Part shown: positions 1-64,000 of the stretch, piece after piece
Position numbering within the stretch: the first letter of the stretch is position 1
Layout: each line of letters opens with the position of its first letter
Assembly: GCA_033064195.1 (NCBI GenBank)
Contig: JARBJD010000122.1
Span: 62,001 to 126,000, forward strand
Direction: 5' to 3'
DNA: 64,000 nucleotides
From: Blattamonas nauphoetae
Taxonomy: Eukaryota; Preaxostyla; Oxymonadida
The notes under the pieces: model-generated
The model's database searches: none
Told to the model about the DNA's origin: nothing
Seen by the model: only the letters and a program-made list of their open reading frames with translations
Made by a program: the position numbers and the translations under genes

Positions 1-760
1 TTAGTGTGATGCTGACAACTTCCCCGAATCATCGCGATCGTACGAGTTCTCTTGACACTCGACAGAATGTCGTTCTGATTCTGGTGAATGGTTGTCATTT
101 CCGTGAATATGAAGCAGCAGAGACAGAAACAGTTGGGACGAACAATCTCAACACTTGGTATCCTTCACGTTTTCATATGTATGATGAACTATCTCTCCAC
201 TCTGTAATGACTTTTCTACCTCCGAACAACAGGAAAATGGACATTATGTATCGTTGACACGCAATCGATCGTGAAAGGCGTCGTATGGATCTGTAGATCC
301 TATTTCAGGCCCGACCAACGCGATCAGGACACCTGAACACCTATCAAACTCACAAACCTCATCACTCCACCACTTTCTCCACGCCAAATCTCCCATACCA
401 CCATTCTGCTTTCTCTCCGCTCTTTTCGATCTGTCCGATGCGAAAGATGCCCCACATTCCACATTTTTTTAGCGCTTTCACTTTCGAATGCAGAAATCCT
501 CCGCTACCAGTGGCCTTTGTCACTACCGTCGGACTTTGGAACATAGTCATGGATTCAACCAGAATTCTCGATATCTCATCCGTAACAACGTCTATAAATG
601 CCACACGAAGATAGCCAAACTTTGGGAACCACTCTGCCCACATCATCAGCTCTTTTCACTCTATTTGTTCTTTCGAAATATTTTGAAGAGGAACTAAAGC
701 AGTGTTGAAGTTTTCGGAAACAAAAACGAGACCTAAAATCGAATAGAACAAAACAGAAAA
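1..760. other. Left edge, no supportable gene
   Basis: Short open frames exist on both strands but none has a recognisable domain, consistent codon use or a paralog elsewhere in the window. It may be intergenic or the decayed end of a gene lying to the left. Confidence 0.4.
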
Positions 761-762
761 CA

Positions 763-845
763 GATCTGCGCGTATCCATTTGGATCTGCGCGTATCCGAT
801 TTTTCAGATCTGCGTGTAGCGAAAATCGGATCTGCGCCTATACTT
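763..845 (+). repeat. Four-unit short tandem repeat
   Basis: The core GATCTGCGCGTATCC occurs exactly at 763 and 783 and in altered form at 807 and 829. Spacers are 5 to 9 bases. The third and fourth units are joined by a GAAAATCG stretch that is complementary to the GATTTTTC before the third unit, so the array can also fold. Confidence 0.75.
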
Positions 846-935
846 AACCGGATCAGAAGGCTGTGATGGGGTCGGTGTGTGCCCTTAGCGGACGACTCTC
901 TCTGAATGGAGTGATGATGAACTGCATATGGATGA

Positions 936-1340
936 GCGAAGGAGTGCCGCTCGTTTTGGGGGAGAGTGGATCGGAACGACTTCTTCCAGTTCTCCTCTCA
1001 TCTCCTTCTCGTCGACATCTCCCGACAACTGCTTCGCGATCCAAGGTATCTCACCGACAAACACAACGACAGTGCAAGCAAGTACTTCCTCGCCTTCGAT
1101 GCCACTTCTTTCGGTTGTGTCGGCTCCGCGCTCGATGGAGCTGGCACATTGCGAGTTGAAAGATTGTGGCTCACTCTCGTCGACTGGAACCCCAATGAAC
1201 TCGATTGTGCACGTGGTGTCGAACTGCTTCTTCATAGCATGTTTCCCTTCGTCTTCCTCATCATCGTCGTCGACTGCTCCTCGAGGTTGGCATCCAAGGT
1301 GGATCAGTGCTCTTCTTTGGGTGGCATTTTTTCATCATGA
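936..1340 (+). other. Possible orphan exon or gene remnant
   Basis: One frame stays open from about 936 to 1340 and reads like ordinary protein (a W-G-R-V-D-R-N-D start, then a hydrophobic/charged mix), ending TGA. It has no ATG at its beginning and no flanking exon I can attach. It lies just outside arm A of the inverted duplication, so it may be a fragment of a gene cut by that rearrangement. No family recognised. Confidence 0.25.
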
Positions 1341-1389
1341 ACGAAAAGAAGTAGATTCGACTCGCTCCCAACAGATTATGGGTCTCTGA

Positions 1390-1675
1390 TGAACTATAGT
1401 TGAAAACGCTGATGAACTATAGTCAGTCCCCATACTCTCACCTCTGAAATATGATCATCTCGTCTGTTGGTCGCTGCATGTCTGCCCATTCTGGTGGGCT
1501 GTGGCTCATCGACAGATGCGAATGTCTCTTCTTTCTTCGAATACTTCTTCTTTCTCGTCTTGATTGGTACTTGATTTTGTTGATTGCTGAAGATGATCAC
1601 TTTCGTGCTTTCAATCATTCTCCGCTTTTTCCTTTTTCTTCCTTTCCTGCTTTAATTCTCCACTTTTCTCCTCCC
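1390..1675. other. Gene-free stretch beside arm A
   Basis: Pyrimidine-rich on the plus strand (TTTC/TTCC runs), with a short direct repeat GATGAACTATAGT at its left edge. Nothing coding seen. The inverted duplication begins at its right end. Confidence 0.4.
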
Positions 1676-1735
1676 TCTTTCTTTCATTCTTTCGTTCATT
1701 CTCCAGATTTTTTCTGTTTTTCTTGATTTCCCCTT

Positions 1736-1809
1736 CTTCACATTCTTCTTTCGGCGGTCTGTGCTTGACAGGTCGCTGTTGGACGAGAGTCTGTCAAGGA
1801 GATTCCTTG
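1736..1809 (-). repeat. Dispersed hairpin-bearing short repeat, copy 1
   Basis: About 74 bases starting (minus strand) with the perfect hairpin CAAGG-loop-CCTTG, then a TCG...CGA mini-stem and a CCTGTCAA motif. The copy at 47697-47770 comes with the inverted duplication, but a third, diverged copy lies at 60641-60715 in unrelated DNA. Conserved stems in the diverged copy suggest a structured RNA or a small mobile repeat. Confidence 0.5.
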
Positions 1810-2009
1810 GTCCGCCCTTATTCATCATTTCGCTCATCAGAACAGACACCCACTTCTCCACAACATGATTTCCTCTTTTCCCTCTTCGTTTGTTGAAGAT
1901 GAGACCGAGCCCAAAAGAAATATGAATCTGAGTGGTTAATGATTGAAGTGACCGATTTAGCTGAATAATAATGTCCTTGTATGTGACAATTCGCAGAAAA
2001 TGAGTCAGT

Positions 2010-2597
2010 TTATGTCTTCTTCTCCAGCGCCATGCACAGCGTCACTTCCTTCGTTTCCATGTAACTCGGGGGATAGAACTCCCATGTCGGCAGCGTCCAG
2101 CTCAGCTTGTGCTCGGGATTCTTCTTTGCCCACTCCCCGTACACATACGCATAGGCTTCGCCGAGTTGATCAACTTTTGTGTTCACCTGAACGTATGTCT
2201 GCCCCTCCACCACAACCTCTTCCATTCCCGCTGGAATTGCTTCCTCGTTGGTCACTGGTTTCACAGCCCAGTATTGGTACGGATCCTCTGCGTTCTCAGT
2301 GATCATGACATTCACTCCGATCGTTCCTGGATACGCACCTGTCACCTCATCCATCCGAGGCACAAAGTCCAACCACAGCTTCCCCGCCTTTTCCGGGATG
2401 TTTGCCATTGTCGCCATCGTTTTTATCCCAATCCCGCGGATTCGACCGTACTTTTTGATTTGAACGGTGAAGTCATCTTTCTCCGCCTTCTTTTCGGCTG
2501 TCTGGGACGCAACCGTGGTTGTCTTCTCGTCAAGCGAGGGCTGCTTGGACAGCTCGGCAGTTTTGTCGTTGACTGTTGGTGTGGTAGACTTGGGCAT
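2010..2597 (-). CDS. GyrI-like / AraC effector-binding-domain protein, left copy
   Basis: A 195-residue intronless protein. Residues 1-45 are a low-complexity Thr/Lys/Glu leader. From about residue 46 the chain reads as a GyrI-like (AraC-type effector-binding, Cass2-like) fold: an opening strand ending in R-G-I-G-I-K-T, a GKLWxDF helix, then I-P-A-G-M-E-E-V-V and a late Y-x-x-x-Y-G-E-W helix followed by W-E-F-Y. In bacteria such domains bind small hydrophobic or cationic ligands; no DNA-binding domain is attached here, so a ligand-binding role is inferred. ATG at 2597, stop at 2010. The inverted copy at 46909-47496 has the same length and only scattered substitutions, so both copies appear to be under constraint. 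The family is mostly bacterial, which hints at old lateral transfer. Confidence 0.82.
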   Translation of the reverse strand: MPKSTTPTVNDKTAELSKQPSLDEKTTTVASQTAEKKAEKDDFTVQIKKYGRIRGIGIKTMATMANIPEKAGKLWLDFVPRMDEVTGAYPGTIGVNVMITENAEDPYQYWAVKPVTNEEAIPAGMEEVVVEGQTYVQVNTKVDQLGEAYAYVYGEWAKKNPEHKLSWTLPTWEFYPPSYMETKEVTLCMALEKKT

Positions 2598-2949
2598 TTA
2601 TTATGATGGGATGAGTGTTTGATCATTAGGGCGTCCGAGCCCTCTCCAGAGGAGTGAAATCGGTGGAATAATGGAAGATAGACCTGAACATGTGGAATGA
2701 GTGATATGACCAAGCTTATCTAAGGACAATGTGAATGTGGACAGAGAAAGAGGAGTGATTGTGAAAGTTGACTTCATTTGACTAGTAGTAACAGAATTTG
2801 TGGATCATTCTTGCTCTATCGATTGTGACTGCTTGTATTACCGTTTCGGGAAGAAGTTAGATCTGATTGCTCAAAAGTTGAGAGAAGATGTCAGAAGACC
2901 GGACAAAGTGGGTGGATCATCTTCATCACTGATCATCTCCTGAATCCGA

Positions 2950-3978
2950 ATGGGATCGTCATTGTCGCATCTTTCACAACCGGACACGAGAAATTTGTCG
3001 CAACCATTCTTCACAGTCAACCTGTCTCGAATCACCAACATCTCTGATACTTCTCCAGTCTTTCTCTCCCTTGTGACACTTGTGAAAGAAGGAGCCGTCT
3101 TTGGAAAGTCTGAAACTCGAAAGGCCTGCCGATTGCTGGACAAACTGGCACCTGGACCCAAGAAACTGTTCATTTGTGGCGAGATTCTGTTTGACCTCGT
3201 CCCATCACCGAATCGAACTTGTCGACTGTTCGCAGAAGCAATGGTCTCCCTTTTGTCCTGCAGCAATGAAACAATATCATTCTCAGCGCTTTCATTTCTG
3301 GATATAACACTTGAAATGGCCGACACCCATCGCCGACTCAAACTTGTGGAAGCCGAATTCTTCCGACTCCTCCCGCTTTCATTCTGCGAGCAAGAGAATC
3401 ATCTGAAGCATCAACACATGATTCTTCTCGTGAGGATCATTGTTCGTTGCCTCTCTCAACTCGGCGATTCAATCTATTTTCGGGACTTTTCTGTGATTCC
3501 AGAACAACTACCGTTCGTCCACATCATCTTTTCGGATCTCCTTGTTCCACTTGAGGGTTTTCTGAGATTCATATGTCGCCACTACTCCATCTTCGACGTT
3601 CACAATCCGACATCCAGCTTTGTGACTCTGGTTCCGGATTTATTGAGATACGCTCCTTGCTACGAAGAACTTCACACTTTTGTGCTGCCCCTCCCTCTCT
3701 CTGTCGCCATCACAAATTGTTTCATTCACTTCACCACCGTTGAGATGATCGATCAAGGCCTGTCGTACTTGAGATGGACTCTGTTGATGTGGAAGGACGG
3801 AAAACCAGAAGAGCGAATGAGAAGCAAGGACTTCATAGCCAGTCTGCGAGAGGAAGGTCTTGATGACTGTCTGGAGCACGAATGGACGCTCTCCTTTTCG
3901 CAGGCAGTCACGCAATCGATTTCTAGCGACTCTCTCGAAGTGATGCTGACGTTGGGCGGGAATATGCCTCACACATAG
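2950..3978 (+). CDS. ARM/HEAT-like family protein (arm A copy)
   Basis: A 342-residue, probably all-helical protein of the family that recurs through this window. Family landmarks: an N-terminal V-x-L-V-K-E-G segment near residue 45, R-x-A-C-R-L-L-D-K-L near 58, L-F-x-D-L-V-P-S near 80, a P-x-E-x-F-L-x-F-I segment near 200, and a C-terminal Y-L-x-W-x-L-L-M-W helix. ATG at 2950 is the first in-frame start, because the next ATG upstream runs into a stop within 15 codons. Its partner at 46556-45495 differs at the extreme C-terminus, where the duplication ends. Helical scaffold or adaptor function is inferred from composition only; no catalytic motif is visible. Confidence 0.75.
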   Translation: MGSSLSHLSQPDTRNLSQPFFTVNLSRITNISDTSPVFLSLVTLVKEGAVFGKSETRKACRLLDKLAPGPKKLFICGEILFDLVPSPNRTCRLFAEAMVSLLSCSNETISFSALSFLDITLEMADTHRRLKLVEAEFFRLLPLSFCEQENHLKHQHMILLVRIIVRCLSQLGDSIYFRDFSVIPEQLPFVHIIFSDLLVPLEGFLRFICRHYSIFDVHNPTSSFVTLVPDLLRYAPCYEELHTFVLPLPLSVAITNCFIHFTTVEMIDQGLSYLRWTLLMWKDGKPEERMRSKDFIASLREEGLDDCLEHEWTLSFSQAVTQSISSDSLEVMLTLGGNMPHT

Positions 3979-4032
3979 CGTCGCTCGAGATGAACTGTTG
4001 CTTCTCCTTCATCTCCGCGCAGAGTGACACAG

Positions 4033-4483
4033 CCGAGATTGCGATGACCAGCCAGTCGACGAGGATGAAACATTCGACGTGCCGCCAGCCATCTTCGCAT
4101 CTGGAGTGAAGTCTGACCTCCTCGCATCTCTGAACAGAGCCATCCTGAGTGCACAAGACTCCGAAGATGTGACACGAGTGTTCGGCCAAATGCCATCCTC
4201 GTTCGACGCCGCCACTTCCGATCCGTTCGCCAAGACTGATCAATCGATGCTCTCCCTCGCCTCGTCAGCACCAACTGGACAGGCACCCAACAACTTCCGA
4301 CAGACTCGCCTTCCCACAATCTCGTTCAACCAGTTCCAACGTCCGCGGAAGGACACAATCACAGAGAGCTCGAACAACTCGTCGCCTGCCCCGACCTCGC
4401 CAGTCCAGTTCGACTCGCTTGGGAGTGGAGGAGAGAAGCCCACACTGCCTCAGTCGGATCAGACAAACTCGCCAACAGTGTGA
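4033..4483 (+). CDS. Hypothetical Ser/Asn-rich tail, probably truncated
   Basis: The open frame follows a possible acceptor site (CACAG at 4028-4032) and ends TGA at 4483. The protein is Ser, Asn, Pro and Thr rich and probably disordered, with a short helical start. There is no ATG at its beginning. It abuts the right boundary of arm A, so the most economical reading is the 3' part of a gene whose 5' part was displaced when the duplication was made. No family recognised. Confidence 0.4.
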
Positions 4484-4560
4484 CCAATTTGGGGACAGCA
4501 GGAGACCCAACGAGCGAGCGACTGGAAGTGGCAGTGGCAGAGAACGAAGACTAACTGGGG

Positions 4561-4995
4561 ATGGTTTCTGGGAAGGTCGGAAGGAAAAGCCCGAAGGAGA
4601 TCTCGGTTGCCGAGATTGAGATCTGCGTGACGAGATACGAAGACATGCGGAGCTTCCGGAAAAAGAGGGAAGAGCAGAAGAAGGTACGATTGGCTGAGGA
4701 ACAGAAGATTCTGGGGCGACTGAAGTCAGACGAGAAGAAGAAGCAGAAAGAGAAAGACAAATCAGCGGAGAAGGAGAAGGAGCGGGAGAGAGAGCTGCAA
4801 CGTTTCAAGCAAGAGGAGCTGCGTCTTCTGCGGAAGGAGGAGAGGGACAGACAGCCTGTGTACCCTTCCTCGTTCGTCTTCACACTCGACGGTCAGCTGT
4901 ACGGGCCTTGCCAACTCCTCCGCCTGTGCCTCTTCCAACCGCCAGACTATCGCGTGGACAACAAACTCAACATCGCCACCTTCTTTCCGCGGTAG
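4561..4995 (+). CDS. Hypothetical basic coiled-coil protein
   Basis: An ATG-initiated frame of 144 codons. Residues about 30-105 are almost entirely Lys, Glu, Arg and Gln in heptad-like order (a long charged coiled coil). The last 40 residues are mixed and hydrophobic, with P-S-S-F-V-F-T-L-D-G-Q-L-Y-G. It lies 78 bases after the Ser/Asn-rich frame and could be another exon of the same gene through a short intron, but no clean splice pair was found. Function unknown. Confidence 0.45.
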   Translation: MVSGKVGRKSPKEISVAEIEICVTRYEDMRSFRKKREEQKKVRLAEEQKILGRLKSDEKKKQKEKDKSAEKEKERERELQRFKQEELRLLRKEERDRQPVYPSSFVFTLDGQLYGPCQLLRLCLFQPPDYRVDNKLNIATFFPR

Positions 4996-5269
4996 GACGC
5001 GTCTTTCTTGGTTTTGCATCGCTTTCTTTGTTATCACATCATCTGTCTCTGACTCATCTTTTGACAGCTTCGATCTCCTTTTTTCATTTCTCAGTCTTTG
5101 TTTGAATCGCTCGTTTGGATTCACCTTAAGCAATGAGATGTTTTTCGAGTGAAAGCATTCATATTGTTCAATTCTGAATCTATCTTCAGCTCGAACAGTC
5201 TCTCAATACAGCTGACATTCAATTCTCATAAATATTTGTTAAGGGAATTGATCAAGTTAACCTCCATCG

Positions 5270-7356
5270 ATGTTCGCCAATCCAACTCAAACCATACTCC
5301 CCACCACCCCCACACCTGACCACACATTGGACGGACTGGTTTGTGTCTTTTGAGTCTCTGGTTTTGCATTTTCACGGATTTCATCAATCCCGGATCTTTC
5401 ACTCTTTTCTTTCCCTTTCATGTAATCTTCATCTCATTTTGTCATTCTCCTCGTTATTTCTGGCGTTCTATCGCAGATGGAGGAATTCCGAAGATGTGAA
5501 AGTGAGTTCAAAACTGGAGACGAAACCATCCGACACAAAATCGCACTTTCTGTGCTCACAACCATTTCATCCGGTGTGCTGATTGTCTCCTTTGATTTCT
5601 TTGATTTTTTGGGCAATATTTTGTTTATTGTTCTGATTTACGCAACTTGCTTCTTTATGTACTGACAGAATCCTCAAAAATGAAAGAACGAAGTGAGATT
5701 GGGATTCGGAGTGGATTGTTGGAGAGATTTTCGGAACGACTTTCTTCGAACTGTCCATCCTCCCTTTCTGTGTGTCTCCGTTCTTCTCTCCATATGATCA
5801 TCTTTCCATCGTTTTGTTTTGGATCGTTTTCAGGCAATTCTGTCGAGTGTCATTGGAGTGATGGTAACATCAGTGTCGGAAGGACGACCGCGACTTCGGA
5901 GTGACTTGATTCCTTCCCTCCTTACCCTCTCCTCCGTTTGTTCCTTCTCTTTCTTCATTTCTTCTCTTGCTTGTTCTATCTCCATGTCTCGTTGTTGTTC
6001 GGTTGATCAGCATGCAGACATTTCGTTGTCGACACCAGCCACACACTCGCTTGGGTTTGGTCTCTTCTCTCTTCTTCATCATTCTTTCCTCTCTTCTCTC
6101 TCTTCATCTGTTTTGATTTCTATTGTTTTCCTTTGCTCTGTGTTTGGAGTCTTCTGTGTGGAGGAAGTCTTTCATCGATGGAAGTGGAGGGAGTGTTGAA
6201 TTCAGGCATTATCGAGACACTTTGCACTCGAATCGAAAGCGAATCAAACGCAGTTGATCTTCTCCCAACACTTCATGTTTTGGACAGATTGTGTTCTGGC
6301 CTTCAATCTCACCATGACAACGAACAACTTTCCGAATCGAAAGAAGATCAGTTTTCGCTAACTCGTCGTTGCGAATTTGCGTTATCTCGAATTGAGAAGG
6401 CAGTTCTGGGACTGGAGAAGTCAGTTGGAGGAAAGATTGTTTGCGACGACAAAGCTCGGATACTTCAAGACAGAGTAGGAGGAATGATCGTCCGTCATTT
6501 CCAATCGTCGATCCACTCATCTCAGAAAGAGATTGGAGTGATAGGGATTGACCTGGCAGCGGTTCGAAGGGAGATGGAAGCAGAACGGACAATACTGCAT
6601 CAAGAAAGAGAGGCAGAGAGAAGAGAGATGGAAGCAGAACTAGAAACCGTAAGGAAAGTTGAAGAGGAGAGACAGAGAGAGTTTTCGAGAAAGATGAGAG
6701 AAATGGAAGAGATGAAGAGGATGAACGAAAAATGGATTGAAGAGGGTCGACAGAGGGAGGAAGAGAAGAAGAGAGAAGAGGAAGAGCGACGAAGGAGTGT
6801 GAAGGAAGGAGCAGCATCTATCGAAGTGTTCCAAGACAAATTCACTCTCGCTGGAAAGGTCTTCACCAAAAGTGAAAATTCTTGCTCGTCTATCTTCACG
6901 ATCTCTTTCGGACAAGTCGTTGTTCGAATCACCTTTATTGTCAGGAGCTGGAACCGGAACACCTTTGATGTTGGGCTGATTGCTGCAGACATGGTTGAAC
7001 AGGCCACCTCTTCTGTGGGGTCCTACTCGAATCTCAAAAGAGCTGCAAGTTGGCACCTTTATCCATCGCGTCGATTTGCACGTCAAAATAACAAGGATTC
7101 TCACAAAGGATCAGCATGCCAGGCAGTTGCAGATGGACAGCGAGTGGTGTTGGAAGCAGATGGACGAGAAAGAAAGCGAACATTGAAACTGTCACAAGAT
7201 GGAGAGACACAGCCAGCCTTCTTCTCAAACATTCCTGTCCCCTTCCGATTCGGCATCGAAATGTATAACGCTGGTGCTTCTGTTGAGATTGTATCTTCAG
7301 AAGTGTTGAAAGAGCCATCGATGGTTGGAGGGAGTCTGGAAGTGGTGATGGACTAA
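5270..7356 (+). CDS. Coiled-coil protein with C-terminal SPRY-like domain
   Basis: Five exons reconstruct a continuous 494-residue frame: 5270-5338, 5477-5573, 5669-5769, 5834-5900 and 6206-7356. Donors are GTTTGT, GTGTGC, GTGTGT and GTGACT; all acceptors are CAG. Residues to about 190 look helical and ARM-like. About 190-280 is a strongly charged E/R/K coiled coil. The last 180 residues are a SPRY-like beta domain closely related to the one at the end of the kinase at 24502-26451: both share G-Q-R-V-V-L-E-A-D-G-R-E, the L-S-Q-D-G-E turn and I-P-V-P-F-R-F. There is no kinase domain here, so it may be an adaptor derived from the kinase/SPRY family. The last intron (305 bases) is long for this genome and its donor is the least certain boundary. 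TTGATCAA lies about 20 bases before the start, as in the kinase genes. Confidence 0.72.
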
Positions 7357-7553
7357 ACAGAGCTCTTCTCTATTCAAACTCGCTATCACTTCACTCCTCT
7401 TCATTCACTCCCACTTCTTCAAAAATGAGCAGAATGGATAGAGTATCTGCAGACCATTTCACATTACGAGTCATCCTGATTGTGAGCGTTAGTGGACAGT
7501 AAAACAACACTGTGAAGTGAAAGTGTATCCAAATGAGCCCGGCCAGGGCGATC

Positions 7554-10500
7554 TTACATGCGATTGAGCAAGCACTGTGTTGCTGCGCTCTGAATTGAAT
7601 CCCCGAAACACTTCAGAAGATAATATCGATGGGCAAGGGGTGACACTTGCTCTCCTTCGAGACGGAGAGGAGACGACGAGAATGGGGTGAGTTGCAGAGT
7701 CGGATGAAGTGAAAGAATCGACTCCGAGCAATCGGCACTCATTTTCTTCGCCCAATCGGCGAGGGTGGTCAGTCCATTCCGAAATGCTGCCTGCTTTTCT
7801 GGTGTACTGTTCAGAAGTGATGTCACGAAGGCGTTGTTCTGTCTCATCACCGTTTCAAAGAACGATGAGAATTGGCTGAATGCTGACACGAGCGAAACAT
7901 AATTTGTGACAAACGAATTGAACGATTCAGCTGCTTCGTCGATGATCGTGTCGCGTGAGGAGAGTGGCCGGAACGATGGTGAGGTGTTTCGATTGTTCCA
8001 CGCTTCGGAGAGTTCGGGCAATTTCGCAATCGACATAACGAAATCATCAAAAAGTGTTTGAGTGAACAGAATGAAGTGTGGTGTGGTTCTGGCAGCGGGG
8101 AAGTTTGGTGCGATCTGTGGCTGTTTCATGAACTGTGTCAGACAGCTCAAATATGAGCTGAGAAGCTGGTAAAGGCACGAGCGTGTCTCTGCGCTCTTTG
8201 GAGCTGCGACATCGAGTTTGTTGAGAGACTGAACAATCACAGTGACGGATCGGCACAGGAAAGCGAAGAGTGGAGCCAGTGATGACATGATATGCGTTGA
8301 TGACTGGGCTTTCTCAAAGAAGAGAGAGAGGAGGGCCAAGAACGGAGTCGAGACGGATAGCAGATGAGTTGCGGGGAGAGTGATGAAGTCCTGAATCAGC
8401 TCTGATGGAGCGATTGAGGTGACAGATGGTGGCTGAACTGCGACTTGAGTGGGCATTCCTGTCGGTCTGCCCATTTGAGGATGGATGTTCGACAGATATT
8501 GATTATTCTGCTGCATGCTGCCTTGCATCGTCTGGTATCCTGGCGAGGTCTGTGCGACTGGATTGAATGTATTTTGAAGAGGAGAGTGCTGGACTGGTTG
8601 AGGAACTGGTGCGTAAGTGTTTTGGAGAGGAGAGTGTTGGACGGCATGTGGATTGTAGTGTCCAGGAACGACAGGCGAAGTCGGCATCGGCGACGGTGGC
8701 GACTGGAACCCCAACCCAAACGTGTTCGGCTGAGGCACGGGATTGTTGGCCAGCGGGTTTCCTCTTACTGTCGCGACGATTGTGGGCGGAGGAACATGCG
8801 ATGGTGGAAACTGGGAGGCCTGGACAGTGGACATCAGAGTCTGAGGAGGCACGTGCTGAATTGGTGCCTGATTGGCCCGGACAGTCTGCATGAGTGTTGG
8901 CGGTGGAACTGCATTGAGGACGGTTGGAGCTGAAGTGGAGAAGGTGTTGACGATCGTCGGATTTGGGATTTGTTGTGGCTGGATGAGTTGCTGACTGTGA
9001 TAACCGTAGTTGGGTTGGAATTGTTGATTTGGGTGGAATTGTTGATTTGGTTGTTGTTGGAATTGTTGATTTGGGTGGAATTGCGGATTCGGTTGTTGGT
9101 AAGGAAGATTCATTGTCTGTTGCATGCTGACCTGAGGAATCTGGTTGACCGGATTGAAGTTGGATGGGTGCACAACTGGCGAGTGTGTGACATGCGGCGA
9201 GTTTGAAGGGGCGAACGCTGGAGAGAAGTTAGCGTTCTGAAGAGGAGTGGTTGGAGTGGGGATGACATCAAGAGGTTGTTTAATCAAATTCATCCAATCC
9301 TGAACCAAATGTGGTGAGAGGCTGTTCAAGACAGACGCAATCACTCGTCCAACAATCGCGATAAAGTTAACACTCATCAGCTCCCAAACCCTTTCGATCT
9401 CTCCAATCGGCTGTTCGTTGAGCAGAGTGGCGTACGAGCAGAGTGTTTCGTGAAGAAGAGACGCGTACTCGTCCTTCTCATTCCGAGTCAGTGAACCCAC
9501 ACTCGTCTCAACTGGCCGATCCCATTCGATGTGTCTTCGTGCGTCTCGCCACACAATCGCATCCTGTATCCACCGAATCAAATGGAGAATCGCGGTGCTT
9601 TCCGCAGGAATGCTCTTCTTCCCAAGCTGCTTCATCACTCGTTGTCCAAGAACATGAATCAGCACAGGAGGAGTCAGTCCAAGGTGGACGATCGAGTTTT
9701 GGGTCAGCTGCCACGGGTAGTCCTTGTATTTTGGGTTGAACTCATCTTCGCGCGGTTTGGACCGGAATTGTGTACCGACGATTTCGGTTGACGAGCGAGT
9801 GAAGGTTTCAATCTCGGCGATTCGAGTCACTGCCAGCGAGGCGAAGCTTTGAGCGCCATTTGTGAGGAGCGAGGTTGTCTTTTTGAGGATCCTTTCGCTG
9901 TGCAGAAGGAGGTCAGCAATTTCCAGGTTGATCACGAGCACCTGCAGCTCTTCTCTGAGTTTGGGAGGGTTGTCAATCGTCCACACCATTCTGAAGACGT
10001 CGAAGACGGAGAACGCGTTGTTCAATCCTGCGTGAAGCAAGGCAGTGAAGTGGTGGATCTGCTGGAGGATGTAGGGCGGAATAGAACTGTTCCAGGATCG
10101 AGCCAGTTCGGGGGGAGTGATTTCTGGAAGGAGGAGCGAACTTTCGAACTTCATCAGAAATGAGTTGATCAGAGAAAGAGCTGATTTCACAAAATTTGAG
10201 TTTTTGACCATCCAAGGCGACAGATGTTGGGTGAGAATCTTGTTCAGAAGAGAGGTCAGATTCGTGGTGTGGAGAATTTGGAGAAATGATTCCAAAGGCA
10301 GCGCTGTGAACGCGTGGAAGAGATGGAGATGGACGTGTTTCAATTTGAACTTGTACACTTTTAGTGGCGATGGCTGGTTTGCTTTCTTTTTCGATTTATC
10401 AGCCGAGGGATCAAGTGAAAGACCAGCAAAATGATCAACAAGATTTGACAGGACGGACACGTATTGCTGAATCAGATCTTTGTTGGCGAGGAGGAAGTTG

Positions 10501-12277
10501 GACAGAAACGACGATCCGTTGATTGATGTTTGGGAGGGAGTGGTGAGAGCATTGTGAACAACACCGAAAGGGAAGGCTGGATGCGACAGAAGTGAGTTCC
10601 GATGGAGAAGTGGAAGAGAATGAACAAATTGAGCCGACGACGCGATCTGACTCGAAAATGCTTCACGAAACGTCTCAAGAATTTGTGGATGTTGGGCAAG
10701 TGAGGAGTGAAGCCAGAATGTCGCAGCTTCTGCATAGAAAATGTCGTTTGTGAAGGGATGGGAGGAACAGTGAGTCAACACGAGTTGATTGTTGTTGGTT
10801 GTGGGGAGGAAATGCAGAGAAATTGTGGATGGGAGATCAGAGATGAAATTCCAACGATGGGTCAACGGGTCCATTTTCATAAAACGTCCGGCCTCGCTCG
10901 AAAACAGGGCGGCTGATGTCAGAAACATCGAAAAGAGATCGATGTGATTGTAGAGCATTTCAGGAATCAATAAATGCGAAAGTGACTGAAATATGTTGGT
11001 TGATGTGTCATTCAACAAGATTTGAAGAGTGTTCAGGCCTTCAATCGGATTGGCTCGATACTGATGAATGAACGAATAGAACAAAAATTGTAACGCTGAA
11101 AGACTTTCGATTTTATTCTGCGAGAGAAAATGTATATATCCAACATAATCTTGGAATGGTTGGGGAAGTTCAGGGTTAAAGACAATTTCGCGCGATTCCT
11201 GTCTGATCGAGAAGTCTGCGTCAGTTGTGTAGAATATCTTCAATCCTTCGTCAGAATTCTTGAATAAATCCGAGAAATTTGGAGACAGAAGAAGATCCTG
11301 AGTTGTCGGTCTTGTGTTTGCATTCTGAGAAAAATGAGGGAATTGAAAGCAAACAGTATCCAATATAAAATAAGTAAAATCTCGGAGATCCGGATCAGCG
11401 TGTGTATCGGACAATTTGTGGATGGAAGACTGAATCTTCATATTCGGTACTCTGTCAGTCACATATGGAAACGATTTTGAGAGGACGTAATGAATTGCGA
11501 TGCCAAATGCCCATAAATCATCGGAAAGACCGTATCTGAAGAGAAATTTGAACAGGAAGGACAGTACAATGCTTTTCGGGCGATGGGATCATAAAAGCGT
11601 CTCTGTGGCGATAAAAAGTTTCTGAGAAAAATAGGAAGATTGAAGACAATACTCTGTTCCTTTTGCATCGTTAAGAGCAGTAAAGGTCGCCTCAGCATCT
11701 TGTTTGCTCCCAAAGTCGCCTGAAACAAGTCAAAATTGAATTCTGATAAACCGAGTCGAACATCCAGGTTCTCCATCAGGAATATATTTTCAGGCTTGAT
11801 ATCACCGTGGGAAATTCGTTTTTTGAGCAAATAGTCCAGTCCGATCAATGATTGATAAATAAACTTCCAAGTTCGCTGGATTATTCATAACAAGCCAAAT
11901 AAACAAACATCTCGTGGAACAGTTGCTTTCAAGTTTCGAGCTTCCCGATAAAAAACTTGGAGATCCTTTTGTGAGCAATATTCGGTCATCATATAGAACA
12001 CTGGGCCCTCTTTGAACGAAAAGTAGTATTTGAGGACGTATGGATTATATATATCTCTGTACGCTTCAATTTCTTCTTCTACAGATTTCAATGCATCTGG
12101 ATTCGTTGATAATTGTGCACTTTTGCATGCAAATGTTTTCTTTGTGGCGATGTGTTCAAGGAGTTCAACTGTTCCATACGAACCTTTTCCTAAGACTTTG
12201 AGTACAGTGACTGACGAAAATAAAAATAAAACAGGAATGAACGTACAATCAGATCGTTTACTGGCTTCCTGTCCCAT
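7554..12277 (-). CDS. Protein kinase with N-myristoylation signal and a 1200-residue tail
   Basis: Six exons give a 1515-residue frame: 12277-12247, 12210-11909, 11863-11752, 11719-11653, 11621-11568 and 11535-7554. The start M-G-Q-E-A-S-K-R matches the N-myristoylation consensus with a basic follow-up, implying membrane attachment. The kinase domain covers about residues 10-270: glycine loop G-K-G-S-Y-G, Lys in F-A-C-K-S, catalytic H-G-D-I-K-P-E-N (the usual Arg of HRD is Gly), DFG rebuilt exactly across the third intron, then D-D-L-W-A-F-G. The rest is a long mostly helical region, broken at about 920-1160 by a Gln/Asn/Pro-rich segment with many P-N-Q-Q-F and V-P-P-P-T repeats, and then another helical block. 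HGD instead of HRD is shared with the other kinases here. The tail is not recognised. The gene lies in the unique DNA between arms A and B. Confidence 0.82.
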
Positions 12278-12715
12278 TTTGGAGAGTCCGGCCCATTGAT
12301 TAATCGTCTAGAAAATAAGTTTGAACGAACTCCTGTGATTTGAGAGATACAGACTTGTGGAGTCTCCATCAATTGACAAGGATAATCAAAATGACAAAAC
12401 CATGAGTATTGTTGCGATTGGATCTTTATAGACATCGGAAAAGGTGTTTCGAGATAAAACGTCCATTAAAATCGAGTGATTGAGCGAAAACTATGCTACG
12501 TATAAAAAGAAAAAGATACGAGAGCGTATAGTTGTCTAGTTAAGTACGAGAAGAATAAGAGAACCATTGGCAGAGAAATGTCACCTTGTTGATTCAAAGA
12601 AATGAGACTCCCAAAGAGTTGAAGACTGCCTTCTAGAGATTCACTGTAAGAATTTATGTATATAGTTTAACTGTGAGGAAATTCTGTCATCCTCCTCTCC
12701 CGTCTACTGTGTTAT
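12278..12715. other. Intergenic stretch between the long-tail kinase and arm B
   Basis: AT-rich, with no plausible coding frame. It should contain the promoter of the minus-strand kinase gene. Arm B of the inverted duplication starts at its right end. Confidence 0.45.
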
Positions 12716-13123
12716 CTCGCACAAATCCAGTTTGTTTCTGAACACTTCATCGACCAATATTTCTGAAACAAGACAATATCATGTCTTCAATTCCTTCAGT
12801 GCATGTCACAAGCAATCAAGAAAACAAAAGATTCGCGAAAATAGGCGCAGAAACTGGTAAAGAATGGGTAAAACGATAATAGCCTCAGATCCCCTCCCCC
12901 GAATCTCTAACGTCTCATGTACAGGCGAGAAAGGGCAGGACGCACAGAGCGAGACACTGCCAGAACAGAAAGCGACGGCGAGATTCAGCGCAGAACAGGA
13001 CAGCCAAATGATGACGAGCTTCGAAGCAGAACAGAACGCGGAGGAAGAAAGAGGATGCGACACGAACCGAAAGAAAGGGACGGGCCACGACGGCAGATCC
13101 ACCCAATCCGATCGGAGAGACAA

Positions 13124-14776
13124 TCAGAAATGGCGTTTCTGCCTCGCAGCCACAGCCTTCCCCTTCGCGACAGGTGTTGTCGGTGCTCTCCTCTTCACAC
13201 TCGCAGAATGCACACTGCTGTATTTTGGGGACGAGGGGGAGGGTGTGGGAGGGGTTGTGGGGAGCGGGACCAACTTTGGCGCTGGCTTCGAGTGTTGCGG
13301 CGAGTGCACGGCATTCCCGCGCGAGAACGGGTGCAGCGTCACAAGAACAGGACTCGGCGGCTCGTTCAAGCTCGCGGGGTCCTTCGGAGGCGAAAGGGGG
13401 TTCGTGAGTGTGGGCGACGAGGGGCGAGAGCGGTCTGTGTTGCTGTCCGCTGCCGACGGAGGGGTGTGCGGTGGGGGCGAGAAGAGCGGCAGGAAGTGCT
13501 GGTCGGTGCGCAGTGAGAGCGGCGTGGGGTTCAGCTCAATCACCGACTCGCTTTCTTCGTTCGTCGCGCACGACGGCGAATCAACACGCGACGAGGAGGC
13601 CAGCGAATCCAGCGACGCTGCGGACGAGACTTGTGTGAGTGTGGGCGGCCGGGCATGCCGTTCGGGAGTGGTCGACACTGATTTCGCGCTCGTTTTCGGC
13701 GACGGCGTATTTCCGTCCAAACTCGTCGAAGGACTGTGAAGTGGCTCTGAAGACGCTTTCGGAGCGGTGCACGGCCGATCCTTGCCGTCGGAGGGCGTTT
13801 TGCTCGATTGTCCGAAGAGCTGGCAGTTTCGGTGTCCAGCTTCAATCAATTCCAGAATCGTCGCATGCCCCAAGAATTGTGCGGGCACATTCTGAACATC
13901 AATCTGCGGCACGTCCAATCCGAGTGGAGTGTAGCTTCGGCAAGCGCTGGTCAGCGGGCGGGCGACACGCGAAAGAAGCGGACTCGTTTTCGCCAACTTC
14001 AGCGGCGTTCGGTGTCTCCTCGCGTCGCCCGACCGCAGAATCGATCCCGCTGGCTCCGTCCCGCGTGTCGGTTCACTCGTCTGCGGTCGTTTCGGCGACG
14101 AGCTCGATTTCGGTTTCACGACACACGGCGCCAGCGAGCGGGGGAACTTGACTTTCGGAGCAGTACGCGCACTCGGCGCAGACTGAGCCAGTCGCACGGC
14201 CTGGTTGAACGACGTGTTGTGCAGAGTGAACGATTCCTGCAGAAGACGAGGCGTTTGCACAAGACGGCTAATCACGCCAGCATGCTTACGCAACCCCGAA
14301 ACGAACGATCCCTTCATCCGAGTCCGCCGGCTCAGCGACGTCACTTCCATCGCAAGCTCCACTGACCAACTGTAGTGGTGAATCAGAAAAATCGACCCAA
14401 TCAGCATCGCGCGGTTGTGCCCTTGAGGCGAATGAACCAGGATCACCCCGTCACCATCAAGTGCTTTGTCCAGGAAGCTACACACACGGCTCACATGTTT
14501 CGCTGGCGATGTCAAGAATGTCGAAGGCTCTAACTCAGACATCGGCAGAGACAGTATCGACACGTTATTCACACTCCGAACACTTGAACCAGATGTCGTT
14601 CCAGTTCCACAGCTCACCACATGAGTGATTCGTTGCGTGTTCAGAAACTGAAGAACGAGGAGAATGACGGCGAGAAGAAAACAAACAGCAATCGAAGAAG
14701 CGGCGTCCTCATTCCCCAAAAACAATTGAGGCATCAGCTTAGACACAGGCGTGGGTGGAGATGGAGGAACCATCAT
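13124..14776 (-). CDS. Catalytically dead dual-specificity-phosphatase-like protein, left copy
   Basis: Starts at tandem ATGs (14776). A 39-base GTTTGT...TTCAG intron keeps the frame open, and splicing it joins A-A-S-S-I-A to F-L-N-T-Q-R-I-T-H-V-V, as in the dual-specificity phosphatase core. The spliced protein has 537 residues. About 15-170 is the phosphatase fold: L-F-L-G-N-E-D-A-A near the start, I-T-H-V-V-S-C-G, and the signature loop read as V-H-S-P-Q-G-H-N-R, with Ser (about residue 103) where the nucleophilic Cys of HCxxGxxR should be. Arg and Gly of the loop are kept, so it may still bind phosphorylated residues. The remaining 360 residues are Ser/Pro/Thr/Arg-rich and disordered, with many S-P and T-P sites. 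The same Ser is present in the copy at 41589-43160, so the substitution predates the duplication. Confidence 0.82.
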   Translation of the reverse strand: MMVPPSPPTPVSKLMPQLFLGNEDAASSIAVCFLLAVILLVLQFLNTQRITHVVSCGTGTTSGSSVRSVNNVSILSLPMSELEPSTFLTSPAKHVSRVCSFLDKALDGDGVILVHSPQGHNRAMLIGSIFLIHHYSWSVELAMEVTSLSRRTRMKGSFVSGLRKHAGVISRLVQTPRLLQESFTLHNTSFNQAVRLAQSAPSARTAPKVKFPRSLAPCVVKPKSSSSPKRPQTSEPTRGTEPAGSILRSGDARRHRTPLKLAKTSPLLSRVARPLTSACRSYTPLGLDVPQIDVQNVPAQFLGHATILELIEAGHRNCQLFGQSSKTPSDGKDRPCTAPKASSEPLHSPSTSLDGNTPSPKTSAKSVSTTPERHARPPTLTQVSSAASLDSLASSSRVDSPSCATNEESESVIELNPTPLSLRTDQHFLPLFSPPPHTPPSAADSNTDRSRPSSPTLTNPLSPPKDPASLNEPPSPVLVTLHPFSRGNAVHSPQHSKPAPKLVPLPTTPPTPSPSSPKYSSVHSASVKRRAPTTPVAKGKAVAARQKRHF

Positions 14777-15103
14777 CGTGGATAACCTTCTGACAGACGA
14801 GACAAGTTGGAGGTGATGCCAAATTAAGGGAATTGATGAAAATCTCGCAATAGCAACTGACTCTGCAATCAAAGGAATCAACCAAATTCTACACGTAGGA
14901 CGAGTTATTCGGTGTTATTATCATCACAAAATTCTCTTTCTCATTTCGAGTTGATCCAACCATTCTCTGTTCTTTCATCTCGCTTCTCCACTTCCTCTTC
15001 TTTTGAAAAAAGCGTTCATAAACTCATTCCATTCACAACGAATGAAATATAAAACCAATCATAAAACGGTCAAACAATTGACATAAATACGAGCGCGAGA
15101 GTC

Positions 15104-16561
15104 TTACTCTCCGTATCTGCAGAACGCCTTCTCCCCGTTCTTCTCGCAAGGGAAGAAGCCCCCGATGATCTCGTCCTCCAGGTCTTCGTCCACTTCCAAG
15201 CACACTCCATACTTGTTGCACACAACTTGCTTCCCAACTTTCACGGCGACCTTGCCCACTTTCTTCGCTGTCTTCTTCAGCCACTTCCCGAACCCTTGGT
15301 CCAGCTGCTCCTCTTCTTCTTCCAGGCACACTCCCGTCTTCGCGCAGAGTGCTGTTTTGCCAACCTGCACAACTGCCTTCCCCAGCTTCTTCAGGAAGCC
15401 CTCGTCAAGCTCCTCGTCGTCAACTTCGTATTCGTCCGTGATCAGGCAGACTCCCGTCTTGTCGCACACAACTTTCTTCACAATCTTCTTCGTCACTTTC
15501 TTCAGCGACTTCCCGATGCCCTCGTCAAGCTCCTCGTCTTGCTCGTTCACTTCCAGGCACACTCCGTACTTGTTGCACACAACTTGCTTCCCAACCTTCA
15601 CGGCGACCTTCCCCACTTTCTTCGCTGTCTTCTTCAGCCACTTCCCGAACCCTTGGTCCAGCTGTTCCTCTTCCATCTCGAGGCACACTCCCGTCTTCGT
15701 GCACACAACTGTCTTCGCAACCTTCCCCCCAATCTTCACTATCTTCTTCCCGATCTTCCCAAGCTTCTTCCAGAACCCTTGGTCCATCATTTCCTCCTCG
15801 TCTTCAAGGCACACTCCCGTCTTCGCGCACGCCACGTGCTTCCCAACCTTCACAACAACCTTCCCGATCTTCTTGAAGATCTTCTTCAGTTTCAGTTGGT
15901 CCTCTTCATCGAACAGCTCTTCTTCGGCTTCCATCGTGAACTGGTCCAGCTCTTCGTCGTCTTCTTCCAGGCACACTCCGTATCGGTTGCACACAACTCC
16001 CTTTCCAACCTTGACAGCGGCCTTCCCGACTTTCTTGGCAATCTTTCCCAGTTTCTTCCAGAAGCTCTGGTCCATCTCTTCGTCAACAATCATCTCCAGA
16101 TTGTCAACCAGCTCGTCCTGCACAAGCTCGTCGATCGCATCGTCGTCTTCTTCCAGGCACACTCCATATTCGTTGCAAATCACTTGCTTCCCAGCCTTCA
16201 CAATCACTTTTCCTGCTTGTTTCAAGAATTTCCCCAACTTCAGTTCATCTTCCTCGTCAATTTCGGCTTCCATTGTGAACTGGTCCAGGTCTTCGTCTTC
16301 CTCTTCCAGGCACACTCCGTATCGGTTGCACACAACGCCCTTTCCAACCTTGACAGCGGCCTTCCCGATCTTCTTGGCGACCTTTCCCAGTTTCTTCCAG
16401 AAGCTTTGGTCAATGTCAGAGTCTTCCGCTGCGATTGGCTCGAACTGTGTTTTGATGGCTGGTTTATATGGTTTCGTGGGCCTCTTCCATGGTTTCGGGA
16501 CCTTCTTGAAAGGAGGGCGAAGATACTGGTCACTGTCTCTGGCAAAACTCAGCGAAAACAA
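15104..16561 (-). CDS. Secreted tandem-repeat cationic protein, antimicrobial-precursor-like, left copy
   Basis: A long frame of 485 residues built from nine repeats. Each repeat is a Lys-rich amphipathic helix (pattern F-W-K-K-L-G-K-x-A-K-K-x-G-K), then V-x-V-G-K and a C-x5-C loop such as C-N-R-Y-G-V-C. Strongly acidic linkers of Glu and Asp separate the repeats. A cleavable signal peptide is expected from the right copy. This order (signal, acidic spacer, cationic helix, disulfide loop) is what multi-peptide antimicrobial precursors look like, and the C-terminal Cys loop recalls the Rana box of frog peptides. Function is inferred from sequence character; no homolog was searched. Compared with the right copy it looks nearly whole, with about one break. 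Long open frames on the opposite strand are composition artefacts. Confidence 0.7.
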   Translation of the reverse strand: MFSLSFARDSDQYLRPPFKKVPKPWKRPTKPYKPAIKTQFEPIAAEDSDIDQSFWKKLGKVAKKIGKAAVKVGKGVVCNRYGVCLEEEDEDLDQFTMEAEIDEEDELKLGKFLKQAGKVIVKAGKQVICNEYGVCLEEDDDAIDELVQDELVDNLEMIVDEEMDQSFWKKLGKIAKKVGKAAVKVGKGVVCNRYGVCLEEDDEELDQFTMEAEEELFDEEDQLKLKKIFKKIGKVVVKVGKHVACAKTGVCLEDEEEMMDQGFWKKLGKIGKKIVKIGGKVAKTVVCTKTGVCLEMEEEQLDQGFGKWLKKTAKKVGKVAVKVGKQVVCNKYGVCLEVNEQDEELDEGIGKSLKKVTKKIVKKVVCDKTGVCLITDEYEVDDEELDEGFLKKLGKAVVQVGKTALCAKTGVCLEEEEEQLDQGFGKWLKKTAKKVGKVAVKVGKQVVCNKYGVCLEVDEDLEDEIIGGFFPCEKNGEKAFCRYGE

Positions 16562-16672
16562 AGTTGCAAGTGCGAATAACGAACATGATTTCAGATAATC
16601 TGACCGAGATGCGCTATTTTCTGATCCCGCCCCGATTCACCATGTTGGGATGATCTTCCATTCGCCACAATT

Positions 16673-17360
16673 TCAGTGGAAATCTGTGTTGAAGAAGGAT
16701 ATATCCTGAAACATGTCAGAGGAAGTGTGTTTACGGCATCTGCAATACAATGAGGAACAAAATGAGAGTCCTGCTTCGTTTTTGAAGAGAGTGGCGAACG
16801 ACGAGATGAGTCGGGCTTTCTGTGGTTTCAAAGGATGCAGTGGAGGCGTAAAGAATACTGTGGAATGTTTGGACGAAGCCTGCTGATCACCAAACAAGAT
16901 CTCTGGAGAGGTCCAATCTTCGATCGAGCGCAAGGAATGGCCAGCAATGGATGAATCACTGGATCTGAAAAGTCGGAGCAGACACGAAACAACACTTGGA
17001 TGGCTCTGAAAACGCAAGAAGAGGTGTGCTATCCATGTCGTCGACGAGAAAAGTGATGAGTTTCGTGATGGATGAAATGTTGATATTAGGAAAGAGTACG
17101 GGCTCCAAACGCACTGTGGACAAACAGGAGGAACAGTTTGAGAGAAGATAGCGGCAGAAGTGGCACAGAACGACACTGTCGTTGAGACAGACGAGGAGAG
17201 AAGATGATGTCGTTCTTGTCTGTCTGGAGAAGATTGCTGATTGTGGACGCATCTGTGCAAAGCATCCGAGCAAAACAAGCGCTGGCACAAGAGATGACGT
17301 GGAAAGGGGTTGAGAGTGGCATCCATCGGAGCTTGTTGCGGATTGCTTTCGGTGAGCTGA
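16673..17360 (-). other. Conserved 3' module downstream of the ARM gene (left)
   Basis: This stretch is duplicated as 39007-39695. Several frames are open but none is clearly favoured, and no ATG-led gene with a known domain is seen. Parts of it (for example the I-S-S-I-T-K-L-I-T-F-L reading) resemble, at protein level, one reading of the 333-bp repeat that follows other ARM genes in this window. It may be a decayed downstream exon or an untranslated region common to the family. Confidence 0.4.
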
Positions 17361-18437
17361 TCAGGTATATCTCTCCATATTTGCTCCCAGAGATCGCGAG
17401 AGCGCCCGACTTTCTTCAGCAATACCCGAGCTAAAGTGTTCGTACCTGCTTCTCATCATCTGCTCCAGTGCGTCTTCGAGGTTCTCCGAAAACAGAGCTT
17501 GCATCATCCGTTTCCCACATTCCATCATTTCCGGGCTTTTGTTTGTCCATTCTTCGAGGAAATATGTCAGGTTGCCGAGAGCAGAGCGGATCTGAGTTTG
17601 GTCTTCAACGAACGAGAGACAACTTGAGAATGCCATCACAACTGGAGAAGCCAGAACAAACTCCAATGTAGGACCATGAAATGGGCCGATTCCAATGATC
17701 TGGCACAATGCATCCATGAACGAAGATGAAAAGTGTTCACTGAGAAGGGGCTGATTTGAAGTCAGAAAAGCCAGAAAGTGAGACGATGGAAGAACGACCT
17801 TCTGAAAGATCATTTCACGATGGCTGTGTTCGTCGACTGCTGAAGTGATGCCAATTCGCCTGAGAGTAAATGGTTCTGCGAGGGCGAGGAAACACTTGAT
17901 GACTCTCACGAGGTAGGTCATCATCGGTTCATTGCGAGAGATTGGCAGTGTTTGAGGTCGAACAGTTTCGAACATATTGGCGACGAGATCTGACTCCACG
18001 AGCCGATAAAGAATTTGTGGTGATGACTGTTTCGTTACTGCCAGCAGGAATGTCAACGCTGCGAACTTCAATGTCGAGTGGCGAGATGAAAAGAGAGTGG
18101 CAATGCTCTCAACAAAACCAGAAGGCGAGTCGGGCGAAGAGGGAACGAGGTCTGTCACCAGTTTGGTCACAAAAAGTTCTTCATCGTCCAATTTTGGTCG
18201 GAGACTCCCCAAAAACAAGGCGGCTCTGTATTCAAGAGTGTTGTCAAAGGGAAACCCCTCCTTCACGAGCGCGACAAGCGAACAGTAAATTCGAGATTTG
18301 TCCTCAAACGACAAAAGTGAGTTCGGGTCGAAATGCAAGAAAGGTTCTTCTTCTGGCTTGACAATTGAATGTGATTCCTGTGGACAATTCAGAGAGGCAG
18401 CAATGGATGAGCTTAATGAATGTTCTTTTGATAACAT
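17361..18437 (-). CDS. ARM/HEAT-like family protein (arm B copy)
   Basis: A 358-residue protein. I place the start at 18437, where it aligns with the ATGs of the paralogs at 37930 and 35705 and sits about 15 bases after the shared motif TGGGATGATC; the frame is open further upstream without homology. Landmarks: E-P-F-L-x-F-D-P-N-S-L-L-S-F-E-D-K-S-R at about residue 30, S-L-V-A-L-V-K-E-G-F-P-F-D near 55, T-D-L-V-P-S-S near 95, M-I-F-Q-K-V-V-L-P-S-S-H-F near 225, and G-K-R-M-M-Q-A-L-F-S-E near 325. Probably a helical-repeat scaffold. The right copy at 37930-39006 has exactly the same length and over 95 percent identical residues. Confidence 0.82.
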   Translation of the reverse strand: MLSKEHSLSSSIAASLNCPQESHSIVKPEEEPFLHFDPNSLLSFEDKSRIYCSLVALVKEGFPFDNTLEYRAALFLGSLRPKLDDEELFVTKLVTDLVPSSPDSPSGFVESIATLFSSRHSTLKFAALTFLLAVTKQSSPQILYRLVESDLVANMFETVRPQTLPISRNEPMMTYLVRVIKCFLALAEPFTLRRIGITSAVDEHSHREMIFQKVVLPSSHFLAFLTSNQPLLSEHFSSSFMDALCQIIGIGPFHGPTLEFVLASPVVMAFSSCLSFVEDQTQIRSALGNLTYFLEEWTNKSPEMMECGKRMMQALFSENLEDALEQMMRSRYEHFSSGIAEESRALSRSLGANMERYT

Positions 18438-18539
18438 TGATACCGAGACGAGGATCATCCCATTCGTCCGCATTTTCACTTTCACAACAAACCATCGGCA
18501 CAATTCACAAATTGTAGTCGGAATACCATCAAGCTGAAA

Positions 18540-19035
18540 TGCAGAATGAAGTCAAACATCGTTGACGAGGTTTAAGTTCCTGCCTGGCAATCGCATCTTC
18601 GCTCAGAGTTTCACACTCTGCACCAACATTCACGCATCCAGCTTGTTCTCCTTCCGACAGCAAACAACAAAGCAAGTGCAGCCAGAGCATTCAAAATGTG
18701 GACGAGTCACACTTCGGAGTCTGAATGACAGAAAAGAGAGGCGACAATTCGCACCCATCTCGATGACATGAGAACGACATGTGTGTTCGGAAATGGCATG
18801 TGGAAACAGCGGGACGAGAGTGGTGCCCGTCTAATGTCGACATGGCTCAGTCCAGCGAAAGAGAAACAGGGATTGTGAGATGAAAGAAAGAGAGAAGAAT
18901 CTGTGGATGCCACAAAAACGGAAATCACAAAAAAGAAGGACACACCTCAACCAAAGTGTGGATGGCTTGCAACAATCTGAATGAGGAGTGCATCTCATTT
19001 TGACGGAAAAAGGGGATGTGATTCTGAGAGGACCC
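18540..19035 (-). promoter_or_regulatory. Shared upstream module of ARM-family genes (left)
   Basis: Lies immediately upstream of the ARM gene at 18437-17361 (minus strand). Parts recur upstream of other ARM genes in the same orientation relative to the gene: 31768-32200 before the gene at 32336, and 37552-37800 before the gene at 37930. It includes a GCCAGGCAGGAAC element about 150 bases before the start. Short frames here differ between copies and are not supported as genes. The conserved position suggests promoter or 5' untranslated sequence duplicated along with the gene. Confidence 0.6.
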
Positions 19036-19167
19036 AAAAGTCGATGTTGGGAAGGATAACACAGTCACTACGGAAAGAGGGAGAATAAATGAAAAGGGGA
19101 GGAGATTCAGCAACTCAGCGGCAGCCATTCGAGAGAGGCGGGTTCGAAGTGCACTTTGAGATGCAAT

Positions 19168-19980
19168 CTATCTCAACTTCTTCACATTCGATCCCAGCAA
19201 TTGCGAGAAAGAAACACATCGGGAAGCAACTTCGACGCCAATGTCTTCGCTCTTTTCGTGCATCAGCGTCTGTTCGAGTGTGTCTTCGAGGCCTTCAGAG
19301 AACAGTGCTTGCAGCATCCGTTTCCCAGATTGGGCCACTTCTGCGCTTTCGTCATTCCATTCACGGAACGAATGCTGGAGGATGAAGATGGTGAGATTGA
19401 GAGATTTACTGTCTTCGACGAAAGAGAGGCAACTTGAGAATGCCATCGCAATCGGAGAGGTGACAATATAATCCAATGTGGGACCATGAAACAGGCCAAT
19501 TCGAATGAGAGTTTTCAATAGAGTCATGAAGGTTTTGAACAGCTCTTCTGTGAGGATGTGCCGTTTTTTGTTCAGAAATCTCACAGATTGATGAGAGGGC
19601 CGATTATCGCTTCATATCCTGAAATTGGCATTGAATGATGTTGGATAGCCGCCAAGACATTGCTGATGAGGCATGAATCCACGAGACGATATCGAATTTC
19701 GTCGGATAAACGCACGATTGTTTGTTTTAAGAACAAGATCGCTGCTGCCACCACTGTCGAGTGAGGAGATGATAACAGAGTGGTAACGCTCTCAATAAAG
19801 TCGTATGGCCATCCGGCTGAAGAGGGAACGAGGTGATTGACGAGGCTCCGTGCAAAACTTTGTTCGTCCCAATCTGGTTCAAGACTCTTCAAAAAGTGGG
19901 CAGCTCTGGCTTGAAGGGCATTGTCAAAATGGTATTCCTCCTTCACATGGGCAACAAGCGAATTATAAACGGCCGCTGGC
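19168..19980 (-). pseudogene. ARM/HEAT-like family pseudogene
   Basis: Two overlapping frames cover most of an ARM-family protein. The N-terminal one (19980-19581) begins abruptly at V-Y-N-S-L-V-A-H-V-K-E, missing the first 50 or so family residues. The C-terminal one (19584-19168) resumes after an internal loss of about 45 residues with a change of frame and carries F-H-G-P-T-L-D-Y, L-S-F-V-E-D and G-K-R-M-L-Q-A-L-F-S-E. It directly abuts the 3' end of the split ARM gene at 19993, so the 5' truncation looks like a deletion joining two tandem family members. Confidence 0.75.
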
Positions 19981-20764
19981 TCTTGTCTGTTTCTATCCAC
20001 GCTGTTGACTGTTCATGCCCAGCAAGCTATTCAGTTGAGTCGATTCGGAAACTATCCATTTTCCGAAAGTGGTCGCTGCGTCGTTTTGCAGCTTTTCCTC
20101 CATCCCATCTTCGATGTCCTCCATTCTCAGACATCGAAAGATTTTTGTCCACGATCGACAGAGATCTCTGATTTTTTTGTTCCAATTCCGCTGGATACCG
20201 ACCATTGAAGACAGAAAAATCCAGATTGAGTGATCAGTTTCGAAGAATGTGAGACAACTTGTGATCGTGAGAAAGATTGGGATATGAAGAACGAAATCCA
20301 TTGTTGGTTGATAGGAAGAAGAAATTCGGGCAAGATCCGATGATCCGTGACCCTCCTCGGTTTAAGGGTTCTGATCGAATGACCAATTTTCCGAATGACT
20401 TGATCGTCACATCTTCATTGTCGTCTATCTTCTATATAGGCATGGGCAGCGGTCGGTCCGACTGCTCGTCGACCGACCGACTGCTTTTCCTGACGATCGT
20501 ACCCATTTCTCACAATTTGTGTCTCTGATTCCTTGAGATTGATTTGTAAAACTAGATTAAAGAACAGTGAATATGTGCTTGTGTGTGGGAAGAAAAATCA
20601 ACGGCAAATAGTTGAGTTTGTCCATGAAAACAGAGAAAAGGTGCTGGACAGTGAATCAAAAAGAAACAACAGCCTACGTCGTTTTGAGAGATTGTGAGGT
20701 GGATGAGTGCAGTCTGTTATGTCGGTGTTTGCGTATCGAGCCGTTTGAAGCAGTGGAAGAAGCG

Positions 20765-21394
20765 TTGTGCCAACGCTTCGGACTCCGTCAGCTGCCCATG
20801 TCACATGTTGCTGAACGCACACAGCACCAGCTCCTCTGTCGCCAGCTTGTTGGTGTAGTCTTCGATCAGTTCCATTTCCTCATCTTTCAGAGCAGCGAAG
20901 TGGGTGATATCCAGATGGGCCTGCACGACTGTCGTTTTGGCTGAGGTCTGCCATATGTGCTGTTGATGCACTGTGTGGGCAGCGCAGTGGATGAGATGGG
21001 TGGCAGTGTGATGGCAGGCAAGCTGGTAGCGTCGTTCTTTGTCGATCTGTCCAAACGCGAGAACTCTGAATTGTGGACGTGTTGCTCGGTTAGGGCAGGG
21101 ACGATCTGGTGTGTGACACAATGTCCAGCCTTCCCAAGGTCGACCACATCAAACACAGCTGCGGTGCGATCGGCGAGGATTTCAGCGAACGAGCCTTCGG
21201 ATCGACTTCTTTCAGGCTTCGGGAAGAATAGGGTGAGCTTTCCGTTGTTGTGGTCTTGGCCACCTGATGTTTGGTAGAAGACGGTCTGGGTGAGCACAAC
21301 AAGATCGTGGACATTGTTTTTTTCCGGGTGTTTTCAGCACAATCTGAACGTTTGCCTCGAATTCAAGTGCATTCAAGCGCATGTCAACTTCCAC
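20765..21394 (-). pseudogene. alaS-like fragment: Alanyl-tRNA synthetase editing-domain fragment
   Basis: Reading on the minus strand gives V-V-L-T-Q-T-V-F-Y-Q-T-S-G-G-Q-D, the strand/loop that opens the AlaRS editing domain, and then, after a frame change near 21050, H-H-T-A-T-H-L-I-H-C-A-A (the zinc-binding HxxxH motif), a region equivalent to the bacterial R-F-D-F-S-H, and D-E-E-M-E-L-I-E-D-Y-T-N-K-L. The catalytic domain, the second zinc-ligand motif (CxxxH) and the C-terminal domain are absent, and at least two frame interruptions exist. It is a captured, decaying fragment inside the hAT-like element, not a working gene. Confidence 0.8.
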
Positions 21395-23155
21395 TTCAGG
21401 ATGTTATTCAATGTGTTGTGAAGAGGTCAGATCAATTGTTTGAGTAATGTTCTTGCGTTTGACAGTGTATTAGTGCAGTCCTTCGAGGAATGGCGTCGTT
21501 GTATTTTCTTTCATCTCTGTCAGCTCAGCATGTGAATTTCCGGAGTTGAGGTGTTTTGTGACAACTTCAATTTGAAAAGGGATTACACTGTGTGTTGTGT
21601 TCAGTGCGATCCAATCATGAACCGTCAGATCATGTTTGACTTATTCGTCTCCCTTCGACTTCTTCTGAGCTTCCTTCTGACGGGCTTTTTGGAGGTCCTT
21701 GGAAATGATTTCTTCTGCCTGATCGGTTGTAGTCTATCCCTGGTATTGTCGTTCAATTACAGTTGGTAATGAGCGATTGGTTGTGAAGTGTCCATCTAAC
21801 TTCGTCAATGTTGAGTAAACAGGCGAAGTATCCAAATATGTTGTTAATAGCACAGTGTTGTTCTGTTTGTTGGAGACCAATTCGATATTGGAGACATTTC
21901 AGAGTTTCAGGGAAAACATCTTCATTAGAGGCTGGAGAACTGTTCTGCTGCCACTTGTTTCCTCCACCCTATCATGCATCTTCAATGAATGGAAGTTCAA
22001 TCTGTTTCTCCAATCTTTCACGTGTGTGTCAGCCAGTTCAGATTGTTGTCAATGAGCTGTTCCTTTTGACACGTTGTGAAGCTTGTTTGAAAGAATGACT
22101 GAAAACCGATCAGAACAAATCCACTATTATGTTGTTCTTAAAGTCCAATCGAATCATGACCGAGGAATCTGAAGCAAAATTGAGGACAGATGAGAGGAAT
22201 GGCTTGTGGTTCGAGTTCGCCAGTGACCCAGATTGGTTGTGAGCAGAAAATTAGGGCAAAAACATAGTCCACATTATGATACAGCCTTGCAACTGAGGAT
22301 GTCGATTTATAGCAGGTCGAGGATGGACTGTTTGTGTGAACGATCTAATGAGCAATATCAAGAGGAAAATGAAGGAGAATGAAGATGAAATGGATATAGA
22401 TACTGATTAATGTAGTTTGAAGCCTCCTGGTATGTCAATTTGTGTTCATCCGGCTTGAGTTCTTGGCCAGGTTCTCGGATGAACGTGTATGACACTTTAC
22501 AGCTGCTCTCTCCACAAATCTGTCCAGAATAGACGAAAAACAGTGCAATACATGGATTAAAGCGAGGTGAAATGTCACACTGTTCGATCTGTGTCTTTGG
22601 TCCGGGATTTGTGCCCACATATGCAATGCTTGCGTACCCAGCCTGCTGCTATCAAAGTACCCATTGGAAAGGAGAAATCAGGGTTTTCAGCAAATATCGG
22701 CCGGATAATTGTTTTCATTCCTCCTCTTCGTCAATTTAACAATTTGTCGCTCGTCTTCGAATACGATCGTGTCGGCTCGTTTCGACACCTTCATTTTCCT
22801 TCAAGATGAGAAGGATCGGATTCTTTGAGATTATATCCAAAATGGTGTCATGATCCGATTCGGTAGTGGGACGACAGACTATCTTGAGCGAGATCACGAG
22901 AGAAAGTGATTGGGATGTCTTGAGAAGAAATAGAATACCATTTTCTCTTCATCTGGAGTCGTAGTAATGTTGTCAAAACAAAGAGGGAGAGTCGGTGTCG
23001 GTCGGACAGGCCGATTTTTTGTCCGATGTTGGGGAAGGACAGACCGACTCAGGGACTCTTGATCCACAAACAATTCCACTTTAATTTCGAGAAATATGAG
23101 ATGAACTAATTATAGAGATGTTGTGAATCAAAAATGAGAAAAAGTGAACAATAAA

Positions 23156-23229
23156 GTGTCCCAGGCAGGATTCGATCCTGGGTCCGGGGAGCAAAAAGCT
23201 TCCGTGCTACCACTCGACTAAAGGGCACT
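23156..23229 (-). tRNA. tRNA-like sequence, degenerate (near the hAT right end)
   Basis: On the minus strand a box-A-like TAGTCGAGTGG and a good box B (GGATCGAATCC) are correctly spaced. The outer seven bases pair except at one position and one wobble, and the 7-base anticodon loop could read UUU or nearby. Anticodon and D stems contain mismatches and no strong T-run follows. Probably a tRNA pseudogene or tRNA-derived repeat; a real tRNA with unusual stems is not excluded. Confidence 0.4.
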
Positions 23230-23453
23230 TCAAAAAAGTCGCCGACTGTTTTATTTTTAGGGACTGGACTCGATGCTTTCAGACCGACCACTGCCCATGC
23301 CTACTTCTATACCAAAATCTTTGGTGTTAATTAGAATTTCGAGACTGTTTGTTTCCGGGATGTCACCATTGTGCCGAGATCAAGGACCTTTATTTGTTTC
23401 GACACTTCACAAAGATCCTTTATTCCCATGTTTCTTTTGAGAATTCACTAATA

Positions 23454-23497
23454 GTCTTCACAGCCCCCCCTGCTCTTGAGCGGGGGGCTGTGAAGAC
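23454..23497. repeat. Perfect 16-bp hairpin
   Basis: GTCTTCACAGCCCCCC is followed after 12 bases by its exact reverse complement. Flanking sequences (around 23400-23425 and 23526-23551) are themselves imperfect inverted repeats sharing ACACTTCAC and GATCCTTTAT, so the hairpin is the centre of a foldback of about 155 bases inside the MULE-like element. Confidence 0.85.
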
Positions 23498-24501
23498 GAC
23501 CAGATATTGTGAAAAAGCGACGGGATAAAGGATCGGAGTGAAGTGTGGATCAACTTGGAAAGATACGACTTCTATACATTTTTCGCACCTCTACCATTTT
23601 ATTAAACTCAGTTTGATTCAAATTAGGAAAAGTCACTCTACCCATACTCTGATGAGGGTCACGGATCATCGGATTTTACCGAAATTCGGAGGAAGTGGGC
23701 GAGGAGGAGCAGAAAATTCAAGGATTGGTCACCATCGACGATCGAATAGCGATTCACGCACAAATGCCTTACATACTTCTCCGAAGGTGCAAGAACTTGC
23801 TGAAAAACAGTCTCGCGAACGTCTGGTTGCTCATCGCCAGCTTTAACTTCGAGTTGTGAGAGGGCATCCGGGGTTGAGAGCCAGAGAAAAAAGGTGATGG
23901 ATGTCATGAGACTAGCGTGGATATCGACTGATTCTGCAAGGGAAAGAGATAGTGGATTGAGGGTGTTGATGAGTCGAGGGATCAGATCAGCCTTGACGAG
24001 AGTAAGTCGGCCTTTTGGTGAACGGGTCCTGATCAAAGTTTTCAGCATCTTCATTGCGGCTGTGGTGATAACTTTGTTGGCAGTAGAAATTATTACTAAA
24101 ACGGATTGTACGAATTCTGTCAAAGATTCATCAGCGGTCCGTCCAAGGCTGCGGAGAAAAACATCTGCTGATTTTCGACTCCATGGAGTCACAGTTTCGA
24201 GCAGTTTCACAGCCTTTGTTTCCAGAGAGACATCCAATGCAGGCTTACACTTCAAAGTGGCAACCAGAGATCGAAAGACAACTGCTTGTTCGTGTTCAGA
24301 TTTAGGATAGTTTTCTGTCCAATTCATGAGAAGAGAACAGTCTGGAGAATGTCAAAAGCAGTGTGAAGAGATACCAGGGCAAGGAGAATCAATAGAGATT
24401 GATTTGTTCGTGATTACCGTCGTCATTCCTTCTGATTCAGTGGAAAATCACTCGTGGTTTGATCTTCACCATCACAACTCTAACCGGGACTATTGATCAA
24501 G

Positions 24502-26451
24502 ATGTCAGATTCCGTGAAGGTTCCCAATGGATGTATGTTCCATTTTCACGTCCCAAATGACATCTTATTGTTCCCAATCTTCAGATTCATTCGTGAGAAC
24601 AATCAACTCTGGTGGATTCGGAAGTGTTGTAGAAATGATGGAGAATTCGACAGATGAACATTATGCGGGAAAGATAATTCAATATGTGACAGTAAAAGAC
24701 AAGGAACGAATCGATCGTGAAGTTAATCGACTTCGAAAGTTCAATCATCCGGGAATTGTTGGACTGAAACAAGTTGCATCGATGGACAACATGAAAGTGA
24801 TTGTGATGGAACTTGGAAAACAGTCCCTTGCAGACATTGTGAAGGACTACACATCAAGGCAAATTTTGATGCCTCGCGATGTTTGTTGATTATTAGTGAG
24901 TCTTCGTTGTTTTTTTGAATGTTGATGACTTATTTCCATCTTTCAATTGAATTGATGATTATTGTGTTTGTATTTTTGTTGTATTCAGGTTGTTTATCGA
25001 GTGATGGTGGATGTATCGTCGGCACTGAATTTGATGCACAACGACTCAAGTGGGGCGACAGCACATGGAGATGTGAAGATGGAGAACATTCTTCTTTTCG
25101 CTGGGGGACACTTCAAACTGTGTTTGTCTTTCTCTCCTTCATCAACTTCTTCATATCTTTTCTTGTATTTTCTTTTGATTTTGTGATTCATGCAATTTTT
25201 TGTTCTTTTTGGGACTTCAGGTGATTTAGGGGCGGTGGAATCGGAAGATGTGAGCAGCACGCGTTCGGTGATGTCTCAACTGTATGTGTCGCCAGAACGA
25301 ATGGAATCTGAAACAGGAAAGGCGACGTGCTCATCGGATGTGTGGGCGTTGGGGATTGTTCTTCACTGGCTTCTATTTGGAGAACCGCCTTTCAAGAGCA
25401 AATCGCTTCTGAAACTGGGTCAAGAGATCTCGTCGTTCCGTGTTTCGATGATTGGATCAAGTTGTGGAGACGAAGAACGAGCACTTCTGATGCGAATGTT
25501 GGATCCAGTTTGTTTCTTTGTTTGTTTCAACTCTTCTTCTTTTTCTTGTTTACTGTTCAGAATCCAGAAACTCGAGTGACGAGTTCTCAATTGTGTTCTT
25601 TCGGAGTGTTTCGTTGCCTTGTGAACACTCCCTCATCACTTTGGAGACTGAACGACGCTAACGTTGCGAACTATCAAGCGAGAATCGAAGCAGAACAAAC
25701 GAAAGTGCTGAGACTCAAAATGGAGCTAATGACAGCAACAAGCAGAAACACTCAATTGGAGAGAGAGCTGACAGAGTTGAGAACGATGCAGGTCAGACTG
25801 CCCCCTCCTCCACCTCCACCAGCGACATGTCAGGCGTTTTATTTGCCACCACCACCAGCTCCTCCTCCAGCAAGACAAGAAACTGTCAGGAGATCTCAAA
25901 TCGGAGCAGCAGCGATCGAACTGTTCGACCGAAGACAGTGGAAAGTGTCAGGAAATGTCCTCTCAAAAGCACAACAAACATTTGTGTCGCTTGTTTCGTT
26001 CGAGTTTGGGGCAGTTGTGGCTCGTCTGTCGCTCACAATCAGAAAAGGACCAAACAACAATTTCGGTGTTGGCCTCATCTCGTCCAATCTGAAACACGAT
26101 GCTCTCACAACCTCATTCAACAGACAGAGGGGAGGAGCTGGATTCGAGTTGCATCCAGAAGGTCGATTTGCCATGCAGAACGATAAAGTGACAAACGAAG
26201 GATCAGCATGTTTGGAAGGAAGAGAGGGACAGCGAGTGGTGTTGGAGGCAGATGGACGAGAAGGAAAGCGAACATGGAAATTGTCGCAAGATGGAGAGAT
26301 AGCACCCGTCTACTTCACGAACATCCCAGTTCCCTTCCGATTCGCTGTGTACATCTTCAAGATGAACGATGCAGTTGAGATTGAGTCAGCTGAAGTTGTG
26401 TCTGAGCCGCAGATGGTTGGAGGAACGGTTGCTGTCCCGATGGATGAATAA
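24502..26451 (+). CDS. Protein kinase with SPRY-like C-terminal domain
   Basis: Five exons (24502-24532, 24585-24880, 24989-25121, 25221-25507, 25561-26451) give 545 residues. Kinase domain about 14-260: S-G-G-F-G-S-V loop, Y-A-G-K-I-I Lys, R-E-V-N-R-L helix C, catalytic H-G-D-V-K-M-E-N (Gly for the Arg of HRD), DLG in place of DFG formed across an intron, S-P-E-R-M, and D-V-W-A-L-G. The domain therefore keeps Lys, Glu, Asp, Asn and Asp and is likely active. A short coiled coil, a Pro-rich patch (P-P-P-P-P-P) and a SPRY-like domain of about 170 residues follow. The SPRY-like part closely resembles that at 5270-7356. Donors are GTTTGT or GTATGT. Exons 2 and 3 are 296 and 133 bases, exactly as in the two kinase genes near 50 kb. 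TTGATCAA lies just before the ATG. Confidence 0.88.
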
Positions 26452-26779
26452 CGCAGAACTCACCACTTCACTCTTTCCTCTTTCTGTTCTCTATTCATCT
26501 CGCTTCCACTACTACTATTCTCAAATAAAACTCGTTTTATCGATGGGAACATGACCATTGTTGAATATAACATGAGAGACGACATTCTGTTTGATCCACC
26601 CACAAAATGACGATCATGGAGGTTGATCAGCTGCTGAGTTGTCAGTTCTATTGACTATTTCTTCAACAAACTCTTTTACACTTCCACTGTCTTTTCACTA
26701 TCCTCTTCTACGTGTTTTACACGATGAAAGCAACAAGACCCTAAAAACTAAATGTGGCGATGACATATGGGTTGAACGA

Positions 26780-29700
26780 TTAAGTGCTCAAATCACGGTC
26801 ATCACTTGAAATGAAATGTCTGTCAAAAAGACGAGTCAGCTGGCGGACAGAGATTGCCTGACGGGCCAGATCCTTTCCACGGAGCCCGTCAAAAATAACA
26901 CCCAGCCGCTGGAGGATCACACGGTGCTCCAGTTTGTGCTGGTCGAGCTGTTCGTTTGTGATTGAAGTCTCTTTCGCTGCTTTCGGCTTCGAATCTTGTG
27001 TTTCGCTTTTGGACTGTCTCTGCAAGTCGTCGATCCGTGCGTGCATGCTCTTCTCCTCCTCTCGGAAGGATCGTTTGGTCATCTTCATCAGCTCTTCCAT
27101 TGCGGCCTCCTGCATTCCCGCGCTTTCGTGTTGGTTGTGCATCCTGATGACGTTGTTGGCTGAGTCAATCACTTTCTCTCGCAAACCATCAATCGTCTTG
27201 TTCTTCGTTTTCATCGCATCAACAAACCGAACATAATTCGAATCGTCGATGTCGAACGAGATCAGTTCGTTGAGTCGACGATCCTCCATTCCCATTCTCT
27301 TGAACGTGATGAAGGGCGTCATCATAAAGAATTGGACAAGGAGATAGATGACGCTCATGATGACGACAGCGATGAGCAGCTGTGTCATGAACACATCTTT
27401 CATCGCAATCACATCCGAGCACATCCGGCCAACCATGTTCACTGTGCAGTCTCGAAGATCGTTCCGAAGCGCCGAGTTCATAAAGCGGAAGATTGGGTGT
27501 GTCTCGTTGAAGATCGACTCGTCCTCCTCCTTCAGAAACTCCCCGTACTGCAGAAAGCGAGAAATCAGTGCTTGGAGTCCAGACACAGTGTCGTGCGTCT
27601 CGAACAGCCGCGCGTGGATGTCCTCTTCCTCACAGGCTGTTCGATCCGACATGAAACAATCGTCTTGGTGCAACAGTTCGCGGACGTTGAACTCGTTTTC
27701 GTATCGTGTGACCAGTCTCTCGTCAATCAGCTTGTCATCTGTGATGGTTTCAGCTGTCTTCCCAAAGTGTGTGATGAGGCTGGTTTTTCTGAAGTAATCG
27801 AGCGAGCCTGTCAAGAGTTCCATCGTCTTCGCCTTCGTCTGACCCAAATGAGAGGAATCGTTCCAAACTGGATTTGTGCATGTTGGGTGAGTGATCAGCT
27901 TGGGGAACTTGAGAAACGGCATGTCGAACGCCATGCTCAGCAAGAAGAAGTTGGAGTTGGTGAGGCAGATGGGGCGGATGGCAGCGAGGAGGATGTTGTC
28001 CACGCTGCTTGTGAAGGTGAAGAAGGAGATGTAGTTGGGGAGCATGTAGCCGCACAGAACAGCAAGAACGGCAACCACATGCATGACCATCATCACCTTC
28101 GTGTGCACAGGGATCCCGCTGTGGATCGTTTTGTGCATGTTGTGAAGGTCTTCCACAGAGTTCTCAAAGGCCTCTTCCCATTCAGCGTCGTCTCGTTTCG
28201 TCACGTGATCGTCGTCCTCGTCTCTCTGTGTGAGGAGCGACCGCTCTGTGAACAACCCAAAGCCGAAATCGTGCTTTGTCTCGACTGTCGCATTTGCGTG
28301 CAAATTGTGAGACAGCTGCGACATCCCAACATTCATTGGTGGCGTCATTTGTGGGCTCGTGTTCGGATCGTACAGAACCTGCGTGTGGTTGCCTGGGCTG
28401 AACAGCTGATGCATACTCTGCGTGTGACTCGCGTAGACATCTGAAGCGAATTGGGAGGACTCCATCTTCGACCCGCCGAGCTTGCGGCGAGGGAGAAGAG
28501 CGATGGGGAGGGGGTCAGCGTCTTCGGTGTGGGGTTCGTTCGCTTCATCGAGAGTCTTTGGCTCGAGACCTTCTGACGACCGATCTGTGTTGGTGTTCTT
28601 TCTGTCCGACGACGACGCGTTGATCTCGTCCTGTCGGGGAGATGCTTCAACCTTCTCGAAAGTCGTCTCGTCTTGCTCGTTTTCCAGAAGTTCCGACTTG
28701 TCTGCTGCGAGATCTTGATCCTCCTCTTCCTCCTCCTCTTCTTCTTCTTCTTCCACTTCCTGCTCCATCTCTTCCTCTTCTTCGTTCAGTTGATTGGTGA
28801 CGTTGTCGCTTCCATCCTCCGTCAACAATCGAGCCACGCTTTGGAAGCTACTTTTCTTCACTTCGAGGCTTCTTCGCAGGATCTCCTTTCTGTCCTTCGT
28901 CACTTGAAGGGATATGAAGCCATACGAACACACCAACGAGATCAGCACAATCGCAGTTGGAAAGCCGACAATCATGTTGAACAGAGTTCGCATTCGAGAG
29001 CTCGCTGAACTCGCGTTGTCAGCATATGCAATGAGTGCTCGCTTCCCAGCCTCGAAGAGCGGATGGTACGAGTTGTATTGGATGGAGACCATCCGCGCGT
29101 GGAGGGACGGGAACTGTGTCGGCAGATCTGTCATCACTCCAACTTGCGTGGCCAGCTGAGCCATGTCAGCCATCAAATTCAAGAACGACTTTTCGGTGAC
29201 AGTGACATCGTACGTCGTGTTTGTTGTGCCGTTGAAGAACGCAGCAGCAACAGGGATGTCAACCAGCTCCCACACATCGTTCTCCACGTTGCTTTCGTAC
29301 ACCTGCTTCATCAGTTTGGTGAGTGACCCCCCGTAATAAGAGAAGTATGGCTGGAGCTCGACGACCGTGTCGATGGTCTGGTCTGTGTCTGCAATCTTCG
29401 TCCAATCCCAAAGGAATTCATGGATGAGGAACTGCAGTCCGATGATGCTGATCCGACATCCCGAGATCACAATTGTGCCGACATCGCGGATGTGTCCCAT
29501 CGCCTCAATGAACTGCCCGGACACGATGTTCGTCACGATGTATGCAGCGACGAAGCCGATGACACCAATGATGTGCCCAGCCGAGATCGACCCAAAGACA
29601 GTGTTGATCAGCGTCATGCCCTTCGCCTTGCTCGTCCCAAGAATGTCGTCGATTCCGGTCTCAGCTTGCGTCTTCTTCTTTTTCTTCTTCTTTCGAACTG

Positions 29701-31357
29701 ACACGCGGCTTCCTGTGTCGCCTCGTGGGTCTGTCTTGATTGTGCCTGTCATCGTTCCTCCATAATCTTCTGTTGTGTCCTCCTCGATTTGATCCGCCTT
29801 GGCCAGCACATAATCAGCCATGTCATCGTCGCGGATGATCTTCTGAAGCATCACTCCATACGAGCGGAGCACAGCCACGTTGTTTGGATTCTGGGCGAGA
29901 AGCTGTTCGTAGCTTTTTTTGGATTCTGCTTCGGCTTTCACGATCAGCGTGAGCTGCTTTTGGAGAAGCGAGAAGTTGGGCTTTTGTTTGCTCAGATTGT
30001 CGTAGAATTCGATTTGGGCGTCGCGGGCGTCTTCTCTGTCATTTTCGGCCTGTTCGAGCTGCGCCTTCAGGTTCATCTCCATCGCTTCCCCACCACCGCT
30101 CCCATTCTCAGCTGATTCGCCCTTCATGACGCAATGAATCAGAAATCGAGTTGCCAGCCCCGGTCTCGCCTTTTTGCACTGTCTGAGGATGACTTGTGCC
30201 TTGATCCGGTTCTTCGTGACCGATTGCAGAAACAGCGCGTAATTCGCGAGGAGAATCTTGTCGTCCTTGTGGCGCAGAATTGCTGTTGAATATATTCCAT
30301 CTGCGTACTCCATCAGCGCGCGAGTTCGGAGTTTCTTGACGAGGACGAAGCGGACAGAACGCTCGACCGAGACTTTCCCGACGTGCTGCATCAGCTTTTC
30401 TATGCCTTCCTCAGAGCCCATATCGAACTTTGGAAGCACTTCGTTGTCTTTTGAGATTGTTATGGCCCAGGTGCGTCGCTCTTTCATCTTCAGAAGATGC
30501 AGAAAGAGAATCGACAGCCCGATACCGCCTCCGATCCCCACAACGGCCATGACTATGGTTCCGATAATTGTTCCCGTCCCGGAGTCAATCAGGAAGCCAA
30601 TTTCCAGGCATAGTCGCAGCGTTCCGTACACGGTGAAGAGAAGGACGATAAGGAAGTTGGAGAAGAGAGAGTAGAATGGTTGGGTCATGATCACTGCAAG
30701 AACGAATCCGGCAGCTGTTCCTACACTCACCACTGCACGCCAGAACGCCCAATCCACCAACAGCCGTTGGCAAAAGATGAGTCCGAAGACAAACACAATA
30801 ATGGCTGTTTGGAACGCTCCCGACGGCGCAGCGAAATATCCTCCGCGTTTTGGGTTGCTCCGAAAAATAAAGAAATGGTACATGGCCACCATAACGAAAT
30901 AAAGCACCAGAAATACGATAGCGATGACTGCGCCAACTGTACTCAACATGTCGTCTGAGCCGAAACAGGTTGCGCCCGAGGAACGGTAGAGGAGACTGGA
31001 CTCGGGAGTCAGCCGGTAACAGTCAAACGCATTGATACTCATGTTGACAATGGGAACAACAAGAATTTGAAAAAAGACGGTGAACGTAATCTTTGTGACG
31101 GCCAAAATCCATGGTTGGTGGGTAAGGAGCCATTGGTACAGTGGTGATACCAAAATAAGGACGAGGACTAGAATTAGGATAAGGGCGAGGAGAGCGATCG
31201 GAACGACGCCGTAGATTGTCTTCAGCGCCGACCCAAGAGATGCAAAATTAACAAAGCCAAGTGCATGTCCTATCATAGTTGGCATTTTTGTCGTCGTGTT
31301 GATTGAAAAGAAAGATAGTGTGATCAGCTCCAGAAATAGAAAGCAATAACCGATCAT
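26780..31357 (-). CDS. TmcB-like multi-spanning membrane protein
   Basis: A 1525-residue intronless frame with about seven hydrophobic segments in the first 300 residues, a conserved cytoplasmic block (Y-A-D-G-I-Y-S-T-A-I-L and L-A-N-Y-A-L-F-L-Q near 360-380), and a helical region with E-S-K-K-S-Y-E-Q-L-L-A-Q-N-P-N-N near 490. Four more membrane segments follow (around 590, 620, 825 and 1110), separated by a very acidic stretch near 880-900, and the last spans lie near 1370. This matches the TmcB/TmcC-like family abundant in amoebae and trichomonads, whose members often end in adenylate/guanylate cyclase domains; none is present here. Sensing or channel-like roles are inferred. ATG at 31357 is an upper bound, and M-P-T-M-I-G-H (31285) fits the family better. 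A separate frame at 31565-31350 reads like the missing family N-terminus (L-F-P-L-Y-E-N-V), but I found no splice pair joining the frames. Confidence 0.83.
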   Translation of the reverse strand: MIGYCFLFLELITLSFFSINTTTKMPTMIGHALGFVNFASLGSALKTIYGVVPIALLALILILVLVLILVSPLYQWLLTHQPWILAVTKITFTVFFQILVVPIVNMSINAFDCYRLTPESSLLYRSSGATCFGSDDMLSTVGAVIAIVFLVLYFVMVAMYHFFIFRSNPKRGGYFAAPSGAFQTAIIVFVFGLIFCQRLLVDWAFWRAVVSVGTAAGFVLAVIMTQPFYSLFSNFLIVLLFTVYGTLRLCLEIGFLIDSGTGTIIGTIVMAVVGIGGGIGLSILFLHLLKMKERRTWAITISKDNEVLPKFDMGSEEGIEKLMQHVGKVSVERSVRFVLVKKLRTRALMEYADGIYSTAILRHKDDKILLANYALFLQSVTKNRIKAQVILRQCKKARPGLATRFLIHCVMKGESAENGSGGGEAMEMNLKAQLEQAENDREDARDAQIEFYDNLSKQKPNFSLLQKQLTLIVKAEAESKKSYEQLLAQNPNNVAVLRSYGVMLQKIIRDDDMADYVLAKADQIEEDTTEDYGGTMTGTIKTDPRGDTGSRVSVRKKKKKKKTQAETGIDDILGTSKAKGMTLINTVFGSISAGHIIGVIGFVAAYIVTNIVSGQFIEAMGHIRDVGTIVISGCRISIIGLQFLIHEFLWDWTKIADTDQTIDTVVELQPYFSYYGGSLTKLMKQVYESNVENDVWELVDIPVAAAFFNGTTNTTYDVTVTEKSFLNLMADMAQLATQVGVMTDLPTQFPSLHARMVSIQYNSYHPLFEAGKRALIAYADNASSASSRMRTLFNMIVGFPTAIVLISLVCSYGFISLQVTKDRKEILRRSLEVKKSSFQSVARLLTEDGSDNVTNQLNEEEEEMEQEVEEEEEEEEEEEDQDLAADKSELLENEQDETTFEKVEASPRQDEINASSSDRKNTNTDRSSEGLEPKTLDEANEPHTEDADPLPIALLPRRKLGGSKMESSQFASDVYASHTQSMHQLFSPGNHTQVLYDPNTSPQMTPPMNVGMSQLSHNLHANATVETKHDFGFGLFTERSLLTQRDEDDDHVTKRDDAEWEEAFENSVEDLHNMHKTIHSGIPVHTKVMMVMHVVAVLAVLCGYMLPNYISFFTFTSSVDNILLAAIRPICLTNSNFFLLSMAFDMPFLKFPKLITHPTCTNPVWNDSSHLGQTKAKTMELLTGSLDYFRKTSLITHFGKTAETITDDKLIDERLVTRYENEFNVRELLHQDDCFMSDRTACEEEDIHARLFETHDTVSGLQALISRFLQYGEFLKEEDESIFNETHPIFRFMNSALRNDLRDCTVNMVGRMCSDVIAMKDVFMTQLLIAVVIMSVIYLLVQFFMMTPFITFKRMGMEDRRLNELISFDIDDSNYVRFVDAMKTKNKTIDGLREKVIDSANNVIRMHNQHESAGMQEAAMEELMKMTKRSFREEEKSMHARIDDLQRQSKSETQDSKPKAAKETSITNEQLDQHKLEHRVILQRLGVIFDGLRGKDLARQAISVRQLTRLFDRHFISSDDRDLST

Positions 31358-31565
31358 TGGAAGGATTTTGCGAGGTTGTCTGGGCTAAATTCATAAAAAT
31401 AGGAGGAAATTCGTTGAAGAAAATTACGAGAGAGGATACATTCTCATATAGAGGGAAGAGGATCGTAAATAAGAATGAGTCACGACGAGACGTAACATCA
31501 AAGCTTCCACCTTCAAATGAAGAAGATGTGAGGGCGGAACTTGTGCTTTTCCGTTCGTCCTCCAT
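31350..31565 (-). other. Candidate 5' exon of the TmcB-like gene
   Basis: An ATG-led frame (31565) contains F-L-F-T-I-L-F-P-L-Y-E-N-V, the kind of N-terminus TmcB-like proteins carry before their first membrane span. It lies one frame away from the main gene. Either a non-obvious intron or a base error separates them. Confidence 0.4.
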
Positions 31566-31767
31566 GAAGGCGGTCCAGTGTTTCGCTTTTGAGAAATAGT
31601 GGTAGTTTAAGGGTTCCCATTATTCGGGATTATTCGTTCAACAAGGTCCAATAACAAGAGAATACGACAATTATCAATTAATTACTGAAAAAGTTTTCAA
31701 ACAAGTGCAATTTCCAGATAACTCTTTGGAGAAGATGCATTCGCTGGTTCAGAATCTCATCCCCTTC

Positions 31768-32200
31768 TTCTCGTCAAAATGAGATGCACTCCTCGTTCAG
31801 ATTGTTGCAAGCCATCCACGCTTTGGTTGAGATATGTCCTTCTTTTTTGTGATTTCCGTTTTTGTGGCATCCACAGATTCTTCTCTCTTTCTTTCATCTC
31901 ACAATCCCTGTTTCTCTTTCGCTGGACTGAGCCATGTCGACATTAGACGGGCACCACTCTCGTCCCGCTGTTTCCACATGCCATTTCCGAACACACATGT
32001 CGTTCTGATGTCATCGAAAGGGGTGCGAATTGTCGCCTCTCTTCTTCTGTCATTCAGACTCCGAAGTGTGACTCGTCCACATTGTGAAGGCTCTGGCTGC
32101 ACTTGCTTTGTTGTTTGCTGTCGGAAAGAGAACATTATGGATGTGTGGACGTCGACTCAGAGACAATCGATGAATGTCCAGCTTGCCAGACAGGCAATAA
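31768..32200 (+). promoter_or_regulatory. Shared upstream module of ARM-family genes (middle)
   Basis: A diverged inverted copy of 18700-19035, located upstream of the ARM gene at 32336 in the same relative orientation. It carries GCCAGACAGGCAA near 32187, the counterpart of GCCAGGCAGGAAC upstream of the other copies. The short frame it contains is not conserved between copies. Confidence 0.6.
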
Positions 32201-32335
32201 TTTGTTGTCATTGATGTTTGGATTGTTTAATCTCTTTGTATTGATAACATTTCGTGGAATGGTTCGTGTATAATGCAACTAGTTCTTTTCACATTGAGAA
32301 GTGATGGACTGTGGGAAGATCCTCCTTCGTTTTGA

Positions 32336-33889
32336 ATGGAAGAAGAATCAGAAACTCTGAACAAACCAAATGATACTTGTTTGAATGATTCACGGAAATT
32401 GAATTCAACAGTTGATCTAGAACGTGAACCATTCCTCAATTTCGCTCTCTATTCACATTCGTCATTTGATGAGAAATCAGCGATTTACAATTCGCTTTTG
32501 GCCCTCATTAAAGCTGAACACCCGTTCGATGCTACCCTTCAAGACAGAACTGTTCGATTTCTGAAGGACCTGGAACCAGAGTGGGGCGAAGAAGATCATG
32601 GAGATCAACTCATCCTGGATCTCGTTCACTCTTCAGCTGGATCGCCTTCTGGCTTTATCAACAGCATCGTCATTTTGCTGTCATCTTCCCACTCGACTGT
32701 GATTACAGCAGCATTGTCATTTCTTCGCCACACTTTCGAGAATTCGTCACCCCAAATTCAATATCGTCTCGTGGAGTCAGATCTCGTCACCAAGCTGTTA
32801 ACGACTGTTCAACCTCACACACTGCAAATTTCAGGAAAGCCAGTGATATTCGACAAACTTCTCAGATTCGTCAGAAATTGTGGCGACCTCGCACATCCAT
32901 CACGTCTCATAGTGGTGTCACCAAACCGTCCGGCGTCACCAATCCGGCCTTTTTTCTGTGAGGGACTATTTTGGTCAAACTAAGAACAAAATAAAATTTT
33001 AGCATTATACTCCCACCCGATCCCGAGAAAACCTCAAAATACGTTTTACGTTACGAATGCACACATTTTTTTCAACTTTTTGCGGTCATTTCTCCACAAC
33101 CAGCCATCCGTTTTAAATCAAATAAAAGGCATAATAGTCGGATAGATCTCGACAAAAGATGAACAAAAAATAAAAGGATTTTTTTCCTAAGAATATTTTG
33201 TCGAGAAAAATTTGGGTTTTTTCCGATCTTCCCAAATACGCAGAATTTTTTCTCCAAATTTTTGCAAAAATGTTCGTTTCACCAAAAAAACGTTTTGCGA
33301 AAATTTTCATCGAAATTGATTTACTGGTTGTTGAGATATTGCCGAAACGATGTTTTTCATCGGGCAAAAGGGGGTATTTTGAGGATTTCTCGGGATCGCG
33401 TGGGAGTATAATTCTTAAATTTCAGATTTTTCTTAGTTTGACCGATATTGATTTTTCCAGAAAAAAGGCCGGATTGGTGACATGGGACATATTGGTGACA
33501 CAACTATCAGTGACCTTAGTATCACTGATACAGTCGACGCATTCGATCATTGTGAACTGATCTTTCGGAAGGTCGTGCTTCCATCGTCTCTATTTGTGAT
33601 GGCATTCTCATGTTGTGTCTCGATCGTCGAAAGGGACTATGATCTCTGGGTGTTCTTCGGTGACCTCGACTATTCGCTTCAAGAATGGAAGGTTGAAGGC
33701 CCAGAAGTGACCCAATCTGGGAAACGGATGATGCAAGCTCTGTTTTCGGAAGGCTTCGAAGACATACTCGAACAGACACTGATGCACAACGAGGGAGGTC
33801 ATGGATTCAAAATTGTTGAAGATTGTTACTACATCTCACAATTGTTGGGATTGAATGTGGAATTCACTGAGAGGTTGCGTCACCGATGA
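32336..33889 (+). pseudogene. ARM/HEAT-like gene interrupted by a 597-bp foldback element
   Basis: ATG at 32336, 14 bases after TGGGAAGATC. The first part (32336-32909) reads E-P-F-L-N-F, I-Y-N-S-L-L-A-L-I-K and onward to D-L-A-H-P-S-R-L. After the element the frame resumes at 33510 as S-D-L-S-I-T-D-T-V-D and runs to 33889. Omitting the element and one TCA gives P-S-R-L-S-D-L-S-I-T in frame, matching P-K-S-L-S-S-L-H-I-T of the gene at 35705. The second part lacks about 60 residues of the family between L-P-S-S-L-F and V-M-A-F-S, so the gene was already shortened. As it stands translation ends inside the element. The element contains possible splice acceptors, so removal as an intron cannot be ruled out. 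Confidence 0.8.
32910..33506. mobile_element. 597-bp foldback MITE, superfamily uncertain
   Basis: Flanked by a 3-bp duplication TCA (32907-32909 and 33507-33509). Terminal inverted repeats extend for more than 100 bases, starting TAGTGGTGTCACCAA on the left and TAGTTGTGTCACCAA on the right. They include a second GTCACCAATCCGGCC block and a shared ATTATACTCCCAC block, and similarity continues weakly toward the centre. There is no coding capacity beyond chance frames. TSD length would fit CACTA or PIF/Harbinger, but the tips match neither consensus well. Confidence 0.85.
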
Positions 33890-33915
33890 CTAATCGAACT
33901 GCATCTCTCGACTGA

Positions 33916-34248
33916 CTCCAACTCATTTCTGTGGACTCTCCTCGGATGTTGGGGATGCTGTGATTGCTGGTCCAGACGAACAGATTCTGAGATCGCCTCC
34001 AATCGTCCAGAAATGGTTTACTCTTTTGGGTTGGTCGTTCTCAGCGCGGCTGTCTTTTACTGTCACATCGTCAACCGTCCTCTCTCCACACAATTCATTG
34101 CGTCCCTGAACGATGCGTTGTGACCAGATTATCCATCCCAATCTCGACTTTTGAACCATCTCTGAAGCACATCTCGTTTATCTCGTCGAAATGGGATGCA
34201 CCCCACGTTCCTACCATCATATCGCCATCCGCAATCTGTTTGAAGTGT
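33916..34248 (+). repeat. 333-bp perfect direct repeat, copy 1
   Basis: Identical base for base, as far as I can compare, with 36827-37159. Both copies lie directly downstream of an ARM-family gene on the same strand. Conceptual translations contain stops. It looks like a recently duplicated or converted 3' module. Confidence 0.9.
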
Positions 34249-35570
34249 GTACTCTTTTTTGTTCTTCATTCACTCCTCCTCCTTTCTTGTCTCATCTCTT
34301 CATCCTCCTTTTCTCTCCTTCTCCCATCCCAGCACGCAGCGTGCATTGGGCCTTGCCAACATATCCTCACATTCGTTCCTGCTGACTCAATTTGGGTGAT
34401 TCTCTTTGAAAAATCGCAAAACACTAATGTGCGTCACCAAAAATTATTTTTTGCGGAATTACCATTCGTCTGTTCAGTCGACTGAAAATGAGTGAATTAC
34501 CGGATTTCAAGGAAGATCGCGTTCGATATCTCCTTTTTTTGTTCAGGACTCTTCTGCACATTTTTTGTAACAAAACAGGTCCAAAGACAAACTACCGATA
34601 ATTTACAACAGAAAAAACCAATTCTGTGTGAGAGCACTGGTATAAACTCCTCCATTGAAGAAAAAGACACGAAAAGTGCGGATTGACATATTCAATATTC
34701 TCGATATATTAGGTCCGTAACATTTGTTGAACGTGTCTAACAGAGACTCTCTGAGGGAAATACTGAAGGACCATGGTGTTTGAGGCGAGGTAGTACAGAT
34801 TGATGACGATTGAAAAATGAGCATTCATTTTTGGGTCTACAAGACCAGAAATGCATGAATAAAGACATACCAGCGAGCGAAAACTATCGATAACATCCGA
34901 TTGAACGATTTATGTGAGAGTTATCTCGTTGTGCTCATTGTTCCGGCGCACCTCAAAAAAATCCCGAGTATCTGAACGTGAGAAAGAAAGAAACGGTACA
35001 AACCATGTTGTGAGTGTGTAATCCACAGTTTGATGTCGGTTTCATCATTGATATATATATCGAACAGAAGTCTGATGGGTGATTAGTCGCCTGAGCATCG
35101 GATCCGCGATAAAGTTCGCCAACATGAAGAAAAGACGAAATTCACACCTTGAACATGGAGAGAGCACCTGTGACGGTGAGTAGAGGGTATTTGTCGATGA
35201 ATATCAACGTACAGGCGCTGGAGTGACGGATGCGATTTTTGAAAAAGAATCACCCATTTTCTTGCTTTTCTGAACACGAACTCTATTTCAATGAACTGGT
35301 CGGTATCGATCTTGAACAAAGCCCCACTTGCATCCCAATTGTGTGAACATGCCGTTTTCGGAACAATTCTGTTCCATTCATCTCTTCGCCGTGAACAAGA
35401 ATCGACGCCTCTTTTAGTCCGTCCATCACACTCTCAACTCTTCAGTTTTCACAATTTGAAATTGTTGGCTTCGGCTGCGTTGGTGGTTGGTTTGGAAATT
35501 GATTATTGTTCGGATGTGAACATCGTCTGAGAAACTCACATCAAAAGAGGAACACGCCAGACAGGAACGT
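34249..35570. other. Long gene-free stretch
   Basis: AT-rich sequence between two ARM-family genes, with only short frames. From about 34250 to 34370 it is pyrimidine-rich (CTCCTCC, CTTCTC). A CGCCAGACAGGAACG element near 35553, matching the upstream elements of the other ARM genes, marks the promoter side of the gene at 35705. Nothing else recognised. Confidence 0.45.
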
Positions 35571-35704
35571 GTTTGTTGCCAGTGAGAATTCATTTCATTC
35601 TTCTCTTAACCTTCATTTCCTTTGTTTGGAGACTTCATTTGTTGTTCAAGTGTTCGTCGGTTTTCCTTTCTGACGACCAATGGGATGATCCTCCTCTCTT
35701 TTCA

Positions 35705-36799
35705 ATGGACAATGAAACACTTTCTTTAAAAGCTTCTAACGATACCTTATCGACTGAATCTCAGAAATCACCTTCAATTATCGTGGTTAACGAAGAACCT
35801 TTCCTGTCTTTCGATCCGAAATCAAAATTGTCGTTTGAAGACAAATCCAGAGTTTACAATTCCTTAGTTGCACTGGTGAAAGCTGCATATCCTTTTGACA
35901 GTGCCCTTCAAGACCGAGCCGCACAATTTCTGAAGTGCCTCGAGCCGAAATGGAGGGATAAGCCAGATCATGCAGACAACCTTGTGACTGACCTCGTTCC
36001 CTCTTCAGACGGATCGCATTCTGGCTTTATCGACAGCATCGTCATTTTGCTGTCATCTCCCCACTCGTCTATAGTTGAGGCAACGATGTCGTTCCTCAAC
36101 AAAACAACAACCCAATCATCGCCTGCAATTCGAAAAGGTCTCGTGGAGTCTGATCTGATCAACAAACTTTTAGCCACTGTTCGACCTCACACACTGCCAC
36201 TTTCAGGAAATGACGAGATATTCAACAATTTGACAAAAATCATCGGTAATAGCATCTATCTCGCATCTCCAAAATCTCTCAGCAGCCTTCACATCACAAC
36301 TTCAGTCGACAAACAATACTATCGTGAAATGATCTTCCAGAAGGTCGTGATCGCATCGGGTCAATTTGTGTCATTTCTGATCTCAAATCGATACTCCCTC
36401 GATGAAGACTTATTATTCTCCTTCATGTCTCTATTAGCAACAGGCCTTCGAATAAGCCTATTTCATCGTCCAACATTAGAGTTTGTTCTCGCATCTCCGA
36501 TTGCGATGACACTGTCAAGTTGTCTCTCGTTCTTCGAAGATGATCATGTTCTCTGGATGACTCTCAACTCCATCCAACATTTACTGAAAGAATGGGAGGA
36601 AGAATGCCTAGAAGTGGTCCAATCTGGGAAACGGATCTTGCACGCTCTTTTCTCGGAAGGCTTCGAAGACACACTCGAACATTTGGTCATGAACGACAAA
36701 GGCGGAGATGATGGTCGCAGTGTTGACGATTATTGTCGCTCGGTCTCCCAAATTCTGGGATCGAATGTGGAAAGACCGCAATGGTTGGATCTCAGGTGA
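35705..36799 (+). CDS. ARM/HEAT-like family protein
   Basis: A 364-residue, uninterrupted family member. ATG at 35705 is 14 bases after TGGGATGATC; the frame is open upstream but unconserved there. Landmarks in order: E-P-F-L-S-F-D-P-K-S, D-K-S-R-V-Y-N-S-L-V-A-L-V-K, R-A-A-Q-F-L-K-C-L-E-P-K-W, T-D-L-V-P-S-S, E-M-I-F-Q-K-V-V, L-R-I-S-L-F-H-R-P-T-L-E-F-V-L-A-S-P, L-S-F-F-E-D-D and G-K-R-I-L-H-A-L-F-S-E-G-F-E-D-T-L-E. It serves as the best reference for the broken paralogs in this window because every conserved block is present. Function unknown, likely a helical scaffold. The 333-bp repeat starts 27 bases after its stop. Confidence 0.82.
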   Translation: MDNETLSLKASNDTLSTESQKSPSIIVVNEEPFLSFDPKSKLSFEDKSRVYNSLVALVKAAYPFDSALQDRAAQFLKCLEPKWRDKPDHADNLVTDLVPSSDGSHSGFIDSIVILLSSPHSSIVEATMSFLNKTTTQSSPAIRKGLVESDLINKLLATVRPHTLPLSGNDEIFNNLTKIIGNSIYLASPKSLSSLHITTSVDKQYYREMIFQKVVIASGQFVSFLISNRYSLDEDLLFSFMSLLATGLRISLFHRPTLEFVLASPIAMTLSSCLSFFEDDHVLWMTLNSIQHLLKEWEEECLEVVQSGKRILHALFSEGFEDTLEHLVMNDKGGDDGRSVDDYCRSVSQILGSNVERPQWLDLR

Positions 36800-36826
36800 C
36801 ACGCCGAAGCCACCTCTCTCGAATGG

Positions 36827-37159
36827 CTCCAACTCATTTCTGTGGACTCTCCTCGGATGTTGGGGATGCTGTGATTGCTGGTCCAGACGAACAGATTCTG
36901 AGATCGCCTCCAATCGTCCAGAAATGGTTTACTCTTTTGGGTTGGTCGTTCTCAGCGCGGCTGTCTTTTACTGTCACATCGTCAACCGTCCTCTCTCCAC
37001 ACAATTCATTGCGTCCCTGAACGATGCGTTGTGACCAGATTATCCATCCCAATCTCGACTTTTGAACCATCTCTGAAGCACATCTCGTTTATCTCGTCGA
37101 AATGGGATGCACCCCACGTTCCTACCATCATATCGCCATCCGCAATCTGTTTGAAGTGT
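36827..37159 (+). repeat. 333-bp perfect direct repeat, copy 2
   Basis: Second copy of 33916-34248. The sequences diverge immediately on both sides of the repeat, which gives sharp borders. Confidence 0.9.
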
Positions 37160-37551
37160 GGTCTCCCTTTTTGGTCTTTATCTGTTTGTAACATCGACAT
37201 TTTCTATGTTTTGGTCTCTTTGTCATCCTCTCCATTTGTCTCGTCTCTTCATCCTCCTTTTCTCTCATTCTCTCTCATTCTCTCCCCAGCCGCTCAAAAC
37301 AGGATTTGGGTCCTTGTTGTGCAAACTGATTTTTTTGTGACGAAGAATCGTTGTTCATCTCCACCTCACAAAACGACGAGTTTGCCCTCCACATTCCGTC
37401 ATTCGTTGAAGTTCAATCGATATCTGGTGGACAATTCTTGATTTGTTCTGCCCGTCCTCTGTTTCAGTGACGCTTTTTCTGGCCTCTCACAACTCGCATA
37501 CTCATCCACTGAACTGGACGATATCACACTTAAATGAATCGAAACTATCAT

Positions 37552-37800
37552 CCCGCTGTTTCCGCATGCCATTTCCGAACACACATGCCGTTCTCATGTC
37601 ATCGAGATGGGTGCGAATTGTCGCCTCTCTTCTTCTGTCATTCAGACTCCGAAGTGTGACTCGTCCACATTTTGAATGCTCTGGCTGCACTTGCTTTGTT
37701 GTTTGCTGTCGGAAGGAGAACAAGCTGGATGCGTGAATGTTGGTGCAGAGTGTGAAACTCTGAGCGAAGATGCGATTGCCAGGCAGGAACTTAAACCTCG
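37552..37800 (+). promoter_or_regulatory. Shared upstream module of ARM-family genes (right)
   Basis: Counterpart of 18570-18815, upstream of the ARM gene at 37930. It contains GCCAGGCAGGAAC near 37778. Confidence 0.6.
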
Positions 37801-37929
37801 TCAACGATGTTTGACTTCATTCTGCATTTCAGCTTGATGGTATTCTGATGAACAATTTGTGAATTGTGCCATTGGTTTGTTGTGGATGTGACAATGCGGA
37901 CGAGTGGGATGATCTTCATCACAGTTTCA

Positions 37930-39006
37930 ATGTCATTAAAAGAACATTCATTAAGCTCATCCTTTGCTGCCTCTCTGAATTGTCCACAGGAATCACATTC
38001 AATTGTCAAGCCAGAAGAAGAACCTTTCTTGAAATTCGACCCGAACTCACTTTTGTCGTTTGAGGACAAATCTCGAGTTTACTGTTCGCTTGTCGCGCTC
38101 GTGAAGGAGGGGTTTCCCTTTGACAACACTCTTCAATACAGAGCCGCCTTGTTTTTGGGGAGTCTCCGACCGAAATGGGACGAAGACGAACTTTTTGTGA
38201 CAAAACTGGTGACAGACCTCGTTCCATCCTCGCCCGACTCGCCTTCTGGTTTTGTTGAGAGCATTGTCACTCTCTTTTCATCTCGCCACTCGACATTGAA
38301 GTTCGCAGCGTTGACATTCCTGCTGGCAGTAACGAAAGAGTCATCGCCACAAATTCTATATCGGCTCGTGGGGGCAGATCTCGTCGCCAATATGTTCGAA
38401 ACTGTTCGACCTCACACACTGCCAATCTCTCGCAATGAACCGATGATGACCTACCTCGTGAGAGTCATCAAGTGTTTCCTCGCCCTCGCAGAACCATTTA
38501 CTCTCAGGCGAATTGGCATCACTTCAGCAGTCGACGAACACAGCCATCGTGAAATGATCTTTCAGAAGGTCGTTCTTCCATCGTCTCACTTTCTGGCTTT
38601 TCTGACTTCAAATCAGCCCCTTCTCAGTGAACACTTTTCATCTTCGTTCATGGATGCATTGTGCCAGATCATTGGAATCGGCCCATTTCACAGTCCAACA
38701 TTGGAGTTTGTTCTGGCTTCTCCAGTTGTGATGGCATTCTCAAGTTGTCTCTCGTTCGTTGAAGACCAAACTCAGATCCGCTCTGCTCTCGGCAACCTGA
38801 CATATTTCCTCGAAGAATGGACAAACAAAAGCCCAGAAATGATGGAATGTGGGAAACGGATGATGCAAGCTCTGTTTTCGGAGAACCTCGAAGACGCACT
38901 GGAGCAGATGATGAGAAGCAGGTACGAACACTTTAGCTCGGGTATTGCTGAAGAAAGTCGGGCGCTCTCGCGATCTCTGGGAGCAAATATGGAGAGATAT
39001 ACCTGA
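37930..39006 (+). CDS. ARM/HEAT-like family protein (arm B' copy)
   Basis: A 358-residue protein, the mirror copy of 18437-17361, with the same length, start context (TGGGATGATC about 15 bases upstream) and stop. Differences are scattered substitutions such as Gly for Glu after R-L-V. Both copies keep an uninterrupted frame, which argues that each is still functional or that the duplication is recent. Confidence 0.82.
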   Translation: MSLKEHSLSSSFAASLNCPQESHSIVKPEEEPFLKFDPNSLLSFEDKSRVYCSLVALVKEGFPFDNTLQYRAALFLGSLRPKWDEDELFVTKLVTDLVPSSPDSPSGFVESIVTLFSSRHSTLKFAALTFLLAVTKESSPQILYRLVGADLVANMFETVRPHTLPISRNEPMMTYLVRVIKCFLALAEPFTLRRIGITSAVDEHSHREMIFQKVVLPSSHFLAFLTSNQPLLSEHFSSSFMDALCQIIGIGPFHSPTLEFVLASPVVMAFSSCLSFVEDQTQIRSALGNLTYFLEEWTNKSPEMMECGKRMMQALFSENLEDALEQMMRSRYEHFSSGIAEESRALSRSLGANMERYT

Positions 39007-39695
39007 TCAGCTCACCGAAAGCAATCCGCAACAAGCTCCGATGGATGCCACTCTCAACCCCTTTCCACGTCATCTCTTGTGCCAGCGCTTGTTTTGCTCG
39101 GATGCTTTGCACAGATGCGTCCACAATCAGCAATCTTCTCCAGACAGACAAGAACGACATCATCTTCTCTCCTCGTCTGTCTCAACGACAGTGTCGTTCT
39201 GTGCCACTTCTGCCGCTATCTTCTCTCAAACTGTTCCTCCTGTTTGTCCACAGTGCGTTTGGAGCCCGTACTCTTTCCTAATATCAACATTTCATCCATC
39301 ACGAAACTCATCACTTTTCTCGTCGACGACATGGATAGCACACCTCTTCTTGCGTTTTCAGAGCCATCCAAGTGTTGTTTCGTGTCTGCTCCGACTTTTT
39401 CAGATCCAGTGATTCATCCATTGCTGGCCATTCCTTGCGCTCGATCGAAGATTGGACCTCTCCAGAGATCTTGTTTGGTGATCAGCAGGCTTCGTCCAAA
39501 CATTCCACAGTATTCTTTACGCCTCCACTGCATCCTTTGAAACCACAGAAAGCCCGACTCATCTCGTCGTTCGCCACTCTCTTCAAAAACGAAGCAGGAC
39601 TCTCATTTTGTTCCTCATTGTATTGCAGATGCCGTAAACACACTTCCTCTGACATGTTTCAGGATATATCCTTCTTCAACACAGATTTCCACTGA
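39007..39695 (+). other. Conserved 3' module downstream of the ARM gene (right)
   Basis: Inverted copy of 16673-17360. Small indels change which frame is open relative to the left copy, which argues against it coding for a protein as it stands. Confidence 0.45.
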
Positions 39696-39781
39696 AATTG
39701 TGGCGAATGGAAGATCATCCCAACATGGTGAATCGGGGCGGGATCAGAAAATAGCGCATCTCGGTCAGATTATCTGAAATC

Positions 39782-41261
39782 ATGTTCGTATTCGCACTTG
39801 CAACTTTGTTTTCGCTGAGTTTTGCCAGAGACAGTGACCAGTATCTTCGCCCTCCTTTCAAGAAGGTCCCGAAACCATGGAAGAGGCCCACGAAACCATA
39901 TAAACCAGCCATCAAAACACAGTTCGAACCAATTGCAGCAGAAGACTCTGACATTGACCAAAGCTTCTGGAAGAAACTGGGAAAGGTCGCCAAGAAGATC
40001 GGGAAGGCCGCCGTGAAGGTTGGAAAGGGCGTTGTGTGCAACCGATACGGAGTGTGCCTGGAAGAGGAAGACGAAGACCTGGACCAGTTCACAATGGAAG
40101 CCGAAATTGACGAGGAAGATGAACTGAAGTTGGGGAAATTCTTGAAACAAGCAGGAAAAGTGATTGTGAAGGCTGGGAAGCAAGTGATTTGCAACGAATA
40201 TGGAGTGTGCCTGGAAGAAGACGACGATGCGATCGACGAGCTTGTGCAGGACGAGCTGGTTGACAATCTGGAGATGATTGTTGACGAAGAGATGGACCAG
40301 AGCTTCTGGAAGAAACTGGGAAAGATTGCCAAGAAAGTCGGGAAGGCCGCTGTCAAGGTTGGAAAGGAGTTGTGTGCAACCGATACGGAGTGTGCCTGGA
40401 AGAAGACGACGAAGAGCTGGACCAGTTCACGATGGAAGCCGAAGAAGAGCTGTTCGATGAAGAGGACCAACTGAAACTGAAGAAGATCTTCAAGAAGATC
40501 GGGAAGGTTGTTGTGAAGGTTGGGAAGCACGTGGCGTGCGCGAAGACGGGAGTGTGCCTTGAAGACGAGGAGGAAATGATGGACCAAGGGTTCTGGAAGA
40601 AGCTTGGGAAGATCGGGAAGAAGATAGTGAAGATTGGGGGAAGGTTGCGAAGACAGTTGTGTGCACGAAGACGGGAGTGTGCCTCGAGATGGAAGAGGAA
40701 CAGCTGGACCAAGGGTTCGGGAAGTGGCTGAAGAAGACAGCGAAGAAAGTGGGGAAGGTCGCCGTGAAGGTTGGGAAGCAAGTTGTGTGCAACAAGTACG
40801 GAGTGTGCCTGGAAGTGAACGAGCAAGACGAGGAGCTTGACGAGGGCATCGGGAAGTCGCTGAAGAAAGTGACGAAGAAGATTGTGAAGAAAGTTGTGTG
40901 CGACAAGACGGGAGTCTGCCTGATCACGGACGAATACGAAGTTGACGACGAGGAGCTTGACGAGGGCTTCCTGAAGAAGCTGGGGAAGGCAGTTGTGCAG
41001 GTTGGCAAAACAGCACTCTGCGCGAAGACGGGAGTGTGCCTGGAAGAAGAAGAGGAGCAGCTGGACCAAGGGTTCGGGAAGTGGCTGAAGAAGACAGCGA
41101 AGAAAGTGGGCAAGGTCGCCGTGAAAGTTGGGAAGCAAGTTGTGTGCAACAAGTATGGAGTGTGCTTGGAAGTGGACGAAGACCTGGAGGACGAGATCAT
41201 CGGGGGCTTCTTCCCTTGCGAGAAGAACGGGGAGAAGGCGTTCTGCAGATACGGAGAGTAA
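39782..41261 (+). pseudogene. Secreted tandem-repeat cationic protein, right copy (broken)
   Basis: Same nine-repeat design as the left copy: Lys-rich amphipathic helices ending in C-x5-C, separated by acidic linkers. Its N-terminus is an obvious 15-residue signal peptide (hydrophobic, ending F-S-L-S-F-A before R-D-S-D). The reading frame has about two breaks. The differences between the copies lie in runs of a single base, so sequencing error is as likely as decay. An antimicrobial-type role is inferred from composition and architecture only. Confidence 0.68.
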
Positions 41262-41588
41262 GACTCTCGCGCTCGTATTTATGTCAATTGTTTGACCGTT
41301 TTATGATTGGTTTTATATTTCATTCGTTGTGAATGGAATGAGTTTATGAACGCTTTTTTCAAAAGAAGAGGAAGTGGAGAAGCGAGATGAAAGAACAGAG
41401 AATGGTTGGATCGACTCGAAATGAGAAAGAGAATTTTGTGATGATAATAACACCGAATTATTTGTCCTTCGGGCAGAGTTTGGTTGACTCCTTTGATAGC
41501 AGAGTCAGATGCTATTGCGAGATTTTCATCAATTCCCTTAATTTGGCATCACCCCCAACTTGTCTCGTCTGTCAGAAGGTTATCCACG

Positions 41589-43160
41589 ATGATGGTTCCT
41601 CCATCTCCACCCACGCCTGTGTCTAAGCTGATGCCTCAATTGTTTTTGGGGAATGAGGACGCCGCTTCTTCGATTGCTGTTTGTTTTCTTCTCGCCGTCA
41701 TTCTCCTCGTTCTTCAGTTTCTGAACACGCAACGAATCACTCATGTGGTGAGCTGTGGAACTGGAACGACGTCTGGTTCAAGTGTTCGGAGTGTGAATAA
41801 CGTGTCGATACTGTCTCTGCCGATGTCTGAATTAGAGCCTTCGACATTCTTGACATCGCCAGCGAAACATGTGAGCCGTGTGTGTAGCTTTCTGGACAAA
41901 GCACTTGATGGTGACGGGGTGATCCTGGTTCATTCGCCTCAAGGGCACAACCGCGCGATGCTGATTGGGTCGATTTTTCTGATTCACCGCTACAGTTGGT
42001 CGGTGGAGCTTGCGATGGAAGTGACGTCGCTGAGCCGGCGGACTCGGATGAAGGGATCGTTCGTTTCGGGGTTGCGTAAGCATGCTGGCGTGATGAGCCG
42101 TCTTGTGCAAACGCCTCGTCTTCTGCAGGAATCGTTCACTCTGCACAACACGTCGTTCAACCAGGCAGTGCGACTGGCTCAGTCTGCGCCGAGTGCGCGT
42201 ACTGCTCCGAAAGTGAAGTTCCCTCGCTCGCTGGCGCCGTGTGTCGTGAAACCGAAATCGAGCTCGTCGCCGAAACGACCGCAGACGAGTGAACCGACAC
42301 GCGGGACGGAGCCAGCGGGATCGATTCTGCGGTCGGGCGACGCGAGGAGACACCGAACGCCGCTGAAGTTGGCGAAAACGAGCGCGCTTCTTTCGCGTGT
42401 CGCCCGCCCGCTGACCAGCGCTTGCCGAAGCTACACTCCACTCGGATTGGACGTGCCGCAGATTGATGTTCGGAATGTGCCCGCACAATTCTTGGGACAT
42501 GCGACGATTCTGGAATTGATGGAGGCTGGACACCGAAACTGCCAGCTCTTCGGACAATCGAGCAAAACGCCCTCCGACGGCAAGGATCGGCCGTGCACCG
42601 CTCCGAAAGCGTCTTCAGAGCCACTTCACCGTCCTTCGACGAGTCTGGACCGAAATACGCCGTCGCCGAAAAAGAACCCAAAATCAGTGTCGACCACTCC
42701 CGAACGGCATGCCCGGCCGCCCACACTCACCCAAGTCTCGTCCGCAGCGTCGCTGGATTCGCTGGCCTCCTCGTCGCGTGTTGATTCGCCGTCGTGCGCG
42801 ACGAACGAAGAAAGCGAGTCGGTGATTGAGCTGAACCCCACGCCGCTCTCACTGCGCACCGACCAGCACTTCCTGCCGCTCTTCTCGCCCCCACCGCACA
42901 CCCCTCCGTCGGCAGCGGACAGCAACACAGACCGCTCTCGCCCCTCGTCGCCCACACTCACGAACCCCCTTTCGCCTCCGAAGGACCCCGCGAGCGTGAA
43001 CGAGCCGCCGAGTCCTGTTCTTGTGACGCTGCACCCGTTCTCGCGCGGGAATGCCGTGCACTCGCCGCAACACTCGAAGCCAGCGCCAAAGTTGGTCCCG
43101 CTCCCCACAACCCCTCCCCCTCTTCCCCAAAATACGGCAGCGTGCATTCTGCGAGTGTGA
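41589..43160 (+). CDS. Catalytically dead dual-specificity-phosphatase-like protein, right copy
   Basis: Mirror copy of 14776-13124. It has the same tandem ATG start, the same 39-base in-frame intron (GTTTGT...TTCAG, about 41679-41717) and the same H-S-P-Q-G-H-N-R loop lacking the nucleophilic Cys. The C-terminal tail differs: a small deletion in a C-rich stretch near 43115-43125 shifts the frame, so this copy ends at 43160 after A-A-C-I-L-R-V. The left copy continues through a basic tail (K-R-R-A-P-T-T-P-V-A-K-G-K). The lost tail is disordered, so the phosphatase-like fold is unaffected. Confidence 0.78.
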   Translation: MMVPPSPPTPVSKLMPQLFLGNEDAASSIAVCFLLAVILLVLQFLNTQRITHVVSCGTGTTSGSSVRSVNNVSILSLPMSELEPSTFLTSPAKHVSRVCSFLDKALDGDGVILVHSPQGHNRAMLIGSIFLIHRYSWSVELAMEVTSLSRRTRMKGSFVSGLRKHAGVMSRLVQTPRLLQESFTLHNTSFNQAVRLAQSAPSARTAPKVKFPRSLAPCVVKPKSSSSPKRPQTSEPTRGTEPAGSILRSGDARRHRTPLKLAKTSALLSRVARPLTSACRSYTPLGLDVPQIDVRNVPAQFLGHATILELMEAGHRNCQLFGQSSKTPSDGKDRPCTAPKASSEPLHRPSTSLDRNTPSPKKNPKSVSTTPERHARPPTLTQVSSAASLDSLASSSRVDSPSCATNEESESVIELNPTPLSLRTDQHFLPLFSPPPHTPPSAADSNTDRSRPSSPTLTNPLSPPKDPASVNEPPSPVLVTLHPFSRGNAVHSPQHSKPAPKLVPLPTTPPPLPQNTAACILRV

Positions 43161-43486
43161 AGAGGAGAGCACCGACAACACCTGTCGCGAAGGGGAAGGC
43201 TGTGGCTGCGAGGCAGAAACGCCATTTCTGATTGTTTCTCCGATCGGATTGGGTGGATCTGCCGTCGTGGCCCGTCCCTTTCTTTCGGTTCGTGTCACAT
43301 CCTCTTTCTTCCTCCGCTTTCTGTTCTGCTTCGAAGCTCGTCATCATTTGGCTGTCCTGTTCTGCGCTGAATCTCGCCGTCGCTTTCTGTTCTGGCAGTG
43401 TCTCGCTCTGTGCGTCCTGCCCTTTCTCGCCTGTACATGAGACGTTAGAGATTCGGGGGAGGGGATCTGAGGCTATTATCGTTTTA

Positions 43487-44940
43487 TACTGCCCGACACG
43501 ACGACCTGATCCGGCTGTATTTTTTGTTTTTTGACAGAACAAGAGAGAGATGAGAGTTCCTTTTTCACTTACTTCAACTCCACGGGGTTAGACATCTCCT
43601 GAATTTTTTTGAAAGAACTGTAGTGAACAGTAGAAGAGAATGACGTGAAATACTAAAGTTGGGGGACATTCGTAGAACGACAGGACACGTGATTCGCCTC
43701 TGATTGCGCTCAACAATGGTTCCAAGATTGTCTCTGTCGAATCAAAGAAAGATTCAGAAAGAACGAAGGAAAGGCAAAGGAAGAAATGAAACAGCTCGCC
43801 ATCTGAAAGTCTCTGTCAACACAGTCTCAAAGTACTCTCACACTCTCATCGTCACCGATCGACCGCGAGTTGTGAATCATAAACCCCAGTCACACCTCTA
43901 TCCCAACAAAACACTCAAAAATGTCCAGCTTGCGATCAAGAACAAAACATACAGCTCCGCAATCCAATTGAAAAGAGATCTCAAATTGCCAGGATCCGAC
44001 CGTTCCTTCCAACGCTTCCTGAAAGCAAACAAAATAGGTCTCCACAAACATCATAAAGTTCCCCCCTTCCAACACACCACATCAAAAACAGATTCGACTT
44101 CGCCAAAGAGACTCTTTCAAAAGGCTATCTTCCTGACCTGTGTCTATTTGACGACGAGAAAACTGTGAGAGGGAGAGGACCAGATAAGTATTACCGGTCA
44201 TTAAGTGAGAAAGACACACAACGACCCGAATCAGAATCACGCGCTCATCCAATCAAACTCAACATTTGGGGATGTGTTGGAGTTGGGTTCAAAAGCAATC
44301 TCTTCATCACAGAAGAGAACATCAACGGCAGAATCTACACAGATGCCCTCATCAACGGACTCACAAACGCTCAGATGGACCCTCCACTCGACACACGGGT
44401 CCTTCTGAGCGATAATGCGGGTTGGCACAAGAATAAAACGGAACTTCCCCGAATTGAATTGGCGAATATCAGTCACAAATACCTTCCACCTCTCTCTAGC
44501 GACTTGAACCCAATTGAACACGTCTGGGCAATGCTCACTACCAAATTATATGAGAATTTCGAAGTTTATGACACAATTGACTCACTGCGGAAAGCAATCG
44601 TGAGATGCTGGAAATCGATCCCACAAGAAAGTATCGACAACATCGTTCTCTCATACGGTGACCGCCTCCTCGAGTGTTACTCTCATGAAGGAAAAATGAC
44701 GAAATATTAGAGTGGTCGAGCTGGATGAAGTGGATCAGATGTCATGTCGCGAACATCATGACCATCATTTTTTTTATTTTACAGTTTTCGCGTCACACAG
44801 AATTTTTTGGTTTCTACTTTATTGTCAAACTGTGTCTAACTCTCAAAATTAGTATTCATAGAAAATTGAACCACATTGTGCCTCTATTCAGAAAAATACA
44901 TCCGTTTTACAGCCGGATCAGGACGTCGTGTCGGGCAGTA
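43487..44940 (+). mobile_element. Tc1/mariner transposon
   Basis: Terminal inverted repeats of about 32 bases begin TACTGCCCGACACGACG and match at all but one position. The element is flanked by TA (43485-43486 and 44941-44942). The left arm B at about 12869-12875 holds the uninterrupted target, with a single TA, so the insertion is younger than the duplication. It is 1454 bases long and carries one transposase gene. Confidence 0.95.
43716..44710 (+). pseudogene. Tc1/mariner DD34E transposase, one frameshift
   Basis: ATG at 43716. The N-terminal part has a helix-turn-helix (R-N-E-T-A-R-H-L-K-V-S-V-N-T-V-S-K-Y). The catalytic triad reads L-F-D-D-E-K, then L-L-S-D-N-A-G-W-H, then D-L-N-P-I-E-H-V-W, with 34 residues between the second Asp and the Glu (DD34E, as in Tc1). 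The first frame runs to 44168 and the second is open through 44710. The frame change falls around 44060-44090, because the D-D-E-K motif and F-D-F-A-K-E-T-L before it read only in the second frame. A single indel near the CCCCCC run would explain it, so the element is close to intact. Confidence 0.88.
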
Positions 44941-45115
44941 TACCCATTCTTTACCAGTTTCTGCGCCTATTTTCGCGACTCTTTTGTTTTCTTGATTGCT
45001 TGTGACATGCACTGAAGGAATTGAAGACGTGATATTGTCTTGTTTCAGAAATATTGGTTGATGAAGTGTTCAGAAACAATCTGGATTTGTGCGACACAGG
45101 CGTTGGGGATGTCTT

Positions 45116-45494
45116 AGAATCTGGTTCCATCAAACAATGAAATCCACATCATTTGAATCGAGTGTGTTTCAATCGTCCAACAAATCTGGAGATGGGAGTA
45201 GAGAATGACGAGAATTGGATGGCATCAACATTCGTGATCTCCGCTTCAAATATCAGCTGCGTCGCACAATCTGCTCACAGAAGAAGAACGTGTTGTTTCA
45301 GATCGAGTTGTTCCTGTCTGCACGGATCTTACGACACATTCACATTCCCAACCATCTGCTGTTCGACGAGACCTCATTCGGCCTTCTTTGCAAGAAATGA
45401 GTTTCTTTTGGTTTTGTTTCATCTGTCGAGAAAATAGTGGAGGATGCCAGGGACTAAGGTTACTTCAAATCGAGTGCGATTCAGTGTCGATTTG
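45116..45494. other. Short linker between arms B' and A'
   Basis: About 380 bases found only here. They replace the 8.7 kb of unique genes that separate A and B on the left. Short frames exist on the plus strand with no recognisable domain. Confidence 0.5.
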
Positions 45495-46556
45495 TTATTG
45501 TGCCAGCGGAGACCCCAAAATGAGCATTTGAGTTGTCAGTGTATTCACACCCAACCATGTCATCACATCGAGTGATCCAAAATAAATTCGCTGTGGTTTC
45601 GTTTGCGAAAAGGAGAAAGTTGTTTCCAGCTCCAGACAGTCATCAAGGCCTTCCTCTCGCAGACTGATCATGATGTCCTTGCTTCTCATTCGCTCTTCTG
45701 GTTTTGCGTCCTTCCACATCAACAGAGTCCATCTCAGGTACGACAGGCCTTGATCGATCATCTCAACGGTGGTGAAGTGAATGAAACAATTTATAATGGC
45801 GACAGAGAGAGGGAGGGGCAGCATGAAAGTGTGAATTTCTTCGTAGTAAGGAGCGTATCGCATTAATTCCAGAAGCAGAGTCACAAAGCTGGATGTCGGA
45901 TTGTGAACGTCGAAGATGGAGTAGTGACGACAGATGAATCTCAGAAAACCCTCAAGTGGAACGAGGAGATCAGAAAAGATGATGTGGACGAACGGGATTT
46001 GTTCCGGAATCACAGAAAAGTCCCTAAAATAGATTGAATCGCCGAGTTGAGAGAGGCAACGAACAATGATCCTCACGAGAAGAATCATGTGTTGATGCTT
46101 CAGATGATTCTCTTGATCGCAGAATGAAAGCGGGAGGAGTCGGAAGAATTCGGCTTCCACAAGTTTGAGTCGGCCACGAGTGTCGGCCATTTCAAGTGTT
46201 GTATCCAGAAATAAAAGCGCTGAGAATGATATGGTTTCATTGCTACAGGACAAAAGGGAGGCCATTGCTTCTGCAAACAGTCGACAGCTTCGATTTGGTG
46301 ATGGGACGAGGTCAAACAGAATCTCGCCACAAGTGAACAGTTTCTTGGGTCCAGGCGCCAATTTGTCCAGCAATCGGCAGGCCATTCGAGTTTCAGACTT
46401 TCCAAAGACAGCTCCTTCTTTGACAAGTGCCACAAGTGAGAGAAAGACAGGAGAAGCATCAGAGATGTTGGTGATTCGAGACAGGTTGACTGTGAAGAAT
46501 GGTTGCGACAAATTTCTCGTGTCCGGTTGGGAAAGATGTGACAATGACGATCCCAT
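45495..46556 (-). CDS. ARM/HEAT-like family protein (arm A' copy)
   Basis: A 353-residue protein, the mirror copy of 2950-3978. It is collinear and highly similar until the last 30 codons, where the duplication ends and it acquires a different C-terminus (ending G-S-P-L-A-Q). No interruption. The 82-base stretch 46131-46213 of this gene is also present at 47830-47912. Confidence 0.75.
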   Translation of the reverse strand: MGSSLSHLSQPDTRNLSQPFFTVNLSRITNISDASPVFLSLVALVKEGAVFGKSETRMACRLLDKLAPGPKKLFTCGEILFDLVPSPNRSCRLFAEAMASLLSCSNETISFSALLFLDTTLEMADTRGRLKLVEAEFFRLLPLSFCDQENHLKHQHMILLVRIIVRCLSQLGDSIYFRDFSVIPEQIPFVHIIFSDLLVPLEGFLRFICRHYSIFDVHNPTSSFVTLLLELMRYAPYYEEIHTFMLPLPLSVAIINCFIHFTTVEMIDQGLSYLRWTLLMWKDAKPEERMRSKDIMISLREEGLDDCLELETTFSFSQTKPQRIYFGSLDVMTWLGVNTLTTQMLILGSPLAQ

Positions 46557-46908
46557 TCGGATTCAGGAGATAATCAGTGAAAAAGTTGATCTTCCCACAC
46601 TGTCCTCTTTTCAGACAACTTCTCTCAACTTCTGAGCAATTAGGTCAATCTTCTCTCCGAAACGATAATCATCACAATAATAATCGGCATCACTCCAAAT
46701 ACTCACAGATTCTGTTTCTATTAGTCAAATGAAGTCATCTTTCAGATTCACTCCTCTTTCTCTGTCCACATTCACATTGTCCTTAGAAAAACATGGTACT
46801 ATCTCTCATTCCACATGTTCAGGTCTATCTTCCATTCTTCCACCGATTTCACTCCTCTGGAGAGGGCTCGGACGCCCTAATGATCAAACACTCATCCCAT
46901 CATAACAA

Positions 46909-47496
46909 ATGCCCAAGACTACCACACCAACAGTCAAAGACAAAACAGCCGAACTGTCCAAGCAGCCCTCGCTTGACGAGAAGACAACCACGGTTACGTC
47001 CCAGACAGCCGAAAAGAAGGCGGAGAAAGATGACTTCACCGTTCAAATCAAAAAGTACGGTCGAATCCGCGGAATTGGGATGAAAACGATGGTGACTATG
47101 GCAGACATCGCGGAAAAGGCGGGGAAGCTGTGGTTGGACTTTGTATCTCGGATGGATGAGGTGACAGGTGCGTATCCAGGAACGATCGGAGTGAATGTCA
47201 TGATCACCGAGAACGCAGAGGATCCGTACCAATACTGGGCTGTGAAACCAGTGACCAACGAGGAAGCAATCCCAGCGGGAATGGAAGAGGTTGTGGTGGA
47301 GGGGCAGACATACGTTCAGGTGAACACAAAAGTTGATCAACTCGGCGAAGCGTATGCGTATGTGTACGGGGAGTGGGCAAAGAAGAATCCCGAGCACAAG
47401 CTGAGCTGGACGCTGCCGACATGGGAGTTCTATCCCCCGAATTACATGGAAACGAAGGAAGTGACGCTGTGCATGGCGCTGGAGAAGAAGACATAA
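46909..47496 (+). CDS. GyrI-like / AraC effector-binding-domain protein, right copy
   Basis: A 195-residue mirror copy of 2597-2010 with identical length. Differences are conservative and mostly in the low-complexity leader and in the G-I-G-x-K-T-M-x-T-M segment. The ligand-binding core residues (Y-x-x-x-Y-G-E-W, W-E-F-Y-P-P) are unchanged. Intact. Confidence 0.82.
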   Translation: MPKTTTPTVKDKTAELSKQPSLDEKTTTVTSQTAEKKAEKDDFTVQIKKYGRIRGIGMKTMVTMADIAEKAGKLWLDFVSRMDEVTGAYPGTIGVNVMITENAEDPYQYWAVKPVTNEEAIPAGMEEVVVEGQTYVQVNTKVDQLGEAYAYVYGEWAKKNPEHKLSWTLPTWEFYPPNYMETKEVTLCMALEKKT

Positions 47497-47696
47497 ACTG
47501 ACTCATTTTCTGCGAATTGTCACATACAAGGACATTATTATTCAGCTAAATCGGTCACTTCAATCATTAACCACTCAGATTCATATTTCTTTTGGGCTCG
47601 GTCTCATCTTCAACAAACGAAGAGGGAAAAGAGGAAATCATGTTGTGGAGAAGTGGGTGTCTGCTCTGATGAGCGAAATGATGAATAAGGGCGGAC

Positions 47697-47770
47697 CAAG
47701 GAATCTCCTTGACAGACTCTCGTCCAACAGCGACCTGTCAAGCACAGACCGCCGAAAGAAGAATGTGAAG
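47697..47770 (+). repeat. Dispersed hairpin-bearing short repeat, copy 2
   Basis: Mirror copy of 1736-1809, carried in arm A'. Confidence 0.5.
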
Positions 47771-47829
47771 AAGGGGAAATCAAGAAAAACAGAAAAAATC
47801 TGGAGAATGAACGAAAGAATGAAAGAAAG

Positions 47830-47912
47830 AGGGAGGAGTCGGAAGAATTCGGCTTCCACAAGTTTGAGTCGGCCACGAGTGTCGGCCATTTCAAGTGTTG
47901 TATCCAGAAATC
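47830..47912 (+). repeat. Templated insertion at the outer duplication junction
   Basis: Identical and in the same orientation to 46131-46213, part of the ARM gene in arm A'. It matches that copy rather than the arm A gene (GAGTCGGCCACGAGTG, not GAGTCGGCGATGGGTG). It is entered through the 8-base microhomology GGGAGGAG. Confidence 0.88.
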
Positions 47913-48161
47913 TACGTTCGTCACTCATCACCTCTCAACCAGAACATTTCAACCAAGTGAGTCTCCACTATAGACAGTCTGGCCTCGGAATAAACTCCTT
48001 CTTCCTCTCGAGCCTTTCCTGCAGTTCTTCTGTCGTTTCTACTCCGTTTTCACAAAAAAAACATGTTGGCTTTGAGTGTGATGGTTCTTCAGATGGATGT
48101 GGAAGCACACAGAGCCAGAAGTACGGGCGAGGAAGGACTTGGTGACTGTTTGGAGCAGGAG

Positions 48162-50044
48162 TTACCACTTAATGGCTTTCATCTCTGGAGCGATTGGAGT
48201 CGGTGTTGTCAGACGTGTGACGCTGTTCAATCGAAACGAGGTCCCGACACCTTCTGTCATAATCTGGGAGAAATGTGAAAAAGAAGGAAGACTACACCTG
48301 CACACCCATTTTTTGAGGAAGACCAGACACGTAACTCTTTCCAGCTCTCCCATTCACAAAGAATTGGACAGTACGTGGTTTCGATTCCATATCCACTTCC
48401 ATCACAACAGTATCTCCCTCTTTCAGCGGTTCGTGGCATTGTTCAGATCTGTAATTCTGTTCAGTCGATGGGGACAAGATTAAGAATTTTCCATCCTCGG
48501 ATAGAAAATCTACACTCATTGGATCTCCAATACTGTCACACGACACAAGAAGGCCAGATGGTATAATGAGAGAGATGACGAAGGGAGCGCCAAGCTCGAG
48601 AGTGGTGAGTGTGTGGAGAGTGACAGAGACAGAGACAATTCCGCGTGTGATCGGCTCTGCAAGTGTGATGACTTCCACCTGATTCTCATCATCGAGCTGA
48701 TCCTCGGGTTTAATCTGAGTGAATGTCTGGTCTTGGATTTGAAATGCTTTGGGGTGATAGATGACGAGATGAGGAAGCCCCGTAACTTTCTCAATGTGGA
48801 GGCTTTGAATGATGTGATCGTTGTCTGCTTTTGCTTCCTGGAGAGCTCTGCATTCTTCTTTGATTGCTGACAATTCTTGTTCGAGTGAATGAATGTGATT
48901 GAGGCGCATCTTCGAGAGGGGTGTCTCTGGTCCCAACAATCTTTCGAGAAGTCGGCCTTTGAACAGTTGCGTCGATGTTGCTCGATTGTCAGGATTCTGA
49001 GAAGTGACAAAACAGACAACAAAAAAAGTTGAAATCAGGAAGAGAATGAATGACAGACAGGCTCAAGAAGTCGCGCAAGAACACCAGGGATGGCTGGTTG
49101 GTGCGGAGTCGATATTTGCGGTTCTTCGAATTTTGAAATCGCGTTCATCATCTTTTGCAACGATTTGCCCCCAAACAGAGACCATCCAGTCACCATCCGA
49201 TGCATCATCACTCCCAACGACCAGATGTCGCTTGCAGGCGTCCCTCGCTGGCTCGTGTCATCCAGCCGTTCGGGCGAGTTGTATTCAAATGTTCCAAGCT
49301 CCTTTGCTGAATGTGTGTTCACCCCAGATGCATCTGCTGCCCCCAAATCACCTTCAAAACATAACAAAAAAAATAGCCAATAAGAAGGTAAATATGGAAC
49401 GATAAGGGCAAAAGAACAAAGAAATGGACGGAATTAAAGGACAGAAACGCACACAGAGTATCGCACGATTGTCTTCCGTCAGAAGAACATTCTCAGGTTT
49501 CAGATCACCATGACACATCGGATGAGTGGGATGGTTGTGCATCACAAACAGCCCTTCCGCAATGTCAATACAAAGTAGAACCACAACCTGAAAATTTGTC
49601 AATTGTGGGGATATTAAACCCAATAAGAGAGGAATATGATGAGCAACGAAAATCGAGATCAAACATCAAGAGGAATCAGTTCGTTCCGAGATTCATAGTC
49701 CATCATCAATTCCTTCAGATTTCGCTTTCCAAGATCCATCACAATTCCATGATATCCATTTCTCACAACTGATTCGTGCAATCCAACAATTCGGGGATGT
49801 CGGAATCGCTCCAGAAAGGACACTTCACGCTCCGCCCGCTTCTGATCCGCCTCTGTCAATCGAGGAATCAGTTTCAGAGCATACGACTTTCCGGTCGACT
49901 TTTCCCAGATTTCCAGAACTTGACCAAAGGCTCCTTCGCTGATTGGACGCACAAGCGTATCTGAGCACAAACACAAAAATGATCTAACAGCAAAGCACAA
50001 CACATACAGCCTGGTGGAATGAATGTGTCCACATTTGTTGACAT
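48162..50044 (-). CDS. Protein kinase with SPRY-like C-terminal domain (tandem copy 1)
   Basis: Six exons give 519 residues: 50044-50008, 49960-49665, 49587-49455, 49351-49059, 48996-48298 and 48263-48162. Kinase motifs: S-E-G-A-F-G-Q-V, Y-A-L-K-L-I, H-G-D-L-K-P-E-N, DLG reconstituted across the third intron, S-P-E-R-L and D-I-W-S-L-G-V. A short coiled coil (L-E-Q-E-L-S-A-I-K-E-E-C) leads into a SPRY-like domain ending T-P-I-A-P-E-M-K-A-I-K-W. Exons 2 and 3 have the same lengths (296 and 133) as in the kinase at 24502. Donors vary (GTATGT, GTTTGA, GTGTGC, GTCTGT, GTGTAG). A GATCGATCAATC motif precedes the ATG. Likely an active Ser/Thr-type kinase with a protein-binding tail; substrate unknown. 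Confidence 0.86.
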
Positions 50045-50191
50045 TTCACGATTGATCGATCAACCCTTACCCTTTTATTTTATCATTTAGATGGTTTTGA
50101 GAAACAGTAATGATGTTCTTCACTTTAGATAGTGAACGATTGAAAAAAGGTATGTTGTGCTGTTTCGTGTGCATTATTCTTCCCGTCATCA

Positions 50192-52067
50192 TCAGGGCTC
50201 CACTTCATCGAGAACCCACTGTATGGCTTTCATCTCTGGAGCGATTGGAGTCGGTGTTGTGAGATGTGTGACGCTGTTCAATCGAAATGAGGTCCCTTCA
50301 CCACTTGTTGCCATCTGGAAGAAATGATAAGATGAATGAAGAGCACACCATGGCACACATTGGTTGATGAAAACCAGACAAGTAACTCTTTCCAGCCTTC
50401 CCATTCACAAAGAATTGTGCGGTGGATGGATTCGATTTCATGTCTAGTTCCATCACAATAGTATCTCCAACTTCCAGCGGTTCATGACACGGTTCAAATC
50501 TCCACTCGGCTTCAGGAGATACCTCCTTAATTCCGAGCTCGCCGTCCGTAGTGAGAATACCAACAGACACATCAAGCCCCGATTCGGTGAATAGAGATGG
50601 GAGAAGGCCTCCAGCACGAATAAGACTGAAGCCGAGGTCGTTTTCATCTCCGAGTGTGTTGAAAGTGGCTGAGATGGACACAATTCCACTTTTGATCGGC
50701 TCAGCTAGAGTGACATAGCCTGTCAGATTCTCGTTATCCTCAACTTCGAGTCGAAGCCGAGTGAAAGTCTGGTCTTGGATTTGAAATGATTTGGGCGGAT
50801 GGATGACGAGATGAGGAAGTCCCAAAACTTTCTCAATGTGGAGGCTTTGAATGATGTGATCGTTGTCTGCTTTTGCTTCCTGGAGAGCTCTGCATTCTTC
50901 TTTGATTGCTGACAATTCTTGTTCGAGTGAATGAATGTGATTGAGGCGCATCTTCGAGAGGGGTGTCTCTGGTCCCAACAATCTTTCGAGAAGTCGGCCT
51001 TTGAACAGTTGCGTCGATGTGGCTCTATTATTTGGATTCTGAAATTCGATATAACAACGGATGAATAACAGACAGGCTCAAGGAGTCGGACGAGAACACC
51101 GCGGATGGCTGGGACCATCGGAGTTAATATTTTGGACTCGTCGAAGTCCCCAATCGCTCGAATCATCGACTGCATCGGTCTGTTCCCAAACAGAGGCTCC
51201 CCAGTCACCAAGCGATGCAGAATCACTCCCAATGACCAGATGTCACTCGCTGGTGATCCTTGCTGGTTGGTATCTTTCCATCGTTCTGGTGAGTTGTACT
51301 CAGCTGTTCCTTGCTCTCTGGATGAACTCGATGTGATCACTCCAGACGCATCCGCTGCTCCCAAATCACCTGAAACATAAGAAAATCACAGACAAAATGT
51401 GAGAGTCAAGAAGCGACAATAACGGAGAAATAATTGAGAAATTGATGCAAAGAAACGACAGAATTGCACACAGAGCATCGCACGATTGTCCTCTGAAAGA
51501 AGGACATTCTCAGGTTTCAGATCACCATGACACATCGGATGTGTTGGATGATTGTGTAAAACACACAACCCTTCAGCAATATCAATGCAGATTAGGATTG
51601 CAACCTGCAAAATGTGCAAAATATGGCGATAATTGATTCAGTTAGAGAAGAAGAAAATGAGATTGAGCGGAAAAAGAGTGCAAACATCAAGAAGAATCAG
51701 TTCATTCCGAGATTCAAATTCCGTCATCAGGTCTTTCAAATTACTTTTTCCTAGATCCATCACGATTCCATGCCAAGTTTCCGTCACAATAGATTCGTGC
51801 AATCCAACAATTCGGGGATGTCGGAATCGCTCCAGAAGGGACACTTCACGTTCCGCCCGCTTCTGATCCGCTTCTGTCAATCGAGGAATCAGTTTCAAAG
51901 CATACGATTTTCCTGTCGTCGATTCCTTAATTTCCAGAACTTGACCAAAGGCTCCTTCAGTGATTGGACGCACAAGCTTGTCTAGACATAAACACAGAAA
52001 AATGATCTTAAAATAATGAAGAACTCATACAGCCTGATGGAATCAATGCTTCGAGATTGGTTGTCAT
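50192..52067 (-). CDS. Protein kinase with SPRY-like C-terminal domain (tandem copy 2)
   Basis: Six exons give 524 residues: 52067-52031, 51981-51686, 51604-51472, 51369-51074, 51038-50349 and 50314-50192. Motifs are as in the neighbour: T-E-G-A-F-G-Q-V, Y-A-L-K, H-G-D-L-K-P-E-N, DLG across an intron, S-P-E-R-W and D-I-W-S-L-G-V. The first intron ends TAG rather than CAG. The last exon is longer (ending L-D-E-V-E-P). The gene is head-to-tail with copy 1, 147 bases apart, so a tandem duplication. A 195-base tract in exon 5 is identical in both although the rest has diverged. Confidence 0.86.
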
Positions 52068-52402
52068 TTCAAGATCGATCCATCAACCCTTATCTTTTTA
52101 TTTTGGTATAAAGACAGTTTCGAGAAACAATCTGGGCATTCTGTGACTCTCAAGAGCATCTGAGATCAGTCCAATACTTCCAATGTTCATCTTGAGGATC
52201 AAGGACTCCTCCCATTCACAGGATCCATACGGATCAACCCAACACTCTTAACACAACTCAATCACACACTCGAAACGACTTCCAAAATGACGTATTCCAA
52301 TCATGCTTTCCTCTTCATTCATTTCTCTCCTTTTCTTTCCTCGTAATTCTTTATTTCGTCCACATTTCTCAATGCAGATCAGGTTATCAACCAGAACTAA
52401 TC
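52068..52402. other. Intergenic, divergent promoter region
   Basis: Separates the minus-strand kinase from the plus-strand short ARM gene. A GATGGATCGATC motif sits just 5' of the kinase ATG. No other feature seen. Confidence 0.4.
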
Positions 52403-52966
52403 ATGCCCGAAAATCCGAAGGTCAACCAACAAATGGTGAACCTCCTCACATTCTTTGCGACATCCACCCTTCGAAACAACAAACAGAGAGACCTTGTCTA
52501 TGACACATTTCCAACTGCCAATCCACCCCCAACACCGCAGGTCAAATCTCACCTCCCCTTCTTTTCGAATATGCGTGTATGCCTGAAAATCAACGATCTG
52601 AGCATCCAAACAGCCGTTATCAGACTCATCTCTACAATTGCGAAAGGTGAATGTGAAGAACGACTCCTCGTTCTCGAATCGAAGATCGTGAAAGACATTA
52701 TTGACATCGTCAAACCCCAATTTGTTCCAACCACAAACACTGCATTCCATACTGAGGTCTTGGAGATGATCCAGATCTTGATTGATTTCGGAGAAGAATC
52801 TGACGAAGAACTCAACAAACTGAAAATTGATCGACCGAACAAACGCCTCTACATACTTGAGAAGATACAGGACAATGTACTCGCCCCTTGTGAAGCATAT
52901 ATCCGGACGATGAAGAAAAAAACACACGATCCATTCACAGTTCGCAAAAAGATGATGCGCATATAG
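52403..52966 (+). CDS. Short ARM/HEAT-like family protein
   Basis: 187 residues, ATG at 52403. It matches the first half of the family most like the split gene at 24327: an alternating helical pattern and the late landmark V-L-A-P-C-E-A-Y-I-R (compare V-L-A-P-S-E-K-Y-V-R). It stops after a basic tail (V-R-K-K-M-M-R-I) where other members continue for about 150 residues. No second half is seen in the 450 bases that follow, so it is either a truncated gene or a genuinely short member. Confidence 0.65.
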   Translation: MPENPKVNQQMVNLLTFFATSTLRNNKQRDLVYDTFPTANPPPTPQVKSHLPFFSNMRVCLKINDLSIQTAVIRLISTIAKGECEERLLVLESKIVKDIIDIVKPQFVPTTNTAFHTEVLEMIQILIDFGEESDEELNKLKIDRPNKRLYILEKIQDNVLAPCEAYIRTMKKKTHDPFTVRKKMMRI

Positions 52967-53418
52967 CGTATCGGATTAGCAAGGGAAACAACCATTCCCT
53001 TTTCTTTTTTTGACTTTTTGCCTTTGTCCTAGTTCTTCAGCAATGGATTCTCGAAAACGGAACGGATCTTCTTTCAAACATCGATAATTCATCGTCTTTG
53101 ATTTCTTTTCATTAATCACTGATCATAAGGTGTTGTCACACGCTTTTTATGTGTTAATCTCCAACGCCGTCGTTTTCACTTAACGATCTCACCCTATATT
53201 CGTATGAATGACGTCAATCTTACGGATATTCATCCCATCGTCTACAATGATGAGCGGATATCAGTAATCTGAAGGACTACCGGTGATGAGAAATGGTTGT
53301 GTCAAAACGATGAATCCACTTTTAGTGGGGATTTTCATTCAATGGATTGATCTGTTTCTATCACCTCATCGTTCCTCTCTCGAGATAATCATTCAAGTTA
53401 ATTGCTCCCTTCTGATAA
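52967..53418. other. Gene-free stretch
   Basis: AT-rich sequence after the short ARM gene. I looked for a continuation of that family in all frames and found none. It presumably holds the promoter of the next gene. Confidence 0.4.
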
Positions 53419-54499
53419 ATGGCATTGTTCGATGTCTCTCAAATGCCTGAGCTGACGCAACTGCTCGAAAGCAAAGACGCGATATCTCGGGAGACAGGAA
53501 TGAAATCTTTGATTTCAATAATGGAAACTGGTCCGTCTTTCGTCTTCCTTTCCCTTCACACACGTCGCGTTGATTGTAGGTTCACCCTCATTGCTTATCC
53601 AACCAACAACACTCTCCCCTCTTCTCTCAGTTGTGGAGAATCGCTCCTCGCTCCCTTTGAGTCAAGTTCACCTGGCTCTGCGTTGTCTTGCAATGATATC
53701 AGAGGCTGGCGAAAAGGACAAAAGGAAGGACCTCTGGAGAACAGCCCCGTTCACGATTTCATATCTGCTCTCTACAGTGTCGAAAGAGGGTTTGCATTGT
53801 TCATTTTCTCGTCAACTTCCGGATTCGCTTTCTCCCTTCACAGAACGGTCTTCTCAGTATTTTATCGCTAATCATCTCGCCCGTTCTGTCTTTCCTTCAC
53901 AACACAATCAAGTCGCTAAGCAGTTGTGCACTGGCATCGGTGTTGTCTTGCCGTACCTTCAGTCAACCCCAAAAACGATGTCTTTTCTCATTTCACAGTT
54001 GAACAACGCACTCACATCGTTTGTGAGTGTGGACACACACATGGCATTTCTTGTTTCGTCTTTGCTAGTCTCTGCCTCGGCCTTGTCGACGTCGATGGAC
54101 GGTCTCCGTTCAGACGACTTCATCACCACTCGCACACATATTCTCTCTATTCTGAACACACCAACAAACAACAGCGAAGTATTGTCGATTATTCAGAACG
54201 AGTTGATCTTGTTGAACAATTCCTGTTCGCTTGAGCAGCTCGATCACTTCGACACCAAAGGAGTCTTCGCCGCTCTCCACAGTTTATTGGACATTCATGC
54301 CAGGACAGTGCCGGAGATCTTAGTCACACTGTTGATGTTTCTTGTTCGGATCGCTGCGACAACCGAGGGCAGAGAGATTTTGAAGAAGCAACAGTTTTTG
54401 GAAGCTGTGTCGAACGTTACGTTGGATCAGTCCTGGTCCAGGGATGGTGTGGACGAAATTGCCGTCTTGCTCTCCCACTTGCAGCACATGCTTTCTTAA
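53419..54499 (+). CDS. Helical-repeat (ARM/HEAT-like) protein, unrelated subfamily
   Basis: Two exons (53419-53530 and 53580-54499) give 343 residues. The donor is GTCCGT and the acceptor TTGTAG, an uncommon pair, but the join E-T-G-S-P-S-L-L-I-Q is in frame and both sides look coding. The protein is rich in Leu, Ser and Val, with repeating helix pairs (L-L-S-V-V-E-N, L-A-L-R-C-L-A-M-I-S, V-L-L-S-H-L-Q-H-M-L at the end) and no catalytic motif. It does not share the landmarks of the ARM family above. Function unknown. Confidence 0.65.
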
Positions 54500-54696
54500 C
54501 TCACTTTTGTTGTTGATTCCCACTCGATTCACACTCACTGCTTTTCCATCTCTTCAGAATTTGTTTGGGTTATTGTTGTCATTTTTACATTCACCATTTT
54601 TGATACGTCGAGCATTGAGAAACAAGATTGGTGAAGAAATCAATGGCAAATGTCGAGTTGGTGGGCCAAAAAATTCTAAGTTGAGAAAAAAAAGAG

Positions 54697-54772
54697 GACG
54701 CAGGGTGGGCATTGAACCCGCGTCCTCAAGCTTTCAAAGCGGGCGATCTACCGATTGCACCACGCAAGCGTC
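54697..54772 (-). tRNA. tRNA-like sequence, degenerate, with pol III terminator
   Basis: On the minus strand: a box-A-like TGGTGCAATCGG, box B GGTTCAATGCC, and a 7-base anticodon loop TTTGAAA whose centre reads UGA. A run of eight T follows within two bases of the 3' end, as in pol III genes. Five acceptor pairs form but two do not, and the anticodon and D stems are poor. UGA would be a Ser anticodon, yet the long variable arm of tRNA-Ser is missing. Best described as a transcribable tRNA-like gene or recent tRNA pseudogene. Confidence 0.45.
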
Positions 54773-55182
54773 GAGCGTGATCTGAATTTGGGTGTTTTGT
54801 TGGTTGGGCTGTTTCATTGTGACGCTTCACCACAAACCATGATCAAACAAAATTTAGTGAACAATTATGATGAAATGACAGATAAAAGGGTAAAATGAAC
54901 CGAGAAATCGAAAAGGTGAAGTGATAGTGTTCACCAATCGCCCTCAACAGTCAGGATCAACCGAGTGTGGAATTCGTTGCGACGATCACGACACTATGAT
55001 CAATATTTCGGCAATCAGGCGTTCTCATCACTATAGTGGACCTATTGTGATGAGAGGACGGGATAGTTGAAACAAACGACAAGACACACCTCGATCACAT
55101 GTGGCCCACCAAGTCAACACTTGCCAAAAGAGCAAGCGTAACACTGGATTAAAGGAGAAGCTGTATCGCTTTCAGCCAGATC
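54773..55182. other. Intergenic stretch
   Basis: No gene seen. It contains TGATCAATATT-type AT-rich segments and two near-repeats of CATCACTATAGTGG/CACTATGATC. The cyclin-like gene ends at its right edge. Confidence 0.4.
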
Positions 55183-56103
55183 TCAGTTTTTTGCCGAGAT
55201 CTTTGCTGGACCAAGTTGAGCAATTGCGGGCATCATTGCATCAGTCACAACTTCAATGGAGTCAAAAAAAGAGAACATTAGCTGGAGGTCACTTTCGATC
55301 GACGACACACACCAGTTCAGAGCTGAATAAAAGGAAATTTCCGACTTCAGCAACTCGGTGCGGTTGAGATGGAAAGTGTTGGCAATCTGAAGGATTGATA
55401 CTCGATTATCGCGAAGATGCTTGCAGGCGCTGATTACAGAAATTAAGAGTAAAGTGCCCGCGTTGCTCTTGGTCAGGTGGCCGATGGTGCGTTTCGTGTC
55501 AGTATGTGCGTTAGATAGGGGAAGTACAGCTCGGCAGAGTAGGACCAGTGCTAATGCTAATTCAGAACGTCCAAGATTGGCATAGCGAGCAAAAGAATGC
55601 AAGATAAAACGAATCGCTCCGAATAGTTGGACAAAGTCCGACGAGAAAAGAGAAGAAAATGATGTCAAGCATCGGGGAGTATCGATTGCATCTAAAAGAA
55701 GAGCGAAAGGGCGAGACCCAATCCAAAATGAATTTTTAAGGGTGGTTTGCAAAGTGTGAGAATTATCATCTGATGAAGCAGCCGCTTCAAGAGCTATGCA
55801 TTTTTGGGTTGACTGAATTGATAGTTGGAGGGATTTTTGCACATCGCTGCAAAATACCGCCGAGAGAGAGAAGAAAATGGCGATTGAATCGACTGTTCGA
55901 AGTGAGACAGGCGAATCGAACGAAATAACTGACTCCATGAGATGTGGAGATGGTATAGGATCCAAGTTTCGAGGTCGCGTCTGGTAAAAATGAGAGGGAG
56001 GGTTTGGGGTCTTTTCCCTACTAGTTGGAGAGTGATTTGACTGATTGGGATTTGGGGCAATTACCGATCCCTTGATCGTCAAAAACTCTTCCAAATCATT
56101 CAT
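55183..56103 (-). CDS. Cyclin, Pho80/PCL-like
   Basis: The frame from M-N-D-L-E-E-F-L (ATG 56103) to 55183 has 306 residues. The C-terminal half carries the cyclin box: a helix with L-L-I-S-V-I-S-A-C-K-H-L-R-D-N-R, then the loop V-S-I-L-Q-I-A-N-T-F-H-L and L-L-K-S-E-I-S-F-Y-S-A-L-N-W, the pattern of Pho80-type cyclins (A-S-K-x-L-D-D-N and E-x-x-F-L-x-x-L). The N-terminal third is Ser/Pro/Asn-rich. The frame is open 26 codons upstream of the ATG without another start, so a 5' exon may exist. Expected partner: a Pho85/CDK5-like kinase, not seen here. Confidence 0.78.
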   Translation of the reverse strand: MNDLEEFLTIKGSVIAPNPNQSNHSPTSREKTPNPPSHFYQTRPRNLDPIPSPHLMESVISFDSPVSLRTVDSIAIFFSLSAVFCSDVQKSLQLSIQSTQKCIALEAAASSDDNSHTLQTTLKNSFWIGSRPFALLLDAIDTPRCLTSFSSLFSSDFVQLFGAIRFILHSFARYANLGRSELALALVLLCRAVLPLSNAHTDTKRTIGHLTKSNAGTLLLISVISACKHLRDNRVSILQIANTFHLNRTELLKSEISFYSALNWCVSSIESDLQLMFSFFDSIEVVTDAMMPAIAQLGPAKISAKN

Positions 56104-56344
56104 CCTGTATGGGATGAGTTGTCGAGAGGCGAATATCCGCTTTTGTGCAAACTCTCGAAGAGTGGAAGAGTCACGAAACAAAATATGTTTTGATCAGTTT
56201 CTCATCGATCAGGTGTGAATTAAACATCATCAATTTGATATACCTCGTATTCATCATTGGCGAAGCTGCAGAATTGTCACAAACAGTCCGAATGGAACTA
56301 ATGTAGTGAGATGCGAAAGCAAGACTGGAGAAAAGTTTCAGCAC

Positions 56345-56709
56345 TTACTTAAACTTTTCGATATTCGATAGGAGGGTGGATTCATTTGCACCGGAGAATT
56401 CAGCCAATTTCTTTCCTCCTTTCCAGAAGCGGAAGGTTGGCACTCCTTGGACAGTGTCGACCTCGTCCAAGTCTCTCAGCTTGTCGACATCGCAGCTAAG
56501 GAAGACAACATCTGGGTATTTCGCTGGGAGAGCTTCGAAAATGGGTTTGATTCGCTGGCAGGGGCCGCACCATGATGCACCAAAGTCGACAACGACAAGT
56601 TTGTCCGTGTGCTTTGCCATCTCGGCTGTGTATTGAGGTGGAGTTTCAATGTGAATAAGAGACTGAAGAGACAATTTGAATGATGAGAACGAGGTCGAAG
56701 ACAAACCAT
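56345..56709 (-). CDS. trx: Thioredoxin
   Basis: Two exons: the ATG alone (56709-56707) and 56662-56345, separated by a 44-base intron (GTTTGT...TTCAG). The spliced protein has 106 residues, M-S-L-I-H-I-E-T-P onward, with the redox site W-C-G-P-C at about residues 34-38 after V-V-D-F-G-A-S. It also has the D-V-D-K-L-R-D-L segment, the cis-Pro in G-V-P-T-F-R-F, and the closing F-S-G-A-N. Length and motifs are those of a cytosolic thioredoxin that reduces protein disulfides. The first exon contributing only the start codon is a notable split. An in-frame internal ATG (M-A-K-H-T) exists 15 codons on. Confidence 0.93.
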
Positions 56710-56979
56710 CTTGATTTTTGTTGTCCCTTTCTTTTTTTTTTCGACGGAGGAAATGTCGATGAGAATCGAGAGGTCTTAAATCATATATGTTTAATCTCAA
56801 ATAGAGACTAAATCGGGAATTATCATATATTCCGAACATTTTTAAGCGCTTGTTCACGATTTTTCCAGATCATCCCATTCAAGCATAGACATCTCAATGC
56901 CAGAATACGAATCCGGCAATTCTGTCCCTAACATTCATCAAAGCGTTCCATCCTTCGTGAATATCTCAATTTACCTTTG

Positions 56980-59900
56980 ATGCATCCTGCAAACAACAAG
57001 GATCGATCGCTTCAGTCAAAAGATGCTCGACCCCACTCCAAGTCCAGATCCTCTCGTCCAACACCTCTAAAAACTAACGAATGTTATCATGTATCCCTTT
57101 TATATCCTTCCCATCTTTTACAACTTCAGTGGATCACAAAGGGGCACTGTAAATATGGCAAGGATTGTTGTTTTGCCCATTCTCAATCTGAACTGCAACC
57201 AAACCTCCAAAAAGAAGGCATCACTCCAACCCTCTCAAAACATCCCATTTCAACTCCTTCAAATTCCACGTCACCAATTGGATCGAAACAAGGAACGATG
57301 TCACAATCGGAGAAACAAACCGTCGTCCTCGAACCGTTCTCACACTCTCTGAGCATGGAAGAAGACCCTATCGAAATCACCTTGTTCTATTCCTTCTCCA
57401 CAATGGAGGAAAGACTGCAGAAGACTCTCCTCGAATACTTCAGATTCTGGAGATCGTTGAAAGTGGGATCTCTCGATGTATTTTGCATGCCCCTCACTCG
57501 GTACGACTCCCTTCCCATTATTTCATCTTTTCTTCCCTCAGCCTCTACGTTCTCATGAAAAAACAGTCCGACCACAAAATCGATGTCTCGTCGTCAGTTT
57601 TCGGTAAGTTTCATGTTTTCTGCGCAGAAATGGAACAAAAGGGTCTTCTTGCCGTCGAAACTCTCCGAGGCCTTCGTTGTGTCTGCCGGGTAAACGAAAA
57701 GCGAATGGAAGAAATGTGGACCGAAGGATGGAAGGAAGAGCAGCGAAGATTGAACTCGGCAAAAGAGAAATACAGACTGGGGAAGGCACGAACCACCTCG
57801 GAAGAGGAAGATCTCGCGAAGTGGGAGATGTCAACCAAAACTCCCGCCGACCACTCAAACCAAGCTCTCTCGATGAAAACAAAGGAAATCGGGTCAAAAT
57901 GTGGACTCCACGCGGAAGCCGATCTCGCCCCCAACCAAGTCGAGATTGTCTTTCACTGTCGAAGGACCAACAACGAATTAGCCCTCACCCATTTCGCCGA
58001 AGAAAATGATTGCGGGTGGGGTGGACTTGTCGTCCGAATCTGGCAAGAAGAGCCACATCCAAGCAGCGGAAGTGACGATGGGGATCAGACCCTTCATATG
58101 TCCACGACGGGGTCGTATCCGACAGAGCTGTTTGTGTTCAGCACACCGCCGTTTCACACTCGCTCTCCCGATCGCCTCTCACCGATCTCTCTCACATTAA
58201 CCCTCCCTTCGAATCCCCCCATCGCCCCTTCTTCTATCTTCTCCTGCATGGCCTGTTTTGAGGACGGGGTGACACCAGTGAACGGGATTCGGTCGTTCTT
58301 CGTTGTTGGACGTGGCCAGCGAGCAGATGTGATTGTCGAATGTGGGATGCGAGTGAAACACGCCCATTCTCTCTTCCCCACCCTCTGGAAAGAAAAAGAG
58401 GAGATGGCGAGATCCGAAGAAGGGATGAACCAAGTCACATTGGGAAGAGCGACCTCATCCTTCTTCCCAAAGCATCCCTTCACAATCACCGAAGAGCGCC
58501 CGCAACTCGATGAGAAACCAACCAAATACAGCTACAAACCGCAGCACGAAGCAGAAAAGGCCGACATCGAGCAGGATTCGAAGGTCTCCGAATTAAGAGT
58601 CCTCTCCCAAACCGATCTTCCCGCAATTGCATCTGTGATGGGCGTGCCGGACAAAGACCCCAATTCAACCACCCATTCTTTCAAAACTGTCACCCTCCAA
58701 ACGCTCGGAGTGAATTTTGGGTCGGTCTTCGCTGTGTTGATCTCTCCCATAATGAGCAGAGTGTTCCTGCTCGGCACCCACCCCTCACTCGTCCCGAATA
58801 CCGACGAGCGAGAGTGTGTTGGTGTTCGTCTGCACTCGGCTCGTGTTTCTGTCGCAGAATCAGAACCTGAAGAAGGACACGACGTTGCAGTGTTCGACCT
58901 TCTGACAGGGAAGCTTGTATCGCTCCCGTCTGGCGTGTTCATCGTCGCCTTTGCTGCTCTTTCGCAATCCACCCTCTCAATCTGCGTCCCTTCCACTCAG
59001 CCAGCTCTCCAATCGCCCTTCCTTGGCCTCGGAAAGGGAGCGGGGAAGAAGCTGCCTCTGCTCAACCTCGCGTCGAACCATCCATTTGCAACGACTGTCG
59101 TGTTGAGGGAGGTGAGTGGGATTGTGGTGAACAACGAGAAAGGAACACGACCTGCGCATCTGCCTTCGTCGTTCTTGACTCCGCTCACCACATCCAACTC
59201 GCTGCATCCATCCTTCACTCCTCCACTCCTCTCGAAAGCTTCTTCTTCTCTGAACTCGTTTGTTCCGTCCCTCTCACCTTCACTGCAGCCTGTCCGATGT
59301 TTGTGTGATTTTGATGTTCATCCATTTATCACTGCCAAACTCGGCGCTTATTTTGGACACTTCGGAATCTCTCTCGCATCACCAGAGCATCCATCAATCC
59401 CATTATCACCAATGAAGGTCCCGTCGTTCCATCTTCGCCTGCTGGATCAGAAAGAAGCTCGAATTCAACTGCAACGAACGGAAAGACGATTGGACGAGCT
59501 GCGAAGGACGAAAGAAGCGATCCTGAACCAGATGCGAACTTGGGGAATGGTAAACGAAGAGAAGCCAGAACCAACCCAACAGAAGATGAGCAGAAAGGGG
59601 AAAGGGGTGACACTAGTCAAGCCGAAGCATTCGCCCATTCTGAAGGAGAAGCCAGAACAAGGCACCATTCAGGGAGTGAGTCGTCTCAGCTGGAAGGACA
59701 AGGTTCTGAGCAAAGAAAACAGAAATAAGGACGTCGACAAACAGAAAGGATCGAAAGAGAGAGAAAGCTCGGGGAAAGAGAAAGAGAGCAAAGACAAGCA
59801 GTTCATTCCTTCCAATCTGAACAGTTCGGCAGCTCCTTTCGTCCCCACTCGTCCACCCCACCTCCCACACCCCTCTCAGAAGAGAGCGGAGCCCAAACAG

Positions 59901-60458
59901 GAGACCGACATGTTCTCCACACACTCTCTTCATTCTATCAATGATGCCCACGAACCCCGCTTCCTCCCCATCTACAACAACGCTCTGTCCTCGCCTCCTC
60001 CGAACTCCCATTTCCTCTCCCCAATCCACACTGTCCCGTCACTCGCTTCGCTTGCCGCTCACACACCACATCTGTTCACTCCTTCCTTCACCACACTCTC
60101 TCCCCCCACTCGCTTCATCCAGACCCCGATTCTGGTAGATTCGCATATCTCCCTTCCCCAGTTCGGGCAGGAGGGCAATTTCTTGTATTCCGACTTTCCG
60201 TCCAGCTATTCAGCAGTCTTCTCGTCATTTCTGACCAACCCAAACACAGCCTTTCCAACCCACTTCTCCATCTTCACACCGAAGCACACGGAATCGACCC
60301 AAACTGAAGAGATGCCGTTGTGGTTCCCGTCGCCTCCTCTGCCGTCGCTTGTGGCGTTGACGCTGGAAAAGTTGGAGAGGGGGGAGGGAGAGAGCAGGGG
60401 TGCAGATGAGGAGGGTGCTGGGATTGGGAAGGACGAGGGATGGAGAGAACTTGTGTAA
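56980..60458 (+). CDS. Large CCCH zinc-finger protein
   Basis: Three exons (56980-57090, 57130-57500, 57542-60458) give 1132 residues. The first intron falls inside a CCCH finger: C-Y-H joined to W-I-T-K-G-H-C-K-Y-G-K-D-C-C-F-A-H gives C-x8-C-x5-C-x3-H at about residues 35-54, the RNA-binding class. After it come a charged helical region, a broad central part with beta-like Val/Ser/Pro segments, a coiled coil near 800 (R-R-L-D-E-L-R-R-T-K-E-A) and a Lys/Glu/Ser then Pro/Ser-rich C-terminal third. A possible 24-base GTAAGT...GCGCAG intron near 57604 keeps the frame either way. Probably RNA-binding; target unknown. Shorter overlapping frames in the same span are not separate genes. Confidence 0.78.
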
Positions 60459-61183
60459 AACGAGGCAGTCGAGCGGAATTCTGTTGAACAACTCACTCTC
60501 ACACGTCTTAAATTAACTTTTCTCGTCCATTTCACTCTCTGCATTGTCCTTTAATCTTGTTGACAAATGTGTGGGCAAAAATCTGATTTGGTGAAGTTGG
60601 TGTGTGTTGTGAAGAGCGAAATTAGTGATTGAGGTCACACCAAGGAATATCCTTGCCAGAATATCGTCCAGAAACGACCTGTCAAACACAGATCGCTAAA
60701 AGAATAATGTAAAGAACGAAAAAGAAGACAGAAACGGAGAGGTTGAGATGTGCAAATGAGTCGATGTTGGGTGTGATATGAGAACTGCTCGAATGAGACG
60801 TAAAGAAGAAAGTTGTTTTTGTGTGTAAGAAGAAGCAAGTTGAATTGGAGTACAAATGAGGTCAACAGAGTTGAACACAAGACAGGCAAGTGACTAATAT
60901 GTCGGAGAGGAGAGAAAGAACGATGCTGTGAAATCGGATCAATGTGTGTGGTGAGGAGGAAGAGAAAGAGTGGGTGTGTGTGCAGCTCGGGAAGACGTTT
61001 GTCATTTAGTTTGTTGAAATGGTGAGCGGAAAGAATCACATGATGTGTGATTTTGAATCAGCTCGTTTCTCGAATCGTTTGAGTCGAGGTTGGTTTTGTG
61101 AGATGAGATTAAATGATGATTTGAGATGAGAGGAAATGATGAGGATGTGAGATGATGATTGAAGGAGAGGTGATGGATGAGTG
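60459..61183. other. Gene-free stretch between convergent genes
   Basis: Contains the third copy of the dispersed hairpin repeat (60641-60715), a purine-rich GAGAAAGA region, and from about 61080 to 61180 a GATGA/TGAGATG-rich low-complexity run. It lies between the convergent 3' ends of the CCCH gene and the receptor-like gene. Confidence 0.5.
60641..60715 (+). repeat. Dispersed hairpin-bearing short repeat, copy 3
   Basis: Keeps CAAGG-AATAT-CCTTG, TCGTCCA...CGACCTGTCAA and CACAGA at the same spacings as the copies in arms A and A', with changes mostly in loops and linkers. Confidence 0.5.
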
Positions 61184-64000
61184 TCACGGATGCAAGACGA
61201 CGCCGTTGCCATCTGATTTCTTCTCAGTTTCTGCTAGTTCGTCTTTCGTCTTTCCGTTGAAGTGTTGAGAGATGCTCGACAGTGTCGGTCGCTTCAGGGG
61301 ATCAATTTGGAGGCAGTATTCGATCAGCTCCGCCATTTCGGGAGACACGCGATCCATTTTCGGAAGAATCCCGCTTCCCAGTTGTCGCTGAGCGTTGATC
61401 CCATCGATCTCCCCGAAGGGAACAAGACCAGTCTCAATTTCCCACAAGACAAGGCCGAGCCGAAAAACCGTCCCATGCCGAGCATCCACAATCTCCTTTC
61501 CATCTGCCTCTTCTGGCGGAACCCATCGCTGCTCCTCGTTCTGTCGGACTTCCCCCTTCTCTCCACCTTCCATCTGCGGTTACGAAATTGTCGCGATGTC
61601 TTTGGGAGCGTCAAGTCGGAAGAGGATGTCGTCATTCGCATCAAACAGAACCCAGTGCGACGTCAGCTTCGACAGAATCTCACAGTGCGGTCTCTCTCTC
61701 GCAAGACGGGCCAATCCACGCGTGATCTTCTGCTTCACTGCTTTCTTGTCCATCGTTTTCGGATTCAGAGTGTTCTGTTGGCTGTGTAGCCGGTGATAGA
61801 GTGTCTCTCGGACAACCACTGACACTTCCCCAACTTTCTCATCTCGAATGACAACTGCTTTCACAACTTGCTTGCTCGTTTCAGGCGGTTCTTCTGGGTC
61901 GACGAGAGGGAAAGAGGATGCTGTCAGATGCTTCTTCTCTTCATTCGTCGAGCGCGAGTCGTTGTCGGAGAATGTCAGAGCACTGTTCGCTTTGATCACG
62001 TTTGCTGACTGCTCAAAGTGATTGAATCCGAATTCCTCTTCAATCTTCATCTCAACTTGGTTCAGTTCTTCTGATTCCTGTTGAGCATCTTTCTTCGCTT
62101 TCGCTTTATTGTGGCGTCGACACATCAGAACAATCACGAGGAGCAAGATCACGAGAAGAGTAACCACAACTCCAATAATGATTGGAATCATCGTTTTCAT
62201 CATCTCCTTCGTGAATGCTTTCTTTTCCGACGCTGCCGTCACCTTCACAAGGAAGTCCGATGTCACCAAGTCATTTCCATATTTCAGACGACCTCGCCAT
62301 TCGGTCGCTTCGATCAGTCCCGAAAGATGCGTGTTCAATCCCAACGTGAGATTCAGATGCGTCTCGTTCCAGAATGTAGTCGGTGCAGAAGAAAGGTCGA
62401 CAGCAATGGAGTCAGATTCGTTCCCTTTCGAGAAGATCTCAAGAAACAACGAACACGGAATCAGTGTTGTTCCTTGCAGGCTGATTGAGAAGACTCCTGT
62501 TTTCCGATCTTTCGAGGACGAACACTCAGTTACAGTCAGAGTCGGGATGAACAGAGGAGCATCCACATCAACCAACTGCCCAGAAACTGAGCAGTCTGAC
62601 GAGATCCAAGCCGAAGGACTGTCTTTCGTCCCATCTCCTCCACTCAGACTCTGAATCGACACTGTCCCTCCATTTCGGCATCCGATGTTCCGATGGAACG
62701 ACGGGAACGACCAGTTTCCAGCCGAGTTGTCTTCGAACGCACTCGAATGAAGCGACACCGATCCTCCATCCACAACCAGAGCACCTGCCCCGATCTGAGT
62801 GAACGACGTCCACATCAACGACGATGACGTGCTTTCCAATTGCACCATTCCACCCGACCAGCTGCACAAGTCTTCTTCTTTTGATTCTGAGTTCTCCAAC
62901 ACTCCATCAAACACACAATTCTGCATCGTGATCGACGACTTTCCATTCGAAGCAGTCAGGAATGTCGATCCTTTCCAGTTCGACACAGAAACATGTTCCA
63001 GCTCAGCTGATTCGAATGACGAAAGTGAGATCAGAGCACACGACGACGAGAGAGACACAAAATGACAGTTCGTCAGCGTTAGCTTCCCTCCACTCAATTT
63101 CACAATCAAACTCCCAATTTCCGACGAGCTGCTCACATTCACTTTCAACAACACCAGAATCCCTCCTCTGTTCTCAAACACTCCTTCATCAGATGTCAGT
63201 TTGGAACCATCCACATTCGCCACAAGTTCGCTCATCGTCAGAGAATCCAATCCATTCGCTTCTCCATTCACAATCTGACCCTTCCCAACAACCAACAGCG
63301 ATCCAGAGTGTCGCAGCGAGCGAACAGCAACATCAAACCCATCAAACTCCATCCGAGATCCAAGTTCCCCATTTCCAGAGATCTTCACTGTTGCTTCATT
63401 CGTCAACCCTAAGCCAGTCTCAACGGTGCGACAAGGAAGCTTCACGTTCCCACACAGCGGATGGTCAGCCGAGCTCGATGTCGTCTCAACAACAATCTCA
63501 CCAGCAGTGCGGGCGTGGAAGCAGTACAGAAGCGAGTACGGGTTGAACTTCGAGTCGAAGGGGAGTGTCAACGGGTCTCGCTCGATCATCACACCCGAAA
63601 GAGCACAGCTCGTGTTCAATGTTCCTGTCCAGCTCTCCTCTTTCTCTGACTCCTCATGCCCTCCTTTCAACAGAACCCACTGAGTCTTCCCATTCGACAA
63701 GCTTCCAACCATTTTCGTGTTCAGCATCGAAACAGTGCTTGTCGCAGAGAGTGTGGCCTCGAGGATCGAAGGACCATCCGAACTTCGCGAGACATGCTCG
63801 AACGAGCATGACCCGATCACCACAGAACTCGAAGTGGAGAACAGTGAAGTCGTTGTGCTGATCGAAGACGACGTCACTCCATTCATGTCCAGCGATCCAT
63901 CTGACACTTCGATCAGAGGAACATTCAGAACAGACCCCGACGCAGAAGAGAGCGAGCAGGCCAGCAGAGAGAGGGAGGAATCGGTGGATGTGATGAACGA
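61184..64000 (-). CDS. Receptor-like membrane protein with kinase-like C-lobe, 5' partial, in-frame TAA
   Basis: The frame is open from the right edge of the window. About 570 residues of beta-rich, Ser/Val/Gly ectodomain (repeating strands like G-x-L-x-L-x-x-C-x-F, as in right-handed beta-helix proteins) lead to one transmembrane helix near 62210-62130 (I-P-I-I-I-G-V-V-V-T-L-L-V). A juxtamembrane region follows with V-R-E-T-L-Y-H-R-L-H and H-W-V-L-F-D. An in-frame TAA at 61582-61580 interrupts it. The same frame then continues R-W-V-P-P-E-E-A, V-F-R-L-G-L-V-L-W-E-I-E-T-G and D-P-L-K-R-P-T-L to 61184, a kinase C-lobe. The N-lobe Lys and catalytic HRD are absent, so a pseudokinase. The stop may be a real truncation, an error or readthrough; neighbours use TAA as a normal stop. 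Confidence 0.75.

Follow-up and report, generated by a model that had tools for sequence, protein, structure and literature searches.

The window, a 64,000-nucleotide stretch of the Blattamonas nauphoetae genome, carries two mirror copies (A and B) of a gene for a lysine-rich repeat protein. Self-comparison of the window places them in the arms of an inverted duplication whose matching pieces are 97-100% complementary (Table 1). Both copies encode nine Lys-rich amphipathic helix modules split by acidic spacers, with each helix ending in C-x5-C and a single terminal C-x8-C loop closing the chain. A sequence-only reading had likened the pair to a secreted host-defence precursor of an anaerobic gut protist; the mirror copies are real, and the organism is such a protist, the oxymonad (Oxymonadida) B. 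nauphoetae.

Table 1. Positions of the copies, their modules and the duplication arms in the window
Feature	Position	Strand	Remarks
Left arm, inverted duplication	12869..18733		Bears copy A
Right arm, inverted duplication	37633..43486		Bears copy B
Copy A, whole	15104 to about 16586	-	Nine modules and terminal loop
Copy A hydrophobic leader, then Lys/Pro-rich segment	16421..16579	-	Same 510-codon frame; no in-frame start at leader
Copy A module 1 (helix + C-x5-C)	16280..16414	-	5' of first in-frame ATG
Copy A 389-aa ORF	15104..16273	-	Eight helix + C-x5-C modules, acidic spacers, terminal C-x8-C loop
Copy A module 2	16157..16243	-	Net charge +5
Copy A module 3	15971..16069	-	Net charge +9
Copy A module 4	15809..15898	-	Net charge +9
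Copy A module 5	15683..15781	-	Net charge +9
Copy A module 6	15557..15655	-	Net charge +9; modelled with AlphaFold2 from residue 2 onward
Copy A module 7	15446..15520	-	Net charge +7
Copy A module 8	15326..15400	-	Net charge +5
Copy A module 9	15200..15298	-	Net charge +9
Copy A terminal C-x8-C loop	15110..15163	-	Weak similarity to first loop of C123 protein
Copy B, whole	39782-41261	+	Mirror of copy A
Copy B N-terminal ORF, 230 aa	39782..40474	+	Leader, Lys/Pro-rich segment, modules 1, 2 and part of 3; then out of frame
Copy B C-terminal ORF, 190 aa	40689..41261	+	Modules 6-9 and terminal loop

In copy A, all nine helices with their C-x5-C loops, as first proposed, and the terminal loop can be read in one stop-to-stop open frame of 510 codons. 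The start codon of the leader is out of phase with this frame, and the first in-frame ATG opens an ORF that lacks the leader and holds eight helix modules. Copy B has its ATG and leader in frame, followed by two breaks and then the C-terminal ORF. As assembled, neither copy joins the leader and the full module set in one frame, and the original count of about one and two breaks is borne out (copy A one, copy B two). Each break is a difference of a single base in length, the two copies being nearly identical otherwise, and the genome assembly was built partly from Nanopore reads. Long antisense ORFs also run over the copies (e.g. 15165-16598, plus strand) and are probably by-products of Lys and Glu codons.

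A family of modular polyproteins

Intact, single-frame paralogs with a like leader are present on contigs C150 (484 aa as listed), C32 (two copies, 506 aa each), C412 (440 aa), C123 (678 aa) and C322 (about 478 aa counted from the leader Met), and these strengthen the design originally proposed. All nine listed start segments are hydrophobic over about 15 residues, as judged by eye, and residue 15 is Ala in eight of them and Thr in P0003. The following segment is basic in five of the nine; its charge is +5 in copy B, +2 in C412, +4 in C123, +2 in C322 and -3 in both P0002 and P0003, and it was left unjudged for C150 and C32, where the script cut only 4-5 residues. P0001-P0003 are divergent relatives with poorer charge segregation (one of three beyond all 500 shuffles), and P0001, whose start differs from the family leader, is absent from the list of nine. 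Weak matches on contigs C72 and C71 were discarded because the frames there look unrelated to the family.

Different module types interchange within one framework: helices with C-x5-C, C-x8-C loops and CxCxxCxC Arg-rich units. C412 has four of the Arg-rich units, and the C123 and C322 proteins carry 21 and 15 C-x8-C loops, respectively. In C123 and C322 the encoded chain ends with the last module, whose final residue is the second ring Cys. The copy A ORF, C150 and C32 have no Cys outside the C-x5-C pairs and the C-x8-C pair at the end. This replacement of helices by other Cys modules strengthens the proposal of a precursor-like design.

Lys-rich helices are good binders of nucleic acids and phosphate polymers, and the proteins could instead be intracellular polyanion binders, nucleic-acid-binding or granule-packing, whose hydrophobic N-terminus does not act as a signal peptide. 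We regard this as very improbable given the hydrophobic nature of all nine listed start segments, the regular Cys pairing, which argues for an oxidising compartment, and the acidic spacers, which would oppose binding to polyanions.

Charge, amphipathicity and selection

We surveyed C-x5-C modules in nine protein pieces (52 rows); two rows with fewer than 12 helix residues were dropped, and 29 distinct helices were kept. The helical hydrophobic moment exceeded 95% of composition shuffles in 28 of these 29, and net charge ranged from +5 to +12, so that the helix modules are cationic and amphipathic, as is usual for the modules of antimicrobial precursors. Charge blocks exceeded all 500 shuffles in 6/6 helix-bearing proteins tested, a set without copy B and the minus-strand copy on C32. 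The module pattern is far more than chance. The C-x8-C loops are less charged than the helix modules: among distinct loops, 15/15, 9/11 and 5/9 are positive and the remainder neutral or negative, and the terminal loop of helix proteins carries only 0 to +1. Neutral or negative loops are a poorer fit to a peptide weapon.

The start motif, an acidic cluster ahead of G-[hydrophobic] or another hydrophobic start, is enriched. Across nine proteins it marks 24 of the 35 helix modules and 45 of the 78 loop modules; as this is only part of the modules, it does not prove a single cleavage rule. No Arg or dibasic site occurs in the four residues preceding the helix modules in any C-x5-C row of the survey. 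AlphaFold2 modelled copy A module 6 as a single helix spanning residues 2-29 of 32 (mean pLDDT 80). The full-length P0002 model (mean pLDDT 41) has paired strands at many loops, and we draw no fold from it; read from the strands, the two loop Cys are not directly opposite each other, so we speak of C-x8-C loops and do not take hairpins as proven.

These patterns bear on whether the chains are cut at all. The proteins could act uncut as a secreted coat, adhesive or coacervate, in which alternating charge blocks and Cys cross-links form a matrix that serves in attachment or in the wall of a cyst. The regular alternation of the blocks, the paired Cys that could cross-link chains and the net negative charge of whole intact proteins (-11 to -59, with C150 counted with 18 extra upstream residues) are all in keeping with such a matrix. 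A charge-driven matrix, however, would need neither the amphipathic phase within each block nor a start motif common to different module types, and it does not account for two paralogs that end at the ring Cys or for modules of different Cys pattern that substitute for each other in one frame. We consider an uncut matrix unlikely.

Seven paralog comparisons in the sense frame gave dN/dS values of 0.04-0.28; earlier alignment rows with C412, which contained misaligned parts, were set aside and replaced by this later comparison. The sense frame is under purifying selection. For the copy A ORF against intact paralogs the ratio is still 0.04-0.11, which speaks against the window copies being decaying pseudogenes whose function resides in the intact members. 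The breaks themselves favour decay, but they are single-base differences in a partly Nanopore-based assembly. Decay of these two copies, which is compatible with any of the readings of the family, is possible, and we lean against it. Strong purifying selection is also not expected of peptides in an arms race and counts against a weapon. It would suit the ligand of a conserved receptor, and repeat precursors are described as a known route to signalling peptides (PMC5850478), so the chains might be cut into many copies of a pheromone-like signal. Module length and sequence, however, vary within one protein, and the strongly cationic, amphipathic modules stand side by side with unlike Cys modules, making a signalling role improbable.

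Relatives and comparison with known precursors

Word-based searches of 5.8 billion proteins matched only three B. nauphoetae 'hypothetical proteins', and none of 7998 candidates scored gave a protein match at E 0.001. BLNAU_19877, BLNAU_18916 and BLNAU_19878, B. nauphoetae proteins so annotated, match the C123 protein at E 7e-120 to 1e-153. They share C-x8-C loops and acidic spacers with the family, and two of the three have a like leader; unlike its helix members, they have no C-x5-C module, show weaker charge segregation and have no assigned function. A single module searched against the PDB at E up to 10 returned one entry, cupiennin-1a, at a non-significant E of 0.43, and no frog sequence matched in the protein and PDB searches. 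Alignment of the helix proteins to prokaryote species contigs, and of both the helix proteins and the C-x8-C loops to viral contigs, brought up no relative. The searches made thus returned no relatives outside B. nauphoetae, and no homolog known to act in a structural or intracellular capacity, which the sequence-only reading had named as grounds for abandoning it. Literature listings on oxymonad antimicrobial peptides, acidic-spacer polyproteins and protist Lys-rich precursors held nothing that we recognised as this family.

Several profile matches were given no weight. Pfam FhaA_N scored E 9.1e-8 on the copy A ORF (33 bits against a cut-off of 25, one passing stretch, residues 23-78), E 4.5e-4 on the first piece of copy B (under cut-off, one passing stretch) and 26.2 bits on C150 (above cut-off, no passing stretch); we judge it a charge-driven match of charged repeats, a judgement that does not disprove it. 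C123 exceeded the whole-protein cut-offs of DUF6522 (39.9 bits), Antifungal_pept (27.1) and Phage_head_chap (26.2) with no single stretch passing, and NCBIfam matches were all far under their cut-offs; these and PHROGs matches were treated as summed weak repeat scores.

Protist precursors with several antimicrobial, pore-forming polypeptides have been described, the naegleriapores and Dictyostelium Apl proteins (PMC11542183). Those are saposin-like domains, whereas no saposin family appeared among Pfam matches to the copy A ORF and the first piece of copy B (E up to 1) or to C123, P0002, C150 and C412 (E up to 0.1), the six members or pieces that the scan covered. Spider cupiennin precursors are reported to be single chains in which a signal peptide is followed by many linear cationic peptides with short anionic linkers between them (PMC7889660). 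The B. nauphoetae family has the layout of these complex cupiennin, and latarcin, venom precursors, with its leader recognised by eye. It differs from them in that the stretch following the leader is often basic where theirs is an anionic propeptide, in the absence ahead of its helices of a processing quadruplet with Arg at -1, and in its Cys rings, which cupiennin and latarcin modules lack; there is no significant sequence similarity.

In the Rana box of frog peptides, a helix is followed by two Cys that close a ring and are spaced by four or five residues (PMC6280737). Brevinins, gaegurins, esculentins and nigrocins appear to share with the B. nauphoetae modules a cationic amphipathic helix and a Cys ring, of seven residues in the latter, and their C-terminal second Cys has a counterpart in the encoded ends of C123 and C322; in the other modules a terminal second Cys would depend on trimming. 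The Rana-box likeness originally noted is one of shape, and the searches turned up no homology. Frog precursors hold one peptide after one acidic piece, whereas B. nauphoetae chains hold up to ten helices, most followed by Leu-Glu. By analogy, then, the family would work like the complex cupiennin precursors of spiders with modules that look like frog Rana-box peptides, and it belongs to neither.

A candidate antibacterial arsenal

Taken together, we think it probable that the family encodes multi-peptide precursors of cationic, membrane-active, presumably antibacterial peptides, and that the window loci are damaged or mis-assembled members of this small B. nauphoetae gene family. The host-defence proposal is thereby partly supported, through its design of leader, spacers, helices and rings. 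If expressed, the precursor would be sent by its leader of about 15 residues into a secretory or lysosomal route, and the acidic spacers may neutralise the cationic helices and hold it inactive. A protease could then cut near the acidic cluster ahead of the hydrophobic start, releasing many amphipathic helices of about 25-37 residues, each with a seven-residue Cys-Cys ring at its end, together with small C-x8-C loops, the Cys pairs of rings and loops presumably being disulfide-bonded. The freed peptides may permeabilise bacteria in the food vacuole or gut lumen.

In our judgement, little is known of the molecular means by which anaerobic gut flagellates live with bacteria, feed on them and select among them. 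For Trichomonas, proposals include bacteriocin-like peptides and cell-wall enzymes gained by lateral transfer (PMC12612818); the B. nauphoetae candidate effectors look home-grown and modular, and because the modules could be made as synthetic peptides, the idea is directly testable. More tentatively, oxymonads may have arrived, separately from animals, at a combinatorial set of antimicrobial polyproteins by shuffling helix-ring, loop and Cys/Arg-rich peptides into one frame of leader and acidic spacers, so that a single cut chain would yield a cocktail of ten to more than 20 peptides that would help to digest bacterial prey or to shape the community of the cockroach gut. A frog-like helix and Cys ring set in a spider-like polyprotein layout, in a lineage where no homologs can be detected, would amount to a clear example of convergence.

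Mirror copies in the window

Copies A and B lie in mirror order, as the sequence-only reading had it, within the arms of inverted duplications; these duplications are large, 92-100% complementary and cover much of the window. The nine helix repeats it described can be read in copy A in a single frame, where a 510-codon open frame holds nine modules, each with a Lys-rich helix and a C-x5-C ring, followed by a C-x8-C loop. The start codon of the leader is out of phase with this frame, which leaves 389 aa as the longest ORF that begins with ATG. Copy B has its start and leader in frame and is then broken twice (ORFs of 230 and 190 aa), and the tally of about one and two breaks thus held. At the breaks the copies differ in length by a single base; their coding parts are otherwise separated by five substitutions. 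Because the assembly was built from Nanopore and Illumina reads (PMC10703272, available text), either sequencing error or recent decay may have caused them. Intact relatives are present elsewhere in the genome.

An antisense ORF opposite copy A is probably a side effect of the Lys/Glu codons in the sense gene. The segment after the leader is rich in Lys and Pro and resembles a proline-rich cationic peptide; a six-frame search found no clear match to it elsewhere in the genome.

The duplicated gene adjoining both copies matches, in its minus-strand version, a dual-specificity phosphatase (PF00782, E 7.4e-8, slightly below the Pfam cut-off) and has a long tail rich in Ser/Pro. Further neighbors are a 1525-aa protein with TmcB-type TPR repeats (PF25474, E 2.6e-19), a family of about 365 aa in several copies (some fragmented; grouping partly by eye) with only weak Pfam matches in the two members scanned, and a tandem duplication whose units are spaced at about 2.0 kb and share 77-93% identity.

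Features of the window
Feature	Position	Strand	Remark
Nested inverted duplication	1668-3902 with 45604-47838		
Nested inverted duplication	12869-18733 with 37633-43486		
Nested inverted duplication	18734-19015 with 31762-32043		
Copy A	15104 to about 16586	-	
Copy B	39782-41261	+	
Post-leader segment of window copies	39782-39946	+	
Antisense ORF	15165-16598	+	477 aa
Duplicated adjoining gene	13124-14776	-	
Duplicated adjoining gene	41589-43160	+	
About 365-aa family	17361-18473, 19168-20301, 23659-24327	-	
About 365-aa family	32336-33889, 35705-36799, 37894-39006	+	
1525-aa protein	26780-31357	-	many transmembrane stretches by eye
Tandem duplication	48165-52000		

A family of interchangeable modules

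Blattamonas nauphoetae, an oxymonad (Metamonada, Preaxostyla), is a gut flagellate named after its cockroach host. Six-frame searches of its genome (88.3 Mb, 837 contigs) located at least the paralogs tabulated below. The two C32 copies (98% identity across 1.65 kb) are likewise inverted relative to each other, at a distance of about 62 kb, and with the inverted window pair the gene family therefore occurs twice within mirror duplications. The terminal loop of the helix proteins weakly matches the first loop of the C123 protein (E 0.003 to 0.024), the C123 helices match helix modules (E 5.7e-5 in one search, best 8.2e-4 in another) and the leaders are alike, so the link between helix and loop subfamilies consists of two kinds of module and a similar leader. 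Residues 1-51 of BLNAU_19877 (P0001) differ from the leader of its relatives and recur, whole or in part, on contigs C231, C417, C270, C778 and C105; they may be a repeated element fused to the gene, or the gene may be wrongly modelled.

Family members and their Cys pairs
Member	Contig	Length	C-x5-C	C-x8-C	Remark
Copy A ORF	window		8	1	
Intact	C150	484 aa as listed	9	1	leader begins at second Met
Intact, two copies	C32	506 aa	10	1	inverted
Intact	C412	440 aa	5	1	plus four CxCxxCxC units
Intact	C123	678 aa	2	21	
Intact	C322	about 478 aa from leader Met	1	15	
BLNAU_19877 (P0001), loops only	C189		none	15	
BLNAU_18916 (P0002), loops only	C152		none	12	
BLNAU_19878 (P0003), loops only	C189		none	11	scattered across several frames

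Helices, charge and selection

Nine protein pieces supplied 52 C-x5-C rows for examination, of which we dropped two with fewer than 12 helix residues ahead of the ring (an out-of-frame reading in copy B and a C412 module broken by Glu). The helical moment at 100 degrees lay beyond 95% of shuffles in 28 of 29 distinct helices, the sole exception being one C123 helix (p 0.07); at 170 degrees no row exceeded shuffles. For one module, run together with seven others from the window, AlphaFold2 predicted a single helix (residues 2-29 of 32, mean pLDDT 80), and the full-length loop protein P0002 gave a poor model (mean pLDDT 41).

Helix modules carry a net charge of +5 to +12, partly built in because modules were cut at the nearest acidic residue. 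In a test free of this bias, charge blocks exceeded all 500 shuffles in all six helix-bearing proteins tested (copy A ORF, C150, C32 plus copy, C412, C123 and C322), and among the NCBI relatives in P0002 but not in P0001 or P0003. A start motif, [DE]-(x)-G-[hydrophobic], was present at 24/35 helix modules and at 45/78 loops in nine proteins (34/36 loops of C123 and C322 versus 11/38 of P0001-P0003); its 96 occurrences compare with a shuffle mean of 26 and maximum of 41 (300 shuffles), an excess inflated by recent repeat duplication.

The encoded protein is kept by selection: dN/dS was 0.04-0.28 across seven paralog comparisons, values that are rough since several pairs have almost saturated synonymous sites, and all pN/pS bootstrap limits fell below 0.45. 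C412 entered with its last 225 aligned codons only, as its N-terminal part carries other modules.

Relatives and putative function

In a search of 5.8 billion proteins, no match to the C150 protein came up at E 0.001 (the 7998 candidates with most shared words scored), and the last 47 residues of this protein gave none at E 1 (one candidate). With 7986 candidates scored, the C123 protein returned three B. nauphoetae hypothetical proteins (E up to 0.1). The published protein set therefore seems to lack the helix subfamily. No relatives of the helix proteins appeared in prokaryote species contigs, nor of helix proteins and loops in viral contigs. The family would be lineage-specific at this sensitivity only, the Monocercomonoides and Streblomastix genomes lying outside the six-frame search. 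Literature searches on oxymonad antimicrobial peptides, with subscription papers mostly outside coverage, turned up nothing recognisable as this family.

In the PDB, the copy A ORF had no match, one module a single weak match (cupiennin-1a) and two loops three weak matches of other kinds (best E 0.04). Spider complex cupiennin precursors, as described in the accessible part of PMC7889660, have a similar layout; unlike them, the B. nauphoetae family has no Arg processing motif and its post-leader segment is often basic. The proposed likeness to the frog Rana box stood for module shape (PMC6280737, in the portion available) but not for descent, as homology was not found. Among protists, naegleriapores and Dictyostelium Apl proteins are precursors with several antimicrobial polypeptides each (PMC11542183, available sections); these are saposin-like, whereas Pfam scans of family members or pieces gave no saposin match.

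Two findings count against a precursor: cationic character is weaker in the divergent loop proteins, and conservation is strong, unlike an arms race. The main rival is an uncut coat or adhesive protein. The leader, charge blocks, amphipathic phase and paired Cys favor a precursor, as do the replacement of one Cys module by another of different type within a single frame and the ending of two chains at the ring Cys. Our best reading is that the family comprises putative multi-peptide precursors of cationic, membrane-active peptides.
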